DNA of 64,000 nt, from positions 1-64,000 of the forward strand of contig CAUYUJ010002079.1 of NCBI GenBank assembly GCA_963575745.1. The letters are read 5' to 3'. The translations under genes and the position numbers were made by a program. The notes below the pieces were generated by a model that saw only the letters and a program-made list of their open reading frames with translations, did not search any database and had not been told where the DNA came from. This stretch comes from Prorocentrum cordatum (lineage: Eukaryota > Sar > Dinophyceae > Prorocentrales > Prorocentraceae). Shown in pieces: positions 1 to 64,000 of the stretch (its first letter is position 1; every line of letters begins with the position of its first letter).

Positions 1-2
1 AC

Positions 3-76
<74 letters not shown>

Positions 77-119
77 ACACGCACATACACACACACACAC
101 CACGCACACAGCGCTATCT
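1..119. repeat. (CA)n microsatellite
   Basis: Nearly pure CA dinucleotide repeat to about position 72, then interrupted CA/CGCA repeats. The true length is unknown because it begins at the window edge. Confidence 0.97.
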
Positions 120-122
120 ACC

Positions 123-398
123 GTGATGACCTACCTGTCTCAGCGGGTCGCCGAAGGAAGCCTTCTGCCCTGGGACGCCAGATGTCTTCAGAGAAACATT
201 CCCGCAAAGACCCCCCCTAAAAACGCCCACGCCCTAATAGAAAAATTCCGACGCGACAGCCTGGTGGAGAGCATCGCGAGAGTCGCCCCTCGAATTGCGA
301 GCGTTCCGACGGAGGCTGTAAAACCCGTTCCCGATGCCGTGCGGCCCGCGCCCAGAAGGAACATGAAAGCGGACCCGTTCTTTGCCCAAGCCGTATAA
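123..398 (+). CDS. Candidate small ORF or terminal exon, function unknown
   Basis: A 91-codon open frame from ATG at 123 to TAA at 396-398. The translation looks protein-like: a mixed charged and hydrophobic N-terminal half and a proline-rich C-terminal third. I recognise no domain. The minus strand is also open over much of the same stretch, so coding is not proven. It directly follows a CA microsatellite and could be the last exon of a gene that starts outside the window. No promoter or splice site was assigned. Confidence 0.2.
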   Translation: MMTYLSQRVAEGSLLPWDARCLQRNIPAKTPPKNAHALIEKFRRDSLVESIARVAPRIASVPTEAVKPVPDAVRPAPRRNMKADPFFAQAV

Positions 399-1655
399 CT
401 CCGCCGCCCCAACCAAACAAAGGAAGGACAACTGGTTTTTCACGCTGTAGTCGCTCCTGCCCGCAATTCGAAGAGGTTTCAAGTCAGCCTGGGCCACTCC
501 CTCGCGGCCTCCACGATGGGAACACATGCGTTTGAGCTGGCAAACTGTCGGGCTGAAGGCCGCGAGTTCCCTGAGCGCAAGAAGCCTAGACGCCTGCGAA
601 CTAGCCTCGGGGGCACGATCTACCTCTGGCTCTGGCTCGCTCTCTGCCACGGGATGCCCCGCGCTCCAATTGCGCGGCACGCCGCCTCTTGCCAGCAGTT
701 CCGCTGCGTTCCGGGAGCGGCAGTTTGGCTGAAACGACGTAGTAAGGAGCAAAGGGAAACGAACCATCTGACGCACAATGCGGTCACCAAGGGCCAACTG
801 GAGAAACACGGCGCCATCGGGGAGTTCCATTCCCAAAAGCCTCGGGATTTTTCCAGAGTTACGGCAACAACTCGGGCCCCCAACACAGCGAAGCCTGAAC
901 ATAGATCAAATTTCACAGCTCCGCGGCGGCCTTTGTCGCAGGAGCTAATGCAAGGTCGTGATCAATATCCTTCCACTGGGCCTGGAGGGCACCAAGGGTG
1001 GGTGACCTTTACAACACCACTTCCTCCAACCTTAACGCGTTTGGACCACACAGGACCGACGCAACGGAGACACCGTTAATTGCACACTGCTTATCGTGAT
1101 GCTTCGTTCTGTACTCTTGCTTGGGGGCCGCCCGCAATCGACAAATATCCTGGGACGTTTGCCAAAACGAGTTGCGATCCCTTACGGAAAGGACATACTG
1201 CTGGGCTGACGCCAGGGCCGGCGCCCCAGAGCCGCGAGACCGGTACGTACCCTGCCCCCTGTGAACACGGCGGCGCGCGCGAGCAGCGCGCGTGCGACCA
1301 GCAACTTAAGCGGAGGGATTGCAGCGAGAGGCAGGGCTGGAGAGTGGACGAGACAGGGGTGTCGGTTGTGTTCCAGACAACGCTCTCTGACGGCAGCAGC
1401 CGAAGGCGCCATTAGACAGCTCCCCCAGCCACAGATGGCCAAGAGAGCAGTACACGACGAGGAGGAGCAGCAGGGGGGGGAAAGCAGGCCAGGGAGGGGA
1501 CAGTCAAGACAGGAAATGATGAGCAAGTCCCCTTGCCTGCTCGCAACATCCACCCACACGAACAGATAAGCAGACAAGCCCGACGCAAGAAGGGCAAAGC
1601 GCTGCGACTGCGTGCTTGCGGGCCCCACGCGCGCGCGACATGGCAACAAGGCCAC
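399..1655. other. Unassigned GC-rich region
   Basis: Several overlapping open frames occur on both strands (for example 516-1079 plus and 234-902 minus), as expected in GC-rich DNA. None shows a recognisable domain, motif or consistent codon pattern. A G-rich run lies near 1474. I see no RNA gene here. Confidence 0.5.
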
Positions 1656-1663
1656 GCCGGGCC

Positions 1664-1678
1664 AACCACACACACACA

Positions 1679-1716
<38 letters not shown>

Positions 1717-1727
1717 AACAACACACA
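1664..1727. repeat. (CA)n microsatellite, second tract
   Basis: About 60 bases of CA repeats with a few CAAA interruptions. Reading frames through it give meaningless Thr-His or Cys-Val runs. Confidence 0.97.
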
Positions 1728-2056
1728 TGCGATCACGCGGCGTTCGCTCGCAGCGGGGGGGACAAAAAAGACAAACGGGATGGGGGGGGGGGAGACAGGG
1801 GAGGCGGGGGGGGAGAACGGTAAGGAAAGGACGCGGGGCGAGCTTTGCGACGCACACAGGCGGGCGCGGCATCAGGAGCAACACTGCACGACGCCATGAA
1901 GCAACCAAGGCAAGACCGCGACGCAGGCACGACACAAGCAACAAGCATGGACCACGCGCGCCTGCGGAGCAACAGGTGCACAGGCACGTGACGTCGCCAG
2001 GCCTCTACATCAAAGTCTCGACCCAGCACACGTGCAAGCGAGAGGGGGATTGCGCG
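1728..2056. other. G-rich plus-strand stretch without a gene
   Basis: Contains several runs of 6-9 G (about 1756-1815) on one strand, which could form G-quadruplexes, then ordinary GC-rich sequence. No coding region is recognisable. Confidence 0.45.
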
Positions 2057-2134
2057 CACACGCGGAGGAGACGAACCTAGAGGGCAAGACACTCATGCAA
2101 AACAAACTCCCGCACGCAAGCATGCGTATCGAAC

Positions 2135-2558
2135 CTAAGATAATTCATTGACGGTGCCAAGAATGAGGGCACAAAAAACAATGGCGAGCAATCAATGCAG
2201 CGAGAGGCTTTCGTGCCACACCACAGCAGGAGGAAAATAGAACGCAACTGGGGACCCACGAACGTCGCTGGAGCCCAGAAGCCCTGAGGCCTCAACGGCC
2301 AGCCCCGCCCCCGAGCCAACCAGAGCACGGAGCAGGGACCGGACAGAAACCCCTTGCCCAACAATCGTAGGCGAGGTACGCCGCGGGACAACAGGCCTTG
2401 CAAACAACAAAGACGATCAAGACAACAAAAGCACAAGAGGCTGGGGCGGCGGCGGCGGCAGTGGCCGCACATGCCCGCGCCCGCCCGCCCCCCGACGACA
2501 TGGGACTTTCGACAAACACGACAGAACATTCGCTCACGTTTGACCCTTGGGCCAACAT
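2135..2558 (-). pseudogene. Retroposed spliced-leader mRNA copy, frameshifted
   Basis: Paralogue of the intact 143-codon frame at 5521-5952. The start ATG (2556-2558), the downstream Ser/Cys-rich N-terminus and the stop region align. The GCC/GCG alanine tract differs in length, so the downstream part is read in another frame. It lies just 3' of two relict spliced leaders on the minus strand, indicating a reverse-transcribed mature mRNA. Function of the original protein is unknown. Confidence 0.55.
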
Positions 2559-2560
2559 GT

Positions 2561-2596
2561 CTTGAGTCAAAAGTGCTTGAACCAAAACGGTTACGT
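2561..2596 (-). other. Tandem relict dinoflagellate spliced leaders, copy 1
   Basis: On the minus strand, 2576-2596 matches the 3' 21 nt of the dinoflagellate spliced leader at about 17 positions. It contains TTTTGG-TCAAG with one transition. Three bases on, 2561-2572 reads TTTTGACTCAAG, 11 of 12 matching the leader's 3' end. A leader followed by a truncated leader is the known signature of repeatedly recycled dinoflagellate mRNAs. Confidence 0.75.
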
Positions 2597-2599
2597 ACT

Positions 2600-4984
2600 T
2601 ATTTATTTCAACATTATTCATCCAATTTTTGAATTTATTTCTCCAGGTAACTAATTATGCATCGCTTATGTAGTGTTTATGTCATTATATAGATTGCATT
2701 GCTTATTGATTCATTGCATATGTCTACGTATGTATGTACTTACTTACGTTATTTGTAGATATGGATTTACTAGTGTGTGCTTCTGCGTGTATGAATCGAA
2801 TTTTTGTATACGCACGCCTATCTTTAGTTGTGTATTATTTATGCAATTGTCCATATACTGCTTATCAAATACACACATATAAAATAATTATGTAACTTAC
2901 TACTGAATTGTCAACGTACGAGCTTATTTCTTTATTTGTGTAGGTCGGTAGGTGTGTATATACATGTATGTATAGACTGTGCGCTTCTCACTGTACGTGA
3001 TGAGATGTTTACTTATGCATGCGTGTATTACTGTAATTATACACTTGTGTATGTATGTATGCACGTATGTGTTCTTTCAGTTACTTATGTAAATGTGTAT
3101 GTAGGAAGTTATTTCTTATGTTTATACACATCCTGCCATTATTCACGTATTGGCATTATGTACTTATATAGTTGTGTATTTACTTGTTTAGGTATGAATG
3201 CATGTTCATAGTTATTTACTTCTACGTGTAGTCCTGTATTGATGTATGAGTTATTCAATTCTGTGTTCACTGTGTACCTACAGATCTACTCATGTATATG
3301 TGTATGTACGTACTTACTTGTGCATACATTTGCTTGAACATGCATTATGCATTCATTTCTATGTTACTAAATACGACTATCTACTTTTGAGTGCAATCAT
3401 TACCTATACATTGTTCAATTAATTTACCCTTTTAAATGTTCATTGCTCTTCCACTAATTATTTTTTCTTAGGGAACAGTTTCCTTTGATATTCTACTACA
3501 GTGTACAAGTATTGAGTAATGTACGTATTCCTTAATGTACGTGCTTATGTATCATCTTATGTATTTAAGTATGCTGTTAGGTGTATGTACAATTACCTAT
3601 ATATGGATTGATTATGTGTTTGTTCATGGATTTGATAATGTGTACTCTTAGGTATTCTGCCAAGATATATTCGACAATGTGTGTGTACGTACGTCTGTGC
3701 TTATTGTGTTATGCTTTTATGTGTGTACTTACGTTGTTGTGTACGTACGTCCTGATCCCATTACAAACTGTTTATGTATTATTCAGTTACCTATATCTAT
3801 GGATAGATGTGATTGTTTATATGAAGTTCTGTACTTATGTAATTACTTAGTTACGCAATTGAGTTCGAGTCCTATGACGTACTTGTTTCGTTCAGTGTGC
3901 AATGGATTGTTTATTCATGTCTCTAACCTTATTAGTATTTTTAAACAGAAAAAAGAACAAAACAAAAAAAAAAAAAAAAAAATATTGCGTTGTTTGTGTA
4001 TGCGCCTGTATTCATTTGTTGATGCCTGCGTTTAACCATTCAAAGATACAGTATTCCTTTCCTGGATGAACTAATTCATTTCACTCTCATGTATGTTATA
4101 TCCATGCGGTACTTCATGTATTCAAGTACTCAGTCAAACATGTATTTATTGATTGATGTGTCGATCTATCTATGTATCTATATGAATGTTATTACCCATA
4201 TACGTATGGATTCCATTAGTTGTTCACCTAATCATTTGTTTATATGTTTTTTATACTTCGTGATAAATATAAACCCTGGTGCCTGACTTCCTCACGTACT
4301 TACATACGTATGGATTTACTTATTTACTCATCGATTGAACTATTTATATTGCTTTGTTTATGCATTTGTGCATAGCTACATGTTCGCGTTTATCTATGTC
4401 TGGATTTACTAATGAATATACTTAGTTACTCATTTGTTCATTTAATATTAATGCATTCGTGAATTTATCTATGCAGTTCATTATTTAGTCATGCGTCCGC
4501 TTATCACCTTGCTCATTAATTATTTATGTATGTATTGAATTATGTATGTGTGCCTTTATGTATTTATGCATGTATGCATACATGGGTGTACTTCTTTACG
4601 TATCTATAAAAATACGTATTTGACTATGTATCTATTTATGTTCCTGGTCATTCCTTCATTTTCTGACCTCATGTGTTTAACTGGTATCTAGTGGTTCCTG
4701 TATGTATTTATTCGTGCATGTCTTTCGGTATTAGTTTGTTCAATTTGGTAACAACTTCTTTATTTCTCATACATGTATTTAATTTACCATGGATGTGCTT
4801 CCTTACTGATTTCTTGAATTATGTACTTAGATAGCGATTCATGTGTTTACTTCTTTGTGTGTTACTCATCCATGTATTCATCTCTTGATTGGTTTATGTA
4901 GTTCGTCTCTCTAGTCATAAATATGTATATAGAAATATATATATATATATATATATATGAATATATATGATTCGTATGGGTTCA

Positions 4985-5027
<43 letters not shown>

Positions 5028-5440
5028 CTGTTTAATTGTTGGTTCATGTATTTGCTTGAGTATCATTACTTCATCTATTTATTTCATGTGTTGTACCTAT
5101 TCATATAATTATCCCTTTATGTATTCATTGTTTAGTTATGTATGCATGCGTTGTTTGATTTATCTCATTCGTTACTTATGTACTTATGTATGTACTTATC
5201 TATGAATTCGTGTCTTATTTCTCTATCTACTTATGTACTGATGTACCTGTTTGTTTAATTATTTGTTTTGATCTACTCATGGCTTATGCATTCACTAACT
5301 TACTTGTTTACTTATTGCTGAATTCAGTTGCTTTCACATTTATGTATTTATATAGCGTGTGTGAATGTATTTAATTACTGATTTCTTCACTTATTCATTC
5401 AAGTAACCAATTCATGGTGTACTTATCTATATACTTAATT
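2600..5440. other. AT-rich low-complexity DNA without genes
   Basis: Degenerate TATGTA/TTTATG-type sequence with a short poly(A) run at about 3963-3981. Open frames here encode Tyr/Leu/Cys/Val-rich strings produced by composition. I see no RNA gene or domain. Confidence 0.7.
4934..5023. repeat. (TA)n microsatellite tracts
   Basis: Two nearly pure TA repeats (about 4934-4958 and 4986-5023) separated by a short unique spacer. Confidence 0.95.
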
Positions 5441-5520
5441 GTTACACGCGGAGGAGACGAACCTAGAGGGCAAAACACTCATGCAAAACAAACTCCCGCA
5501 CGCAAGCATGCGCATCGAAC

Positions 5521-5952
5521 CTAAGATAATTCATTGACGGTGCCAAGAATGGGGGGCAAGAAAAACAATGGCGAGCAATCATTGCAGCGAGAGGCTTCCG
5601 TGCCACACCACAGCAGGAGGAAAATAGAACGCAACTGGGGACCCACGAACGACGCTGGAGCCCAGAAGCCCTGAGGCCTCAACGGCCAGCCCCGCCCCCG
5701 AGCCAACCAGCGCACGGAGCAGGGACCGGACAGAAACCCCTTGCCCAACAATCGTAGGCGAGGTACGCCGCCGGACAACGGGCCCTGCAAACAACAAAGA
5801 CGATCAAGACAACAAAAGCACAAGAGTGCTGGGGCAGCAGCGGCGGCGGCAGTGGCCGCACATGCCCGCGCCCGCCCGCCCCCCGACGACATGGGGCTTC
5901 CCTCGACAAACACGACAGAACATTCGCTCACGTTTGAACCTTGGGCCGACAT
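5521..5952 (-). CDS. Retroposed ORF of 143 codons behind relict spliced leaders
   Basis: Open frame of 143 codons. The ATG at 5952-5950 is the first one after the two relict leaders, which is why I chose it over the upstream in-frame ATG inside the leader region. The protein starts Ser/Cys/Val-rich, has an alanine tract from GCN repeats (about residues 30-45), a Cys/Leu-rich segment, a Gly/Arg/Trp-rich middle and a short hydrophobic run near residue 120. No domain is recognised. The neighbouring paralogue is frameshifted, so this may be a decaying retrocopy of a UTR-rich transcript. No poly(A) remnant is visible at its 3' side. Confidence 0.4.
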   Translation of the reverse strand: MSAQGSNVSECSVVFVEGSPMSSGGGRARACAATAAAAAAPALLCFCCLDRLCCLQGPLSGGVPRLRLLGKGFLSGPCSVRWLARGRGWPLRPQGFWAPASFVGPQLRSIFLLLWCGTEASRCNDCSPLFFLPPILGTVNELS

Positions 5953-5954
5953 GT

Positions 5955-5990
5955 CTTGAGTCAAAAGTGCTTGAGCCAAAACGGTTGCGC
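5955..5990 (-). other. Tandem relict dinoflagellate spliced leaders, copy 2
   Basis: On the minus strand 5970-5981 is TTTTGGCTCAAG, an exact match to the last 12 nt of the leader. Continuing to 5990, about 17 of 21 positions match, with mostly transitions. Next, 5955-5966 is TTTTGACTCAAG, a second, truncated leader. The retrogene ATG follows within a few bases. This is the main evidence for assigning the window to a dinoflagellate. Confidence 0.85.
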
Positions 5991-6540
5991 ATTTATTGAT
6001 TCCATAGTTTTTCCACCAACTTTTGAATTTATTTATCCATGTAACTAGTTATGCATTGATTATGTAGTGTCTATGTCATTTAAAAAAAATCTGTTATTGA
6101 TTCATTGAATATGTGTACGTGTTTATTTACTTACTTACTTTAATATATGGATTCACTGATGTGTGTGCTTTTGCGTGTATGGATCGATGTTTTGTCTAGA
6201 CGTACACATATATTATGTAAATTCCTATTTAGTTGTCAACGTACGAGCTTAGTTGTTTATTTGTGTAGGTAGGTAGGTGTGTCTGTACATGTCTGTATGG
6301 ATTGTGCGTTTGTCACTGTGTGTGATGAGATAGTTGCGTATGCATGCGTGTATTGCTTTATGTATTAATGTGTATATGTATGTATGCATGTATGTGTTAT
6401 TGTAGTTACGTATGTACGTGTTTATGTACGAAGGTATATAGTATGGTTGTATTTATCATGTTAGTATTCGTGTACTTGATGTATGTACGTATATAGTTGT
6501 GTATTTAGTCATTTAAGTATGAATGCATGCTCATAATTAT

Positions 6541-7893
6541 TCCCAACCCTCCCTTGGTTGGGTACTCGTTTTGAATAGAGCATGGTCGCCCCGTCCTCCC
6601 GCCCACCTCCCTCCTGCCTCCTACCTCCTCCTCGCGGCGCCCTTTGGGGGGCTGCGGTCTGCGCATCTGTCGCCTCCTGCGATCTTGCGCAACTGTCGGC
6701 ACTTTCGTGGGCTCCTGGGAGGCCCAGCGGAGTGGGGGAGACACGCAGATCGCGTCGGGACCTTGCGGCTCCCTGCGGGGTGAGCTGCCAACTGCGCAAC
6801 TGTCGGCACTTTCGTGGGCTCCTGGGAAGCCCAGCGGAGTGGAGGTGACACGCAGATCGCGTTGGGACCTCGCGGCTCCCTGCGGGGGGAGCTGCCAACT
6901 GTGCAACTGTCGGCACTTTCGTGGGCTTCTGGGAGGCCCAGCGGAGTGGGAGTGACACGCAGATCGCGTCGGGACCTCGCGGCTCCCTGCGGGGAAGGCT
7001 GCCAACTGCGCAACTGTTGGCACTTTCGTTGGCTCCTGGGAGGCCCAGCGGAGTGCGGGGACACGCAGATCGCGTCGGGACCTCGCGGCTCCCTGCGGGG
7101 GGAGCTGCCAACTGCGCAACTGTCGGCATTTTCGTGGGTTCCTGGGAAGCCCAGCGGAGTGGGGGTGACACTCAGATCGCGTCGGGACCCCGCGGCCCCC
7201 TGCGGGGGGAGCTGTCAACTGCGCAACTGTCGGCACTTTCGTGGGCTCATGGGGGGCCCAGCGGAATGCGGGGACACGCAGATCGCGTCGGGACCTCGCG
7301 GCTCCCTGCGGGGGGAGCTGCCAACTGCGCAACTGTCGGCACTTTCGTGTGCTCCTGGGAGGCCCAGCGGAGTGGGGGTGACACGCAGATCGCGTCGGGA
7401 CCTCACGGCTCCCTACGGGTGGAGTTGCCAACTGCGCAACTGTCGGCACCTTCGTGGGCTCCTGGGAGGCCCAGCGGAGTGGGGGGACACGCAGATCGCG
7501 TCGAGACCTCGCGGCCCCCTGCGGGGGGAGCTGCCAATTGCGCAACTGGCGGCACTTTCGTGGGTTCCTGGGAGGCCCAGCGGAGAGGGGGTGACACGCG
7601 GATCGCGCCGAGACTTCGCGGCTCCCTGCGGGGGGAGCTGCGATCTTGCGCAACTGTCGGCACTTTCGTTGGCTCCTGGGAGGCTCCGCGGAGTGGGGGT
7701 GACACGCGGATCGCGCCGAGACCTCGCGGCTCCCTGCGGGGGGAGCTGCCAACTGCGCAACTGTCGGCACTTTCGTGGGCTCCTGGGAGGCCCTTGCGTG
7801 GGCCTCTTAGACGTCCAGCGGATGTTCAGCTATTTTGAAAGCGCCTGTTGATAATGCCACCTGTTGCCAACGGGTTGGGTACGTCCCTGGGCC
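6541..7893. repeat. GC-rich 107-bp minisatellite insertion (about 11 units)
   Basis: The conserved AACTGTCGGCACTTTCGTGG motif recurs every 107 bp (6691, 6798, 6905, 7012 and on to about 7759). The whole block interrupts the AT-rich duplication: copy 1 runs uninterrupted across the equivalent point near 3218. CCCAACCC at 6542 and GGGTTGGG at 7872 form a short inverted pair near the ends, and GGTTGGGTAC occurs directly at 6556 and 7873. Because 107 is not a multiple of 3 and the unit lacks stops, long frames open on both strands; I do not annotate them as genes. Confidence 0.9.
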
Positions 7894-9718
7894 CTATATT
7901 TTTACACGTAGACATGTATTGATATACAATTATTTCAATTAGTTGTTCACTGCTTACTTACATATAGAATCATGTATGTGCGAAAGTATGTATTTACTGG
8001 TGCATAAATTTGTTTAAGCATGCATTATGTATTCCGTTAAATGTTAATAAGTATAAGTATACACTTATATATGTAATTATTATCGATATATTGTTCAACT
8101 TGATTGTCAATGTTCAATATGTTTCATATATGGTTTAAGTGGGGGAAATTCTCTTGCTGTATAATTACTGAGTGTATAGTTATTGGTTATTGTATTGCTT
8201 CATCCATATCTGTGTTTATTTATCATCTCATGTATTTAAGTACGTTGTTAGGTGGTTGTACAATTACGTATAGATGCATTGATTATGCGTTTGCTCATGT
8301 ATTTGTGAATGTACAATCTCAAGTAGTTCTGCAGAGATGGATTCGACAAAATATGTACGTACGCATGTGTCTATTTAGTTATGTTTTTATGGTTTAACTT
8401 ACGTTCGTGCGCATGCGTGTCCTTATCCCATTGCTTACTATTAATGAATATGTTTTGCCATGTATATGCCACTGATTGTTTGTATATAGTTATGTACTTA
8501 TTCGTTTACTCCGTTTCGTAACTGTTTGTTGAAATTCGTTGGTGTTATTTACGTGTCTAATTTTGTTATTGCTATACAAGAAGTCATTACAGTATTTCTT
8601 TGGTTGTGTATATGTTTGTCTTATTGGTTGATGCATTCACTTAAACATTCAAAGATATATCATTCATTTTCTCTGAGTTTACTAATTCATTTAACTTTCC
8701 TGTATATGTACAATGCGATGCTTCATGTATCCAAGTATGTATATGAACATGTATTTTGGGATTGATATATCTACAAGTCTATATATGCATCTACTTATTT
8801 GTTATTACCTACACACGAATGGACCCCATTAGTTATTAACCGAATTGCCTTTATTTATATAAACCTACTGCCTGACTTACCTACGTACTTACATACGTAT
8901 GGATTCACTATTTATTCATTGATTGAAATATGCATGTATTTATGTGTTGTTTCATATGCCTTTGTTTGAAACTACATCTACGGGCTCATCTATGTCTGGA
9001 TGTATTAATTCATCTACTTATTTACGAATTTCTTCATTTATTACTAATGTAGTCGTGGACTGATCTATGCACTGAGTTGTTCATTCATGCGTCCGCTTAT
9101 CACCTTGTGTATTTATGCCTTACGTAGGTATTGAATTGTTTATGTGTGCCTTGATGTGTTTATGTATGTATTCATACATGGGTTTACTTATTTACTTATT
9201 TATATAGTTAAGTATGTGCTATTTATGTATTTATTTATGTTCCCATTCATTCCTTCATTTTCTGACCGATGTATTCATTCATGTATTTACTTATGTTTTA
9301 ACTATGTATGGAATGGTTTCTGTATGTCTTGATTTGTGTATGTCCTCCTTTATCAATGTGTTCAACTGGGTAACAATTAATTCGCTTGTTTAATTTATTT
9401 TCTTGCATAGATGTATATGATTACTCATGTATTGTGTACGTATCGAGCTCTTGACTTAGATACTTAGGTAGCTATTCATGCGTTTACTTCTTTGTGGTAT
9501 TCATCCATTTCTTCATGTCTATATTGGCTTGTGTACCTTGTTGTTCTACAGTTATGTATATATGTATGTACGCATGGGTTCACCTATATAACTTTTCCTT
9601 TGCCTGTTTCATTGTTCATTCATGCATTTGCTTGTTGATGACTACTTCATTTAAGTATTTCATGTGTTTTACATATTCGCGTAGTTCTCCCGTTTATGTA
9701 TTTATATGCTTAGTTATT
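7894..9718. other. AT-rich low-complexity DNA (copy 2), no genes seen
   Basis: Continuation of the duplicated AT-rich sequence, matching about 3220-5135. No feature is recognisable apart from short TATG/TTTA repeats. Confidence 0.7.
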
Positions 9719-9720
9719 AG

Positions 9721-9911
9721 GCAGTCGGTTCCCGGAAGTGAACCGATAGTAAAACTTCCTCGGGGAAGCTGAGCTGCTCCCAGAATGAAGATTATATGCA
9801 AATGCTTCGCGTGAAAATCTGCTTTCTCAAAATGAATGCTTGGATATCTTTCAATTTTTAGCAAAACCCACCAAAAGTTATCACATTGTCCGTTTTGGTC
9901 GGGTCGACCAA
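9721..9911 (+). mobile_element. Body fragment of a B/C-type element (host of the first insertion)
   Basis: Matches the body at 59105-59290: the TTCCCGGAAGT motif, AAAATCTGCTTTCTC, and the terminal TTGGTCGGGTCGACCAA palindrome. It ends at ...GACCA-A where the type A element starting at 9912 has inserted. The host resumes at 11466 (CTAGCTCCACC). Confidence 0.75.
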
Positions 9912-11465
9912 CTGGGCGCCGGCGGTAAACCGTCAACCTTGGTTACCGCCGGGGGACTCATAGAGCTTCCTTGCCATATAGCATCTAAAGAATGAGCAGA
10001 GCACGAAAAGTTGTTCAGCCCGAGCGCTAATAGCAGACTGATTGCAGCCGTCTAGATACATTCATCTAGCGCCTCTGATGATGTCCTTCCAATTGCTGTG
10101 CAGAACAGCCCCGTAGCTCATCTACAACGCGAGTTGACCACGAAAACCAATACCGTCTCCAAGAAGGTAGCAGAGTACGAACAGATGTTCAGCCCGAGCG
10201 CTGATAGAAAACTGATTTCAGAGGTCTAGATACTATCAAATAGCGCGCCTCATAATTGTCTTCCGATTGCTGTAGCTCGGGAGCCTCGAGTTCAGCCAGA
10301 AAAATCATTCCATCACCAGGAAAATAAACATAATACGAATAGTTGTTCGGCTTCTGTGCTGAGAACAGACCGAATCCAAGCGTCTAGATACTTCAGACTA
10401 GCGCGCATGATAATTCCCTCCCGATTTCTCTGCCAAAGAGCTCTGAAGCTTAGATGAGCTCGACTTCATCATCTCGAAAAAAAAGGTAGAATACGAATAG
10501 CGTCGCGGACCTAGCTCGAGTAGCAGACCGAGTTCAGACCTCTAGATGCTTCAGCCGAACGCGCCTGATGATTCTGAATCGAGTACGTGTGCGCATCAGC
10601 TCTGTAGCTCTCCTACAGCTCGAGTTAAGTATTAAAAACCAACACCAGCTGTAAAGAAAATGCGTAAAATACGAATAGTTTTACGGACCTAGCTCGAGTA
10701 GTGGACCGAGTTCAGACCTCTAGATGCTCCAGACTAACGCGCGCATGATGATTCTGAATCGATTACGTGGGCGTACAAGCTATGTAGCTCGCCCACAGTT
10801 CGAATTAAGTACAGAAAACCGAGAGCACCTGTCAACAAATTTCGTAGAATACGATTAGTTTCGCGGACCTAGCTCGAGTAGTGTACCGAGTTCAGACCTC
10901 TGAATGCTTGAGACGAACGCGCCTGATGATTCTGAATCGATTACGTGGGCGCATCAGCCGTGTAGCTCTCCTACAGCTCGAGTTAAGTACCGAAAATCGG
11001 CAGTATCTGTCGAGAAAATCGGTAGAATACGAATAGTTTCGCGGACCTAGCTCGATTAGAAGACTGAGTGCAGACCTCTAGATGCTTCAGATGAACGCGC
11101 CTGGTGATTCTGAATCGGTTTCTGTGCGCACCAGCTCTGTAGCTCTCCTAAATCTCGAGCTTAAGCACAGAAAACCGTCAACGCGTGTCAAGATGACTCG
11201 ACACGGCTGATCCCGCCTGGATGCTTTTTGGCAGTACTAGGTACCGGATCGAGCTGAGATTGAGACGGCGAGCGGGAATAATATCGAATATCACGGGAAA
11301 AAATGCTAGAGCTCTAACGAATGGTTGAATTTCGAGAACATAATTCTCAACCGAGCAAAACTCACCAAAAGGTCCGTCGAGATTTTTCTTGCCAACTAGC
11401 CCTCCAGCGCCCCGGAATTACTCTTGTAGCTTCCAGCAAGTTGCTAAGGGAAGCTCTACGAGTTA
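9912..11465 (+). mobile_element. Complete type A element (1554 bp)
   Basis: Begins CTGGGCGCCGG with the full hairpin, then the arm ACTCATAGAGCTTCC (one mismatch). About seven ~178-bp units follow, then the conserved ~280-bp right end and GGAAGCTCTACGAGTTA. Removing it joins GGGTCGACCAA to CTAGCTCCACCCCGCG, the uninterrupted host sequence seen elsewhere (for example 52715-52735). Non-coding. Confidence 0.8.
11190..11465 (+). repeat. Conserved right-end module of type A elements
   Basis: Landmarks are GCCGATCCCGCC, TTTTTGGCAGTA, ACCCGATCGAGCTGAGATT, GGCGAGCGGGAATAAGATCG, AAAATACTAGAGCTC, CAACCGAGCAAAAGTCACC, TCCGTCGAGATTTTTCTTGCC, CTCTCCAGCGC and the terminal arm. Other copies are at about 12615-12729 (interrupted), 16957-17229, 27255-27525, 27540-27782, 30750-31014, 33530-33800, 33815-34058, 35365-35589, 38740-39020, 40280-40435, 41625-41892, 46930-47151, 54010-54207, 56485-56746, 58740-58958, 60750-61022 and 63610-63854. 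Confidence 0.8.
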
Positions 11466-11487
11466 CTAGCTCCACCCCGCGCCGGAA

Positions 11488-12729
11488 CTGGGCGCCGGCG
11501 GTAAATCGTCAACCTTGGTTACCGCCGGGGGACTCGTAGAGCTTCCTTGCCATATACCATCTCTAAAGAATAGCAGAGTACGAATAGTTGTTCAGCCCGA
11601 GCGCTAATAGCAGACTGATTGCAGCCGTCTAAATACATTCAACTAGCGCCTCTGATGATTTCCTCCCGATTGCTGTGCAGAACAGCCCTGCAGCTCATCT
11701 GCAGCGCGAGTTAAGACCAAGAAAACGAGTACCGTCTCCAAGAAATTAGCAGAGTACGAATAATTGTTCAGCCCGAGTGCTCATAGAAGACTGAACTCAG
11801 GGGTCTAGACACTATCAAATAGCGCGCCTCATGATTGTCTTCCGATTGCTCTGCCTAAGAGCTCGGGAGCTCATCTGCAGCTCGAGCTTAGTCAGAAAAA
11901 CATTCCATCACCAGGAAAAAAACATAATATGAATAGTTATTCGGCTTCTGTGCTGAGAACAGACCGAATCCAAGCCACTGGATACTTCAGACTAGCGCGT
12001 CTGATAATTCCCTCCCGATTTCTGTGCCTAAAAGCTCTGAAGCTTAGATGCAGCTCGACTTTAGTCAAGGGGCTCACCATCATCTCGAAAAAACGGTAGA
12101 ATACGAATAGTTTCGCGAACACAGCTCGAGTAGCTGACCGAGTTCGGACCTCTAGATGCTTCAGACGAACGCGCCTTGATTCTGAATTGAGTAGGTGTGC
12201 GCACCAGCTCTGTAGCTCTCCTACAGCTCGAGTTAAGTACAGAAAACCGACAACAGCTGTCAAGAAAATTCGTACAATACGAATAGTTTTGCGGACCTAG
12301 CTCGAGTAGTGGACCGAGTTCAGACCTCTGGATGCTCCAGACGAAGGCGTCTGATGATTCTGAATCGATTGCGTGGGCGCATTAGCCATGTAGCTCTCTT
12401 ACAGCTCGAGTTAAGTACCGAAAATCAACAGCGTCTGTCAAAAGAATCGGTATAATACGAATAGGTTCGCGGACCTAGCTCGAGTGGCAGACTGAGTTCA
12501 GAACTCTAGATGCTTCCGACCGATGAACGCGCCTGATGATTCTGAATCGTTTTCTGTGAGTGAGAGCTCGGTAGCTCTCCTACAGTTTGAATTAAGTACC
12601 CGACAGCACCTGTCAAGATGACTCGGAACGGCCGATCCCGCCGCGATGCTTTCTGGCAGTAACAAGTAACCGATCGAGCTGAGATTAAGACGGCGAGCGG
12701 GAATGAGATCGAATATGGTCAGAAAAATA
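11488..12729 (+). mobile_element. Type A element, 5' part, interrupted by the next A element
   Basis: Head at 11488 inserted at GCCGGA-A of the host. After ~178-bp repeats and the start of the right-end module it is broken at AAAAATA/CTAG by the element starting at 12730. Its remainder (CTAGAGCTCTAACG...) resumes at 17230. Confidence 0.7.
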
Positions 12730-12756
12730 CTGGGCGCCGGCGGTAAACCGTCAACC

Positions 12757-13085
12757 TTGGTTTTTGCTTTGCTCGGAGCCCAAAGGGACAAAGGAGCCCC
12801 CGCTCAGGATTCAGGTCCGCAGCAGAGGAGCAGCAGGTGCTCGACACCTTCAGCGAGGCGCTTGCTGGCCAAGAGCTCAGCTTGACTAACCGTGCAGGTC
12901 GGCGGGATGGCGGCAGCCTCAGAAGCTAATAAGTTGAATAGCCAAGAGCCTTGAGTGTGTTGAAGAGCAGGGAGGGGGAGCACGAATAGGTCAATAACCC
13001 AACCAAAGCCAACACCGTGGGAGGAACGACCACCATCGAAGTAGCCGCGAATCCCTTTTATTTGTTCCCTTCCCGCGGTAACCTT
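12757..13085 (-). mobile_element. 5'-truncated non-LTR retroelement 3' end
   Basis: On the minus strand this ~330-bp piece consists of the last ~83 codons of a retroelement ORF2 (12804-13053), a very short 3' UTR and the A-rich tail GCAAAGCAAAAACC abutting CCAAGG of the hairpin loop. It is severely 5'-truncated, as typical of target-primed reverse transcription. A second retroelement (13086-15940) lies directly upstream. Confidence 0.65.
12804..13053 (-). pseudogene. Fragment of retroelement ORF2: N-terminal half of an RNase H fold at the C-terminus
   Basis: About 83 codons ending at TGA (12804-12806). The reading contains YFDGGRSSHGVGFGW, a textbook RNase H first strand with its catalytic Asp and a Gly-rich turn. 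53 residues after that Asp comes the Glu of SQAELLASKRL, the helix-A motif. The protein then ends. The homologous segment of RT1 (13372-15978) sits after, not before, the other RNase H half, so this tail supports a permuted domain order. The frame is open but lacks everything upstream. Confidence 0.65.
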
Positions 13086-15940
13086 GGTTTTTGCGGCTTT
13101 GCGAGGCTCCTACTGGCCCTAGGGCCACGAGCAAGCACGAGGTCAGGTGTCTTCAGGAAGCGAAAGCTCTTATTCGAACATAAAGTCAAGACAACCCAGA
13201 GCAGCGAAGCTGCGATGAATCATCAATCACAAATATGAGCGAACGAACAAACGCACACAGAAATGAATCAAAATGCAGTCAACTAAACATGCAAGAGAAA
13301 AGAGAACTCCCAGCGAAGCTGAGTATATCATAGTAAGAGAAAGAAACAACGAATTGAGAAAACTGCAACTATCAAGTCTGTGGTAACCATAGAGCTGCCT
13401 GTGGGAGCGCAGTCACGATGCACTCCAAAGCACTGAGTTCTGTATCAGTAACAGTTGTAGTTGGACAAATAAGCCAAGCCCTCTCAAAAACTGACTTCCA
13501 TATCAGCTGAGCGGGGTCCCGTCGATCCCAATACCGTGGTTTGAGGCCTATGTCTATCCAGCAACCGCACCCACATCCCTCAGACGACACGCCGCCATCG
13601 AAACCAGCCCGAATAGCAGCAGCAACGTAAAATTCTGTCTCATAATCATGTGTATACGGACTACATTCTGAACTAAATATCTGGCCCTCTCGGGCCTGGT
13701 GTGTAAGGACGTCGGCTCGAGTATTCCACTCCCGAAAATCATGACGAATTAGATCCATCCCCGGCGCTGGAGGTCGTATATTATAGCTGCTACAAAGCCC
13801 ATCAAGCGTATTGATTATTTTTGATATTCTATCAGCATATGATCTATTATCTGCACGCCACCGTCCCGTAGCCCAGCTAACCACGAGGAGCGAGTCACCC
13901 ACCACCTCCAGAGGGATTCCAGGGGCCTCCAGGTTCCAACGAGTTGCTTTCATATTATGAAGGGCGATGCGCTTTGCAAGTTTCTCAGCAGCCATCGGAC
14001 TATCATCCGTGCTCACCTGAATTTCACCATGCTCTGAGGGCGCCAAATATGCGGGCGAACTCACAGGTCCACACGTCGACACCTCCTGGAAACATCGAAG
14101 CATGCTCTGAGTACAAAGGTGCGTGACATATTGCATAAATCCAAGCTGGGAACCTGTGAACTGAATCCACCAATCATCCCCGAAAAACTCAGCTAATGTA
14201 TATTGCCATGATCTCTGGCCAATACTCTCCGTCCCTCGACAGCGACGTTTGTAAGAAGAAGCCTCCGACCAGTTGCCAAAGTGTCTCATCGTCTCACTCA
14301 TAAGTGTGCGAGTGCGGTCAGTGTACGGTCCAAAACATAAACACGCCATACGGGAATCGCGCCATGTCCTCTCCGCCGCCTTCAAGTCGATCACTTTCTC
14401 AACAATCATGCCATTTGCGAAACTTGCAATGTCTTTTGCGAAATTCCAGTGCAACATCAGATAACGCTGGACGAGAGAGGAGTACCCAGCCTTCAAGAAA
14501 CGATCCCGTGCAACATGATATCTCCTTTCCTGATAAGCTTGCTCCGTTTCCGTCGGCCCTTTCCGAGACGAGATCATCATCTTCAGGCACTTCCCTTCAA
14601 AGGAATGGAGAAACGAAAGAGTATAAGAATCTGCAGTGGTGGTCTCCATACCGCACAGAGCCAGGCTCTGGACTCTATCCTGGTATCTCCGAAGCTTGTC
14701 CTTGAGAGGGACACAATGCGACCTGAAATACCCTGCCTGGGAGTAAAATGCACGGCGAGCACAGTCTAGGCGAAAAGACACATCACGATGTATAGAACAG
14801 TTATATTCACTATGCAGCTGCGTGCCCAGTACGTCCATAGAAACGACTCGACGGTAACATAACTCATCAATCTGCTGCACTGCATTCTTCCCACCACATG
14901 CATCAGAGAAAATCGGTATTTTCAGATCCATCGAACGTGGAATATTCCCGTCCTCATCCAAGACAGCAGGAGCTCCGCACACCATGTACTTCAGCGATGT
15001 GGGTTTCCATCGCATCGAGAAGTTGTAAAGTGGAAGTGTCAAGTCTCTTACCATTCGAGTAAGCTCCTCACGGCTACGGCTGACGAGGTACACGTTATCT
15101 GCCCAGATAAAATGATTCACCACCGACCGATGCTCCGTACCGAAATCTACCGCATACCCCAGGCCCTGAACGTCCCAATTATGGATAACGTCACCCCACA
15201 TGGCAGCAATAATGAGGTTAAAGCCCAAGGGCCCTTCTGGGCCTCCAGTCCTAATACAGGTGTCCCACTGGATGTTATCAATCTCCAACCCGTCATAGTA
15301 GAGGCAGCCCGTGCTGTGCGATAACGGATCCAGAAACGCGTGCTGTAAATACGCAGGGACACGTGCATGCTCAAGACCCTTATGTACGTTCTGTATCGTG
15401 CAGTTGTCAAAGGCCTGGTATATGTCCATGTCCGCAACGTACAGACACTCACGCTTTCCCCACTTGTCCCCGTGCATACACATATTAGTAAGGCTACTCG
15501 TGATATGAGATGTGCTGTGACCCTGGCGGAACCCATAGAGGCCCAGAGGATGAAATAACTTAGACGCCTCCACATGCTGCTCAACCAGGATGACCACGCA
15601 CGCTGAGAACCAGCGAGTTATGCTATTCTGCAAGCACAAGAGTCGAGCATCCGCCAAGTTCGTGATCCCCTTTAGTTTAGGCATATATGCAATAAGAATA
15701 TCCCTCCATCGAACAGGGTACTGGACAGCCAACCTCAAGAGAGAGTCGAAGATCTGTTGGATATGCCGAAGTGTGCACCATGGGAGAAGCTTGAGCATTT
15801 CACAAGGTACGCGATCAGGTCCTGTTGCCCGTCGCGTTCGAAGACGAGCCCTCGCTGCACAACATATCGACATCGTAATACTTCGAACGATCTGGCCACC
15901 CTTGATCTCCTCCTCCGCCTTCCTCCTGATCTCCTCCATC
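13086..15940 (-). mobile_element. 5'-truncated non-LTR retroelement RT1
   Basis: 2.86 kb, sense on the minus strand, ending in a 3' tail GCCGCAAAAACC next to CAAGG. The 5' end starts inside the reverse transcriptase-encoding region (equivalent to about residue 149 of the 19111-21945 ORF) and is joined directly to GGTTACCGCC of the host hairpin. The bases TGGTT are shared by the outer left (12757) and right (15941) host junctions, compatible with a short target duplication. The 3' UTR has two CAGCGAAGCTG hairpins (13202, 13311). Confidence 0.75.
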
Positions 15941-15978
15941 TGGTTACCGCCGGGGGACTCGTAGAGCTTCCTTGCCAA
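13372..15978 (-). CDS. Non-LTR retrotransposon reverse transcriptase with C-terminal permuted RNase H
   Basis: Open frame of 868 codons. The first ~13 residues come from the host hairpin, so the true N-terminus is missing. RT motifs: ATGPD (51-55), GFRQGHST (149-156), motif A DIYQAFD with Asp185, motif B TGGPEGPLGFN (244-254), motif C IWADN (291-295; the usual second Asp is Asn). A ~350-residue thumb and linker region follows. The C-terminus carries RNase H motifs in permuted order: GDSLLVV (Asp695), REWNTRAD (Asp756), then GFDGG (Asp794) and TDTELSALE (Glu847). Endonuclease and ORF1 are absent through 5' truncation. The frame has no internal stop, so the copy is young or selected. The enzyme would copy its own RNA at a nicked chromosomal target. 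Confidence 0.85.
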   Translation of the reverse strand: MARKLYESPGGNQMEEIRRKAEEEIKGGQIVRSITMSICCAARARLRTRRATGPDRVPCEMLKLLPWCTLRHIQQIFDSLLRLAVQYPVRWRDILIAYMPKLKGITNLADARLLCLQNSITRWFSACVVILVEQHVEASKLFHPLGLYGFRQGHSTSHITSSLTNMCMHGDKWGKRECLYVADMDIYQAFDNCTIQNVHKGLEHARVPAYLQHAFLDPLSHSTGCLYYDGLEIDNIQWDTCIRTGGPEGPLGFNLIIAAMWGDVIHNWDVQGLGYAVDFGTEHRSVVNHFIWADNVYLVSRSREELTRMVRDLTLPLYNFSMRWKPTSLKYMVCGAPAVLDEDGNIPRSMDLKIPIFSDACGGKNAVQQIDELCYRRVVSMDVLGTQLHSEYNCSIHRDVSFRLDCARRAFYSQAGYFRSHCVPLKDKLRRYQDRVQSLALCGMETTTADSYTLSFLHSFEGKCLKMMISSRKGPTETEQAYQERRYHVARDRFLKAGYSSLVQRYLMLHWNFAKDIASFANGMIVEKVIDLKAAERTWRDSRMACLCFGPYTDRTRTLMSETMRHFGNWSEASSYKRRCRGTESIGQRSWQYTLAEFFGDDWWIQFTGSQLGFMQYVTHLCTQSMLRCFQEVSTCGPVSSPAYLAPSEHGEIQVSTDDSPMAAEKLAKRIALHNMKATRWNLEAPGIPLEVVGDSLLVVSWATGRWRADNRSYADRISKIINTLDGLCSSYNIRPPAPGMDLIRHDFREWNTRADVLTHQAREGQIFSSECSPYTHDYETEFYVAAAIRAGFDGGVSSEGCGCGCWIDIGLKPRYWDRRDPAQLIWKSVFERAWLICPTTTVTDTELSALECIVTALPQAALWLPQT

Positions 15979-17229
15979 AAAAGTAAGCAGAGTACGAATA
16001 GTCGTTCAGCCCGAGCGCTAATATCAGACTGATTGCAGCCGTCTAGATACATGCAACTAGCGCCTCTGATGATTTCCTTCCGACTGCTGTGCAGAACAGC
16101 CCTGTAGCTCATCTGCAGCGCGAGTTGACCAAGAAAACCAACACCGTCTCCAAGAAATTAGCAAGCGACTAGATACTTCAGACTAGCGCGTCTGATAATT
16201 CCCCCCCGATTTTTGTGCCAAAGAGCTCTGAAGCATGGATGCAGCTCGACTTCAGTCAAGGAACTCACCATCATCTCGAAAAAAATCTGTAATACGAACA
16301 GTTTCGCGGACCTAGCTCGAGTAGCAGACCGAGTTCGGGCCTCTAGATGCTCCAGACGAACGCGCCTGATGATTCTGAATCGAGTACGTTTGCGTATCAG
16401 CTCTGTAGCTCTCCTACAGCTCGAGTTAAGTAAAGAAAACCGACAACAGCTGTCAATCAAGAACATTCTTACAATACGAATAGTTTGGCGGACCTACCTC
16501 GAGTAGTAGACCGAGTTCAGACCTCTAGATGCTTCAGACAAACGTGCATGATGATTCTGGATCGATTCAGTGGGCGTACAAGCTATGTAGCTCTCCTACA
16601 GTTCGAGATAACTAGAGAGAACTGAGAGCACGTGTCAACAAATTTCGTAGAATACGAATAGTTTCGCGGACCTAGCTCGAGTAGTGGACCGAGTTCAGAC
16701 GACCGCGTCTGATGATTCTGAATCGATTTTGTGGGCGCACCAGCTCTGTAGCTCTTCTACAGCTCGAGTTAAGTTCCGAAAATCGACAGTATCTGTCAAG
16801 AAAATCTGTAGAATACGAATAGTTTTGCGGGCCTGGCTCGAGTACCAGACTGAGTTCAGATGAACGTGCCTGATGATCCTGAATCGGTTTCTGTGCGTAC
16901 CAGCTATGTAGCTCTCCTAAATCTCGAGTTAAATACAGAAAACCGTCAACGCGTGTCAAGATGACTCGAAACGGCCGATCCCGCCCGGACGCTTTTTGGC
17001 AGTAATATCTACCCGATCGAGCAGAGATTAAGACGGCGAGCGGGAATGAGATCGAATATCACGGGAAAAAATACTAGAGCTCTAACGTGGTCGAATTTCG
17101 AGAACATAATTTCAACCGAGCAAAAGTCACCAAAAGGTCAATCGAGAATTTTCTTGCCAACTAGCTCTCCAGCGCGCCGGAATTACTCTTAAGCTTCCAG
17201 CAACTAGCTAGGGGAAGCTCTACGAGTTA

Positions 17230-17344
17230 CTAGAGCTCTAACGAATTGTTGAATTTCGAGGACATAATTTTCAACCGAGCAAAAGTCATCAAAAGGTCCG
17301 TCGAGATTTTTCTTGCCAACTAGCTCTCCAGCGCGTTCGAATTA
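17230..17344 (+). mobile_element. Remainder of the type A element begun at 11488
   Basis: CTAGAGCTCTAACGAATTG through TCTTGCCAACTAGCTCTCC, interrupted at TTCGAATTA by the element starting at 17345. Confidence 0.65.
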
Positions 17345-17375
17345 CTGGGCGCCGGCGGGAAACTGTCAACCTTGG

Positions 17376-18765
17376 CTTTTTGCTTTGCGCAGAGCCACAG
17401 GCCTGAGTTCAGGCCCGTTCGAGTCACAGCCTAACGCAGATGGGGCGAAACAGGCCAAGCGCCTGAAGGACCGCCGCCACACCTTTCAGGAGGTGCTTTG
17501 CAGCAAGAAGTTCAGCCTGGGTCGCTGCACACGAGGGCGGAAGACGAAAGGCTTTCCAGGCAACCCTGCACCACCAGAAACCGTTCGGAGAAGCGGAGCC
17601 ATCCAGATGACTAAGATGAAAAGGAAGCGTTGGAAGAATGTACAGATCGAGAACCGAACCGCCGCCGCAACCTCCAGAGGAACGGCCTCCATCGAAGAAG
17701 CCACTCACTCCGAGAACGTTCGAAGCATTCATTGTTGATAATGTAACTGGGGTTGCCCACACTGCCCCGAAACCAGCACCGCCGACGTCGCGCCAGTGGG
17801 CAGGCAGGCAATGGCATGAGACTAAAATCAACCTACGAGTGCACACATACCTGTGCAAGATAACACTGCAAAATGTCTCTCATGAGCCCTGCAAGCGGGG
17901 AGCGAAGGAAAGCCAGCGGGAGAGCGGGGGGGCCCAAAGAGACAAAGCGAGCCCAGGGGCGAAAGCAGCACAGGGGGGGAGAGGAGCGAGGTGGCGTTGA
18001 TTTACGGCTTTGATCTGCAGATGGTGGCGATTATTTCCGGCTTTGATCTTCGCTCTCTCCGTTCCCATCGAAGCAGTCCACATACTCTGTAGCCGCACTC
18101 ATAGAACTGTGGGGCAACACCGTGCGACCTGACGCCGTACACGCAGGGTCCATCACAGACCACAAGGCACGAAGTCAGGCTACAACGCGGAGTGCCACAC
18201 CGGCCCCACGATATCCAAGAGAGCTTGAACAAGTACGGAGGCCTTACGCCGATGGGCAATACCGATTCGCTCCTCAGTGGAAATGTAATATAGGCATTGG
18301 CACATGTCAGGGAACTGACCATACACCAGGGGGTCCGCCCAGGCTTGCACGAATGCATCCCACTCCTCGTGGGGGCACTGATGCCAAGCTCCCAAGAAGT
18401 CAACAACCCAAATTCTCTATGCATTCACGGACTCCTCATCACTCGAGTCGTCATCGTCTTCTTTCGGAAACATGCCCAAGTATGTACGCAGCACGCCTGA
18501 GTCCACATACGGCCGCGGCAGGAGAGAATGAACCACATGATCCGCCGTGGATGCAAGCACTGGCGGGGCCTCCGCAACAGGCACCTCTTGTCGGAAACAA
18601 TACCGTTTGATACGCATGGTTCGGGGGTCAATCGCAAGAGCAGGAGGATGGACCGAGCAACTCGCATCCGAAGCGGGCACAGCGGGAACGGCATCAGGGG
18701 TGGGATCGGCACCGCTCACTCTAGCACCTTCCGCCTCCACGGCAGCACCAGTCTCAGCATTGGTT
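17376..18765 (-). mobile_element. Non-LTR retroelement 3' fragment, diverged
   Basis: Sense on the minus strand. It ends with the A-rich tail GCAAAGCAAAAAG joined to CCAAGG of the loop. It holds the RNase H tail ORF (17424-17858) and, further 5' (18002-18740), several short minus-strand frames rich in Trp/Cys/Asp-Glu that I cannot identify; these may be upstream ORF2 parts broken by frameshifts. Its 5' boundary is set where the next retroelement's tail (TTGG then TTTTTG at 18764) begins. Confidence 0.5.
17424..17858 (-). pseudogene. Retroelement ORF2 C-terminal fragment with RNase H first-strand and helix-A motifs
   Basis: 144-codon frame ending at TGA. Residues 53-58 read GFFDGG followed by a Gly-rich turn, and residues 113-118 read ATQAEL with Glu116, 60 residues after Asp56. 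These match the C-terminal RNase H part of the RT1 and RT2 proteins. No RT motif is present, and the other RNase H half is not found in this frame. Probably a decayed, distinct subfamily. Confidence 0.5.
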
Positions 18766-18951
18766 TTTGTTGCGTCTTTGCTGGGACCGTCTTGGCCACT
18801 GAGGCCAGGCCCAACGAAGTCTCAGGCGAACCAGAGCCTCCTATTCGCCACGCAAGCAGTCAGCTCTTATTTCACATCAGCGAAGCTGTTGGAATAAAGC
18901 TGCAAGAATATACAAGAAAAAAATGTGTGAGATGAAACAAAGTGCGACTTA

Positions 18952-19110
18952 TCACTGCGAATGACCAGAGAAGTTCTGCACAACCTGTGGGAGCACATCA
19001 CATATACGCTCCGCCGCTGATATCTCTGCATTTGTCACCGTGGCGCTTGATGGTAAGCACCAAGCTGCGAGATACACATCCTTGAAAGTGATGTCGGTCC
19101 GCGAAAAGAT
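18952..19110 (-). pseudogene. Readthrough extension of RT2 ORF2: RNase H helix A beyond an in-frame TAA
   Basis: In frame with the 19111-21945 ORF but separated from it by the TAA at 19111-19113. Translation continues 52 codons to TGA (18952-18954). It contains TVTNAEISAAE, aligned with TVTDTELSALE of RT1; the Glu lies 51 residues after the FDGG Asp. The stop therefore splits a conserved domain and is most simply a nonsense mutation. Programmed readthrough is a less likely alternative. Confidence 0.7.
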
Positions 19111-21945
19111 TTACTTGTTACGCACACCTATATGTATCCATACGCCACAGGCGCTTCCGCGGCTGCATGCACCCCCATCAAAGCCAGCTTTGATAAGGCA
19201 AGGAGTAAAACACTGAGATTCGAAATCACTGAGGTAAAAGAAATCGGCGTACACATGGCCCTGGCGGGCCTGATGAGTCAGCAAGTCAGCCCTTTGGTTC
19301 CATTCCCGAAAAGAATGAGAGAAGAAATCAAGGCCAGCCTCTGGAGGCCTCACCGAGTATATATCCTGCATCTCGTCCAGCTTATTTATCAGCGTCTCTA
19401 TCCTTCTCTGATATACCTGAGCTAATACCTTCAATTTCCCACAGAGCCAGTTGATCACAAGCAGTGAGTCCCCCTGGATGTCCAATGGTATCCAACCCGT
19501 TTCGAGGTCCCATTGTGCACAACGCATGTTATGCAGCACGATACGTTTGCTAAGTCGTTCCCTATATGCTGGTGTGTCCTCCCGATCCTGACCGATATGA
19601 ACCCCTCCATCCTCATCCATATTCAAGAACACAGGCACCCCCGAAGACGCCAGGCCTTTGCATTTCTTCTGGAAATACTTCAACATACTACTAGAACAAA
19701 CATGTGCAGCAAAATCCATGAAATGTCCAAAGCTTCCAACAAAGGACTCCCACCAGGATAAGCCATAAAACGATTCCAAAGAATAACACCATGAACGAAG
19801 TCCTACACTCTCCTGCCCCCCACGATGTCGTTTCAGCGAGCTGGCCTCCTTCAATTTCCCCCAACATCTGAGAGCCTCGCTTGAATCCGTTCTCGTTCTA
19901 TCCCACAGCCGGCCAAACGCCAGGCATGAGAAACGAGAATCTCTCCAAGCTCTTGCCGAATTCGCCTCCAGCGCCTCCTGATCCGCGAGCAGCCTCTGGG
20001 CAAAACCACACACGTCGACTGCCCACATCCAGTGCACTCTGAGGAACTTCTGTACAATACTCACATACTGTGCATCAAGAAATTTCTGCCTCGCCCGTTC
20101 ATATCTCCTCGCATTCCACTCCTGATAACTTTCCCCCTCCCTCCGTACAGAGCGACACATGACAGCCAGGCATTTACCCTCAAAGATAAGAAGGGCACTC
20201 AATGAATAAGAATCAACCGTACATCCTTCTGCAGCGTAAGGAACAATACTCTGAACCCTCTGCGCATACCTCTCATACTTATCGTTCAGCGGAATGGCCG
20301 TGGAGCGGAAGAGAGAAGCCTGGCCCCAGAACGCCCTTCGAGCGGAGTCAATACTAGCATCCAAATCTGGATGCTCATTCACATGTAGTTCAGAACAAAT
20401 GTGAGCCCCAAGTACCTCCATCTCCGCCACTCTTCTGAAACGGTACACTCCAGAGCCTTCCAACCCAATCGAAAGAACAAGATCAGCAGTTCGTAGTATT
20501 TCCCCGTCCGCATCACGCGGAAGAGCAGCACCAAACACCATATACAATAGACTGGACTCCTTCCATCTCATACCATAATCATGTAAGTGTGTAGTTAGAC
20601 CGCGTAACATGCGCGCGAGTTCTTCCCGACTCCAAGCCAGAACGTAGCAGTTGTCAGCCCAGAGGAAGTGATTAATAACCGAAACACAGCTAGTCGAGGT
20701 AGTAGCGAATTCAATACGATAACCTAGCCCTAGCACGTCCCATTCTCGAATCGTGGAACTCCACATAGCGGCAACAATAAGATTGAAAGCCAATGGGCCC
20801 TCAGGCCCCCGCGTCCGAATACACTTGTCCCACTTCACCTCCAAAACCTCAATCCCATCATAATAGACAGTGCCTACACACTCACACAGGGGGTTAAGTA
20901 GAGCATACTGTAAGTACAAGGGCACATTTGCATGATCCAACCCACACCTGACAATGGCCACCGTGCAATGGTCGAACGCCTGGAGGACATCAGCGTTCGC
21001 CAAGTGCGCCGTTTCCCCTTTTCCCCAGTTAGCAGCATGTTGACCTATATGTTTGAGACTAGCCGTGATTTCGCGTGCACGACGATGTTCCTGGAAACCA
21101 TGCAACCCAATCTGACGAAAAACACCGTTTCTCTCGACATGACCCTCAACCAGGAGAACAATACAGGAACTGAACCATCTGGAAACCGCAGTCTGCATAC
21201 AAAGCAAACGACCGTCTTTTAACTTCGCAATCCCTGGAATCTTGGGCATAAAAGAGATGAGGATCTGACGCCACAACTGCGGATAAGGAGTCATGAGCTT
21301 GATGATGTTATCGAACAACTTCTGGATCGATCTGAGAGCACACCACGGCAAACTCCTGAGAATCTCGCACGGTATCCCATCTGGCCCAGTAGCCCTCTGG
21401 GTCTTCAGCCGAGCCCGTGCTCTGAGAAGCAGCGCCATACTAATTCCCACAACTGATGTGGATCGTACCTCATGTTCAGCCCTCATCCTGATCTCCTCCA
21501 TCATAGTGTAAGTGGAATTGCGTACACCCTCCGACGACACCTTGAAACGAACAAACTTGTCGATCCCCTCCTTCAACTCCTCACGATCCTCCGTCTCCCT
21601 CCCATCTACCACCACATGTTTGATAGTATATATGACCTTTCGTTTTGTTGGGGGGCATCTGCAAGTAATCATATCACGTCGATAACTTCTGCGTAGACGA
21701 TTGGCTTCATTCTTTAACCTCCTCAACCTCTGAACCTCCTCCTTCGGACACATGTGAACCTCCTCCTCGGCCCTAGTGAGCTGCACCGGCCTGGACGGCT
21801 CCTTTGGTCTCCCCGCCCGCGTGGTGGAGAAATCCACCGCAGGCGACACGCACGCCTCCAGCATAGTACTCTGCAAGCACTCGGAACTGAGCACAGACGG
21901 ACACCCCGAACGAGCGAAGGTCGCACCGCCTAGATTCATATCCAC
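19111..21945 (-). CDS. Retrotransposon RT2 ORF2, reverse transcriptase and RNase H-like part
   Basis: 944-codon frame. RT motifs: ATGPDGIPCE (185-194), motif A DVLQAFD with Asp319, motif B RGPEGPLAFN (379-388), motif C LWADN (428-432). The thumb/linker follows, then GDSLLVI (Asp826), REWNQRAD (Asp887), GFDGG (Asp923), and a stop before helix A. Its first ~20 residues continue an upstream frame: the reading GYKCSTWADEH just 5' of the annotated ATG joins to the endonuclease module through a frameshift near 22050-22090. The sequence is roughly 50-60% like RT1 over the fingers and palm, so they are separate subfamilies. Residues 70-92 are Arg/Lys-rich. Confidence 0.85.
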   Translation of the reverse strand: MDMNLGGATFARSGCPSVLSSECLQSTMLEACVSPAVDFSTTRAGRPKEPSRPVQLTRAEEEVHMCPKEEVQRLRRLKNEANRLRRSYRRDMITCRCPPTKRKVIYTIKHVVVDGRETEDREELKEGIDKFVRFKVSSEGVRNSTYTMMEEIRMRAEHEVRSTSVVGISMALLLRARARLKTQRATGPDGIPCEILRSLPWCALRSIQKLFDNIIKLMTPYPQLWRQILISFMPKIPGIAKLKDGRLLCMQTAVSRWFSSCIVLLVEGHVERNGVFRQIGLHGFQEHRRAREITASLKHIGQHAANWGKGETAHLANADVLQAFDHCTVAIVRCGLDHANVPLYLQYALLNPLCECVGTVYYDGIEVLEVKWDKCIRTRGPEGPLAFNLIVAAMWSSTIREWDVLGLGYRIEFATTSTSCVSVINHFLWADNCYVLAWSREELARMLRGLTTHLHDYGMRWKESSLLYMVFGAALPRDADGEILRTADLVLSIGLEGSGVYRFRRVAEMEVLGAHICSELHVNEHPDLDASIDSARRAFWGQASLFRSTAIPLNDKYERYAQRVQSIVPYAAEGCTVDSYSLSALLIFEGKCLAVMCRSVRREGESYQEWNARRYERARQKFLDAQYVSIVQKFLRVHWMWAVDVCGFAQRLLADQEALEANSARAWRDSRFSCLAFGRLWDRTRTDSSEALRCWGKLKEASSLKRHRGGQESVGLRSWCYSLESFYGLSWWESFVGSFGHFMDFAAHVCSSSMLKYFQKKCKGLASSGVPVFLNMDEDGGVHIGQDREDTPAYRERLSKRIVLHNMRCAQWDLETGWIPLDIQGDSLLVINWLCGKLKVLAQVYQRRIETLINKLDEMQDIYSVRPPEAGLDFFSHSFREWNQRADLLTHQARQGHVYADFFYLSDFESQCFTPCLIKAGFDGGACSRGSACGVWIHIGVRNK

Positions 21946-22244
21946 ATGCCGCCGAGCCCGATGCTCATCAGCCCAAGTCGAACACTTGTATCCGACCAGG
22001 GACGGCCTAAAACTTTGACCAGGCTGGGGTCTGGGCGACGAACAATCACTTTCCCAGGGTCCGTGAAACTCGCCGTGATGATTGCGTGATCTGATAATCT
22101 ACCGACCTGCTTCTTACCACCCCTCTTGAAACACCATTTCACCTCCAGATCCGAAAACTCCCAACGGTATGGGACAAGTAGATAATCCAGGACCCTCTTC
22201 GAAGTCAGAAACTTGTTCTCCCCCCACGACTCCCAAGTATGCCT
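21936..22244 (-). pseudogene. RT2 ORF2, end of the endonuclease domain in a shifted frame
   Basis: This frame reads ARRHTWESWG, then DYLLVPYRW and GRLSDHAIITASF, the conserved last blocks of exonuclease-endonuclease-phosphatase (AP-like) domains; the His of SDH is catalytic. It continues the domain of 22205-23458 after a frameshift near 22245. A second frameshift near 22050-22090 leads into the RT frame. Confidence 0.7.
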
Positions 22245-23458
22245 CCTAGCGTTGAAAGTGCGGCGGCCTTCAGTTTCAGTCCATGCGATTCCATGAACTC
22301 TAAGAGCAGCTCCTTCAGCCTCCTCCTCCGATTCCCCCTCTCAATCTGCTGTGTACCATCCCCTCCTCTCTCCCACTTTCTTTCCATACGAGTACCTTCC
22401 TTTCCAGTAGCCTCATACACCTCCCCATTATACATAAACTTGCATCCAGGCGGAATCTCCACATCTGCGTCAAGCAGAACACAAAAGCTGGCCTGAGGAA
22501 ACTTGGTGCGGAGTCCGTCACGAGCACGAGTAATCTGGTCATAGACCTCCGCAGCTATCTCTTCACAATCCTCCACATGACGATCTGGCAAATACGCTGA
22601 AACAATAATGCGTGGTGACTTTTCTGACCCAAAGACGCCGGTAACAAACCTCGTGAAACATGTAAAGAACATACGGACAGCAGCCGCCCAATTCCTGTCG
22701 AAGATGAGGGCCGTTCTACTACGCGAACTAGTTTTGATGCGCCACCCCAGGCGTTCAAATTCACCATGCACAAGGTATTGAGTTTCCTGACATGCAAAGA
22801 GCCCACCACATGCCCTCATATGATGGAGAATCTCAGCACATTTAAAGTGAGCCTCACCTGCTTTGTTCAGGTTCCAGCTCCCCAAACGTATGCCTCGGAT
22901 GAGGCGTCGTAAACGCCACTGCCTACGATTCATCTCCTGAAGTATCGCATCCATGGGGACCGTCAGCGCAGGATATATAGATACAATACGAGCCCATGCG
23001 TCAGCATGTAAAACCCAGGCCCCAGTGGTGTTCGTATATGTCGCAAAGCAAACGGGGCGGAGATTCGGAACAGCTTGAGTCCAAATCTGACTTCTCGGTG
23101 GCCCCATTTCCCCACGGATCTCGATTTGAACATGAGCCGATGTCAAACTACGCCAAGTACCACAGAAACGAGCCACCGCTTTCACAGGATCACGCTTCCA
23201 GGGGGGACACTCCACCAGCGTACGAATCTTTTTGGGGTCAATTGGCGTGTCCATATTTTGAATGAGAACCTCGGCATCTGGATATGTATAACCTGGAGGC
23301 GGAGCGAGACGGTCGGCTGGGTCTTTGCAAACCATGTATGTCCACTTCTTGATTATCCAGCGGGTGTCCCGCGGTGTCCCTTCTTTGAAACCGATCTTCG
23401 CACTTCCGTACATATACCGTCCTCCGTTTAATCGTTCAGTTGTCTTTATCATACGCAT
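22205..23458 (-). CDS. RT2 ORF2 N-terminal part with AP-like endonuclease
   Basis: 417-codon frame. Residues 1-190 have no recognised domain. The endonuclease starts at LGSWNLN (192-198, catalytic Asn) and continues with ACQETQ (222-227, the metal-binding Glu), IIVSAYLPD (284-292) and CVLLDADVE (326-334, at the usual GDFN position with Asn replaced by Asp). The frame is lost shortly before the SDH block, which lies in another frame (see 21936-22244). The enzyme would nick the target DNA to prime reverse transcription, so it is the candidate determinant of the hairpin-loop specificity. The ATG at 23458 overlaps the end of ORF1 by 23 bases. Confidence 0.75.
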   Translation of the reverse strand: MRMIKTTERLNGGRYMYGSAKIGFKEGTPRDTRWIIKKWTYMVCKDPADRLAPPPGYTYPDAEVLIQNMDTPIDPKKIRTLVECPPWKRDPVKAVARFCGTWRSLTSAHVQIEIRGEMGPPRSQIWTQAVPNLRPVCFATYTNTTGAWVLHADAWARIVSIYPALTVPMDAILQEMNRRQWRLRRLIRGIRLGSWNLNKAGEAHFKCAEILHHMRACGGLFACQETQYLVHGEFERLGWRIKTSSRSRTALIFDRNWAAAVRMFFTCFTRFVTGVFGSEKSPRIIVSAYLPDRHVEDCEEIAAEVYDQITRARDGLRTKFPQASFCVLLDADVEIPPGCKFMYNGEVYEATGKEGTRMERKWERGGDGTQQIERGNRRRRLKELLLEFMESHGLKLKAAALSTLGGILGSRGGRTSF

Positions 23459-24419
23459 TCCTTTCCTCCCCCTGAAGTGTTCCTATCATATTCGATATCA
23501 GTTGTGATGCATCCGCCCAGGGTATCATTTGATTTCCCCGACTTACTTGGTTCGACCAATCCGTAACCCACCGTTTGAGTTCAAGATAAGTTGGCGTAAA
23601 CTGGCTCGGTCGATCCTGTTGAACACGAGGGGCCGAACCGCCGCCACCACCAGAGGACCCTCCTGGGCCAACACTTCTCGAGACCGATGCGGCGGGAGGT
23701 CCTGCCAATATTTGTTTAACTTGTTCCTCCAGAATATCTGTCCGTGCACCCGTTTTGTCCATGCGTTCTGTATGTGACCTAAGTGTGTCATCAACTCGTT
23801 TAATGTCCGTCTTCGTCGATTGAACAACATGGATGAGATCCTCATGTGCCTCCTCCGTTTTCCAAACATGCTTCATCATCATTTGATTGAAAGGATCTTT
23901 CTCCTGTGCCAACATCAAATTCCTCTCCTGCTCAATCTCTTGCCCACGAGCGCGTTTAGATCGAGTCTCATTCTCACCCGTCATCTCGGCATCAGCCGCA
24001 GCAGCAACATGAGTCATATTTTCAAGAATACGACCGTCCAGACCGCATTTATCTAACCAATCCTTGTCGTCCTCTCGTTGACGCTTGTTTGATGCAGCCT
24101 CAAGTGCCTGCAAATCTTTCTGGTCCCAAGGTTGGCATTCCTCAAGATAATCGAAATTGACTCTCTCGCCCTGATAATCCTCAGTGGGTACGTCCAGATT
24201 CTTTTGACGGCGAAACCACTCCTCAGTACTTTCTCCCCAATGTTCAAGACCGATCTCTCTCCTCAAGGCCAGCTGGGCCCCAGGGCTGTCGTACGACGTT
24301 GTGTCAACAACAATACAGCGCACAAGAAACTTCCTCAATACCAATAAGAAGAATACAGCGTGCAATACACAGAAAGGTAATGCATGCAGACAAACGGGAA
24401 ACAACAGTACAGCACACAA
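23436..24419 (-). CDS. RT2 ORF1, coiled-coil gag-like protein
   Basis: Open for 327 codons. The first ~40 residues (very hydrophobic, from a repeat-rich leader) are probably not translated, and the real start is uncertain. The rest is acidic and basic, with a predicted coiled coil of heptad-like hydrophobics (about residues 195-245), then a Gly/Ser linker and a conserved-looking tail ending AYDKDN. There is no zinc knuckle. Its place before an endonuclease-RT ORF fits the RNA-binding ORF1 of LINE-type elements. Its stop overlaps the ORF2 start by 23 bases in a different frame. Confidence 0.6.
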   Translation of the reverse strand: MCAVLLFPVCLHALPFCVLHAVFFLLVLRKFLVRCIVVDTTSYDSPGAQLALRREIGLEHWGESTEEWFRRQKNLDVPTEDYQGERVNFDYLEECQPWDQKDLQALEAASNKRQREDDKDWLDKCGLDGRILENMTHVAAAADAEMTGENETRSKRARGQEIEQERNLMLAQEKDPFNQMMMKHVWKTEEAHEDLIHVVQSTKTDIKRVDDTLRSHTERMDKTGARTDILEEQVKQILAGPPAASVSRSVGPGGSSGGGGGSAPRVQQDRPSQFTPTYLELKRWVTDWSNQVSRGNQMIPWADASQLISNMIGTLQGEERNAYDKDN

Positions 24420-24480
24420 GAAACTTCCTCAATACCTAGACGAAAAATTCAGCGTACAATACACAGATGTAATGTATGCA
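24302..24480 (-). repeat. 94-bp direct repeats in the RT2 leader
   Basis: ACAAGAAACTTCCTCAATACC (plus strand) occurs at 24322 and 24416 with similar flanks (CAGCGTGCAATACACAG versus CAGCGTACAATACACAG). Related sequence, CAGCGTACAATACATCGG, occurs near 37850 in a deletion derivative. Tandem leader repeats are common in LINE promoters; a promoter role here is inference. Confidence 0.6.
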
Positions 24481-25380
24481 GACAAAAGACCTCGGGGGAT
24501 CCCAGGATCGCCCAGGCCTCGCGGCCCTTCGTCCAGTCTCAATCCCCGAGGCAGTGGCCCGCTAGAACGTCTGGAGGTTACCCAGGCAGAGACGTTCTTG
24601 AGCCGAGACGTTCTTGAGCCGAGAGACTCGTAGAGCTTCCTTGCCATATACCATCTCCAATGAATTAGCAGAGAACGACTAGTTTTTCAGCCCGAGCGCT
24701 GATAGCAGACTGATCTCAGGCGTCTAGATACATTTCACTAGCGCCCATGATGATTCCCTTCCCATTGCTATACTGAACAGCTCTGTAGCTGATCTGCAGC
24801 ACGAGTCAAACCAAGAAAACAATACCATTGCCAAGAAAGTAGCAGAGCCCGAATAGATGTTGAGCCCTAGGCCCTAATAGCAGACTGAGCTCAGGTGTCT
24901 AGATACTTTCAAATAGCGCGTATGATGATTATATTCCCATTGCTGTGCCCAAGAGCTCTGAAGCTCATCTGCACCTCGAGTTCAGTCAAGAAAACCAAGT
25001 CCATTGCCAGAAAAATAGCAGAGTATGACTAGTTGTTCGGCGTCTGCGCTCATAACAGACCCAAGTAAAGCGTCTAGATACTTCAGACTAGCGCTCGGGA
25101 TGATTGTCTTCTGATTTCTGTGCCGAGGAACTGTCAAGCTTATCTGCAGCTCGAGTTAAGTGAAGAAATTCACCATCGAATACGAATAGTTTTGCGGACC
25201 TAGCTCGAGTAGCAGACTGAGCTCAGAGCTGTGGACGCTTCATGCGCATGCGCCTGATGATTCTGAACCGAGTACGTGCGCGTACCAGCTCTGTAGCTAT
25301 GCTACAGCTCGAGTTCAGTACGGAAAACCGACAGCGTCTGTCAAGATGATAGTTCCGCGGACCTAGCTCGAGTAGCAGAC

Positions 25381-25842
25381 CGAGTTCAGACCTCTATATG
25401 CCTGAACCGATTCCGTGTGCGCACCAGCTCTGTAGCTATCCTGAAACTCGGGTTAAGTACAGAAAACCGACAGCACCTGTCAAGAGAACTCGAAGAGTAC
25501 GAATAGTTTCGCGGACCTAGCTCGAGTAGCAGACCGAGTTCAGACCTCTATATGCCTGAACCGATTCCGTGTGCGCACCAGCTCTGTAGCTATCCTGAAA
25601 CTCGGGTTAAGTACAGAAAACCGACAGCACCTGTCAAGAGAACTCGAAGAGTACGAATAGTTTCGCGGACCTAGCTCGAGTAGCAGACCGAGTTCAGACC
25701 TCTATATGCCTGAACCGATTCCGTGTGCGCACCAGCTCTGTAGCTATCCTGAAACTCGGGTTAAGTACAGAAAACCGACAGCACCTGTCAAGAGAACTCG
25801 AAGAGTACGAATAGTTTCGCGGACCTAGCTCGAGTAGCAGAC
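25381..25842 (+). repeat. Three essentially perfect 154-bp tandem units
   Basis: The segment starting CGAGTTCAGACCTCTATATG recurs at 25381, 25535 and 25689 without visible differences; a further unit starts at 25843. The unit equals the ~178-bp repeat with a deletion around CTTCAGACGAACGCG. The paralogous stretch near 31920-32100 has undeleted, non-amplified units, so this amplification is recent and local. Confidence 0.9.
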
Positions 25843-25940
25843 CGAGTTCAGACCTCTAGATGCTTCAGAGGAATGCGCCTGATGATTCTTTATCGCTTCC
25901 TGTGCGCGCCAGCTCTGTAGCTCTCCTGCAGCTCGAGTTA

Positions 25941-27525
25941 CTGGGCGCCGGCGGTAAACCGTCAACCTTGGTTACCGCCGGGGGACTCGTAGAGCTTCCT
26001 TGCCATATACCATCTCTAAAGAATAAGCAGAGTACGAATAGTTGTTCAGTCCGAGCGTTAATAGCAGACTGATTGCAGCCGTCTAGATACATTCAACTAG
26101 CGCCTCTGATGATTTCCTTCCGATTGCTGTGCAGAACAGCCCTGTAGCTCACCTGCAGCGCGAGTTAGACCAAGAAAACCAATACCGTCTCCAAGAAATT
26201 AGCAGAGCACGAACAGTTGTTCAGCCCGAGCGCTCATAGAAGACTGATTTCAGGGGTCTAGACACTATCAAATAGCGCGCCTCATGATTCTCTTCCGTTT
26301 GATCTGCCTAAGAGCTCGGGAGCTCATCTGCAGTTCCAGCTTAGTCAGAAAAACCATACCATCACCAGGAAAAAAACATAATATGAATAGTTGTCGGCTT
26401 CTGTGCTGAGAACAGACCGAATCCAAGCGTCTGGATACTTCAGACTAGCGCGTCTGATAATTCCCTCCCGATGTATGCGCCAAAGAGCTCTGCAGCTTAG
26501 ATGCAGCTCGACTTTAGGCAAGGAACTCACCATCATCTCGAAAACCATCGGTCGAATACGAATAGTTTCGCAAACCCAGCTCGAGTTGCAGACCGAGTTC
26601 CGACCTCTAGATGCTTCAGACGAACGCGCTTGATGATTCTGACTCGAGTACGTGTGCGCATCTGCTCTGTAGCTATCCTACAGCTCGAGCTCAGTACAGA
26701 AAGCCGACAACAGCTGTCAAGAAAATTCGTACAATACGAATAGTGTTGCGGACCTAGCTCGAGTAGTGGACCGAGTTCAGACCTCTAGATGCTTCAGACG
26801 AACGCGCATGATGATTCTGAATTGGTTACGTGGGCGTACAAGCTATGTAGCTCTCCAACAGTTCGAGCGAAATACAAAAAGCCGAGAGCACCTGTCAACA
26901 AATTTCGTGAATACGAACAATTTCGCGGACCTACCTCGGTTAGTGGACCGAGTTCAGAGCTCTAGATGCTTGAGACGAAAGCGCGTGATGATTCTGAATC
27001 GATTACCTGGGCGCATCAGCCCTGTGGCTCTCCTACAGCTCGAGTTGAGTACCGAAAATCGGCAGCACATGTCAAGAAAATCTGTATAATACGACTAGCT
27101 TCGCGGACCTAGCTCGAGTAGCAGACTGAGTTCAGACCTCTAGATGCTTCATATGAACGCGCCTGATGATTCTGAATCGGTTTCTGTAGATACCAACTCT
27201 GTAGCTCTCCTACAGCTCGAGTTAAGCTCCGAAAACCGACAGCGCCTGTCAAGATGACTCGAAACAACCGATCCCGCCTGGATGCTTTTTGGCAGTAATA
27301 GGTACCCGATCGAGCTGAGATTAAGACGGCGAGCGGGAATAAGATCGAATATCACGGGAGGAAATACTAGATCTCAAACGAATTGAAGGTTTTCGAGAAC
27401 GTAATTTTCAACCGAGCAAAAGTCACCAAAAGGTCCGTCGATATTTTTCTTGCCAACTAGCTCTCCAGCGCGTTCGAATTACTCTTGAGCTTCCAGCAAC
27501 TAGCTAAGGGAAGCTCTACGAGTTA
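25941..27525 (+). mobile_element. Complete type A element (1585 bp)
   Basis: Head CTGGGCGCCGG..., arm ACTCGTAGAGCTTCC, several ~178-bp units, right-end module and GGAAGCTCTACGAGTTA. Excision joins GCTCGAGTTA to AGTACAGAAAACC, the normal internal order of the ~178-bp unit. The same insertion is present at 32215-33800 through segmental duplication. Confidence 0.8.
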
Positions 27526-27782
27526 AGTACAGAAAACCGAGAGCACCTGTCAAGATCACTCGAAACAGCCGATCCCGCCCACATGCTTTTTGGCAGTAGT
27601 AGGTACCCGATCGAGCTGAGATTCAGACGGCGAGCGGGAATAAGATCGAATACCACAAGAAAAAATACTAGATCTCTAACGAGTTGAGGAATTTCGAGAA
27701 CATAATTTTCAACCGAACAAAAGTCAGAAAAAAGTCCGTCGAGATTTGTCTTGCCAACTAGCTCTCCAGCGCGCTGGAATTA

Positions 27783-30700
27783 CTGGGCGCCGGCGGTAAA
27801 CCGTCAACCTTGGTTTTTTGCGGTCTTTGCGGTCGACTATGCGGGCCGTCAGGCCCAGTCGCAAGCAAGAAAACGGGCGGCATACAGAGTCAGGCAAGAC
27901 ACCCACCACTCTTTGAGCGGAAGTGGGCAAATGCAAAACTCTTACTCCGAACAAAGTGAAGAACACGCGGAGCTCTTATACCAACATGCGCGCATGCCCA
28001 GCACACACACACACACAGCACGGCAAGAGTCAACGCAAACACAAAGTCCGAAGTATGTCGTAACAACCCGCGGTATGACAAGAGTCTTGTGCTCAACGTG
28101 AAATGTGTGATAACTGAATGTCTGATAACGCACTCAAGTATCTTGAGATCTGAGCCCGAGCGGGCAGATGTGGGGCTCCAGCCCAGCTCACTCCTGAAAT
28201 CAATGTGGGGCTACTGCCCTGTACACTCCTGAAACACGTAGCATGCATGAATGACAAGAGTCTTATGCTCAACGTCAAATGTGTGATACTGAATGTCTGA
28301 TAACACACTCGAGTATCTTGAATTCTGTACACCCCTGAAACACCTGATGAAGTGGTGGGGCGTACGGCCCTATACTCTCCCGATACACTGGCGACCCACA
28401 GCGGGGCGAATAAGTGGGGCTCCAGCCCTATACACTCCTGAAATATATCGTTGCCCGAGCGGGCAGTTAAACGTGCATAAGTGCAATGAATTCTGAACTC
28501 CAATGATATCATGATGAAATAAGTGGGGCTCCTGCCCTATACACTCCTGAAATATGTCGTTGCCCGACCGGGCAGTTTCACGTGCATAATCATGTGCATT
28601 GAATATCACAAAGATACTCAAGTACAATGAATTCTGAAGTCCACTCGAGGCGAAGAAAAGTAACTCTCGGATAACTGAATGTCTCATGCAAAGAAGGAGA
28701 ATGCAATGATATCATGATGAAATAAGTGGGGCACCAGCCCTATACACTCCTGAAATATGTCGTTGCCCGACCGGGCAGTTTCACGTGAATAATCATGTGG
28801 ATTGAATATCGCAAAGATACTCAAGTACAATGAATTCTGAACTCCACTCGAGGCGAAGAAAAGGAACTCTCGGATAACTGAATGTCTCATGCAAAGAAGG
28901 AATATGCAATGATATCCTGAGAGGCGAAGATGCAATACGAATTGCCACCACCAAAACACAACAAGAAATGAATATGAGAGGCCGACAATGACAAGCAAGA
29001 TGTACAGGGAGATGGGCAGTTGCGTAAGCGGAGCAGAGCACCACGCTGGCTCAACGTTCACCTTCGCGGAGGTTCCCCAGGCAGGAGAAAATGAACGTTC
29101 GCGGAGCCATGAGCCGGGGGACTTGAGCCGGGGGACTCGTAGAGCTTCCTTGCCATATACCATCTCTAAAGAATAAGCAGAGTACGAATAGTTGTTCAGC
29201 CCGAGCGCTAATGGCAGACTGATTGCAGCCGTCTAGATACATTCAACTAGCGCCTCTGATGATGTCCTTCCGATTGCTGTGCTGAACAGCTCTGTAGCTC
29301 ATCTGCAGCGCGAGTTAGACCAAGAAAACCAATACCGTCTCCAAGAAATTAGCAGAGTACGAACAGTTGTTCAGCCCGAGCGCTCATAGAAGACGGATTT
29401 CGGGGGTCTAGACACAATCAAATAGCGCGTCTCATGATTGTATTCCGATTGCTCTGCCTAAGAGCTCGGGAGCTCATCTGCAGCTCGACCTTAGTCAGAA
29501 AAATCCTTCCATAACCAGAAAAAAACAACATGATATGAATAGTTGTTCGGCTTCTGTGCTGAGAACCGACCGAATCCAAGCGTCTGGATACTTCAGACTA
29601 GCGCGTCTGATGATTCCATCCCGCTTTCTGTGCCAAAGAGCTCGGAAGCTTAGATGCAGCTCGACTTTACTCAAGGAACTCACCATCATCTCGAAAAAAA
29701 TCTGTAGAATACGAATAGTTTCGCTAACCTGGCTCGAGTAGCAGACCGAGTTCGGACCTCTAGATGCTCCAGAGAGACGCGCCTGATGATTCTGAATCGA
29801 GTACGTGTGCGTATCAGCTCTGTAGCTATCCTACAGCTCGAGTTCAGTACAGAAAACTCGAGAACATCTATCAAGAAAATTCGTACAATACGAATAGTTT
29901 TGCGGACCTAGCTCGAGTAGTGGACCGAGTTCAGACCTCTAGATGCTTCAGACGAACGCGCATGATGATGCTGAATCGATTACGTGGGCGTACAAGCCAT
30001 GTAGCTCTCCTAGAGTTCGAGTAAAGTACAAAAAACCGAGAGCACCTGTCAACAAATTTCGTGAATACGAATAGTTTCGCGGACCTAGCTCGAGTAGCAG
30101 ACCGAGTTCGGACCTCTAGATGCTCCAGACGAACGCGCCTGATGATTCTGAATCGAGTACGTGTGCGCATCAGCTCTGTAGCTCTCCTACAGCTCGAGTT
30201 CAGCACAGAAAACCGACAACAGCTGTCAAGAACATTCGTACAATACGAATAGTTGTACGGACCTAGCTCGATTAGCAGACCGAGTTCAGACCTCTAGATG
30301 CTTCAGACAAACGTGCATGATGATTCTGGATCGATTCAGTGGGCGTACAAGCTATGTAGCTCTCCTACAGTTCGAGTTAAGTAGAGCAAACTGAGAGCAC
30401 CTGTCAACAAGTTTCGTAGAATACGAAAAGTTTCGCGGACCTAGCTCGAGTAGTGGACCGAGTTCAGACTCCAGATGCTTGAGACGACCGCGCCTGATGA
30501 TTCTGAATCGATTTTGTGGGCGCGCCAGCTCTGTAGCTCTTCTACAGCTCGAGTAAAGTACCGAAAACCGACAACTTCTGTCAAGAAAATCGGTGGAGTA
30601 CGAATAGTTTTCCGGGCCTAGCTCGAGTAGCAGACTGAGTTCAGATGAACGTGCCTGATGATCCTGAATCGGTTTCTGTGCGTACCAGCTATGTAGGTCT

Positions 30701-31014
30701 CCTAAATCTCGAGTCAAGTACAGAAAACCGTCAACGCGTGTCAAGATGACTCGAAAGGGCCGCTCCCGCCCGGACGCTTTTTGGCAGTAATATCTACCCG
30801 ATCGAGCTGAGATTAAGACGGCGAGCGGGAATAAGATCGAATATCACGGGGAAAATACTAGAGCTCCAACGTGGTCGAATTTCGAGAACATAATTTTTAA
30901 CCGAGCAAAAGTCACCAAAAGGTCCGTCGAGATTTTTCTTGCCAACTAGCTCTCCAGCGCGCCGGAATTACTCTTAAGCTTCCAGCAACTAGCTAAGGGA
31001 AGCTCTACGAGTTA
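27783..31014 (+). mobile_element. Type A element interrupted by a non-coding retroelement
   Basis: Left half-head at 27783-27814; the arm resumes at about 29126. In between lies a 1.3-kb retroelement-like insertion. The element continues with ~178-bp units to GGGAAGCTCTACGAGTTA at 31014. The paralogous uninterrupted head is at 34059. Confidence 0.7.
27815..29125 (-). mobile_element. Non-coding retroelement insertion with internal tandem duplications
   Basis: Minus-strand 3' end GACCGCAAAGACCGCAAAAAACC adjoins CAAGG of the loop, as in the coding retroelements. No long frame or RT motif. Internal repeats: 176-bp (28076 and 28252) and about 203-bp (28503 and 28706) duplications. A GTGGGGCTCC-GCCCTATACACTCCTG motif recurs about six times, and the hairpin TGCCCGACCGGGCA occurs at 28561 and 28765 (GAGCGGGCA variants at 28155 and 28452). 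Probably a non-autonomous, SINE-like or deleted relative using the same machinery. Confidence 0.6.
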
Positions 31015-31126
31015 CTAGAGCTCTAACGACTTGCTGAATTTCGAGAACATAATTTTCAACCGAGCAAAAGTCATCAAAAGGTCCGTCGAGATTTCTTGCC
31101 AACTAGCTCACCAGCGCGTTCGAATA

Positions 31127-34058
31127 CTGGGCGCCGGCGGTAAACCGTCAACCTTGGTTACCGCAAGGAGACTCGTAGAGCTTCCTTGCCATATACCATA
31201 TCCAAAGAATTAGCAGAGAACGACTAGTTTTTCAGCCCGAGCGCTGATAGCAGACTGATCTCAGGCGTCTAGATACATTTCACTAGCGCCCATGATGATT
31301 CCTTCCCATTGCTATGCTGAACAGCTCTGCAGCTGATCTGCAGCACGAGTAAAACAAAGAAAAACAATACCACTTCCGAGAAAGTAGCAGAGCCCGAATA
31401 GGTGTTGAGCCCTAGGCCCTAATAGCAGACTGAGCTCAGGTGTCTAGATACTTTCAAATAGCGCGCATGATGATTATATTCCCATTGCTGTGCCTAAGAG
31501 CTCTGAAGCTCATCTGCACCTCGAGTTCAGTCACCAAGTCCATTACCAGAAAAATAGCAGAGTATGACTAGTTGTTCGGCGTCTGCGCTCATAACAGACC
31601 CGAGTAAAGCGTCTAGATACTTCAGACTAGCGCTCGGGATGATTGTCTTCTGATTTCTGTGCCGAGGAGCTGTCAAGCTTATATGCAGCTCGAGTTAAGT
31701 GAAGAAATTCACCATCGTTCGAAAAAAATCTGTCGAATACGAATAGTTTTGCGGACCTAGCTCGAGTAGCAGACTGAGCTCAGAGCTGTGGATGCTTCAG
31801 CCGAATGCGCCTGATGATTCTGAATCGACTACGTGCGCGCACCAGCTCTGTAGCTATACTACAGCTCGAGTTCAGTACGGAAAACCGACAGCGCCTGTCA
31901 AGATGATAGCTCCGCGGACCTAGCTCGAGTAGCAGACCGAGTTCAGACCTCTAGATGCTTCAGACGAACGCGACTGATGATTCTGAATCGATTCCGTGTG
32001 CGCACCAGCTCTGTAGCTATCCTGAAACTCGAGTTAAGTACAGAAAAACCGACAGCACCTGTCAAGAGAATTCGAAGAGTACGAATAGTTTCGCGGACCT
32101 AGCTCGAGTAGCAGACCGAGTTCAGACCTCTAGATGCTTCAGACGAATGCGCCTGATGATTATGTATCGCTTCCTGTGCGTGCCAGCTCTGTAGCTCTCC
32201 TGCAGCTCGAGTTACTGGGCGCCGGCGGTAAGCCGTCAACCTTGGTTACCGCCGGGGGACTCGTAGAGCTTCCTTGCCATATACCATCTCTAAAGAATAA
32301 GCAGAGTGCGAATAGTTGTTCAGCCCGGGCGCTAATAGCAGACTGATTGCAGCCGTCTAGATGCATTCAACTGGCGCCTCTGATGATTTTCTTCCGATTG
32401 CTGTGCAGAACAGCCCTGTAGCTCATCTGCAGCGCGAGTTAGACCAAGAAAACCAATACCGTCTCCAAGAAATTAGCAGAATACGAATAGTTGTTCAGCC
32501 CGAGCGCTCATAGAAGACTGATTTCAGGGGTCTAGACACTATCAAATAGCGCGCCTCATGATTCTCTTCCGTTTGATCTGCCTAAGAGCTCGGGAGCTCA
32601 TCTGCAGTTCCAGCTCAGTCAGAACAACCATTCCGTCACCAGGAAAAAAAACAGAATATGAATAGTTGTGCGGCTTCTGTGCTGAGAACAGACCGAATCC
32701 AAGCGTCTGGATACTTCAGACTAGCGCGTCTGATAATTCCGTCCCGATTTCTGTGCCAAAGAGCTCTGCAGCTTAGATGCAGCTCGACTTGAGGCAAGGA
32801 GCTCACCATCATCTCAAAAAAAATCGGTCGAATACGAATAGTTTCGCAAACCCAGCTCGAGTAGCAGACCGAGTTCCGACCTCTAGATGCTTCAGACGAA
32901 CGCGCTTGATGATTCTGACTCGGGCACGTGTGCGCATCAGCTCTGCAGCTATCCTACAGCTCGAGTTCAGTACAGAAAGCCGACGACAGCTGTCAAGAAA
33001 ATTCGTACAATACGAAAAGTTTTGCGGACCTAGCTCGAGTAGTGGACCGAGTTCAGACCTCTAGATGCTTCAGACGAACGCGCATGATGATTCTGAATTG
33101 ATTACGTGGGCGCACAAGCTATGTAGCTCTCCTGGAGTTCGAGTGAAATACAAAAAAGCGAGAGCACCTGTCAACAAATTTTCTGAATACGAATAGCTTC
33201 GCGGACCTACCTCGGTTAGTGGACCGAGTTCAGAGCTCTAGATGCTTGAGACGAACGCGCGTGATGATTCTGAATCGAGTACGTGTGCGCATCAGCCCTG
33301 TAGCTCTCCTACAGCTCGAGTTGAGTACCGAAAACCGGCAGCATATGTCAAGAAAATGGGTATAATACGAATAGCTTCGCGGACCTAGCTCGAGTAGCAG
33401 ACTGAGTTCAGACCTCTAGATGCTTCAGATGAACGCGCCTGATGATTCTGAATCGGTTTCTGTGGATACCAGCTCTGTAGCTCTCCTACAGCTCGAGTTC
33501 AGTACCGAAAACCGACAGCGCCTGTCAAGATGACTCGAAACAGCCGATCCCGCCTGGATGCTTTTTGGCAGTAATAGGTACCCGATCGAGCTGAGATTAA
33601 GACGGCGAGCGGGAATAAGATCGAATATCACGGAAAAAATACTAAAGCTCAAACGAATGGAGAAATTTCGAGAACATAATTTTCAACCGAGCAAAAGTCA
33701 CCAAAAGGTCCGTCGAGATGTTTCTTGCCAACTAGCTCTCCAGCGCGTTCGAATTACTCTTAAGATTCCAGCAACTAGCTAAGGGAAGCTCTACGAGTTA
33801 AGTACAGAAAACCGAGAGCACCTGTCAAGATCACTCGAAACAGCCGATCCCGCCCACATGCTTTTTGGCAGTAGTAGGTACCCGATCGAGCTGAGATTCA
33901 GACGGCGAGCGAGAATAAGATCGAATATCACGGGAAAAAATACTAGAACTCTAACGAATTGAGGAATTCCGAGAACATAATTTTCAACCGAGCAAAAAGC
34001 AGAAAAAAAGTCCGTCGAGATTTTTCTTACCAACTAGCTCTCCGGCGGACTGGAATTA
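31127..34058 (+). repeat. Segmental paralogue of 17345/24621-27782 without the retroelement
   Basis: The head at 31127 and everything after it match the sequence right of RT2 (from 24621) unit for unit, including the nested A element (32215-33800 versus 25941-27525) and the second right-end module. It lacks RT2 and has a single unit in place of the 154-bp triplication. It is the closest thing to an empty-site control in the window. Confidence 0.8.
32215..33800 (+). mobile_element. Complete type A element (1586 bp), duplicated copy
   Basis: Same insertion point (CTCGAGTTA / AGTACAG) and same internal order as 25941-27525, differing by scattered substitutions. Confidence 0.78.
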
Positions 34059-35589
34059 CTGGGCGCCGGCGGTAAACCGTCAACCTCGGTCACCGCTGGG
34101 GAGCTCGTAGAGCTTCCTTGCCATATACCATCTCTAAAGAATAAGCAGAGTACGAATAGTTGTTCAGCCCGAGCGCTAATAGCAGACTGATTGCAGCCGT
34201 CTAGATGCATTCAACTAGCGCCTCTGATGATGTCCTTCCGATTGCTGTGCAGAACAGCTCTGTAGCTCATCTGCACCGCGAGGTAGACCAAGAGAACCAA
34301 TACCGTCTCCAAGAAATTAGCAGAGCACGAACAGTTGTTCAGCCCGAGCGCTCATAGAGAACGGATTTCAGGGGTCTAGACACTATCAAATAGCGCGCCT
34401 CATGATTCTCTTCCGTTGATCTGCCTAAGAGCTCGGGAGCTCATCTACAGCTCGAGCTTAGTCAGAAAAATCATTCCATAACCAGAAAAGAATCGTGATA
34501 TGAATAGTTGTTCGGCTTCTGTGCTGAGAACAGACCGAATTCAAGCGTCTGGATACTTCAGACTAGCGCGTCTGATAATTCCGTCCCGATTTCTGTGCCA
34601 AAGAGCTCTGAACCTTAGATGCAGCTCGACTTTACTCAAGGAACTCACCATCATCTCGAAAAAATGGGTAGAATACGAATAGTTTCGCGATACCAGCTCG
34701 AGTAGCAGACCGAGTTCGGACCTCTAGATGCTCCAGAAGGACGCGCCTGATGATTCTGAATCGAGCACGTGTGCGCATCAGCTCTGCAGCTATCCTACAG
34801 CTCGAGTTCAGTACAGAAAACCCGAGAACATCTATCAAGAAAATTTGTAGAATACGAATAGCTTTGCGGAGCTAGCTCGAGTAGTGGACCGAGTTCAGAC
34901 CTCTAGATGCTTCAGACGAACGCGCATGATGATTCTGAATCGATTACGTGGGCGTACAAGCCATGTAGCTCTCCTAGAGCTCGAATGAAATACAGAAAAC
35001 CGAGAGCACCTGTCAACAAATTTCGTGAATACGAACAGTTTCGCGGGCTTAGCTCGAGTAGTGGACCGAGTTCAGAGCTCTAGATACTTGAGACGAACGC
35101 GCGCGATGATTCTGAATCGGTTCCGTGGGCGCATCAGCCCTGTAGCTATCCTACAGCTCGAGTTAAGTACCGAAAATCGACAGCATCTGTCAAGAAAATC
35201 TGTATATTACGAATAGCTTCGCGGACCGAGCTCGAGTAGCAGACTGAATTCAGACCTCTGCTTCAGATGAACGCGCCTGATGATTCTGAATCGGCTTCTG
35301 TGAGTACCAGCTCTGTAGCTCTAGAGCTCGAGTCAAGTACCGAAAACCGACAGCGCCTGTCAACATGACTCGGAAGGGCCGATCCCGCCCAAGTGCTTTT
35401 TGGCAGTAGTAGGTACCCGATCGAGCTGAGATTGAGACGGCGAGCGGGAATGAGATCGAATATCACGGGAAGAAATACTAGAGCTCTAACGAATTGTTGA
35501 ATTTCGACCACATAATCTTCAGCCAAGCAAAAGTCAGCAAAAGGTCCGTCGAGATTTTTCTTGCCAACTAGCTCCCCAGCGCGTTCGAA
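34059..35589 (+). mobile_element. Type A element, interrupted at its right end
   Basis: Uninterrupted head (CCTCGGTCACCGCTGG variant) paralogous to the interrupted one at 27783. It has ~178-bp units and the right-end module to TTCGAA, where a B element (35590) enters. Confidence 0.65.
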
Positions 35590-36155
35590 CTGGCGCCGTC
35601 GGTGAACCGTCAACCTGGTCACCGCCAGGAACCTCGTAGAGCTCCTTGGGCGCGTAAGAGTGCTCAGAGTCGAAGTAGAGAACTTCGCAGAAAATGTTCC
35701 TAAAATCTTGAATTTTGCATTTTTTATGTCAACAGAAAGTGGGCTCCTCCAAGTGAACATATATTTAAAAAATCCCCCATCGAGCTGAGCTGATCTCAGA
35801 ATTTAGCGTATATACTGATGCAGGGATTGAGAATCTGCTTTAGCAATATGACCCGTCAGATCTCTATTAAATATTACGAAAACCGGGAAATACATTTTTA
35901 GTTCCAACCATAGGGTTGGTTCCAGCAAGTCTTTTGAAAATAATGTTGCTTCTAGAGCCCTGGAACTTCTACCAGCAGATGCGCCATAGCATACTGTGCG
36001 TAAGTAAAATCTGTCTTCTCACAATGACTTTTCAAATCTTGCACAAAGATACAAAAACACTACCCCAAGTCATCACATTGTCTCTTAAGGTAGGGTCTGC
36101 CAACTAGCTCCACCCTGCGCCCGAATTCATCTTAGCCCATCTTGCCGAAGAGCTC
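35590..36155 (+). mobile_element. Type B element, diverged body
   Basis: Head CTGGCGCCGTCGGTGAACC...TCACCGCCAGG, arm ACCTCGTAGAGCTCC, then an AT-richer diverged body containing AAAATCTGTCTTCTC, GTCATCACATTGTCTC and GCCAACTAGCTCC, typical of B/C bodies. Confidence 0.6.
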
Positions 36156-36640
36156 CACGAGGTAATAGTCTTAAGCTTCCAGCAACTAGCTAAGGGAAGC
36201 TCTACGAGTTACTCGTTAGCTTCCAGCCACTAACTAAGGGAAGCTCTGCGAGTGATTCCGAAGCTTCCAGCGACTAGCCAAGGGAAGCTCTACGAGCCAT
36301 TTCTCTAGCTCATCGATGACGAAGAGCTCTACGAGGTACTAGCTCCACCCCGCGCTGGAATTCTGCTAGCTCGCCAATTACGAAGAGCTCCACGAGGTAC
36401 TCTTACGCTTCCAGCAACTACCTAAGGGAAGCTCTACGAGTTTCTAGCTCCATCCCGCGCTGGAACCCCTCTAGCTCATCGACAACGAAGAGCTCTATGA
36501 GGTACCCTTACGCTTCCAGCAACTAGCTACGGGAACCTCTACGAGTTAAGCTCTACGAGGTATACCGACGAGCTCTGCGAAGTATTCCTCTAGCTCATCG
36601 ATGCCGAAAAGCTCTACGAGGTACTATTCACTCGTAGAGT
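36130..36640 (+). repeat. Cluster of about ten successive element right ends
   Basis: Alternating type A ends (CTTCCAGCAACTAGCTAAGGGAAG then CTCTACGAGTTA) and type B/C ends (TAGCTCATCGATG-CGAAGAGCTC then TACGAGGTA) lie at about 36163, 36208, 36254, 36298, 36339, 36400, 36442, 36514, 36556, 36585 and 36626, with almost nothing between. I interpret them as the accumulated closing ends of elements that opened upstream. Confidence 0.65.
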
Positions 36641-37393
36641 TTCCCTTAGAGCGTTAGCGGCGAAGCTAGAAGAGTAATTCCGGGGCGCTGGAGGGCTAGT
36701 TGGCAAGAAACATCTCGACTGACCTTTTGGTGACTTTTGCTCGGTTGAAAATTATGTTCTCGCAATTCCTCAATTCGTTAGAGCTCTAATATTTTTTCCC
36801 CGTGATTTTCGATCTTATTCCCGCTCGCCGTCTCAATCTCAGCTCGATCGGGTACCTATTACTGCCAAAAAGCATCCAGGCGGGATCGGCTGTTTCGAGT
36901 CATCTTGACACGTGTTGACGGTGTTCTGTACTTAACTCGAGATTTAGGAGAGCTACAGAGCTGGTACGCACAGAAAAGGATTCAGAATCATCAGGCGCGT
37001 TCGTCTGTTGCATCCAGAGGTCTGAACTCGGTCTGCTACTCGAGCTACGTCCGCGGAACTATTCGTATTCTTTCAGTCATCTTAACAGATGAGCTTGAGA
37101 GCACTGAGGCATTGAAATGCGAAGATAATCATCATGCGCGCTATTTGGAGGTATCTAGACACCCGCGCTCAGTCTGCTATTAGCAAGAGGGCTGAACACC
37201 GATTCGTACTCTGCTACTTTCTTGGAAATGCTAACTGTTTTTATTGGTTTTACTCGTGCTGCAGATGAGCTACAGAGCTGTTCAGCACAGCAATGGGAAG
37301 GGAATCATCAGGGAAAATATTGAAATGTATCTAGAAGCCTGAGATCAGTCTGCTATCAGCGCTCGGGCTCAAAAACTATTCGATCTCTGCCAA
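36630..37393 (-). mobile_element. Inverted type A right end and repeat units
   Basis: Reverse-complement order: AACTCGTAGAG-like arm, AAAAATCTCGAC-like segment, GATCTTATTCCCGCTCGCC, GGCGGGATCGGC, then about two ~178-bp units in reverse. It is cut by the plus-oriented head at 37394. The array therefore contains at least one inversion. Confidence 0.7.
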
Positions 37394-37424
37394 CTGGAAG
37401 CCGGCGGTAAGCCGTCAACCTTGG
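37394..37424 (+). repeat. Left half of a hairpin head used as a retroelement landing site
   Basis: CTGGAAGCCGGCGGTAAGCC then GTCAACCTTGG, directly followed by the TTTTTTGCGTCTTTGC tail (read on plus) of a retroelement insertion. The arm appears again near 38020 (GAAGAGCTTCCTTGCC). Confidence 0.65.
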
Positions 37425-38010
37425 TTTTTTGCGTCTTTGCTGGGACCATCTTGGCCACTGAGGCCAGGTCCTGCAAGTCTCAGGCGAATCAAACGACCTG
37501 TGGGCACTGCAACAGTGAGAATACTGATGAGGCGAAACTAATACTACAGACAACCCTACAACAGTGAGAACACTGATGAGGCGAAACTAATACTACGACA
37601 TGAGAGCCAGGAGACCTGGCCAAGAACTGAACATGCACACACTGAATTATTAGAGCTCAAACAAATGCATATGCACCATGACTATGGGACCGAAAGGCAA
37701 CACTACCGAATCACAAGCAATAAACAAAGGCAACGAACAAACTGAAAGACTATGCACTGAATAAGGATGCACTGAATGACCGCACGAGGCAATCACAATC
37801 AACAATCAAAAAGACCACGCGAGGCAATCACAATCAACAATCCAACACAATACAGCGTACAATACATCGGAGGAACCACGCACGTCGAAACTCGTAGAGT
37901 TTCACTTGCCGAAACTCCTCGGGCGTCCGAAGAATTGTATTCGGTAACCGCTGCACTTGGAAACCTCAAGAAACTTGGCAGTCTCGGCGCGGTTCATTTG
38001 TCCTGTCAAG
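37425..38010 (-). mobile_element. Deletion derivative of the RT2 retroelement family
   Basis: The minus-strand 3' end (GGCCTCAGTGGCCAAGATGG then GTCCCAGCAAAGACGCAAAA) is nearly identical to the RT2 3' end at 18766-18815. Near the 5' end CAGCGTACAATACAT matches the RT2 leader. The whole coding part is missing. A 49-bp unit (AACAGTGAGAA-CACTGATGAGG) is duplicated at 37511 and 37560. Likely a non-autonomous element mobilised by RT2-type proteins. Confidence 0.6.
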
Positions 38011-38019
38011 TACCTGTGC

Positions 38020-39033
38020 ACCTCGAAGAGCTTCCTTGCCATATACCATCTCCAAAGAATTAGCAGAGTACGAATAGCTCTTCAGCCCGAGCGCTAATAG
38101 CAGACTCATTGCAGCCGTCTAGATACATTCAACTAGCGCCTCTAATGATTCCCTTCTGATTGCTGTGCTGAACAGCTCTCTAGCTCATCTGCAGCGCGAG
38201 TTATACCAAGAAAACCACTACCATCTCCAAGAAATTAGGGTACGAATAGTTGTTCAGCCCGAGCACTGATGGAAGACTGATTTCAGGCGTATAGATATCA
38301 AATAGCGCGCCTGATAATGCTCTTGCAATTGCTGTGCCAGCTCTGTAGCTCGAGCTAGGTACAAAAAACCGACGGCATTTGCCAAGAAAATCGGTAAAAT
38401 ACTAATAGCTTCGCAGACCTAGCTCGAGTAGTAGACCGAGTTCAGACCTCTAGATGCTCCAGACGACCGCGTCTGATGATTCTGAATCGGTCTCTGTGCG
38501 CACCAGCTCTGTAGCTCTCCTACAGCTCGAGTTCAGTACAAAAAACCGACAGCATCTGTCAAGAAAATCGATAGAATACGAATAGTTTTGCGGATCTAGC
38601 TCGGGTAGCAGACTCAGTGCAGCCCTCTAGATGCTTCAGATGAACGCGCCTGGTGAATCTAGATCGGTTTCTGTGAGTATCAGAACTGTAGCTCTCCTAA
38701 AGCTCGAGTTAAGTACAGAAAACCAACAGCACCTCTCGAGATGACCCGAAACGGCCGATCCCGCCTGGATGCTTCTTGGCAGTAATAGGTACCCGATCGA
38801 GCTGAGATTAAGACGGCGAGCGGGAATAAGATCGAATATCACGGGAAAAAATACTAGAGCTCTAACGAATTGTTGAATTTTGAGAACATAATTTTCAACC
38901 GAGCAAAAGTCACCTAAAGGTCCGTCGGGATTTTTCTTGCCAACTAGCCCTCCAGCGCCCCGGAAATACTTTTCTAGCTTCGCCGCTAACGCTCTAACGG
39001 AAGCTATACGAATTATTCTTTGGACATAATATA
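38020..39033 (+). mobile_element. Type A element body and degraded right end
   Basis: Starts at the arm (GAAGAGCTTCCTTGCCATATACC), has four or five ~178-bp units and a right-end module, and ends in a degenerate GGAAGCTATACGAATTA at about 39014. Confidence 0.6.
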
Positions 39034-39108
39034 TGGCAAGGAAGCTCTACGAATCTCCCGGCGGTAAGAAAGGTTGACGCTTTACCGCCAGCGCCAGTTA
39101 GCTTCAAG
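39034..39108 (-). repeat. Inverted copy of the A-type head
   Basis: TGGCAAGGAAGCTCTACGA, CCGGCGGTAAGAAAGG, TTGACGC and TTTACCGCCAGCGCCAG read as the reverse complement of an A-type head. It lies immediately downstream of a plus-oriented right end, making a head-out fold-back arrangement. Confidence 0.7.
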
Positions 39109-39229
39109 CACCTAGCTAAGCGAAGCTCTACGAGTTACTAGCTCCGCCCTGCGCGCGAATTTTTCTTGGACCGAGTTCAGGCCTCTACTCTTAAGCTACC
39201 AGCAACTAGCTACGAGGGGCTCTACGGGT

Positions 39230-39435
39230 TAAACCCTGCCAGGCACGCTTCCACGCGTGCCTGCACGCGTGCAGGCACGCGCGGGCGCGTGGCGGAAGCG
39301 CTTCCGGACCCGCTGCCGGAACATACAACTTTCTGCGACGATTCTGGAGCGGCGAAGACGGGCTGCTGACGGGCACCACCACCGTCCCGCTTCTAATGTA
39401 AAAACCTATAGCTCTCAGATAGCCCCCCAGGAAAG
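39230..39435. repeat. Palindrome-centred repeat family E, copy 1
   Basis: Contains a perfect 26-bp palindrome at 39255-39280 (half-site GCGTGCCTGCACG), then GGAAGCGCTTCCGG, CCGCTGCCGG and a conserved CACCACCGTCC...TCTAAT...CTCTCAGA tail. The same order, with a TGCATGCATGCA palindrome, recurs near 62000-62250. Unrelated to the A/B/C elements. Confidence 0.6.
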
Positions 39436-39513
39436 ACGCGGAGAGCACTGGGTTGGGCGTTGGGTGTTGGGGTCGGCTACACAGGGCGCGTGCGCCCTAG
39501 CCGCGCAGAGTCC

Positions 39514-39665
39514 CTAGGGTCCCTCACGCCCTCTCAACCTCTTTGGGGTTGGAGGCCCGAGGATCTCAGAGATAATCTGCCGAACACCTTGCAGCAGGCG
39601 TTCACAAGCTGTGAGCTCGCTATCTGTAACAGTGGCCCCCAGAGGGAGTAAAGAAGCCTCCTCGT
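39514..39665 (-). pseudogene. Retroelement ORF2 C-terminal end fragment (RNase H helix A)
   Basis: About 50 codons ending at TAG (39514-39516). The reading contains ATVTDSELTACERLL, aligned with TVTDTELSALE of RT1 and TVTNAEISAAE of RT2. No other domain survives. It supports the idea that this helix lies at the very C-terminus throughout the family. Confidence 0.6.
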
Positions 39666-39722
39666 CAACCTGGTCTTTTGCGTCTTTTGCGATGGCCGGT
39701 TCGAGCTCCCATGGGAGCAGCC
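39666..39722 (-). mobile_element. Very short 3' remnant of a non-LTR retroelement
   Basis: GTCAACCTGGTC is followed by TTTTGCGTCTTTTGCG and CCGGTTCGAGCTCCCATGGG, the same 3' end as the insertion at 42383-42633. Only about 45 bp of the retroelement remain before element sequence resumes (CCCGAGTTATGTACAG). Confidence 0.6.
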
Positions 39723-40435
39723 CGAGTTATGTACAGAAAACTGACAGCACCTGTGAAGATGACTCGAAGAATATAGTTTCGCGGACCTAGCTCGAGTAGC
39801 AGACCGAGTTCGGACCTCTGGATGCAACAGACGAACGCGCCTGATGATTCTGAATCGGTTACGTATGCGCACTAGATCTGTAGCTCTCCTACAGCTCGAG
39901 TTAAGTACCGAAAATCGACAGCATCGTCAACAAATTCCGTAGAATACGAATAGTTTCGCGGACCTAGCTCGAGTAGTAGAACGAGTTCAGACTTCTAGAC
40001 GCTAGAGACAGACGCGCCTGATGATTCTGAATCAGTTTCTGGGGGTACCAGCTCTGTAGCTCTCCTACAGCCCGAGTTAAGTACAGAAAACCGACAGCAC
40101 CTTTCAAGATGACTCGAAGAATACAAATAGTTTCGCGGACCTAGCTCGAGTAGCAGACCGAGTTCAGACCTCTGAATGCAACTCACGAACGCGCCTGATG
40201 ATTCTGGATCGGTTTCTGTAAGCATCAGCTCTGTAGCTCCGCTACAGCTCGAGTGAAGCACAAAAGGCCCACAACGGCTGTCAAGATGACTCGAAACAGC
40301 CGATCCCGCCGGAGTGCTTTCTGGCTGTAGAAGGTACCCGATCGAGCTGAGATCAAGACGACGAGCGGGAATAAGATCGAATATAATGAAAAATACGAGA
40401 GCTCAAACGAATTGTTGAATTTCGAGAGAACAAAA

Positions 40436-41892
40436 CTGGACGCCGGCAGTAAACCGTCAACCTTGGTTACCGCCGGGGGGCTCGTAGAGCTTCCTTGCAT
40501 ATACCATCTCCAAAGAATTAGCAGAGTACGTATAGTTGTTCAGCCCGAGCGCTACTAGCAGACTGATTGCAACCGTCTAAATACATTCAACTAGCAACAG
40601 CTGTCAAGAAAATTCGTAGAATACGGATAGTTTGGGAGAGCCGAGTTCAGACCTCTAGCTTCAGACGACCGCGTCTGAGTCTGAATCGGTGTCTGTGCGT
40701 ACGAGCTCTGTAGCTCACCTACAGCTCGAGTTAAGTACAAAACACTGATGGTATCTGTCAAGAGAATCGGTAGAATATGAAAAGTTCGCAGACCTAGCTC
40801 GAGTAGTAGACCGAGCTCAGCCTCTAGATGCTTCAGACGACCGCTTCTGATGATTCTGAATTCGTTTCTGTGCGTCAGGCTCTGTAGCTGACCTACAGCT
40901 CTCGAGTTCAGTATGACGGCACCTGTCGATGGAATCAGTAGAATACGAATAGCTTTGCGGACCTAGCTCGAGTAGTAGACCGAGTTCAGACCTCTAGATG
41001 CTTCATACGACCGCGTCTGATGATTCTGAATCGGTTTCTGTGCGCCTCAGCTCTGTAGCTCTCCTACAGCTCGAGTTAAGTACAAAAAACCAACAGCAAG
41101 TCGTAGAAAACAAATAGTTTTACAGATCTAGCTCGAGTAGCAGACTGGATTCAGACGTCTGGATGCTTCAAATGAACGCGCCTGGCGTTTCTAAATCGAT
41201 TTCTGTGAGTATCAGCTCTGCATCTCGTCTACAGCCCGAATTAAGTACAGAAAACCGACAGTATCTGTGAAGATAACTCGAACAATACGACGTGTCGTGG
41301 GCCTACCTCGAGTAGAAGACCAAGTTGGGACCTCTGGATGCAACAGAAGAACGCGCATGATGATTTTGGATCCGTTTCTGTGCGTATCAGCTCTGTAGCT
41401 CTCCTGGAGCCCGAGTTAAGTATAGAAAAATAACATTATATGTCAAGATGACTCGAACAATACGAATAGCTTCGCGGACCTAGCTCGAGTAGCAAACTGA
41501 GTTCAGACCTCTAGATGCAACATACGAACGCGCCTGATGATTCTGAATCGGTTTCTGTGAGTAACAGCTCTGCAGTGTCCCTAAAACCCCGAGTCAAGTA
41601 CAGAAAACCGACAGCACCTGTCAAGATGACTCGAAACAGCCGATCCCGCCGCGACGCTTTTTGGCAGTAATAGGTACCCGATCGAGCTGAGATTAAGACG
41701 GCGAGCGGGAATGAGATCGAATATGGTCACAAAAATACTAGAGCTCGAATTGTTGAATTTCAAAAACAAAATGTTCAACCGACAAAAAGTCACCAAAAGG
41801 TCCGTCGATGTTTTTCTTGCCAACTGGCTCTCCAGCGCCCCGGAATTACTCTTAAGATTCCAGCAACTAGCTGAGGGAAGCTCTACGAGTTA
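40436..41892 (+). mobile_element. Complete type A element (1457 bp) with A/T target
   Basis: Starts CTGGACGCCGG, ends GGGAAGCTCTACGAGTTA. Flanks GAGAACAAAA and TTTTCAACCGAGC rejoin to the normal internal sequence of another type A right end. It contains about six ~178-bp units. The clearest single type A insertion in the window. Confidence 0.85.
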
Positions 41893-42177
41893 TTTTCAAC
41901 CGAGCAAAAGTCATCAAAAGGTCCGTCGAGATTTTTCTTGCCAACTAGCTCTCCAGCGCCCCGGAATTACTCAAGCTTCCAGCAACTAGCTAAGGGAAGC
42001 TCTAGCAGTTATTTCAAAGGCATCTTCTGTAATGCGAAGCTTTGCTCTGGGTAATTATCAGCCCAAACGAATGATTAGAACTGCAAAATCGGCAGATCCA
42101 GGCCGCGGAAGGTATCATCGCGTCCCTTTTCGAAACTTGGTAGCATCCAAAACCCACAAGCAAGGCACTCGCAGAAA
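41893..42177 (+). mobile_element. Right end of the host A element, then B/C body fragment
   Basis: TTTTCAACCGAGC to CTCTAGCAGTTA (about 42010) closes the host. Then a body fragment (CTTCTGTAATGCGAAGC, ATTATCAGCCCAAACG, GCATCCAAAACCC) resembles 47345-47470. Confidence 0.6.
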
Positions 42178-42351
42178 CTTGAAACCGGCGGTAAACCGTC
42201 AACCAGGTTACCGCTGGGGACCTCGTAGAGCTCTTTTCTCGCACAGCGCTCCTGGGAACACATGAAGGGAGCTTCTACAGCCAGAGGCGAGAAACTCGAA
42301 AAATCATATGTTTTGGTTTTCATCGAAAGTCGGTTCCTCCAAGTGTTTTGG

Positions 42352-43011
42352 CTGGCGCCAGCGGTGAACCGTCAACCTGGTCTTTTTTGCGTCTTTTGCG
42401 AAGGCCGGTTCGAGCTCCCATGGGAGCAGGCCTAAACACAAAGAACCTAAACAGCGAAGCTGTGCAGGAAGACAGCGAAGCTGCAAAGATTAAAGCAGAG
42501 GTGCATCAAACAGCGAGGCTGTACAGATATGCACAAGACTGCCCATACACAAGAATATAACACTAAAACAGTGAAACGCAGTAACCACTGGTTTATACAG
42601 CGACCACACGAGAAGCAGTGAGACACCATACAGCAACCTGGTCACTGCCAGGAACCTCGTAGAGCTCCTTGCACGCGCAAGAGTGCTTACGTTCAAAGCA
42701 GACAGCTTCTCGGAACTTTCCTAGAAAGACGTCGAATTCACATTTTTCGGTGTGAACTTGATGTCGGTTGCTCGTAATTTTTCGATCATAAAACTCTCTC
42801 TAGAAAGCTCAGCTGCTTGCAGAAGGAAGTTTAGACACACTAATGCTCGGCGTAACCATCTGCTTTCTTAAAATAAATGGTCAAATATCTTTCAAATCTT
42901 AGCAAAACCGACCGAAAGTTGTCACATTCTCTTCTGGTCGGGTCGACCAACTAGCTCCACCCCGCGCCAGAATTCCTCTAGCTCAACGACAACGAAGAGC
43001 TCTACGAGGTA
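42352..43011 (+). mobile_element. Type B element carrying a small retroelement in its hairpin
   Basis: Head CTGGCGCCAGCGGTGAACC, broken in the loop by 42383-42633, resuming TCACTGCCAGGAACC. B-type body and terminal GAGCTCTACGAGGTA follow. Net length about 400 bp. Confidence 0.75.
42383..42633 (-). mobile_element. 251-bp non-coding retroelement with 10-bp target-site duplication
   Basis: Flanked by CAACCTGGTC at 42373-42382 and 42634-42643. The minus-strand 3' end is CGCAAAAGACGCAAAAAA. It includes three CAGCGAAGCTG-type hairpins (42452, 42473, 42511 variant). No coding sequence. The only insertion in the set with an unmistakable target duplication. Confidence 0.8.
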
Positions 43012-43273
43012 TAATCATGCCGAAGCTAGAGACCTAAGAATGCACTCGCAGACGCGGCATAACCCACTACAGGTGCGAAAAATCTGCTTTCTCAAAATAA
43101 ATGGTCAAATATCTTTCAAATCTTGGCAGAACCGACCCAAAGTAGTCACATTCTCCCTTCTGGTCGGGTCGACCAACTAGCTCCACCCCGCGCCGGAATT
43201 CCTCTTAGCTCATCGATGACGAAGAGCCCTACGAGGTACAGAGCACACGCACGCGGCTCAGCGTGCGAGGAGA
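43012..43273 (+). mobile_element. C-element remainder and linker
   Basis: Contains ATAACCCACTACAGGTGCG, AAAATCTGCTTTCTCAAAAT, GGTCGGGTCGACCAAC and the closing arm to 43238, then an unassigned 35-bp linker (CAGAGCACACGCACGCGG). Confidence 0.55.
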
Positions 43274-45675
43274 CTGGACGCCGGCGGTAAACCGTCAACC
43301 TTTCTTACCGCCGGGAGACTCGTAGAGCTTCCTTGCATATATTATGTCCAAAGAATTGGCAGAGAACGAATACTTTTTCAGCCTAAGTGATCTCAGGCTT
43401 CTAGATATATATCACTACTGCCCCGAACAATTCCCTTCCCATTGCTGTGCTGAACAGCTAAATAGCGCGCGTGACGATTATCTTCCCATTCCAATGCCTC
43501 AGAGCTCTCCAGCTCATCTGCACCTCGAGTTCAGGAAACGAATTCCATCACAAGAAAAAAAGAAGAGCATGACTAGCTGTGTGGTGTTTGCGATAACAGA
43601 CCCAAGCCAAGCGTCTAGATACTTCGACTAGCGCGCCCAATGATTTTCTTCTGGTCCATGTGCGCAAGAGCTCTCGAACTGATCTGCAGCTCGAGTTAAG
43701 TGAAGAAATTCACCATTATTTCGAAAAAATCAGTCGAATACAAATGGTTTTGCAAACCTAACTCGAGTACAAGACAGATTTCAGAGCTTTAGATGCAACA
43801 AACGCACGCGCCTGATGATGCTGAATCGATTGAAGTGTACACCAGCTCTGTAGCTCTCCTACATTGCGAGTCAAGTGCAGAAAACCGACAGCATCTGTCA
43901 AAATGACTCGAATAATACGAATAGGTTCGCGAACCTAGCTCGAGTAGCAGACTGAGTTAAGACCTCTAGATGCAACAGATGAACATGCCTAATATTTTGA
44001 ATGGGTTTCTGTGAACATCAGCTCTGTAGCTGTCCTATAGCTCGAGTTAAGTACAGAAAACCGAAAGCACCTGTCAAGATGACTCGAATAATACGGATAG
44101 TTTCGCGGACCTAGCTCGAGTAGCAGGCCGAGTTCAGACTTCTAGATGCAACAGACGAACGCGCCTGACTGGAAGCCGGCGGTGCATCGTCAACCAGGTT
44201 ACCGCCGGGAGCCTCGTAGAGCTCTTTTCTCGCACCACGCTGCTCGAAAGAATGGGAGAAGCTTCCCTACGCATGAGCTCAAAAACTTGATGATTTCCGT
44301 TTTTCAGTTGTTACCAAAAGTCGGTTCCGCCAAGTGTTTTGATAGTAATACTGAAACTACAGACCTGAGAATTTTACTGGCAGATGCGGCATAACCCACT
44401 ACAGGTGCGAAAACTGGGAACCGGCGGTAAACCGTCAACCAGGTTACCGCCGGGTAGCTCGTAGAGCTCTTTTCTCACACGGCGCTTCTCCGAACACCTG
44501 AGGGAAGCTTTTGAAGCGAGAGCCGAAACACTCGAAAAATCACATTTTTCTGTTTTTATCCAACGTCGGTTGCTCCAAGTGTTTTGATAGTAATACTGCA
44601 CCTACAGACGAATTTCAAAATCTCTGAGAGTCTTCGAAAAACCGACTCCAGGTTGACACATTGTCCGCCCGGGCTGGGTCGGCCAACTGGAGCCGGCGGT
44701 AAACCGTCAACCAGGTTACCGCCGGGAGTCTCGTAGAGCCCTTTTTCTAGCGCGGAGGTGCCCACAACACATGGAAGGAGCTTTCTGAAGCGTAAGCTGA
44801 AACACTCGAAAACACACACATTTTTCGTTTTTTATCTGAAGTCGATTCCGCCAAGTGTTTTAATAGTAATACTGCAGCTACGGATCTGAAAACTCCACTG
44901 GCAGACGCGCCATAACCCACCACAGGCGCGAAAAATACAAGATCTCAAAACGAATGTTCAAACTGGGCGCCGTATCAGCTCTGTAGCTCGCCTACAGCCC
45001 GAGTTCAATACAGAAAATGGACAATACCTGCGAAGATGACTCGAAGAATACGAATAGTTTCGCGGACCTAGCAGCAGACCCAGTTCAGACCTCTCGATGC
45101 AACAGACAAACCGGCCTGCTAACATCAAATCAGATTCTGTGCGCATCAGCTCTGTAGCTCTCCTACAGCCCGAGTTACGTACGAAAACCGACAGCACCTC
45201 TCAAGATGACTAGAACGATACGGATAGTTTCGCATATCTAGCTCGAGTAGCAAACAGATTTCAGACCTCTGGATGCAACAGACGAACGCGCCTGATTATT
45301 CTGCATCGTTTTCTGTGAGTACCAGCTCTGTAGCTCCCCTAGAGTTCGAGTTAAGTGCAGAAAACCGACAGTCCCTGTCAAGATGACTCGAGCGATACGA
45401 ATATGTTCGCAAACCTGCTCGAGTAGCAGACCGAGTTCAGACCTCTGCATGCGACAGGCGGACGCGCCTGATGTCTCTGAATCAGTATCTGTAATTATCA
45501 GCCCTGTAGCCACCCTACAGCACGAGTTAAGTACAGGAAACCGACAGCATCTCTCAAGATGACTCGAACAATACGAATAATTTCGCGGACCTAGCTCGAG
45601 CAGCAAACCGAGTTCAGACCTAAAACGAATGTTCACATTTCTCACAATGTTCGCCCAACTGGCCCAAAGTTCACA
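43274..45675 (+). mobile_element. Type A-prime element with three C-type insertions, partly degraded
   Basis: A-prime head at 43274 (loop CCTTTCTTACCGCC) and diverged ~178-bp units, broken at GCGCCTGA by a C element (44169). Further C heads lie at 44415 (breaking the first at GTGCGAAAA) and 44687. A truncated head at 44963 leads straight into ~178-bp units to about 45625. Closures cannot all be traced. Confidence 0.55.
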
Positions 45676-47591
45676 CTGGGCGCCGGCGGTAAACCGTCAA
45701 CCTTTCTTACCGCCGGGGGAATCGCAGAGCTTCCTGACCATATATTATGTCGAAAGAATTAGCAGAGAACGAATAGTTTTTCTGCCCGAGCGCTGATAGC
45801 AGACTGACCTCAGGCGTCTAGTGATATCCCATTGCTGTGCTGAACAGTTCTATAGCTCATCTCCAGCGTGTAGAAAATACCAGTAGGGAGAAAATAGCAG
45901 AGTACGAATCCGCGTTTGGCGTCTGCGCTCACAACAGACCCAAACCAAGCGTGTAGATGCTTCGCGCCTCATTGATTTTTCGGCCGAAGAGCTCTCGAGC
46001 TGCTCTGCAGCTCGAGTTCAGTGAAAAAATCACCATCATTTGCAGAAAAATATCGGTCGAAAACGAATAGTTTTGTGAACCTAGCTCGGGTAGCAGACCG
46101 AGTTCAGACCTCTCGATGCAACAGACGAACGCTCCTAATGCTTCTGGATCGGTTTCTGTGCGTACCAGCTCTGTAGCTCTCCTACAGCCCGAATTCAATA
46201 CAGAAAATGGACAACATCTGTCAAGATGACTCGAAGAATACGACTAGTTTTGCGGACCTAGCCCGAGTAGCAGACCCAGTTCAGACCTCTGGATGCAACA
46301 GACGAACGCGCCTGATGATTCGGAATCAGTTTCTGTTCGTATGAGCTCTGTAGCTCTCCTACAGCCCGAGTTACGTACGAAAACGGACAGCACCTCTCAA
46401 GATGACTCGAACGATAGGAATAGTTTCGCGGACCTAGCTCGAGTAGCAGACCGAGTTCCCTCTGGATGCAACAGACGAACGCGCCTGAGTATTCTGCATT
46501 GGTTTCTGTGCGCATCAGCTCTGTAGCTCCCCTAGAGCTCGAGTTAAGTACAGAAAACCGACAGTCCTTGTCGAGATGACTCGAGCGATACGAAAAGCTT
46601 TGCGGACCTAGCTCGAGTACCAGACACTGATTTCAGACCTCTGCATGCGACAGGCGGACGCGCCTGATGTCTCCGAATCGGCTTCCGTAATTACCAGCCC
46701 TGTAGCACCCCTACAGCCCGAGTTAAGTACAGAAAGCCGAGAGCACCTCTCAAGATGACTCGAACAATACGAATGGTTTCGCGGACCTAGCTCGAGTAGC
46801 AGACCGAGCTCAGACCTCTGGATGCAACAGACGAACGCGCCTGATGATTCTGAATCGGTTTCTGTAAGCATCAGCTCTGTAGCTCTCCTACAGCTCGAGT
46901 TAAGTACAAAAAACCGACAACGCATAACAAGATGACCCCAAACGGCCGATCCCGCCCGTGTGCTTGTTGGCAGTAATATCTACCCGATCGAGCTGACATT
47001 AAGACGGCGAGCGGGAATAAGATCGAATATCGCGGGAAAAAATACTAGAGCTCAAACGAATTGTTGAATTACGAGAACTTTTCAACCGACCAGAAGTCAG
47101 CAAAAGGTCCGTCGAGATTTTTCTTGCCAACTAGCTCTCCAGCGCCCCGGACTGGCGCAGGCGGTGAACCGTCAACCTGGTTACGCCGGGAACCTCGTAG
47201 AGCTCCTTGCACGCGTAAGAGTGTCCAGAATCGAAGCAGAGACCTTCCCAATAGATTTTCTGAAAATCTGAAATTTCAATTTTTGATTTCAATTTCAGTC
47301 CAGGTTCCTGGCTTTGCTCGGGAGAATTTGTCGACGGAATGAACTAAGAATTCGATGAGCAACTTCTGTAATACAAAGCTTCGCTCTACGCAATTATCAG
47401 CCCAAACGAATGATTAGAACTGCAAAATCGGCTGAGCCAGGCCGCGGAACGTATAATTGCGTCCCTTTTCGAAATTTCGCCAAATAGCTCCACCCCATCG
47501 CCGAATTCCTCCAGCTCTGTCACCATCAGAGCTCTACGAGGTAATTACTCTTAAGCTTCCAGCAACTAGCTAAGGGAAGCTCTACGAGCTA
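45676..47591 (+). mobile_element. Type A-prime element containing a B element
   Basis: Head at 45676, ~178-bp units, right-end module broken at CCCCGGA by the B element 47152-47543, then ATTACTCTTAAGCTTCC and GGGAAGCTCTACGAGCTA (47591). Net length about 1.5 kb. Confidence 0.7.
47152..47543 (+). mobile_element. Complete type B element (392 bp)
   Basis: CTGGCGCAGGCGGTGAACC to GAGCTCTACGAGGTA. Excision joins GCGCCCCGGA to ATTACTCTTAAGC, the normal A-element right end. Confidence 0.75.
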
Positions 47592-48814
47592 CTAGCTCCA
47601 CCCTGCGCCGGAATTCCTCTAGCTCATCGATGCCGAAGAGCGCTACGAGGCACTGGGCGCCAGCGGTATACCGTCACCTTTCTTACCGCCGGGGGACTCG
47701 TAGAGCTTCCTGACCATATATTATGTCCAAAGAATTAGCAGAGAACGAATAGTTTTTCTGCCCGAGCGCTGATAGCGGACTGATCTCAGGCGTCTAGTGA
47801 TATCCCATTGCTGTGCTGAACAGTTCTATAGCTCACTTGCAGCGTGTAGAAAAGACCATTAGGGAGAAAATAGCAGAGTACGAATCCGTGTTTGGCATAT
47901 GCGCCCACAACAGACCCAAACCAAGCGTCTAGATGCTTCGCGCCTCATGATGTCCTTCTGCGGCCGAAGAGCTCTCGAGCTGCTCTGCAGCTCGAGTTCA
48001 GTGAAGAAATTCACCCAGATTTTGAAAAGGAAAAAATATCCTGGCGAAGGACCCAACCATATGCAGTTGTGAGTATCGCAATTGTGAGTATATTCTTCGG
48101 TGGCGCTCCCTATGGGGCCACGAACCGCATGAGGGGTGTGCCGAAATGTGGCGGGGTACACAACGCAAAAGAATATGATAGATCTGATTACGAGAGAAAG
48201 AACGCGGGTGAGTCAGAGCGCGAGGGAATCTGAGTATGAATGGGTCTGCGCGCGAGTGAATATATTTGCATGAATGCGATCATGGAACCGCCTAGTGTAA
48301 GTGTCGAGCATGCCTGTCCGAACACACGTGACACTGGGCGTGGCCGCCGCAGGCAGCTTCCGCGGGAACCCCGACGGCAGCGTCCGCACGTCGCGACGCC
48401 CATGTCGGCACGCCTCTTGCGAGGATCGCGCCCGCTTTCGGCTCTTCTTTTCCTTCCTCTTTGCCCGCGCACTCCAAAATCCAAGGCTGCGGGCGCAGCG
48501 CAGCGCGGAGTCCCCGCGACGCGCGCTGGTCGCCCCGGGCGGGGTCCCAGCGACGCGCGCGGGTCGTCCGCTGCGCGAAGCAGAGAGAGCTGACTAGCTA
48601 ACTGGCTGGCTGATAGCGGGCAAGTCTCTGACCGCTGGGCAGAGCGACGACGGGCGAACGAGGCGCCGGGCCCCCCGCAGCACGGAGTTCCCGCGACGCG
48701 CGCTGGTCGCCCCGAGAGGGTCCCAGCGACGCGCGCGGGTCGTCCGCGGCGCGAGGCCAAACAATTAGTCGGGCAGTCGAGAGAAGGCGCGGCTCGGGGG
48801 AGACGCTCCTCAGG

Positions 48815-49267
48815 TCAGGCCTCGCGGATGAACTCGGTGAAGCCGAGCTCCCTGGCGAGGGCCGTCGCTTCCCTCCTGCACCGCTTCGTGCGCGCCGCAA
48901 ACTGCTCCAGCTGCTTCCGCAAGCCCTGCGGCGGCCCTGCCAGGAAGAACTCGATGCGCGGCGCCCGCATGAGCAGGAGGTCCTCGTGGCGCGTGGCGCG
49001 CGAGAGCAGCACGTAGAGCTCCAGCCACCAGTCGTCGTCCTCCTTCTTGCCGTTCCCTACCTCGTGGCGGCCGCAATCCAGGATCACGCCTGGGCGACGT
49101 CGACCGAGGGAGCAGCGCGCCGGGCAGCCGACGGCCCAGGGCGAGAGTCCACAGGACCGAGAGATGGTCTGGCCGCGGACTGCTCGCGCCCCGGAGGTCT
49201 GGCCGCCCCCGGAGCGCCGTTCCCCCGCCCCGTCGCCTTCGCGCATGGTGCGCCCCTGGCACGCCAC
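48815..49267 (-). CDS. C-terminal fragment of a PIF1-like helicase
   Basis: 150-codon frame. The C-terminal ~85 residues read as the end of a PIF1/RecD2-type superfamily 1 helicase: WWLELYVLLSRATRHEDLLL holds motif VI (LSRAT plus Arg), followed by FFLAGPP and a basic helix ending EFIREA. GVILDCG upstream fits the strand before motif VI. Motifs I-V are missing and the N-terminal third is probably out of frame, so this is a fragment. A PIF1-like helicase is also part of Helitron RepHel proteins, but nothing here ties it to the array's elements. Confidence 0.5.
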   Translation of the reverse strand: MACQGRTMREGDGAGERRSGGGQTSGARAVRGQTISRSCGLSPWAVGCPARCSLGRRRPGVILDCGRHEVGNGKKEDDDWWLELYVLLSRATRHEDLLLMRAPRIEFFLAGPPQGLRKQLEQFAARTKRCRREATALARELGFTEFIREA

Positions 49268-49299
49268 CGTGGTGATGACCCTGCCGTGCGAGAAATGCG

Positions 49300-50580
49300 G
49301 GGGGTGTGCCGAAATGGGTGGGGGTGACGCATGCGGGCGGCGGCACTGAGGCCTTCGGTGGAGCTCCCTATGGAGCCACGAAACGTGTGAGGGGTGTGCC
49401 GAAATGGGTGTGGGTGACGCATGCGGCCGCGGGCACTGGGGCCTTCGGTGGAGCTCCCTATGGAGCCACGAAACGTGTGAGGGGTGTGCCGAAATGGGTG
49501 TGGGGGACGCATGCGGCCGCGGGCACTGGGGCCTTCGGTGGAGCTCCCTATGGAGCCACGAAACGTGTGAGGGGTGTGCCGAAATGGGTGTGGGGGACGC
49601 ATGCGGCCGCGGGCACTGGGGCCTTCGGTGGAGCTCCCTATGGAGCCACGAAACGTGTGAGGGGTGTGCCGAAATGGGTGTGGGGGACGCATGCGGCCGC
49701 GGGCACTGGGGCCTTCGGTGGAGCTCCCTATGGAGCCACGAAACGTGTGAGGGGTGTGCCGAAATGGGTGTGGGGGACGCATGCGGCCGCGGGCACTGGG
49801 GCCTTCGGTGGAGCTCCCTATGGAGCCACGAAACGTGTGAGGGGTGTGCCGAAATGGGTGTGGGGGACGCATGCGGCCGCGGGCACTGGGGCCTTCGGTG
49901 GAGCTCCCTATGGAGCCACGAAACGTGTGAGGGGTGTGCCGAAATGGGTGTGGGGGACGCATGCGGCCGCGGGCACTGGGGCCTTCGGTGGAGCTCCCTA
50001 TGGAGCCACGAAACGTGTGAGGGGTGTGCCGAAATGGGTGTGGGGGACGCATGCGGCCGCGGGCACTGGGGCCTTCGGTGGAGCTCCCTATGGAGCCACG
50101 AAACGTGTGAGGGGTGTGCCGAAATGGGTGTGGGGGACGCATGCGGCCGCGGGCACTGGGGCCTTCGGTGGAGCTCCCTATGGAGCCACGAAACGTGTGA
50201 GGGGTGTGCCGAAATGGGTGTGGGGGACGCATGCGGCCGCGGGCACTGGGGCCTTCGGTGGAGCTCCCTATGGAGCCACGAAACGTGTGAGGGGTGTGCC
50301 GAAATGGGTGTGGGGGACGCATGCGGCCGCGGGCACTGGGGCCTTCGGTGGAGCTCCCTATGGAGCCACGAAACGTGTGAGGGGTGTGCCGAAATGGGCG
50401 TGGGGGACGCATGCGGCCGCGGGCACTGGGGCCTTCGGTGGAGCTCCCTATGGAGCCACGAAACGTGTGAGGGGTGTGCCGAAATGGGTGTGGGGGACGC
50501 ATGCGGCCGCGGGCACTGGGGCCTTCGGTGGAGCTCCCTATGGAGCCACGAAACGTGTGAGGGGTGTGCCGAAATGGGTG
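49300..50580 (+). repeat. 90-bp minisatellite, 14 nearly identical units
   Basis: GCCTTCGGTGGAGCTCCC recurs every 90 bp from 49351 to 50521 with almost no variation (first unit slightly diverged, one C/T change near 50399). Because 90 is divisible by 3 and the unit has few stops, 500-codon frames open on both strands with 30-residue repeats. I treat these as repeat by-products because no flanking domain or leader supports translation. Confidence 0.92.
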
Positions 50581-50715
50581 TTGATGATGATGATGATGAT
50601 GATGATGGGAGGGAGGAGGCAGCGGGAGGAAGGAAGGAGGGAAAACGCGGGGCACCGTCTCTTCAAAACGAGGACCCAACACCACAGGATGGTTGGGGGA
50701 GGAAAGAAGAAGAAG

Positions 50716-50755
<40 letters not shown>

Positions 50756-50950
50756 GGTCGAATACGAATAGGTTTGTGAACCTAGCTCGGGTAGCAGAAC
50801 GAGTTCAGACCTCTCGATGCAACAGACGAACGCTAGCTCCGAGCCACGTGTCATAAGTCCACGCGTATCTCTGGAGTGCGCACGGTGAAAATATCTGGTC
50901 GGGTCGACCAACTAGCTCCACCCCGCGCCGGAATTCCACTAGCTCATCGA

Positions 50951-51296
50951 CTGGCGCCGGCGGTGAACCGTCGACCTGGTCAGGAAACCTCGTAGAGATC
51001 CTTCCACATCGACAGAGAGAGCTTCTGGGAGCATTTCGCCCCAAAAAAAAATATTTGTCATGTCGATTCCGTTTTCAAAGTACATGTGCTCCTACAGAGC
51101 TCACATTGAGGCGCAGAGGCCAATCGTTCAGGGTGAAAAAACGGTTTCCTCAAAATGAACTGTCAAATATCTTTCAAATCTTTGCAAAACCGACCCAAAG
51201 TTGTCACATTGTCTCTTCTGGTCGGGTCGGCCAACTGGCTCCATCCCGCGACGGAATTCCTCAAAGCTCATCGACGCCGAAGAGCTCTACGAGGTA
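50951..51296 (+). mobile_element. Complete type B element (346 bp) with A/T target
   Basis: CTGGCGCCGGCGGTGAACC to GAGCTCTACGAGGTA. Flanks TAGCTCATCGA and TGCCGAAGAGCTTCACGAGG rejoin to the normal B/C right end. Confidence 0.85.
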
Positions 51297-52096
51297 TGCC
51301 GAAGAGCTTCACGAGGTTTTCCCGCAGAGCAAAGAGACTGGGAGCCGGCAGTAAACCGTCAACCAGGTTACCGCCGGGACCCTCGTAGAGCTCTCCAGTT
51401 GCTTGGATGTCGATCATACAGCTGAAGTGAACAGTGACCTCACAATAATTCAAATACTAGTTCGATGTAATATTCAGATGTTGAAGCTTTCTGTTTACAT
51501 TGGAACTCAGGATCTCGTTGTTCAACAGCGCTTCATAACCTGCTACATATGCAGAATGGATTAATGTATCTTGATTCAAGCTGTTGTCGAATGCACATGA
51601 CCATGATTTTGAAAGAAAAATCCAACGGCCAACAGTTCCTTCACGTTTTTTTTACAGTAATATTACAGCTACGGCCCTGAGGATTTAACACGCGAACGCG
51701 ACACAACCCAATACACGTTACAGAAATAGTGGTTCCCGAATCGAATTTTCTCGAAACTGGGAGCCAGCTAAACCGTCAACCAGGTTACCGCCGGGGGTCT
51801 CGCAAAAGCTCTAGGCCCACGGAATTCCGTTGGATCCCGAAGTAAAATCAAGCAGACATGAGCTTAGAAAACTGTTCTTGATCATTCGGAAAATACACTC
51901 CTACAGCCCATTCTTCCTCCACGTTTTTTGACAACAATATTCCAGCTACGAGCCTCAAAATTCGACGGGCGAGCGCGGCAGAACCCATTCTACGTTACAA
52001 AAATAATGGTTCCCAAAATAAATTTCAAAATCTCTCGAAATATTCAAAAAACTGCCCCGAGGTCATCACATTGTCCGCCCGGGCCGGGTTGGCGAA
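51297..52096 (+). mobile_element. Two diverged type C elements
   Basis: C heads at 51338 and 51757 (loop ACCAGG) with AT-richer, diverged bodies keeping TACAGTAATATTACAGCTACGG, AACCCAATACACG and ATCACATTGTCCGCCCGGG. The head at 51757 has lost part of its left stem. Right ends are not traceable. Confidence 0.55.
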
Positions 52097-52837
52097 CTGG
52101 CGCCGGCGGTGAACCGTCAACCTGGTCACCGCCGGGAACCTCGTACAACTCCTTTCACGCGGGAGAGTGCTCAGAGTCGAAAGTGAGAGCTTCTGGAGGC
52201 ATCCCTCGAAAAATTGAAACTATTCATTTTTTTCATGTCGACACAAAGTTAATTCCCCCAAGTGTTTCGATAGTACAGGTGCGCCTACAGAGCTCATATT
52301 AAGACGCAGAGGCCCTCATAGTCGTTTACAGGTGAAAAAAATCTGCTTTCTCAAAATCAATAGTCAAATATCTTTCAAACTGGGAACCAGCGGCAACCCG
52401 TCAACAGGGTTACCGCCGGGCACCTCGTATAGCTCTTTTCTTGCACAGCGCTCCTCGAAACACATGAAGGGAGCTTCTGAAGCGAGAGCCGAAAAACTCG
52501 AAAAATCAAAATTTCTGGATTTTCATCCAAAGCCGGTTGCTCCAAGTGTTTTGATAGTAATACTGCACCTACGGACCTGAGAATTTGACTGGCATACGCG
52601 GCATAACCCACTACAGGTGCCAGAAATCTGCTTTCTCAAAATGAATTGTCAAATATCTTTCAAATCTTAGCAAAACCCACCCAAAGTTGTCACATTGTCT
52701 CTTTTCGTCAGGTCGGCCAACTAGCTCCACCCCGCGCCGGAATTCCTCTAGCTCATCGACGCCGAAGAGTTCTGCGAGGTATATTCGCAAAACCACCCAA
52801 AAGTTGTCACATTGTCCGTTCTGGTCGGGTCGACCAA
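52097..52837 (+). mobile_element. Type B element interrupted by a C element and then an A-prime element
   Basis: Head at 52097 (TGGTCACCGCC). The body is broken at CTTTCAAA by 52380-52781, resumes TATTCGCAAAACCACCC, and is broken again at GACCAA by the head at 52838. Confidence 0.7.
52380..52781 (+). mobile_element. Complete type C element (402 bp) with A/T target
   Basis: CTGGGAACCAGCGGCAACC to TCTGCGAGGTA. Excision gives CTTTCAAA + TATTCGCAAAACC, identical to the uninterrupted sequence at 54702-54722. Confidence 0.88.
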
Positions 52838-54207
52838 CTGGGCGCCGGCGGTAAACCGTGAACCTTTCTTACCGCCTGGGGACTCGTAGAGCTTCCTAAC
52901 CATGCATAATGTCAAATATATATATAATATATATATAAAAATATATATAATATATATATAAATATATATAGATAACAAAAAAACGAATAGTTTTTCGGCC
53001 CCAGCGATTCCAGACCTCTCGATGCAACAGCCGAACGCCTCTGATACTTCTGGATCGTTTTCTGTGCGTACCAGCTCGTAGCTCTCCTACAGCCCGAGTT
53101 CAATGCAGAAGAGGGACGAAATCTGCCAAGGCAACTTAAAGAATGCGAATAGTTTTGCGGACCTAGTCCGAGTGGTTAACCCAGTTCAGACCTCTGGATG
53201 CAACAGACGAGTGCGCACAATGATTTCGAATCAGTTTCTGTGGGTATCAGCTGTGTAGCTCTCATACAGCCCGAGTTACGTGCAATATCGACAGCACCGT
53301 CAAGATGACTCGAACAATACGAGTGGGTTTGCCAACCTAGCTCGAGTAGCAAAACGAGTTCAGACCTCTGAATAAGACAGACGGACGCGCCTGATGTGTC
53401 CGAATCGATTCCTGTGATTATGCCACCCTGCAGCCCCCCTACAGACCGAGTTAAGTGCAGAAAACCGACAGCACCTCCCAGGATGACTCGACCAATACGA
53501 ATAGTTTCGCGAACCTAGCTCGAGTAGCAGACGAAGTTCAGACCTCTGGATGCGACAAGCGGACGCGCCTGATGTCTCCGAATCGATTCCTGTGATTATG
53601 AAGCCTGTAGCCCCCCTACAGCCCGAGTTAAGTGCAGAAAACCGACAGCGCCTCTCAAGATGACTCGAACAGTACGAATAGTTCGCGACCTAGCTCGGGC
53701 AGCAGACCGAGTTCAGAGCTCTGAATTCAACAGACAAACGCGCCCGATGATTCTGAATCGGTTTCTGTAAGTATCAGCTACGTGGCTGTCCTACAGCTCG
53801 AGTTAAGTACAAAAATCCGAGAACGTCTGTCAAGATGCCTCGAATAATACGAACAGGTTTGCGGACCTAGCTCAGCTAGCAGACCGAGTTCAGACCTCTG
53901 GATGCGACAGACGAACGCGCCTGATCATTCTGGATTGGTGAAGACCAGCTCTGTAGCTGTCCTCTATCTCGAGTTAAGTACAAAATACCAACAACGCGTA
54001 CCAAGATGACTCGAAACGGCCGATCCCGCCAGTGTGCTTTTTGGCAGTAAAAGGTACCCGATCGAGCTGAGTTCAAGATGGCGAGCGAGAATAAGATCGA
54101 ATATCACGGGAAGAAATACTAGAGCTCAAACGAATTGAGAAATTTCGAGAACAAAATTTTCAACGACCAAAAGTCACCAAAAGGTCCGTCGAGATTTTTC
54201 TTCCCAA
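52838..54207 (+). mobile_element. Type A-prime element, interrupted at its right end
   Basis: Head at 52838, (TA)n at 52915-52972, six diverged ~178-bp units, right-end module to CTTCCCAA, where a B element (54208) enters. Confidence 0.65.
52915..52972. repeat. (TA)n tract inside an A-prime element
   Basis: AT-only stretch with alternating TATATA and AATATA blocks, absent from other copies of the head-proximal region, which read TATAATGTCGAAAAAAATTGC. Confidence 0.85.
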
Positions 54208-54424
54208 CTGGCGCCGGCGGTGAACCGTCATCCTGGTCACCGCCGGGAACCTCGAGCTCTTTTCACGCGTGAGAGAGCTGAGAGTTGGAAGAAAGAGCTT
54301 CTGGAGGCATTTCTCGAAAAATTGAACATTCATTTTTTTCATGTCGACATGAAGTTGATTCCCCCAAGTGTTTTGATAGTAAATGTGCACCTGCAGAGCT
54401 CATGTTAAGACCCAGAGGCCCTCA

Positions 54425-54825
54425 CTGGAAACCGGCGGTAAACCGTCAACCTGATTACCGCAGGGAACCTCGTAGAGCTCTTTCCTTGCACGGCGATCCT
54501 CCGAACACATGAAGAAAGCTTCTGGAGCGAGAAACAAAAAAATCGGAAAATCACATTTTTCTGTTTTTATCCAACGACGGTTGCTCCAAGTGTTTTGATA
54601 GTAATACTGCACCTACGGACCTGAGAATTTGACTGGCAGACGCGGCATAACCCACTACAGGTGCGAAAAATATGCTTTCTTAAAATAAATGGTCAAATAT
54701 GTTTCAAATATTCGCAAAACCACCCAAAAGTTACCACTTTGTCCTTTCTGGCCAGGTCGACCAACTAGCTCCACCCCGCGCCGGAATTCCTCTAGCTCAT
54801 CGATGTCGAAGAGCTCTACGAGGTA
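54425..54825 (+). mobile_element. Complete type C element (401 bp) with A/T target
   Basis: CTGGAAACCGGCGG to GAGCTCTACGAGGTA. Uninterrupted and well conserved, so a good reference copy. Its body contains AAGTGTTTTGATAGTAATAC, ATAACCCACTACAGGTGCG and CCAACTAGCTCCACCCCGCG. Confidence 0.88.
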
Positions 54826-55199
54826 TATTCGTTTACAGGTGGGAAAAATCTGGTTTCTTAAAACTGGGAACCGGCGGTAAACCGTGAACCAGGTTACCGC
54901 CGGGACCCTCGTAGAGCTCTGAATAGACCAAGTCGTTGCCGAGATAACAGCAGAAAGACGCTTCTCAATACCAGCTTGAAAAATAAAGAAGTATTGTTTT
55001 CCGTCGTGCACAATGTTGGTTCCCCCTAGTGTTTTGATCGAAATACTGCAGCTAGGGCCCTGAGGATTGCACCATCGGAAGCGCCATGATTCACTGCATA
55101 GAATATAAATTCAAATTTGCAAAACGAATTTCAAAATCTCTCGCCATCTTTGAAAAACCGACTCCAGGTCACAGTGTCCGCTCGGGCCGGGTTGGCGAA

Positions 55200-56785
55200 C
55201 TGTCGCCGGCGGTGAACCGTCAACCTAGTCACCGCCAGGAACCTCGTAGAGCTCCTAACAGGCACGAAAGTGCTTAGAATCGAAGCAGACAGCTTCTCGC
55301 GGCCGTTCTCGAGAAATATCAACTTTCATTTTTCGATGTCACTCCGATGTCGGTTCCCACTCATTTTCGGATAGTAAAACTCTCGAGAGAGCTGATCTGC
55401 TCTGACAATAAAGTTTAGATACAAATGCTACGCGTAAAAATCTCCTTTCTCAAAATAAATGGCCAAATATCTTTCATTTGTTTTACAAAACGGCCCAAAA
55501 GTTATCAGTCCATTCTGGTCGGGTCGACCAACTAGCTCCACCCCGCGCCGGAACTGGGCGCCGGCGGTAAACCGTCAACCTTTCTTACCGCCGGGGGACT
55601 GGTAGAGCTTCCTGACCATATATAATGTCGAAAAAAATTGCAGAGAACGAATAGTTTGTCAGCGTAAACGATTCCAGACCTCTCGATGCAACAGCCGAAC
55701 GCCCCTCATGCTTCTGGATCGTTTTCTGTGCGCACGAGCTCCGTAGCTCTCCTACAGCCAGAGTTACGTGCGAAAATCGACAGCACCTCTCAAGATCACT
55801 CGAACAATACAAATAGTTTCTCGAGTATCAGACCGAGTTCAGACCTCTGAATGCAACAGGCGGCGCCTGATGTCTCCGAATCGATTCCTGTGATTACCAG
55901 CCCTGCAGCCCCCTTACAGCCCGAGTTAAGTGCAGAAAACCGATAGCACCTCTGAAGATGACTCGAACAATATGAATAGTTTCGCGGACCTAGCTCGAGC
56001 AGCAGACGCGTTCAGAGCTCTGAGTGCGACAGACGGACGCGACTGATGTCTCCGAATCGATTCCAGTGATTACCAGCCCTGCAGCCCCCTTACAGCTCGA
56101 GTTAAGTGCAGAAAACGGACAGCATCTCTCAAGATGAATCAAAGAATACAAATGGTTTTGCGGACCTAGCTCGGGCAGCACACCGAGTTCTCAGCTCTGG
56201 ATTTGGCAGACGGGCGCGCCTGATGTCTCCGAATCGATTCCTGTGAGTACAAGCCCTGTGGCCCCCCCTACAGAACGAGTTAAGTGCAGAAAACTGACAG
56301 CACCTCTCAAGATGACTCGAATAATACGAATAGTTTCGCGAACCTAGCTCGGGCAGCAGACCGAGTTCAGACCTCTAGATGGAACAGACGAACGCGCCTG
56401 ATCATTCGCAATCGATTTCTGTGAAAATGAGCTTCGTAGCTGCCGTACAGGTACAAAATACCGACAACGCGTATCAAGATGACTCGAAACAGCCGATCCC
56501 GCCGCAACGCTTTTCGCAGAAATATTTACCCGATCGAGCTGAGATTAAGACGGCGACCGGGCAAAAGATCGAATATGGTCAGATAAAATACTAGAGCTCA
56601 AACGAATTGTTGAATTTCGAGAACAAAATTTTCAAGCGACCAAAAGTCAGCAAAAGGTCCGTCGAGATTTTCTTGCCAATTAGCTCTCCAGCGCGCCGGA
56701 ATTACTCAAGCTTCCAGCAACTAGCTAAGGGAAGCTCTACGAGTTATTCCTCTAGCTCATCGATGCCGACGAGCTCTACGAGGTA
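55200..56785 (+). mobile_element. Type B element (net about 393 bp) containing an A-prime element
   Basis: Head CTGTCGCCGGCGGTGAACC at 55200, closing GAGCTCTACGAGGTA at 56785. Flanks GGTTGGCGAA and CTAGCTGAACCCCGCG rejoin as a C-element body. Confidence 0.8.
55554..56746 (+). mobile_element. Complete type A-prime element (1193 bp) with A/T target
   Basis: CTGGGCGCCGGCGG to GGGAAGCTCTACGAGTTA. Flanks CCCCGCGCCGGAA and TTCCTCTAGCTCATCG rejoin exactly. Innermost level of a four-level nest. Confidence 0.88.
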
Positions 56786-56856
56786 CTAGCTGAACCCCGC
56801 GCCGGAATTCCTCTAGCTCATCGATGCCGAAGCTCTACGAGGTATGAATTGTCAAA

Positions 56857-57252
56857 CTGGCGCCGGCGGTGAACCGTCAACCTGGTCACCGCCGGGAACC
56901 TCGTAGAGCTCCTTTCACGCGCGAGAGTGCTCAGAGTCAAAAGCGTGAGCTTCTGGAGGCATTTCGTGTCGAGATGAAGTGATGTTTTTCATGTCGAGAT
57001 GAAGTTGGTTCCCCCAGGTGCTTCGATAGTGAATGTGCGCCTACAGAGCTCATATTAAGACGCAGAGACCCTCATAGTCGTTTACAGGTGCGAAAAATCT
57101 GCTTTCTCAAATTGAGTTGTCAAATATCCTTCAATCTTTCGCAAAACCACCCAAAAGTTATCACTTTGTCCTTTGTGGCCGGGTCGGCCAACTAGCTCCA
57201 CCCCGCGCCGGAATTCCTCTAGCTCATCGATGCCGAAGAGCTCTACGAGGTA
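56857..57252 (+). mobile_element. Complete type B element (396 bp)
   Basis: CTGGCGCCGGCGGTGAACC to GAGCTCTACGAGGTA. It is followed by an extra B/C right end (57253-57312) before the host resumes TTTTGCACAAAG. Confidence 0.75.
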
Positions 57253-57401
57253 CTAGCTCCACCCTGCGCCCGAATTCCTCTTAGCTCATCTTGGCGAAGA
57301 GCTCTACGAGGTATTTTGCACAAAGATCGAAAAACCGACCCCAAGTCGTCACATTGTCTCTTAACGTCGGGTCGGCCAACTAGCTCCACACCGCGCCGGA
57401 A

Positions 57402-58958
57402 CTGGGCGCCGGCGGTGAACCGTCAACCTTTCTTACCGCCGGGGGACTCGTAGAGCTTCCTGACCATATATAATGTCGAAAACAATTGCAGAGAACGAAT
57501 AGTTTCTCAGCCTAAGCGATTTCAGACCTCTCGATGCAACAGCCGAACGACCCTCATGCTGCTGGATCGTTTTCTGTGCGCACGAGCTCCGTAGCTCTCC
57601 TACAGCCCGAGTTACGTGCGAAAATCGACAGCACAAGATCACTCGAACAATACAAATAGTTCCGCGAATCTAGCTCGAGTCTCAGACCGAGTTCAGACCT
57701 CTGAATGCAACAGGCGGACGCGCCTGATGTCTCTGGATCGATTCCTGTGATTACCAGCCCTGCAGCCCCCTTACAGCCTGAGTTACTGGGCGCCGGCGGT
57801 AAACCGTCAAGCTTCCTTACCGCCGGGGGACTCGTAGAGCTTCCTGAGCATATCTAATGTCGGAAAAAATTGCAGAGAACGAATAGTTTTTCAGCCTAAA
57901 CGATTTCAGACCTCTCGATGCAACAGCCAAACGCCCCTCATGCTTCTGGATCGTTGTCTCTGCGTACGAGCTCCGTAGCTCTCCTACAGCCCGAGTTACG
58001 TGCGAAAATCGACAGCACCTCTCAAGATCACTCGAACAATACAAATAGTTTCGCGAATCTAGCTCGAGTATCAGACCGAGTTCAGACATCTGAATGCAAC
58101 AGGCGGACGCGCCTGATGTCTCCGAATCGATTCCTGTGATTACCAGCCCTGCAGCCCCCTTACAGCCCGAGTCAAGTGCAGAAAATCGACAGCACCTCTG
58201 AAGATGACTCGAACAATACGAATAGCTTCGCGGACCTAGCTCGGGCAGCAGGCCGAGTTCAGGGCTCTGAATGCGACAAGTGGACGCGACTGATGTCTCC
58301 GAATCGATTCCAGTGATTACCAGCCCTGCAGCCCCCTTACAGCTCGAGTTAAGTGCAGAAAACGGACAGCACCTCTCAAGATGACTCGACGAAATACGAA
58401 TAGTTTTGCGAACCTAGCTCGGGCAGCACACCGAGTTCCGAGCTCTGGATTCGGCAGGCGACGCGCCTGATGTCTCCGAATCGATTCCTGTGAGCACGAG
58501 CCCTGTAGCCCCCCTACAGCCCGAGTTAAGTGCAGAAAACTGTCAGCACCTCTCAAGATGACTCCAACAACACGAATAGTTTCGCGAACCTAGCTCGGGC
58601 AGCAGACCGAGTTCAGACCTCTAGATGCAACAGACGAACGCGCCTGATGATTCGCAATCGAATTCTGTGAGAATGAGCTCTGTAGCTGCCCTACAGCTCG
58701 AGTTAAGTACAAAATACCGACAACGCGTATCAAGATGACTCGAAACAGCCGATCCCGCCGCGATGCTTTTTTGCAGAAATATTTACCCGATCGAGCTGAG
58801 ATTGAGAATGCGAGCGGGAATAAGATCGAATATGGTCAGAAAAAAAACTAGAGCTCAAACGAATTGTTGAATTTCGAGATTCAAATTTTCAACCGAGCAA
58901 AAGTCACCAAAAGTCCGTCGAGATTTTTCTTGCCAACTAGCTCTCCAGCGCGCCGGAA
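57402..58958 (+). mobile_element. Type A-prime element broken by a second A-prime head
   Basis: Head at 57402, partial units, second head at 57786 (at CTGAGTTA), ~178-bp units, right-end module to GCGCCGGAA where a B element (58959) enters. Confidence 0.6.
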
Positions 58959-59632
58959 CTGGCGCCGGCGGTGAACCGTCAACCTAGTCACCGCCGGGAA
59001 TTTCGTAGAGCTCCTCACACTGGGAAGAGTGCTGAGAATCGAAGTAGAATAAAAAAATAGATTTTTCGAAAACCTTTATTTTTGATTTTTTCGAAGTTCA
59101 CATTCGCTCAGTTCCCGGAAGTCAACTCATAAGAAAATACATCGGGAGAGCTGAGCTGCTGTCAGAGAGGAGTTTATATGCCAATGCGAGGCGCAAAAAT
59201 CTGCTTTCTCAGAATAAATGGTTAAATATCTTTCAAATTTTCGCAAAACCGACCAAAAGTCATAAATTTGTCCGCCCCAGCCGGGTCGACCGACTGGAAC
59301 CGGCGGTAAACCGACAACCTGGTCACCGCCGGAACCCTCGTGGAGCTCTTTTCTTGCACGGCGATCGTCGGAACACATGGAGAAAGCTTCTGGAGCGAGA
59401 AACAAAAAATTCGAAAAATCTGATTTTTTTCGATATTCATATCAGCTTGGTTCCCGGAAGTCAACTCTCAAGAAAATACATCGGGAGAGCTAAGCTGCTG
59501 TCAGAGAAGAGTTTATATGCCAATGCGACGCGCAAAAATCTGCTTTCTCGAAATAAATGGTTAAATATCCTTCAAATTTTCGCAACACCGACCAAAAGTC
59601 ATAAATTTGTCCGCCCAGGCCGGGTCGACCAA
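58959..59632 (+). mobile_element. Type B element interrupted by a C element
   Basis: B head at 58959 (TAGTCACCGCC) and C head at 59293. Their bodies are near-identical from CATCGGGAGAGCT to GGTCGACC. Both right ends lie beyond the A-prime element inserted at 59633. Confidence 0.6.
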
Positions 59633-61022
59633 CTGGGCGCCGGCGGTAAACCGTCAACCTTTCTTACCGCCGGGGGACTCGTAGAGCTTCCCGACAGCAT
59701 ATGACGTCAAAAAAATTGCAGAGAACGAATAGTTTTTCAGCCAAAGCGATTTCAGACCTCTCGATGCAACAGCCGAACGCCCCCCGATGCTTCTGGATTG
59801 TCTTCAGTACGAGCTCTGTAGCTCTCCTACAGCCCGAGTACGTGCGTAAATCGACAGCACCTTTCAAGATGACTCGAACAAAACGAATAGTTTGGCAAAC
59901 CCAGCTCGAGTATCAGGCCGAGATCAAACCTCTGCATGCGACAGGCGGACGCGTCTGACGTCTCCGAATCGATTCCTGTGATTATCAGCCCTGCAGCCCC
60001 CCTACAGCCCGAGTTAAGTGCAGAAAGCCGACAGCATCTTTCAGCATGACTCGAACAATACGAACAGCTTCGCGGACCTAGTTCGGGCAGCAGACAGAGT
60101 TCGGAGCTCTGGATTCGAAAGGCGGACGCACCTGATGTCTCCGAATCGATTCCAGTAATTACCAGCCATGCAGCCCCCTACAGCCCGAGATAAGTACAGA
60201 GAACCGACAGCATCTCTCAAGATGACTCGAACAATACGCATAGTTTCGCGATTCTAGTTCGGGCAGCAGACCGAGTTCCGAGCTCTGGATTCCACAGGCG
60301 GACGCGCCTGATGTCTTCAAATCGATTGCTGTCACCGCCAGCACTGTAGCCGCCCTACAGCCCGAGTTAAGTGCAGAAAACCCTCTCAAGATGACTCGAA
60401 CAATACGAATTGTTTCGCGATTCTGGATCGGGCAGCAGACCGAGTTCAGTGCACTGAATTCAACAGACAAACGCGACTGACGATTCTGAATCGGTTACTG
60501 TAAGAATCAGCTCTGTAGCTGTCCTACAGCTCGAGTTAAGTACAGAAAACCGAGAGCACCCGTCAAGATGACTCGAATAATACGAACAGATTTGCGGACC
60601 TAGCTCGGCTAGCAGACCGAGTTCAGACTTCTAGATGCAACAGGTGCACTCGCCTGATCATTCTAAATCGATAAGGTGTGCTTACCAGATCTGTAGCTGT
60701 CCTATATCTCGAGTTAATAAGTCCAATATACCGACAGCGCGTATCAAGATGACTCGAAACAACCGATCCCGCCGCAGTGCTTCTTGACAGTAAAAAGTAC
60801 CCGATCGAGCTGAGATCAAGATGGCGAGCGGTAATGAGATCGAATATCACGGGAAAAAATACTAGAGCTCTAACGAATGGTTGAATTTCGAGAACAAAAT
60901 TTTCAACCGAGCAAAAGTCAGCAAAAGGTCCGTCGAGATTTTTCTTGTCAACTAGCTCTCCAGCGCCCCGGAATTACTCTTAAGCTTCCAGCAACAACTT
61001 GCAAGGGAAGCTCTACGAGTTA
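59633..61022 (+). mobile_element. Complete type A-prime element (1390 bp)
   Basis: CTGGGCGCCGG to GGGAAGCTCTACGAGTTA. Excision joins GGGTCGACCAA to CTAGCTCCACCCCGCG. Confidence 0.8.
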
Positions 61023-61044
61023 CTAGCTCCACCCCGCGCCGGAA

Positions 61045-61990
61045 CTGGGCGCCGGCGGTAAACCGTCAACCTTTCTTACCGCCGGGGGACTCGTAGAGCT
61101 TCCTGACAATATATAATGTCGAAAAAAATTGCAGAGAACAAATAGTTTTTCAGCCCAAGCGATTTCAGACCTCTCGATGCAACAGCCGGGAGCCCCCGAT
61201 GCTTCTCGATTGTCTGCTGTACGAGCTCTGTAGCTCACAGCCCGAGTTACGTGCGTAAATCGACAGCACCTCTCAAGATGACTAACAAAACGAACAGTTT
61301 GGCAACCCAGCTCGAGTATCAGACCGAGGTCATGGGCTCTGTATTCGACAGGCGCACGCGTCTGATGTCTCCGAATCGACTCCTGCGATTACCAGCCCTG
61401 CAGCCCCCCTACAGCCCGAGTTAAGTGCAGAAAACCGACAGCATCTCTCAGGATGACTCGAACAATACAATAGGTTCGCGATGATAGATCGGGCAGCAGA
61501 CCGAGTTTCGAGCTCTGGATTCGACAGGGGGACGCGCCTGATGTCTTCAAATCGATTCCTGTGACCACCAGCACTGTAGCCCCCCTCAGCCTGAGTTGAG
61601 TGCAGAAAACCGAGCACTTCTCAAGATCACTTGAAGAATACGAATAGTTTCGCGATTCTAGATCGGGCAACAGACCGAGTTCAGAGCTCTGGATTCAACA
61701 GACGAACGCGACTGATGATTATGAATCGGTTTCTGTAAGTATCAGCTATGTAGCTCGAGTTAAGTACAGAAAACCGGGAGCACCTGTCAAGATGACTCGA
61801 ATAGTACGAATACGTTTGCGGACCTAGCTCGGCTAGCAAACCGAGTTCAGACCTCTGGATGACAGACGAATGCGCCTGATCATTCTGAATCGATTAGCTC
61901 TGCTTACCAGCTCTTTAGTTGTCCTGAAGCTCGAGTTATGTTCAGAAAACCGTCATCGCGTGTCAAGATGACTCGAAACGGTCGATCCCG
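61045..61990 (+). mobile_element. Type A-prime element, truncated by repeat family E
   Basis: Head at 61045 and about five diverged units. It stops in the right-end module at GTCGATCCCG, where unrelated sequence begins. Confidence 0.6.
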
Positions 61991-62250
61991 GCACTTGGTA
62001 GCGACACCGGGAGAGCCAAGAACCTCTGGGACGGGAAATCTTTCCTGGAGAGCCCTGGCGCTCCCCAGAAGCGCTTCTGAAGCGCTGCCGGGAACGCTAC
62101 CAGCCATGCCTGCATGCATGCAGGCCCGCGTGACCGCCTGCTGGAAGCGCGCCCAAACCCGCTGCCGGCTCAGGCGAGTTGCTGCGAGGATCGTGCAGCA
62201 CCACCGTCCGGCCTCTAATCTAAACCCTCTGTCTCTCAGAGAGCTCTCCG
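61991..62250. repeat. Palindrome-centred repeat family E, copy 2
   Basis: Perfect 18-bp palindrome at 62108-62125 (half-site GCCTGCATG), CGCTGCCGG on both sides, and the CACCACCGTCC...CTCTCAGA tail shared with 39230-39435. No open frame of interest. Confidence 0.6.
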
Positions 62251-62692
62251 GGAATATCTTTCAAATCTTAGCAAAACCGACCCAAAGTCACCACATTGTC
62301 TCTTTTGGTCGGGTCGACCAACTAGCTCCAGCCGCGCCGCAATTCCTCTCGCTCATCGACGCCGGAGAACTCTACGAGGTACTAGCTCTCCAGCGCGCCG
62401 GAATTACTCTTAAGCTTCCAGCAATAACTTGCTAAGGGAAGCTCTACGAGTTACTCCACCCCGCGCCGGAATTCCTCTAGCTCATCGATGCCGAAGAGCT
62501 CTACGAGGAACAAGCTGCGCCCCGCGCCGGAATTCCTCTAGCTCATCGATGCCGAAGAGCTGCACGAGGTAAACCGACGCCAGGTTGTGACTTGATAGCG
62601 TCCAAAACCCGCAGAGCGACTGGCGCCGGTTGTCAAGCAACTTTTCACCGACCGAAATTTATCACATCTTCTTTTCTGGTCGGGTCGACCAA
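62251..62692 (+). mobile_element. B/C body fragment and stacked right ends
   Basis: AATATCTTTCAAATC to GGTCGACCAAC, then right ends at about 62381 (GAGGTA), 62454 (GAGTTA), 62513 and 62572 (GAGGTA-like), a short head remnant (CTGGCGCCGG) near 62620 and another GGTCGGGTCGACC. Confidence 0.55.
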
Positions 62693-63854
62693 CTGGGCGC
62701 CGGCGGTTTACCGCCGGGGGACTCGTAGAGCCTCCTGACAACATATACTGTCGAAAAAAATTACACTGAACAAATAGTTTTTCAGCCCAAGCAATGTCAG
62801 ACCTCTCCGATGTAACAGCCGAACGCCCCCGATGCTTCTGGATTGTCTTCTGTGCGAGCTCTGCAGCTCTCCTACAGCCCGAGTTACGTGCGTAAATCGA
62901 CAGCACCTCTCAAGATAACTCGAACAAAAAACAAATAGTTTCGCAAACCTAGCTCGAGTATCAAACCGAGTTCAGACCTCTGCATGCGACAGGCGGATGC
63001 GTCTGATGTCTCTGAATCGATTCCTGTGATTACCAGCCCTGCAGCCGCCCTACAGCCCGCGTTAAGTGCAGGAAACCGACAGCACCTCTCAGGATGACTC
63101 GAACAATACGAATAGTTTCGCGGACCTAGTTCGGGCAGCAGACAGAGTTCGGAGCTCTGGATTCGAAAGGCGGACGCACCTGATGTCTCCGAATCGATTC
63201 CAGTGATTACCAGCCATGCAGCCCCCCCACAGCCCGAGTTGAGTGCAGAGAACCGACAACATCTCTCAAGATGACTCGAACAATACGAATAGTTTCGCGA
63301 TTCTAGATTGGGCAGCAGACCGAGTTCAGAGCTCTGGATTCAACAGACGAACGGCCACTGATGATTATGAATCGGTTTCTGTATGTATCAGCTCTGAAGC
63401 TGTCCTGTAGCTCGAGTTAAGTACAGAAAACCGAGAGCGCCTGTCAAGATGACTCGAATAATACGAATAGATTTGCGGACCTAGCTCGGCTAGCAGACCA
63501 AGTTCAGACCTCTGGGCTCAACAGGCGAACGCGGCTGATCATTCTGAATCGATTAGCTGTGTTTACCAGCTCTGTAGCTGTCACAAAGCTCGAGTTATCT
63601 TGAGAAAACCGGCAGCGCGTGACAAGATGACCCGAAACGGCCGATCCCGCCTGGACGCTTTTTGGCAGTAAAAGGTACCCAATCGAGCTGAGATCAAGAT
63701 GGCGAGCGGGAATAAGATCGAATATCACGGGAAAAATACTAGAGGTCTAACGAACGGTTGAATTTCGAGAACAAAATTTTCAACCGAGCAAAAGTCGTCA
63801 AAACGTCCGTCGAGATTTTTCTTGCCAACTAGCTCTCCAGCGCCCCGGAATTAC
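62693..63854 (+). mobile_element. Type A-prime element with a loop-deleted hairpin
   Basis: The head reads CGGCGGTTTACCGCCG: both stem halves are kept but the whole 14-nt loop is gone. ~178-bp units and the right-end module follow to GGAATTA, where a C head enters at about 63855. Confidence 0.65.
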
Positions 63855-64000
63855 TAGGAACCGGCGGTAAACCGTCAACCAGGTTACCGCCGGGACCCTC
63901 GTAGAGCTCTTTTCTCACAGGACGCTCCTCGGTAAGAATGAAGAAAGCGTCTCGAGCAAGACCTGAGAAACTCGAAAAATCACGATTTTCTGTTTTTATC
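63855..64000 (+). mobile_element. Type C element, cut by the window edge
   Basis: GGAACCGGCGGTAAACC...GGTTACCGCC, arm CCTCGTAGAGCTC and the start of a C body. Its 3' end is outside the window. Confidence 0.65.

Follow-up and report, generated by a model that had tools for sequence, protein, structure and literature searches.

In the window, i.e., the whole 64,000-nucleotide stretch of Prorocentrum cordatum DNA that was analysed, an array of nested elements of three families (A, B and C) begins at about 9721-9912 and extends to the window's end (Table 1). With the head motif GCCGGCGGTAAACCGTCAACC, where up to three mismatches are allowed, 38 terminal-hairpin heads are found versus 0.00 expected from 100 shuffles, with 37 on the + strand and one on the - strand (39072-39092), while a looser scripted list gives 41 + strand starts, on which all the counts out of 41 given below are based. 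With the end motif AGCTCTACGAGKTA (at most one mismatch), 39 matches are found versus 0.04 expected; since 8 of them, lying on the - strand, are left arms of the terminal inverted repeats (TIRs) of B/C-type heads and not ends, 31 ends remain. The bracket-like array is confirmed to be real. The preliminary description of this DNA had counted about 48 element starts and a comparable number of ends; 41 starts plus one inverted copy are supported rather than the full 48, and the ends are reduced by the TIR arms just mentioned. Its nested bracket structure is borne out, with joined flanks matching contiguous unfilled paralogues without a gap at the junction. The closing ends cluster at 36164-36623, as would result from the insertion of new copies into the tails of older ones. 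The nested block 25001-27814 looks duplicated as a composite at 31196-34090 (86%), and the elements at 25941-27525 and 32215-33800, which occupy the same site, are probably a composite duplication. No Rfam family reaches the gathering score in the window. Viral contigs give 6 exact 17-mer matches, which by rough arithmetic is about the chance level.

Table 1. Features of the array (^, point of insertion)
Feature	Position	Strand	Site and remarks
Family A element	9912..11465	-	In B-type tail at CGACCAA^CTAG; empty paralogue 55486-55581, gapless; minus-sense plan TAACTCG...178-bp repeats...hairpin-CCCAG
Outer family A element, 24.8 kb, filled by later insertions	11488..36299	-	B tail, CCGGAA^TT; joined flanks match 62426 onwards (19/20 junction bases); closing TIR arm mutated
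Family A element with retrotransposon in hairpin loop	12730..17229	-	A tail, AATA^CTAG
Non-LTR retrotransposon in loop	12763..15941	-	GGTT flanks (12759-12762 / 15942-15945); RT frame 13372-16005
Family A element, head 17345, loop broken by long retrotransposon (~17372-24610)	17345..25940	-	Body resumes ~24618; closed by one of the stubs at 36.2-36.5 kb (ambiguous pairing)
Retrotransposon ORFs	19111..23482	-	19111-22098; 22205-23482 lies upstream and resembles APE by eye only
Family A element in 178-bp repeat	25941..27525	-	GAGTTA^AGTACAG
Family A head (27783-27809), loop broken by 5'-truncated retrotransposon (~27810-29134)	27783..29134	-	
Family A element	32215..33800	-	GAGTTA^AGTACAG
Family B element in A tail	35590..36164	-	CGAA^TTAC
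Cluster of closing ends (5' in the Helitron sense)	36164..36623	-	Partly tail stubs 44 bp apart
Head, loop broken by retrotransposon 3' end	37394..37420	-	
Sole inverted head in window	39043..39092	+	
Family A element	40436..41892	-	ACAAAA^TTTTC; its two TIR arms differ by one letter
Short retrotransposon in B-type hairpin loop	42383..42633	-	Flanks CAACCTGGTC (42373-42382 / 42634-42643)
Family B element in A tail	47152..47543	-	CCGGA^ATTAC; joined flanks 98% to 30917 onwards
Family B element in B tail	50951..51296	-	ATCGA^TGCCG
B/C-type element	54425..54825	-	CCTCA^TA
Family A element in B tail	55554..56746	-	CCGGAA^TTCC
Family B element, complete head and tail	56857..57252	-	Empty site weakly supported
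Family A element	59633..61022	-	CGACCAA^CTAG
Family A element with damaged B-type insertion (ends 62381)	61045..62453	-	CCGGAA^TT

Read on the minus strand, an element starts with TA(A/C)CTCGTAGAGC and closes with an inverted partner of this start, a hairpin and CCAG, as had been described before, with family A carrying in addition an array of ~178-bp tandem repeats. The inverted repeat ACTCGTAGAGCTTCC begins 2 nt from the 5' end and its partner near column 45 of the head, which falls within the plan of Helentrons and HINEs, where the 5' TIR lies within 2-4 nt of the end and the distance of the partner from the 3' end is 38-60 bp. The 3' palindrome, with a stem of 10-12 bp at columns 8-41 from the end, agrees with that of canonical Helitrons and also with that of Helentrons and HINEs (8-35 bp from the end), and a terminal T-run is absent at the element ends. 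The 5' ends read TAACTCG or TACCTCG in place of the canonical TC, while at the 3' end CCAG is present in 38 of the 41 starts, CTAG in one (63854) and other variants in two. Thus, the earlier statement that the TC and CTRR ends are missing holds in general, except that head 63854 would end in CTAG. Among the 10 start/end pairs taken as unambiguous and readable, the outer TIR letters are complementary, in two kinds (A/T and C/G), in 8 and non-complementary in 2 (11488-36299 and 40436-41892). In the hairpin alignment 91.0% of cells are paired, compared with 20-57% when it is slid; the covariation consists of one pair, in which 5 of 27 rows have G-C for A-U, and the hairpin pairs changed on both sides are not in excess over shuffles, 465 of 500 of which reach the same number.

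An unfilled paralogous site is present within the window for 33 of the 41 starts, with 4 of the 33 (44687, 52097, 55200 and 56857) resting on weak matches (≤25 bits). For the start/end pairs 9912-11465, 25941-27525, 47152-47543, 50951-51296 and 55554-56746 the joined flanks correspond to contiguous unfilled paralogues, gapless. These comparisons of filled and unfilled sequences show the insertions to be base-exact and without target duplication; the long target duplications that the preliminary description had named as evidence against its own reading are absent from the empty sites, and a TA duplication of the Tc1/mariner type is likewise not seen there. Immediately 3' of the element (Helitron sense) stands a T in 40 of the 41 window heads; in the plus sense, where this base precedes CTGG, it is A in 70 of 72 heads of other loci and in 100 of the 100 genome heads listed out of 16,076, a set which may overlap slightly with the other loci, while A makes up ~27% of the array's bases. 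The flanking T described earlier is therefore upheld by the window and the listed genome heads. The base following the ends (plus sense) is C in 15, T in 8, A in 7 and G in 0 of 30 cases in the window, and C in 74, T in 25, A in 10 and G in 1 of 110 at other loci, and the complemented 5' base at the 33 unfilled sites is A in 14, G in 13 and T in 6. The target site is D^T, which is neither the strict A^T of Helitrons nor the T^T of Helentrons, the latter occurring at only these 6 of 33 sites.

The genome searched, that of P. cordatum (4.13 Gb), contains 16,076 exact matches to a family-A head and 1,246 to the A 5' end, dispersed over very many contigs and on both strands. When judged on 12 flanking letters, 59 of the 100 listed flanks, which are the first by contig rather than a random sample, each correspond to one of four fixed sites, located within another member or at its end, although some shared junctions may be composite copies, so that the 59 flanks are not 59 events. 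They comprise 30 at CCAA^CTAG, 14 at CCGGAA^TT, 3 at GGAATTA^ and 12 at another element's end (8 exact and 4 with one mismatch), while the remaining 41 are other sequences. Zero-gap junctions of an end with a start account for 12 of 138 ends, at least 3 of them joining different families. These data show that resident copies are frequent targets, and that new insertions keep the orientation of the host and return to a few fixed Ts, located at the resident 5' end or no more than ~90 nt from it. It is this recurrence at fixed Ts of residents in the host orientation that makes the copies stack as Russian dolls. With most of the listed flanks at four fixed sites of other members, the nesting has a cause. 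Note that neither the insertion hot spots nor the retrotransposon in the hairpin loop appear in the preliminary description.

That retrotransposon breaks 5 of the window heads at the loop point. Across the genome, with one 3'-end subfamily compared on 14 flanking letters each, 28 of 29 3' ends adjoin loop-like sequence, with GTCAACC exact in 20, with one mismatch in 6 and with two in 2, and the odd one looks like a local duplication. The copy at 12763-15941 has a further junction, GGTAACCTTGG joined to TTTTTGCGG, near 13088, outside any recognisable head. The frame 13372-16005 contains a reverse transcriptase domain (RVT_1, E=1.3e-8); the longer one, 19111-22098, gives E=0.034, below the cut-off, and matches a P. 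cordatum protein at 84% over 60% of the query. No Pfam match to an endonuclease domain, APE or restriction-like, is found up to E=1, with APE-like motifs visible by eye in the alignment, and the related protein P0003 has no match among solved structures. A reverse transcriptase frame together with 3' ends at one sequence, in one subfamily, is what is expected of a site-specific non-LTR retrotransposon. In Xenopus, the non-LTR retrotransposon Tx1L is specific for the DNA transposon Tx1D; unlike in that pair, insertion here is into a Helitron-like element, at the loop of its terminal hairpin.

As for the enzyme, RepHel-type domains are common in the genome (at least 151 matches of Helitron_like_N and 129 of Pif1_2B, with 58 contigs common to the two listed sets). 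No coding element was found with the 119 variant 5' ends (100 listed, 30 examined as loci) or with the 54 variant 3' ends (all listed, 2 examined as loci), where for the variant ends outside these loci the short match only was read, so that absence of a coding partner is not implied. The 54 contigs with variant 3' ends have zero overlap with the listed Rep/Pif1 contigs, which is weak evidence, since by rough arithmetic chance alone would give less than one shared contig and neither list is complete. In 18 kb around the Rep of the 1,797-aa family (C14422) there is no convincing A, B or C end, only fragments with 1-2 mismatches, and tblastn of 45 ORFs of at least 300 aa from loci L015-L036 gives no match in the window or the collected element loci. 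The coding element sharing these ends that the preliminary description proposed to seek was thus found neither by pattern nor by tblastn in this partial search, and hence we infer the enzyme. In the 3' flanks of seven RepHel families, read over 3.2-5 kb each, two (C19677/C17482 and C7602) have candidate canonical ends, proposed from the motif hairpin-7 nt-CTAG|T (2 seen versus 0.02 expected from Markov resamples), while C14074/C21153 has a weak GC-rich match only and the other four have none. The identity between C19677 and C17482 extends ~107 bp beyond CTAG, which reflects the similar host repeats in which the two are located.

Based on these data, the overall plan is that of a HINE/Helitron with non-canonical ends and is Helitron-like. 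The earlier Helitron/Helentron reading thus stands as regards the plan and the presence of RepHel genes in the same genome, but membership in the Helentrons does not follow from it, since the TT rule does not hold and the search described above yielded no coding element that shares these ends. Our preferred explanation, to which we assign a probability of roughly 0.72 as a whole, is that these are non-autonomous Helitron-like single-strand transposons which join at a T and use residents as targets, and that, on top of them, a non-LTR retrotransposon encoding a reverse transcriptase integrates at the terminal hairpin loop. A RepHel/HUH enzyme supplied in trans would peel off or copy one strand, starting at the 5' end and finishing at the 3' hairpin, and join the product at a T; when docked on a resident's 5' end, it would nick there, with the nick acting as the acceptor.

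Junctions that are exact to the base, lack a duplication and adjoin a fixed base would be compatible with another single-strand element too (IS200/IS605-like, Y1 HUH) or a tyrosine-recombinase (Crypton-like) element, with the terminal hairpin as the recombinase binding site, and these ends have no known coding partner; yet the asymmetric TIR, 3' hairpin, C(Y)AG|T and central repeats match the HINE/Helitron structure and RepHel-type genes are common in the genome, making this rival unlikely. A DDE-type TIR transposon with TA target duplication (CTGG...CGAGT flanked by TA) would account for the many ends followed by TA, the 19 of 100 listed genome flanks ending in TA and the pairing of TIR-like arms. 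However, CCGGAA^TTCC, CGACCAA^CTAG, CCTCA^TA and CCGGA^ATTAC have no left TA, the empty sites fit only if TA is counted as the element's own, and one arm is subterminal with the hairpin outside it. The TA-duplicating form is ruled out by the empty sites without TA, and we give the DDE reading very little weight.

The lowest probability of all falls to the view that the array is an ancient satellite, whose single composite unit was multiplied by unequal crossing-over and segmental duplication without insertion. The duplicated composites at 25001-27814 and 31196-34090 and the locked orientation in several clusters would agree with it, whereas thousands of heads lie on very many contigs with base-exact ends, apparent singletons are present in other DNA (L011, C1), and the same junction sites are common to different guest and host families. 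Because of these mixed families, the array did not arise from a single unit through unequal crossing-over alone, an origin which the preliminary description had set against its own reading and which did not overturn it. For the retrotransposon, it could be argued that it is not site-specific and that one original insertion was multiplied inside hairpins by Helitron-like replication, since a Helitron-like element could carry a loop passenger and the 3' ends compared come from one subfamily only. By contrast, the loop junctions occur in heads of different types (AACCTTGG, AACCAGG and AACCTGG) with variable T-runs, the flanking repeats of two window copies differ (4 and 10 bp), and the window copies re-enter at different points; we consider such passenger spread improbable.

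Compared with canonical Helitrons, represented here by the candidate ends of C19677/C17482 and C7602, the elements share the 3' hairpin, C(T/C)AG, the flanking T and the lack of duplication, whereas the former have 5' TC and CTRR, the latter have TIRs, and the stem-to-end spacing is 2-3 nt here versus 7 nt in the two candidates. HINE/DINE-1 elements, the non-autonomous Helentrons, are described, in the part of the source consulted, as having inverted repeats of 12-15 bp, which lie 2-4 nt inside the 5' end and have their partner 38-60 bp before the 3' end, together with a 3' palindrome and, in some copies, tandem repeats (PMC4067079), a plan which is the same here. The differences from that account are that the ends are TA(A/C)CTCG and CCAG rather than T-runs, that the site is D^T rather than TT, that self-targeting is strong, and that our partial search found no Rep/helicase/endonuclease partner. 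Cg_HINE of the Pacific oyster similarly has Helentron-type flanks around short satellite-like arrays, but the arrays here are nested at hot spots, while 'nested' occurs 0 times in the main text of that report (PMC7492417). FoHeli/Helitron2 of Fusarium also has asymmetric TIRs, and the portion of its report consulted gives self-insertion and nested composites, with a single example of nesting and, in some cases, doubled 5' termini, although these are coding elements with other termini (PMC5148889). For maize, the sections consulted report one zero-gap head-to-tail junction of unlike Helitrons, taken as consecutive insertion, compared with zero-gap joins in 12 of the 100 listed genome heads here (PMC2267711). 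No description of the present system was found among the titles and abstract openings listed in searches of the open-licence literature.

Finally, we note a bolder form of the explanation, which we hold only tentatively, at somewhat less than even odds: a three-layer parasitic system, in which the transposase uses the 5' ends of its own residents as programmed acceptors, nested arrays across the genome are the normal mode of growth, and the loop retrotransposon is obligate. The acceptors in this form are the very end of the resident, to which newcomers are joined exactly, and the fixed Ts that lie 40-90 nt further in, all used in a single orientation. If it is true, the nested arrays are no accident, and the retrotransposon is specialised on the structure that marks the end of transposition. 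More generally, the use of resident ends as targets suggests a possible mechanism-level reason for the self-nesting of rolling-circle-type elements, which bears on target choice by Helitron-type enzymes and on the growth of dinoflagellate genomes. The loop retrotransposon provides a clear-cut example of a mobile element that has specialised on another's recognition structure, and it would help to tell whether the hairpin is needed for transposition.

The array is real, genome-wide and Helitron-like. In the window, heads (in the plus sense CTGG, a hairpin and the left terminal inverted repeat (TIR), corresponding to the Helitron-sense, or minus-strand, 3' end) and ends (the right TIR with GTTA or GGTA, the Helitron-sense 5' end) run in one orientation from about 9.7 kb up to the window end, with 38 heads versus 0.00 expected and 39 end-motif matches versus 0.04 expected, eight of the latter being left arms on the minus strand. 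The bracket-like array of the preliminary description is thus upheld, whereas its number of about 48 starts becomes 41 on the plus strand in a looser list, on which the counts out of 41 are based, with a single inverted head in addition. In the assembly (4,128,499,153 bases in 21,875 contigs; the CCMP1329 genome is given as 4.15 Gb in excerpts of PMC10666404) the exact head occurs 16,076 times (7,732 + 8,344) and the reversed-pattern control 0 times. It is noted that a different hairpin-like start (TCGGTTC...GAACCGA) at 9721-9780 precedes a B-type body and is possibly a further head type opening the array. Beyond the array there is a 107-bp tandem repeat of ~10 copies (6686-7793), and left of the array two stretches of ~750 bp are 90% identical (2058-2810 and 5444-6198).

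In the Helitron sense the elements have the termini TA(A/C)CTCGTAGAGC at the 5' end and hairpin-CCAG|T at the 3' end, the bar marking the element boundary. On the minus strand, family A opens with TAACTCGTAGAGCTTCC, followed by some 330 nt, a small number of imperfect 178-bp repeats (counted with TRF), GGAAGCTCTACGAGT, the hairpin and CGCCCAG. In the few complete copies read, families B and C lack these repeats and measure about 350-570 nt, and family B carries TACCTCGTAGAGCTC at its 5' end. The outer TIR letters are complementary (A/T or C/G) in eight of the ten start/end pairs judged unambiguous and readable, and unpaired in 11488-36299 and 40436-41892. In an alignment of 31 heads (of the 41, five broken by a retrotransposon and five damaged ones were excluded), hairpin pairing was kept in 91.0% of the cells of 27 distinct rows versus 20-57% when slid. 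A two-sided change is seen at one hairpin pair, in 5 rows; pairs changed on both sides are no more numerous than in shuffles, 465 of 500 reaching the observed value.

As had been claimed, the elements insert without a long target duplication: in the window search, the joined flanks of start/end pairs match unfilled paralogues without a gap, the pairing being ambiguous for openers that fit several closers (stubs at 36.2-36.5 kb). From the left flanks alone, an unfilled paralogous site in the window was found for 33 of the 41 starts, four of these sites being weak (44687, 52097, 55200 and 56857), and none for eight (37394, 42178, 43274, 45676, 47653, 51338, 51757 and 59294). Since the next base at the best unfilled site is T in 14, C in 13, A in 6 and G in 0 cases, the unfilled sites define the element as plus-sense CTGG...GKTA, inserted at A^H (D^T in the Helitron sense; the caret marks the insertion point) without duplication, where a one-base T on each side is indistinguishable from a one-base duplication. 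A precedes CTGG in 40/41 window starts, in 70/72 heads of loci outside the window and in 100/100 listed of the 16,076 genome heads.

Features of the array and candidate coding ends (window positions, except for L077 and L080, which are loci outside it)
Feature	Positions	Remark
A guest in B tail	11488, 55554, 57402, 61045	common site
B guest in A tail	35590, 58959; 47152	common site; 47152 shifted two bases
A guest in A tail	17345, 27783, 34059	common site
C guest in A tail	63854	common site
Retrotransposon copies	12763-15941, 17372-24610, 27810-29134, from 37421 on, 42383-42633	same loop point
Single inverted head	39072-39092	additional to the 41 plus-strand starts
Candidate coding-RepHel Helitron 3' ends	L077 near 3050; L080 near 2572 (minus strand)	hairpin-7 nt-CTAG|T

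The preliminary description had also considered that the array could have arisen solely by unequal crossing-over. This is contradicted by the mixed guests and hosts at common sites, because different guests occupying the same site in different hosts within the window show recurrent insertion. On the other side, a nested pair was copied as a block, with 86% identity between 25001-27814 and 31196-34090; composite movement or duplication therefore accounts for part of the array's growth. The insertion sites lie at, or no more than about 90 nt from, the host's Helitron-sense 5' end, with guests oriented as the host; listed heads have a single orientation on contigs C6, C19 and C27 and mixed orientations on C23. 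Judged from 12 letters each, 100 listed genome head flanks (the first by contig, thus non-random, with counts inflated by composite copying) comprise CCAA^CTAG in 30, CCGGAA^TT in 14, GGAATTA^CTC in 3, another element's end in 12 (8 exact, 4 with one mismatch) and others in 41. Zero-gap end|start junctions number 0/28 in the window and 1/6, 1/21 and 10/83 in three locus sets, at least three of them (loci L051, L055 and L056) uniting unlike families. The nested arrays are compatible with self-targeting, in which a transposase bound to a resident 5' end would offer a nearby nicked T as acceptor. In excerpts of PMC5148889 and PMC2267711, self-insertion and head-to-tail Helitron pairs, respectively, are reported as occasional events, whereas here they make up a large share of the listed flanks.

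A second element, a non-LTR retrotransposon specific for the terminal hairpin loop, rides on the array elements. Five window heads (12730, 17345, 27783, 37394 and 42352) are broken at one loop point, after AACCTTGG or AACCTGG, by the T-rich 3' end of the minus-strand retrotransposon, with flanking repeats GGTT and CAACCTGGTC at two copies. With any base but G required 14 bases ahead of it, the retrotransposon 3' end TTTTTGCGGTCTTTGCGGTCG has 29 genome matches, all listed, of which 28 have a loop-like flank (GTCAACC exact in 20, with one mismatch in 6 and with two in 2); the remaining copy sits 32 bp from another, apparently by local duplication. Among 107 heads of the window and loci, nine were scored as not intact (six with a T-run at the loop point, three with other losses), a number that is too low because the pattern overlooks no fewer than four known cases, of which three are window heads and one lies in locus L008. 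Of the retrotransposon ORFs, one carries a reverse transcriptase domain (RVT_1 at E = 1.3e-8), the longer one matches RVT_1 at no better than E=0.034, and the endonuclease was recognised by eye alone; along 60% of its length, a retrotransposon protein from the window shares 84% identity with a P. cordatum protein. Within the first copy, near 13088, a further junction (GGTAACCTTGG|TTTTTGCGG), the sixth, lies at a similar target but lacks a recognisable head. Elsewhere in the array, the GC-rich stretch 48000-50752, with 14 copies (99%) of a 90-bp unit in tandem and a 37-base A run (50716-50752) at its end, looks like a retroposed sequence.

The enzyme moving the array elements may be of the RepHel/HUH type. 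The genome has at least 151 Helitron_like_N matches (1,615 candidates, 150 scored) and at least 129 Pif1_2B matches (756 candidates, 150 scored), the two listed sets having at least 58 contigs in common. Among the listed end matches and the loci read, no coding element bearing A, B or C ends was found. Two candidate RepHel 3' ends read CCGTGGAT-TTA-ATCCACGG-GTGCACA-CTAG|T (the family on contigs C19677 and C17482) and GCGCGCGC-GAA-GCGCGCGC-GATGGTT-CTAG|T (contig C7602). By their motif, on which they rest because the C19677 and C17482 copies stay alike ~107 bp past CTAG, they may be the 3' ends of canonical Helitrons, following the same logic as the hairpin-CCAG|T of the array. In seven RepHel flanks, hairpin-CTAG|T occurs twice versus 0.02 expected (60 Markov resamples), and the looser C(T/C)RR|T with hairpin twice versus 0.45 expected, 3/60 resamples reaching 2.

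The proposed kinship with Helentrons and other Helitron-like elements holds in part. Compared with the Helentrons and HINEs in excerpts of PMC4067079, the array elements have matching inverted repeats, a palindrome and repeats in the centre, whereas TT is not the rule as target and T-runs are absent; for these two reasons and because the coding partner was not found, we do not file them as Helentrons. In its main text, the genome paper on P. cordatum (PMC10666404) never uses the word Helitron, and no account of such a system was found among the titles and abstract openings listed from open-licence PMC. The array elements work like Helitron-type elements, of which they are a new variant.
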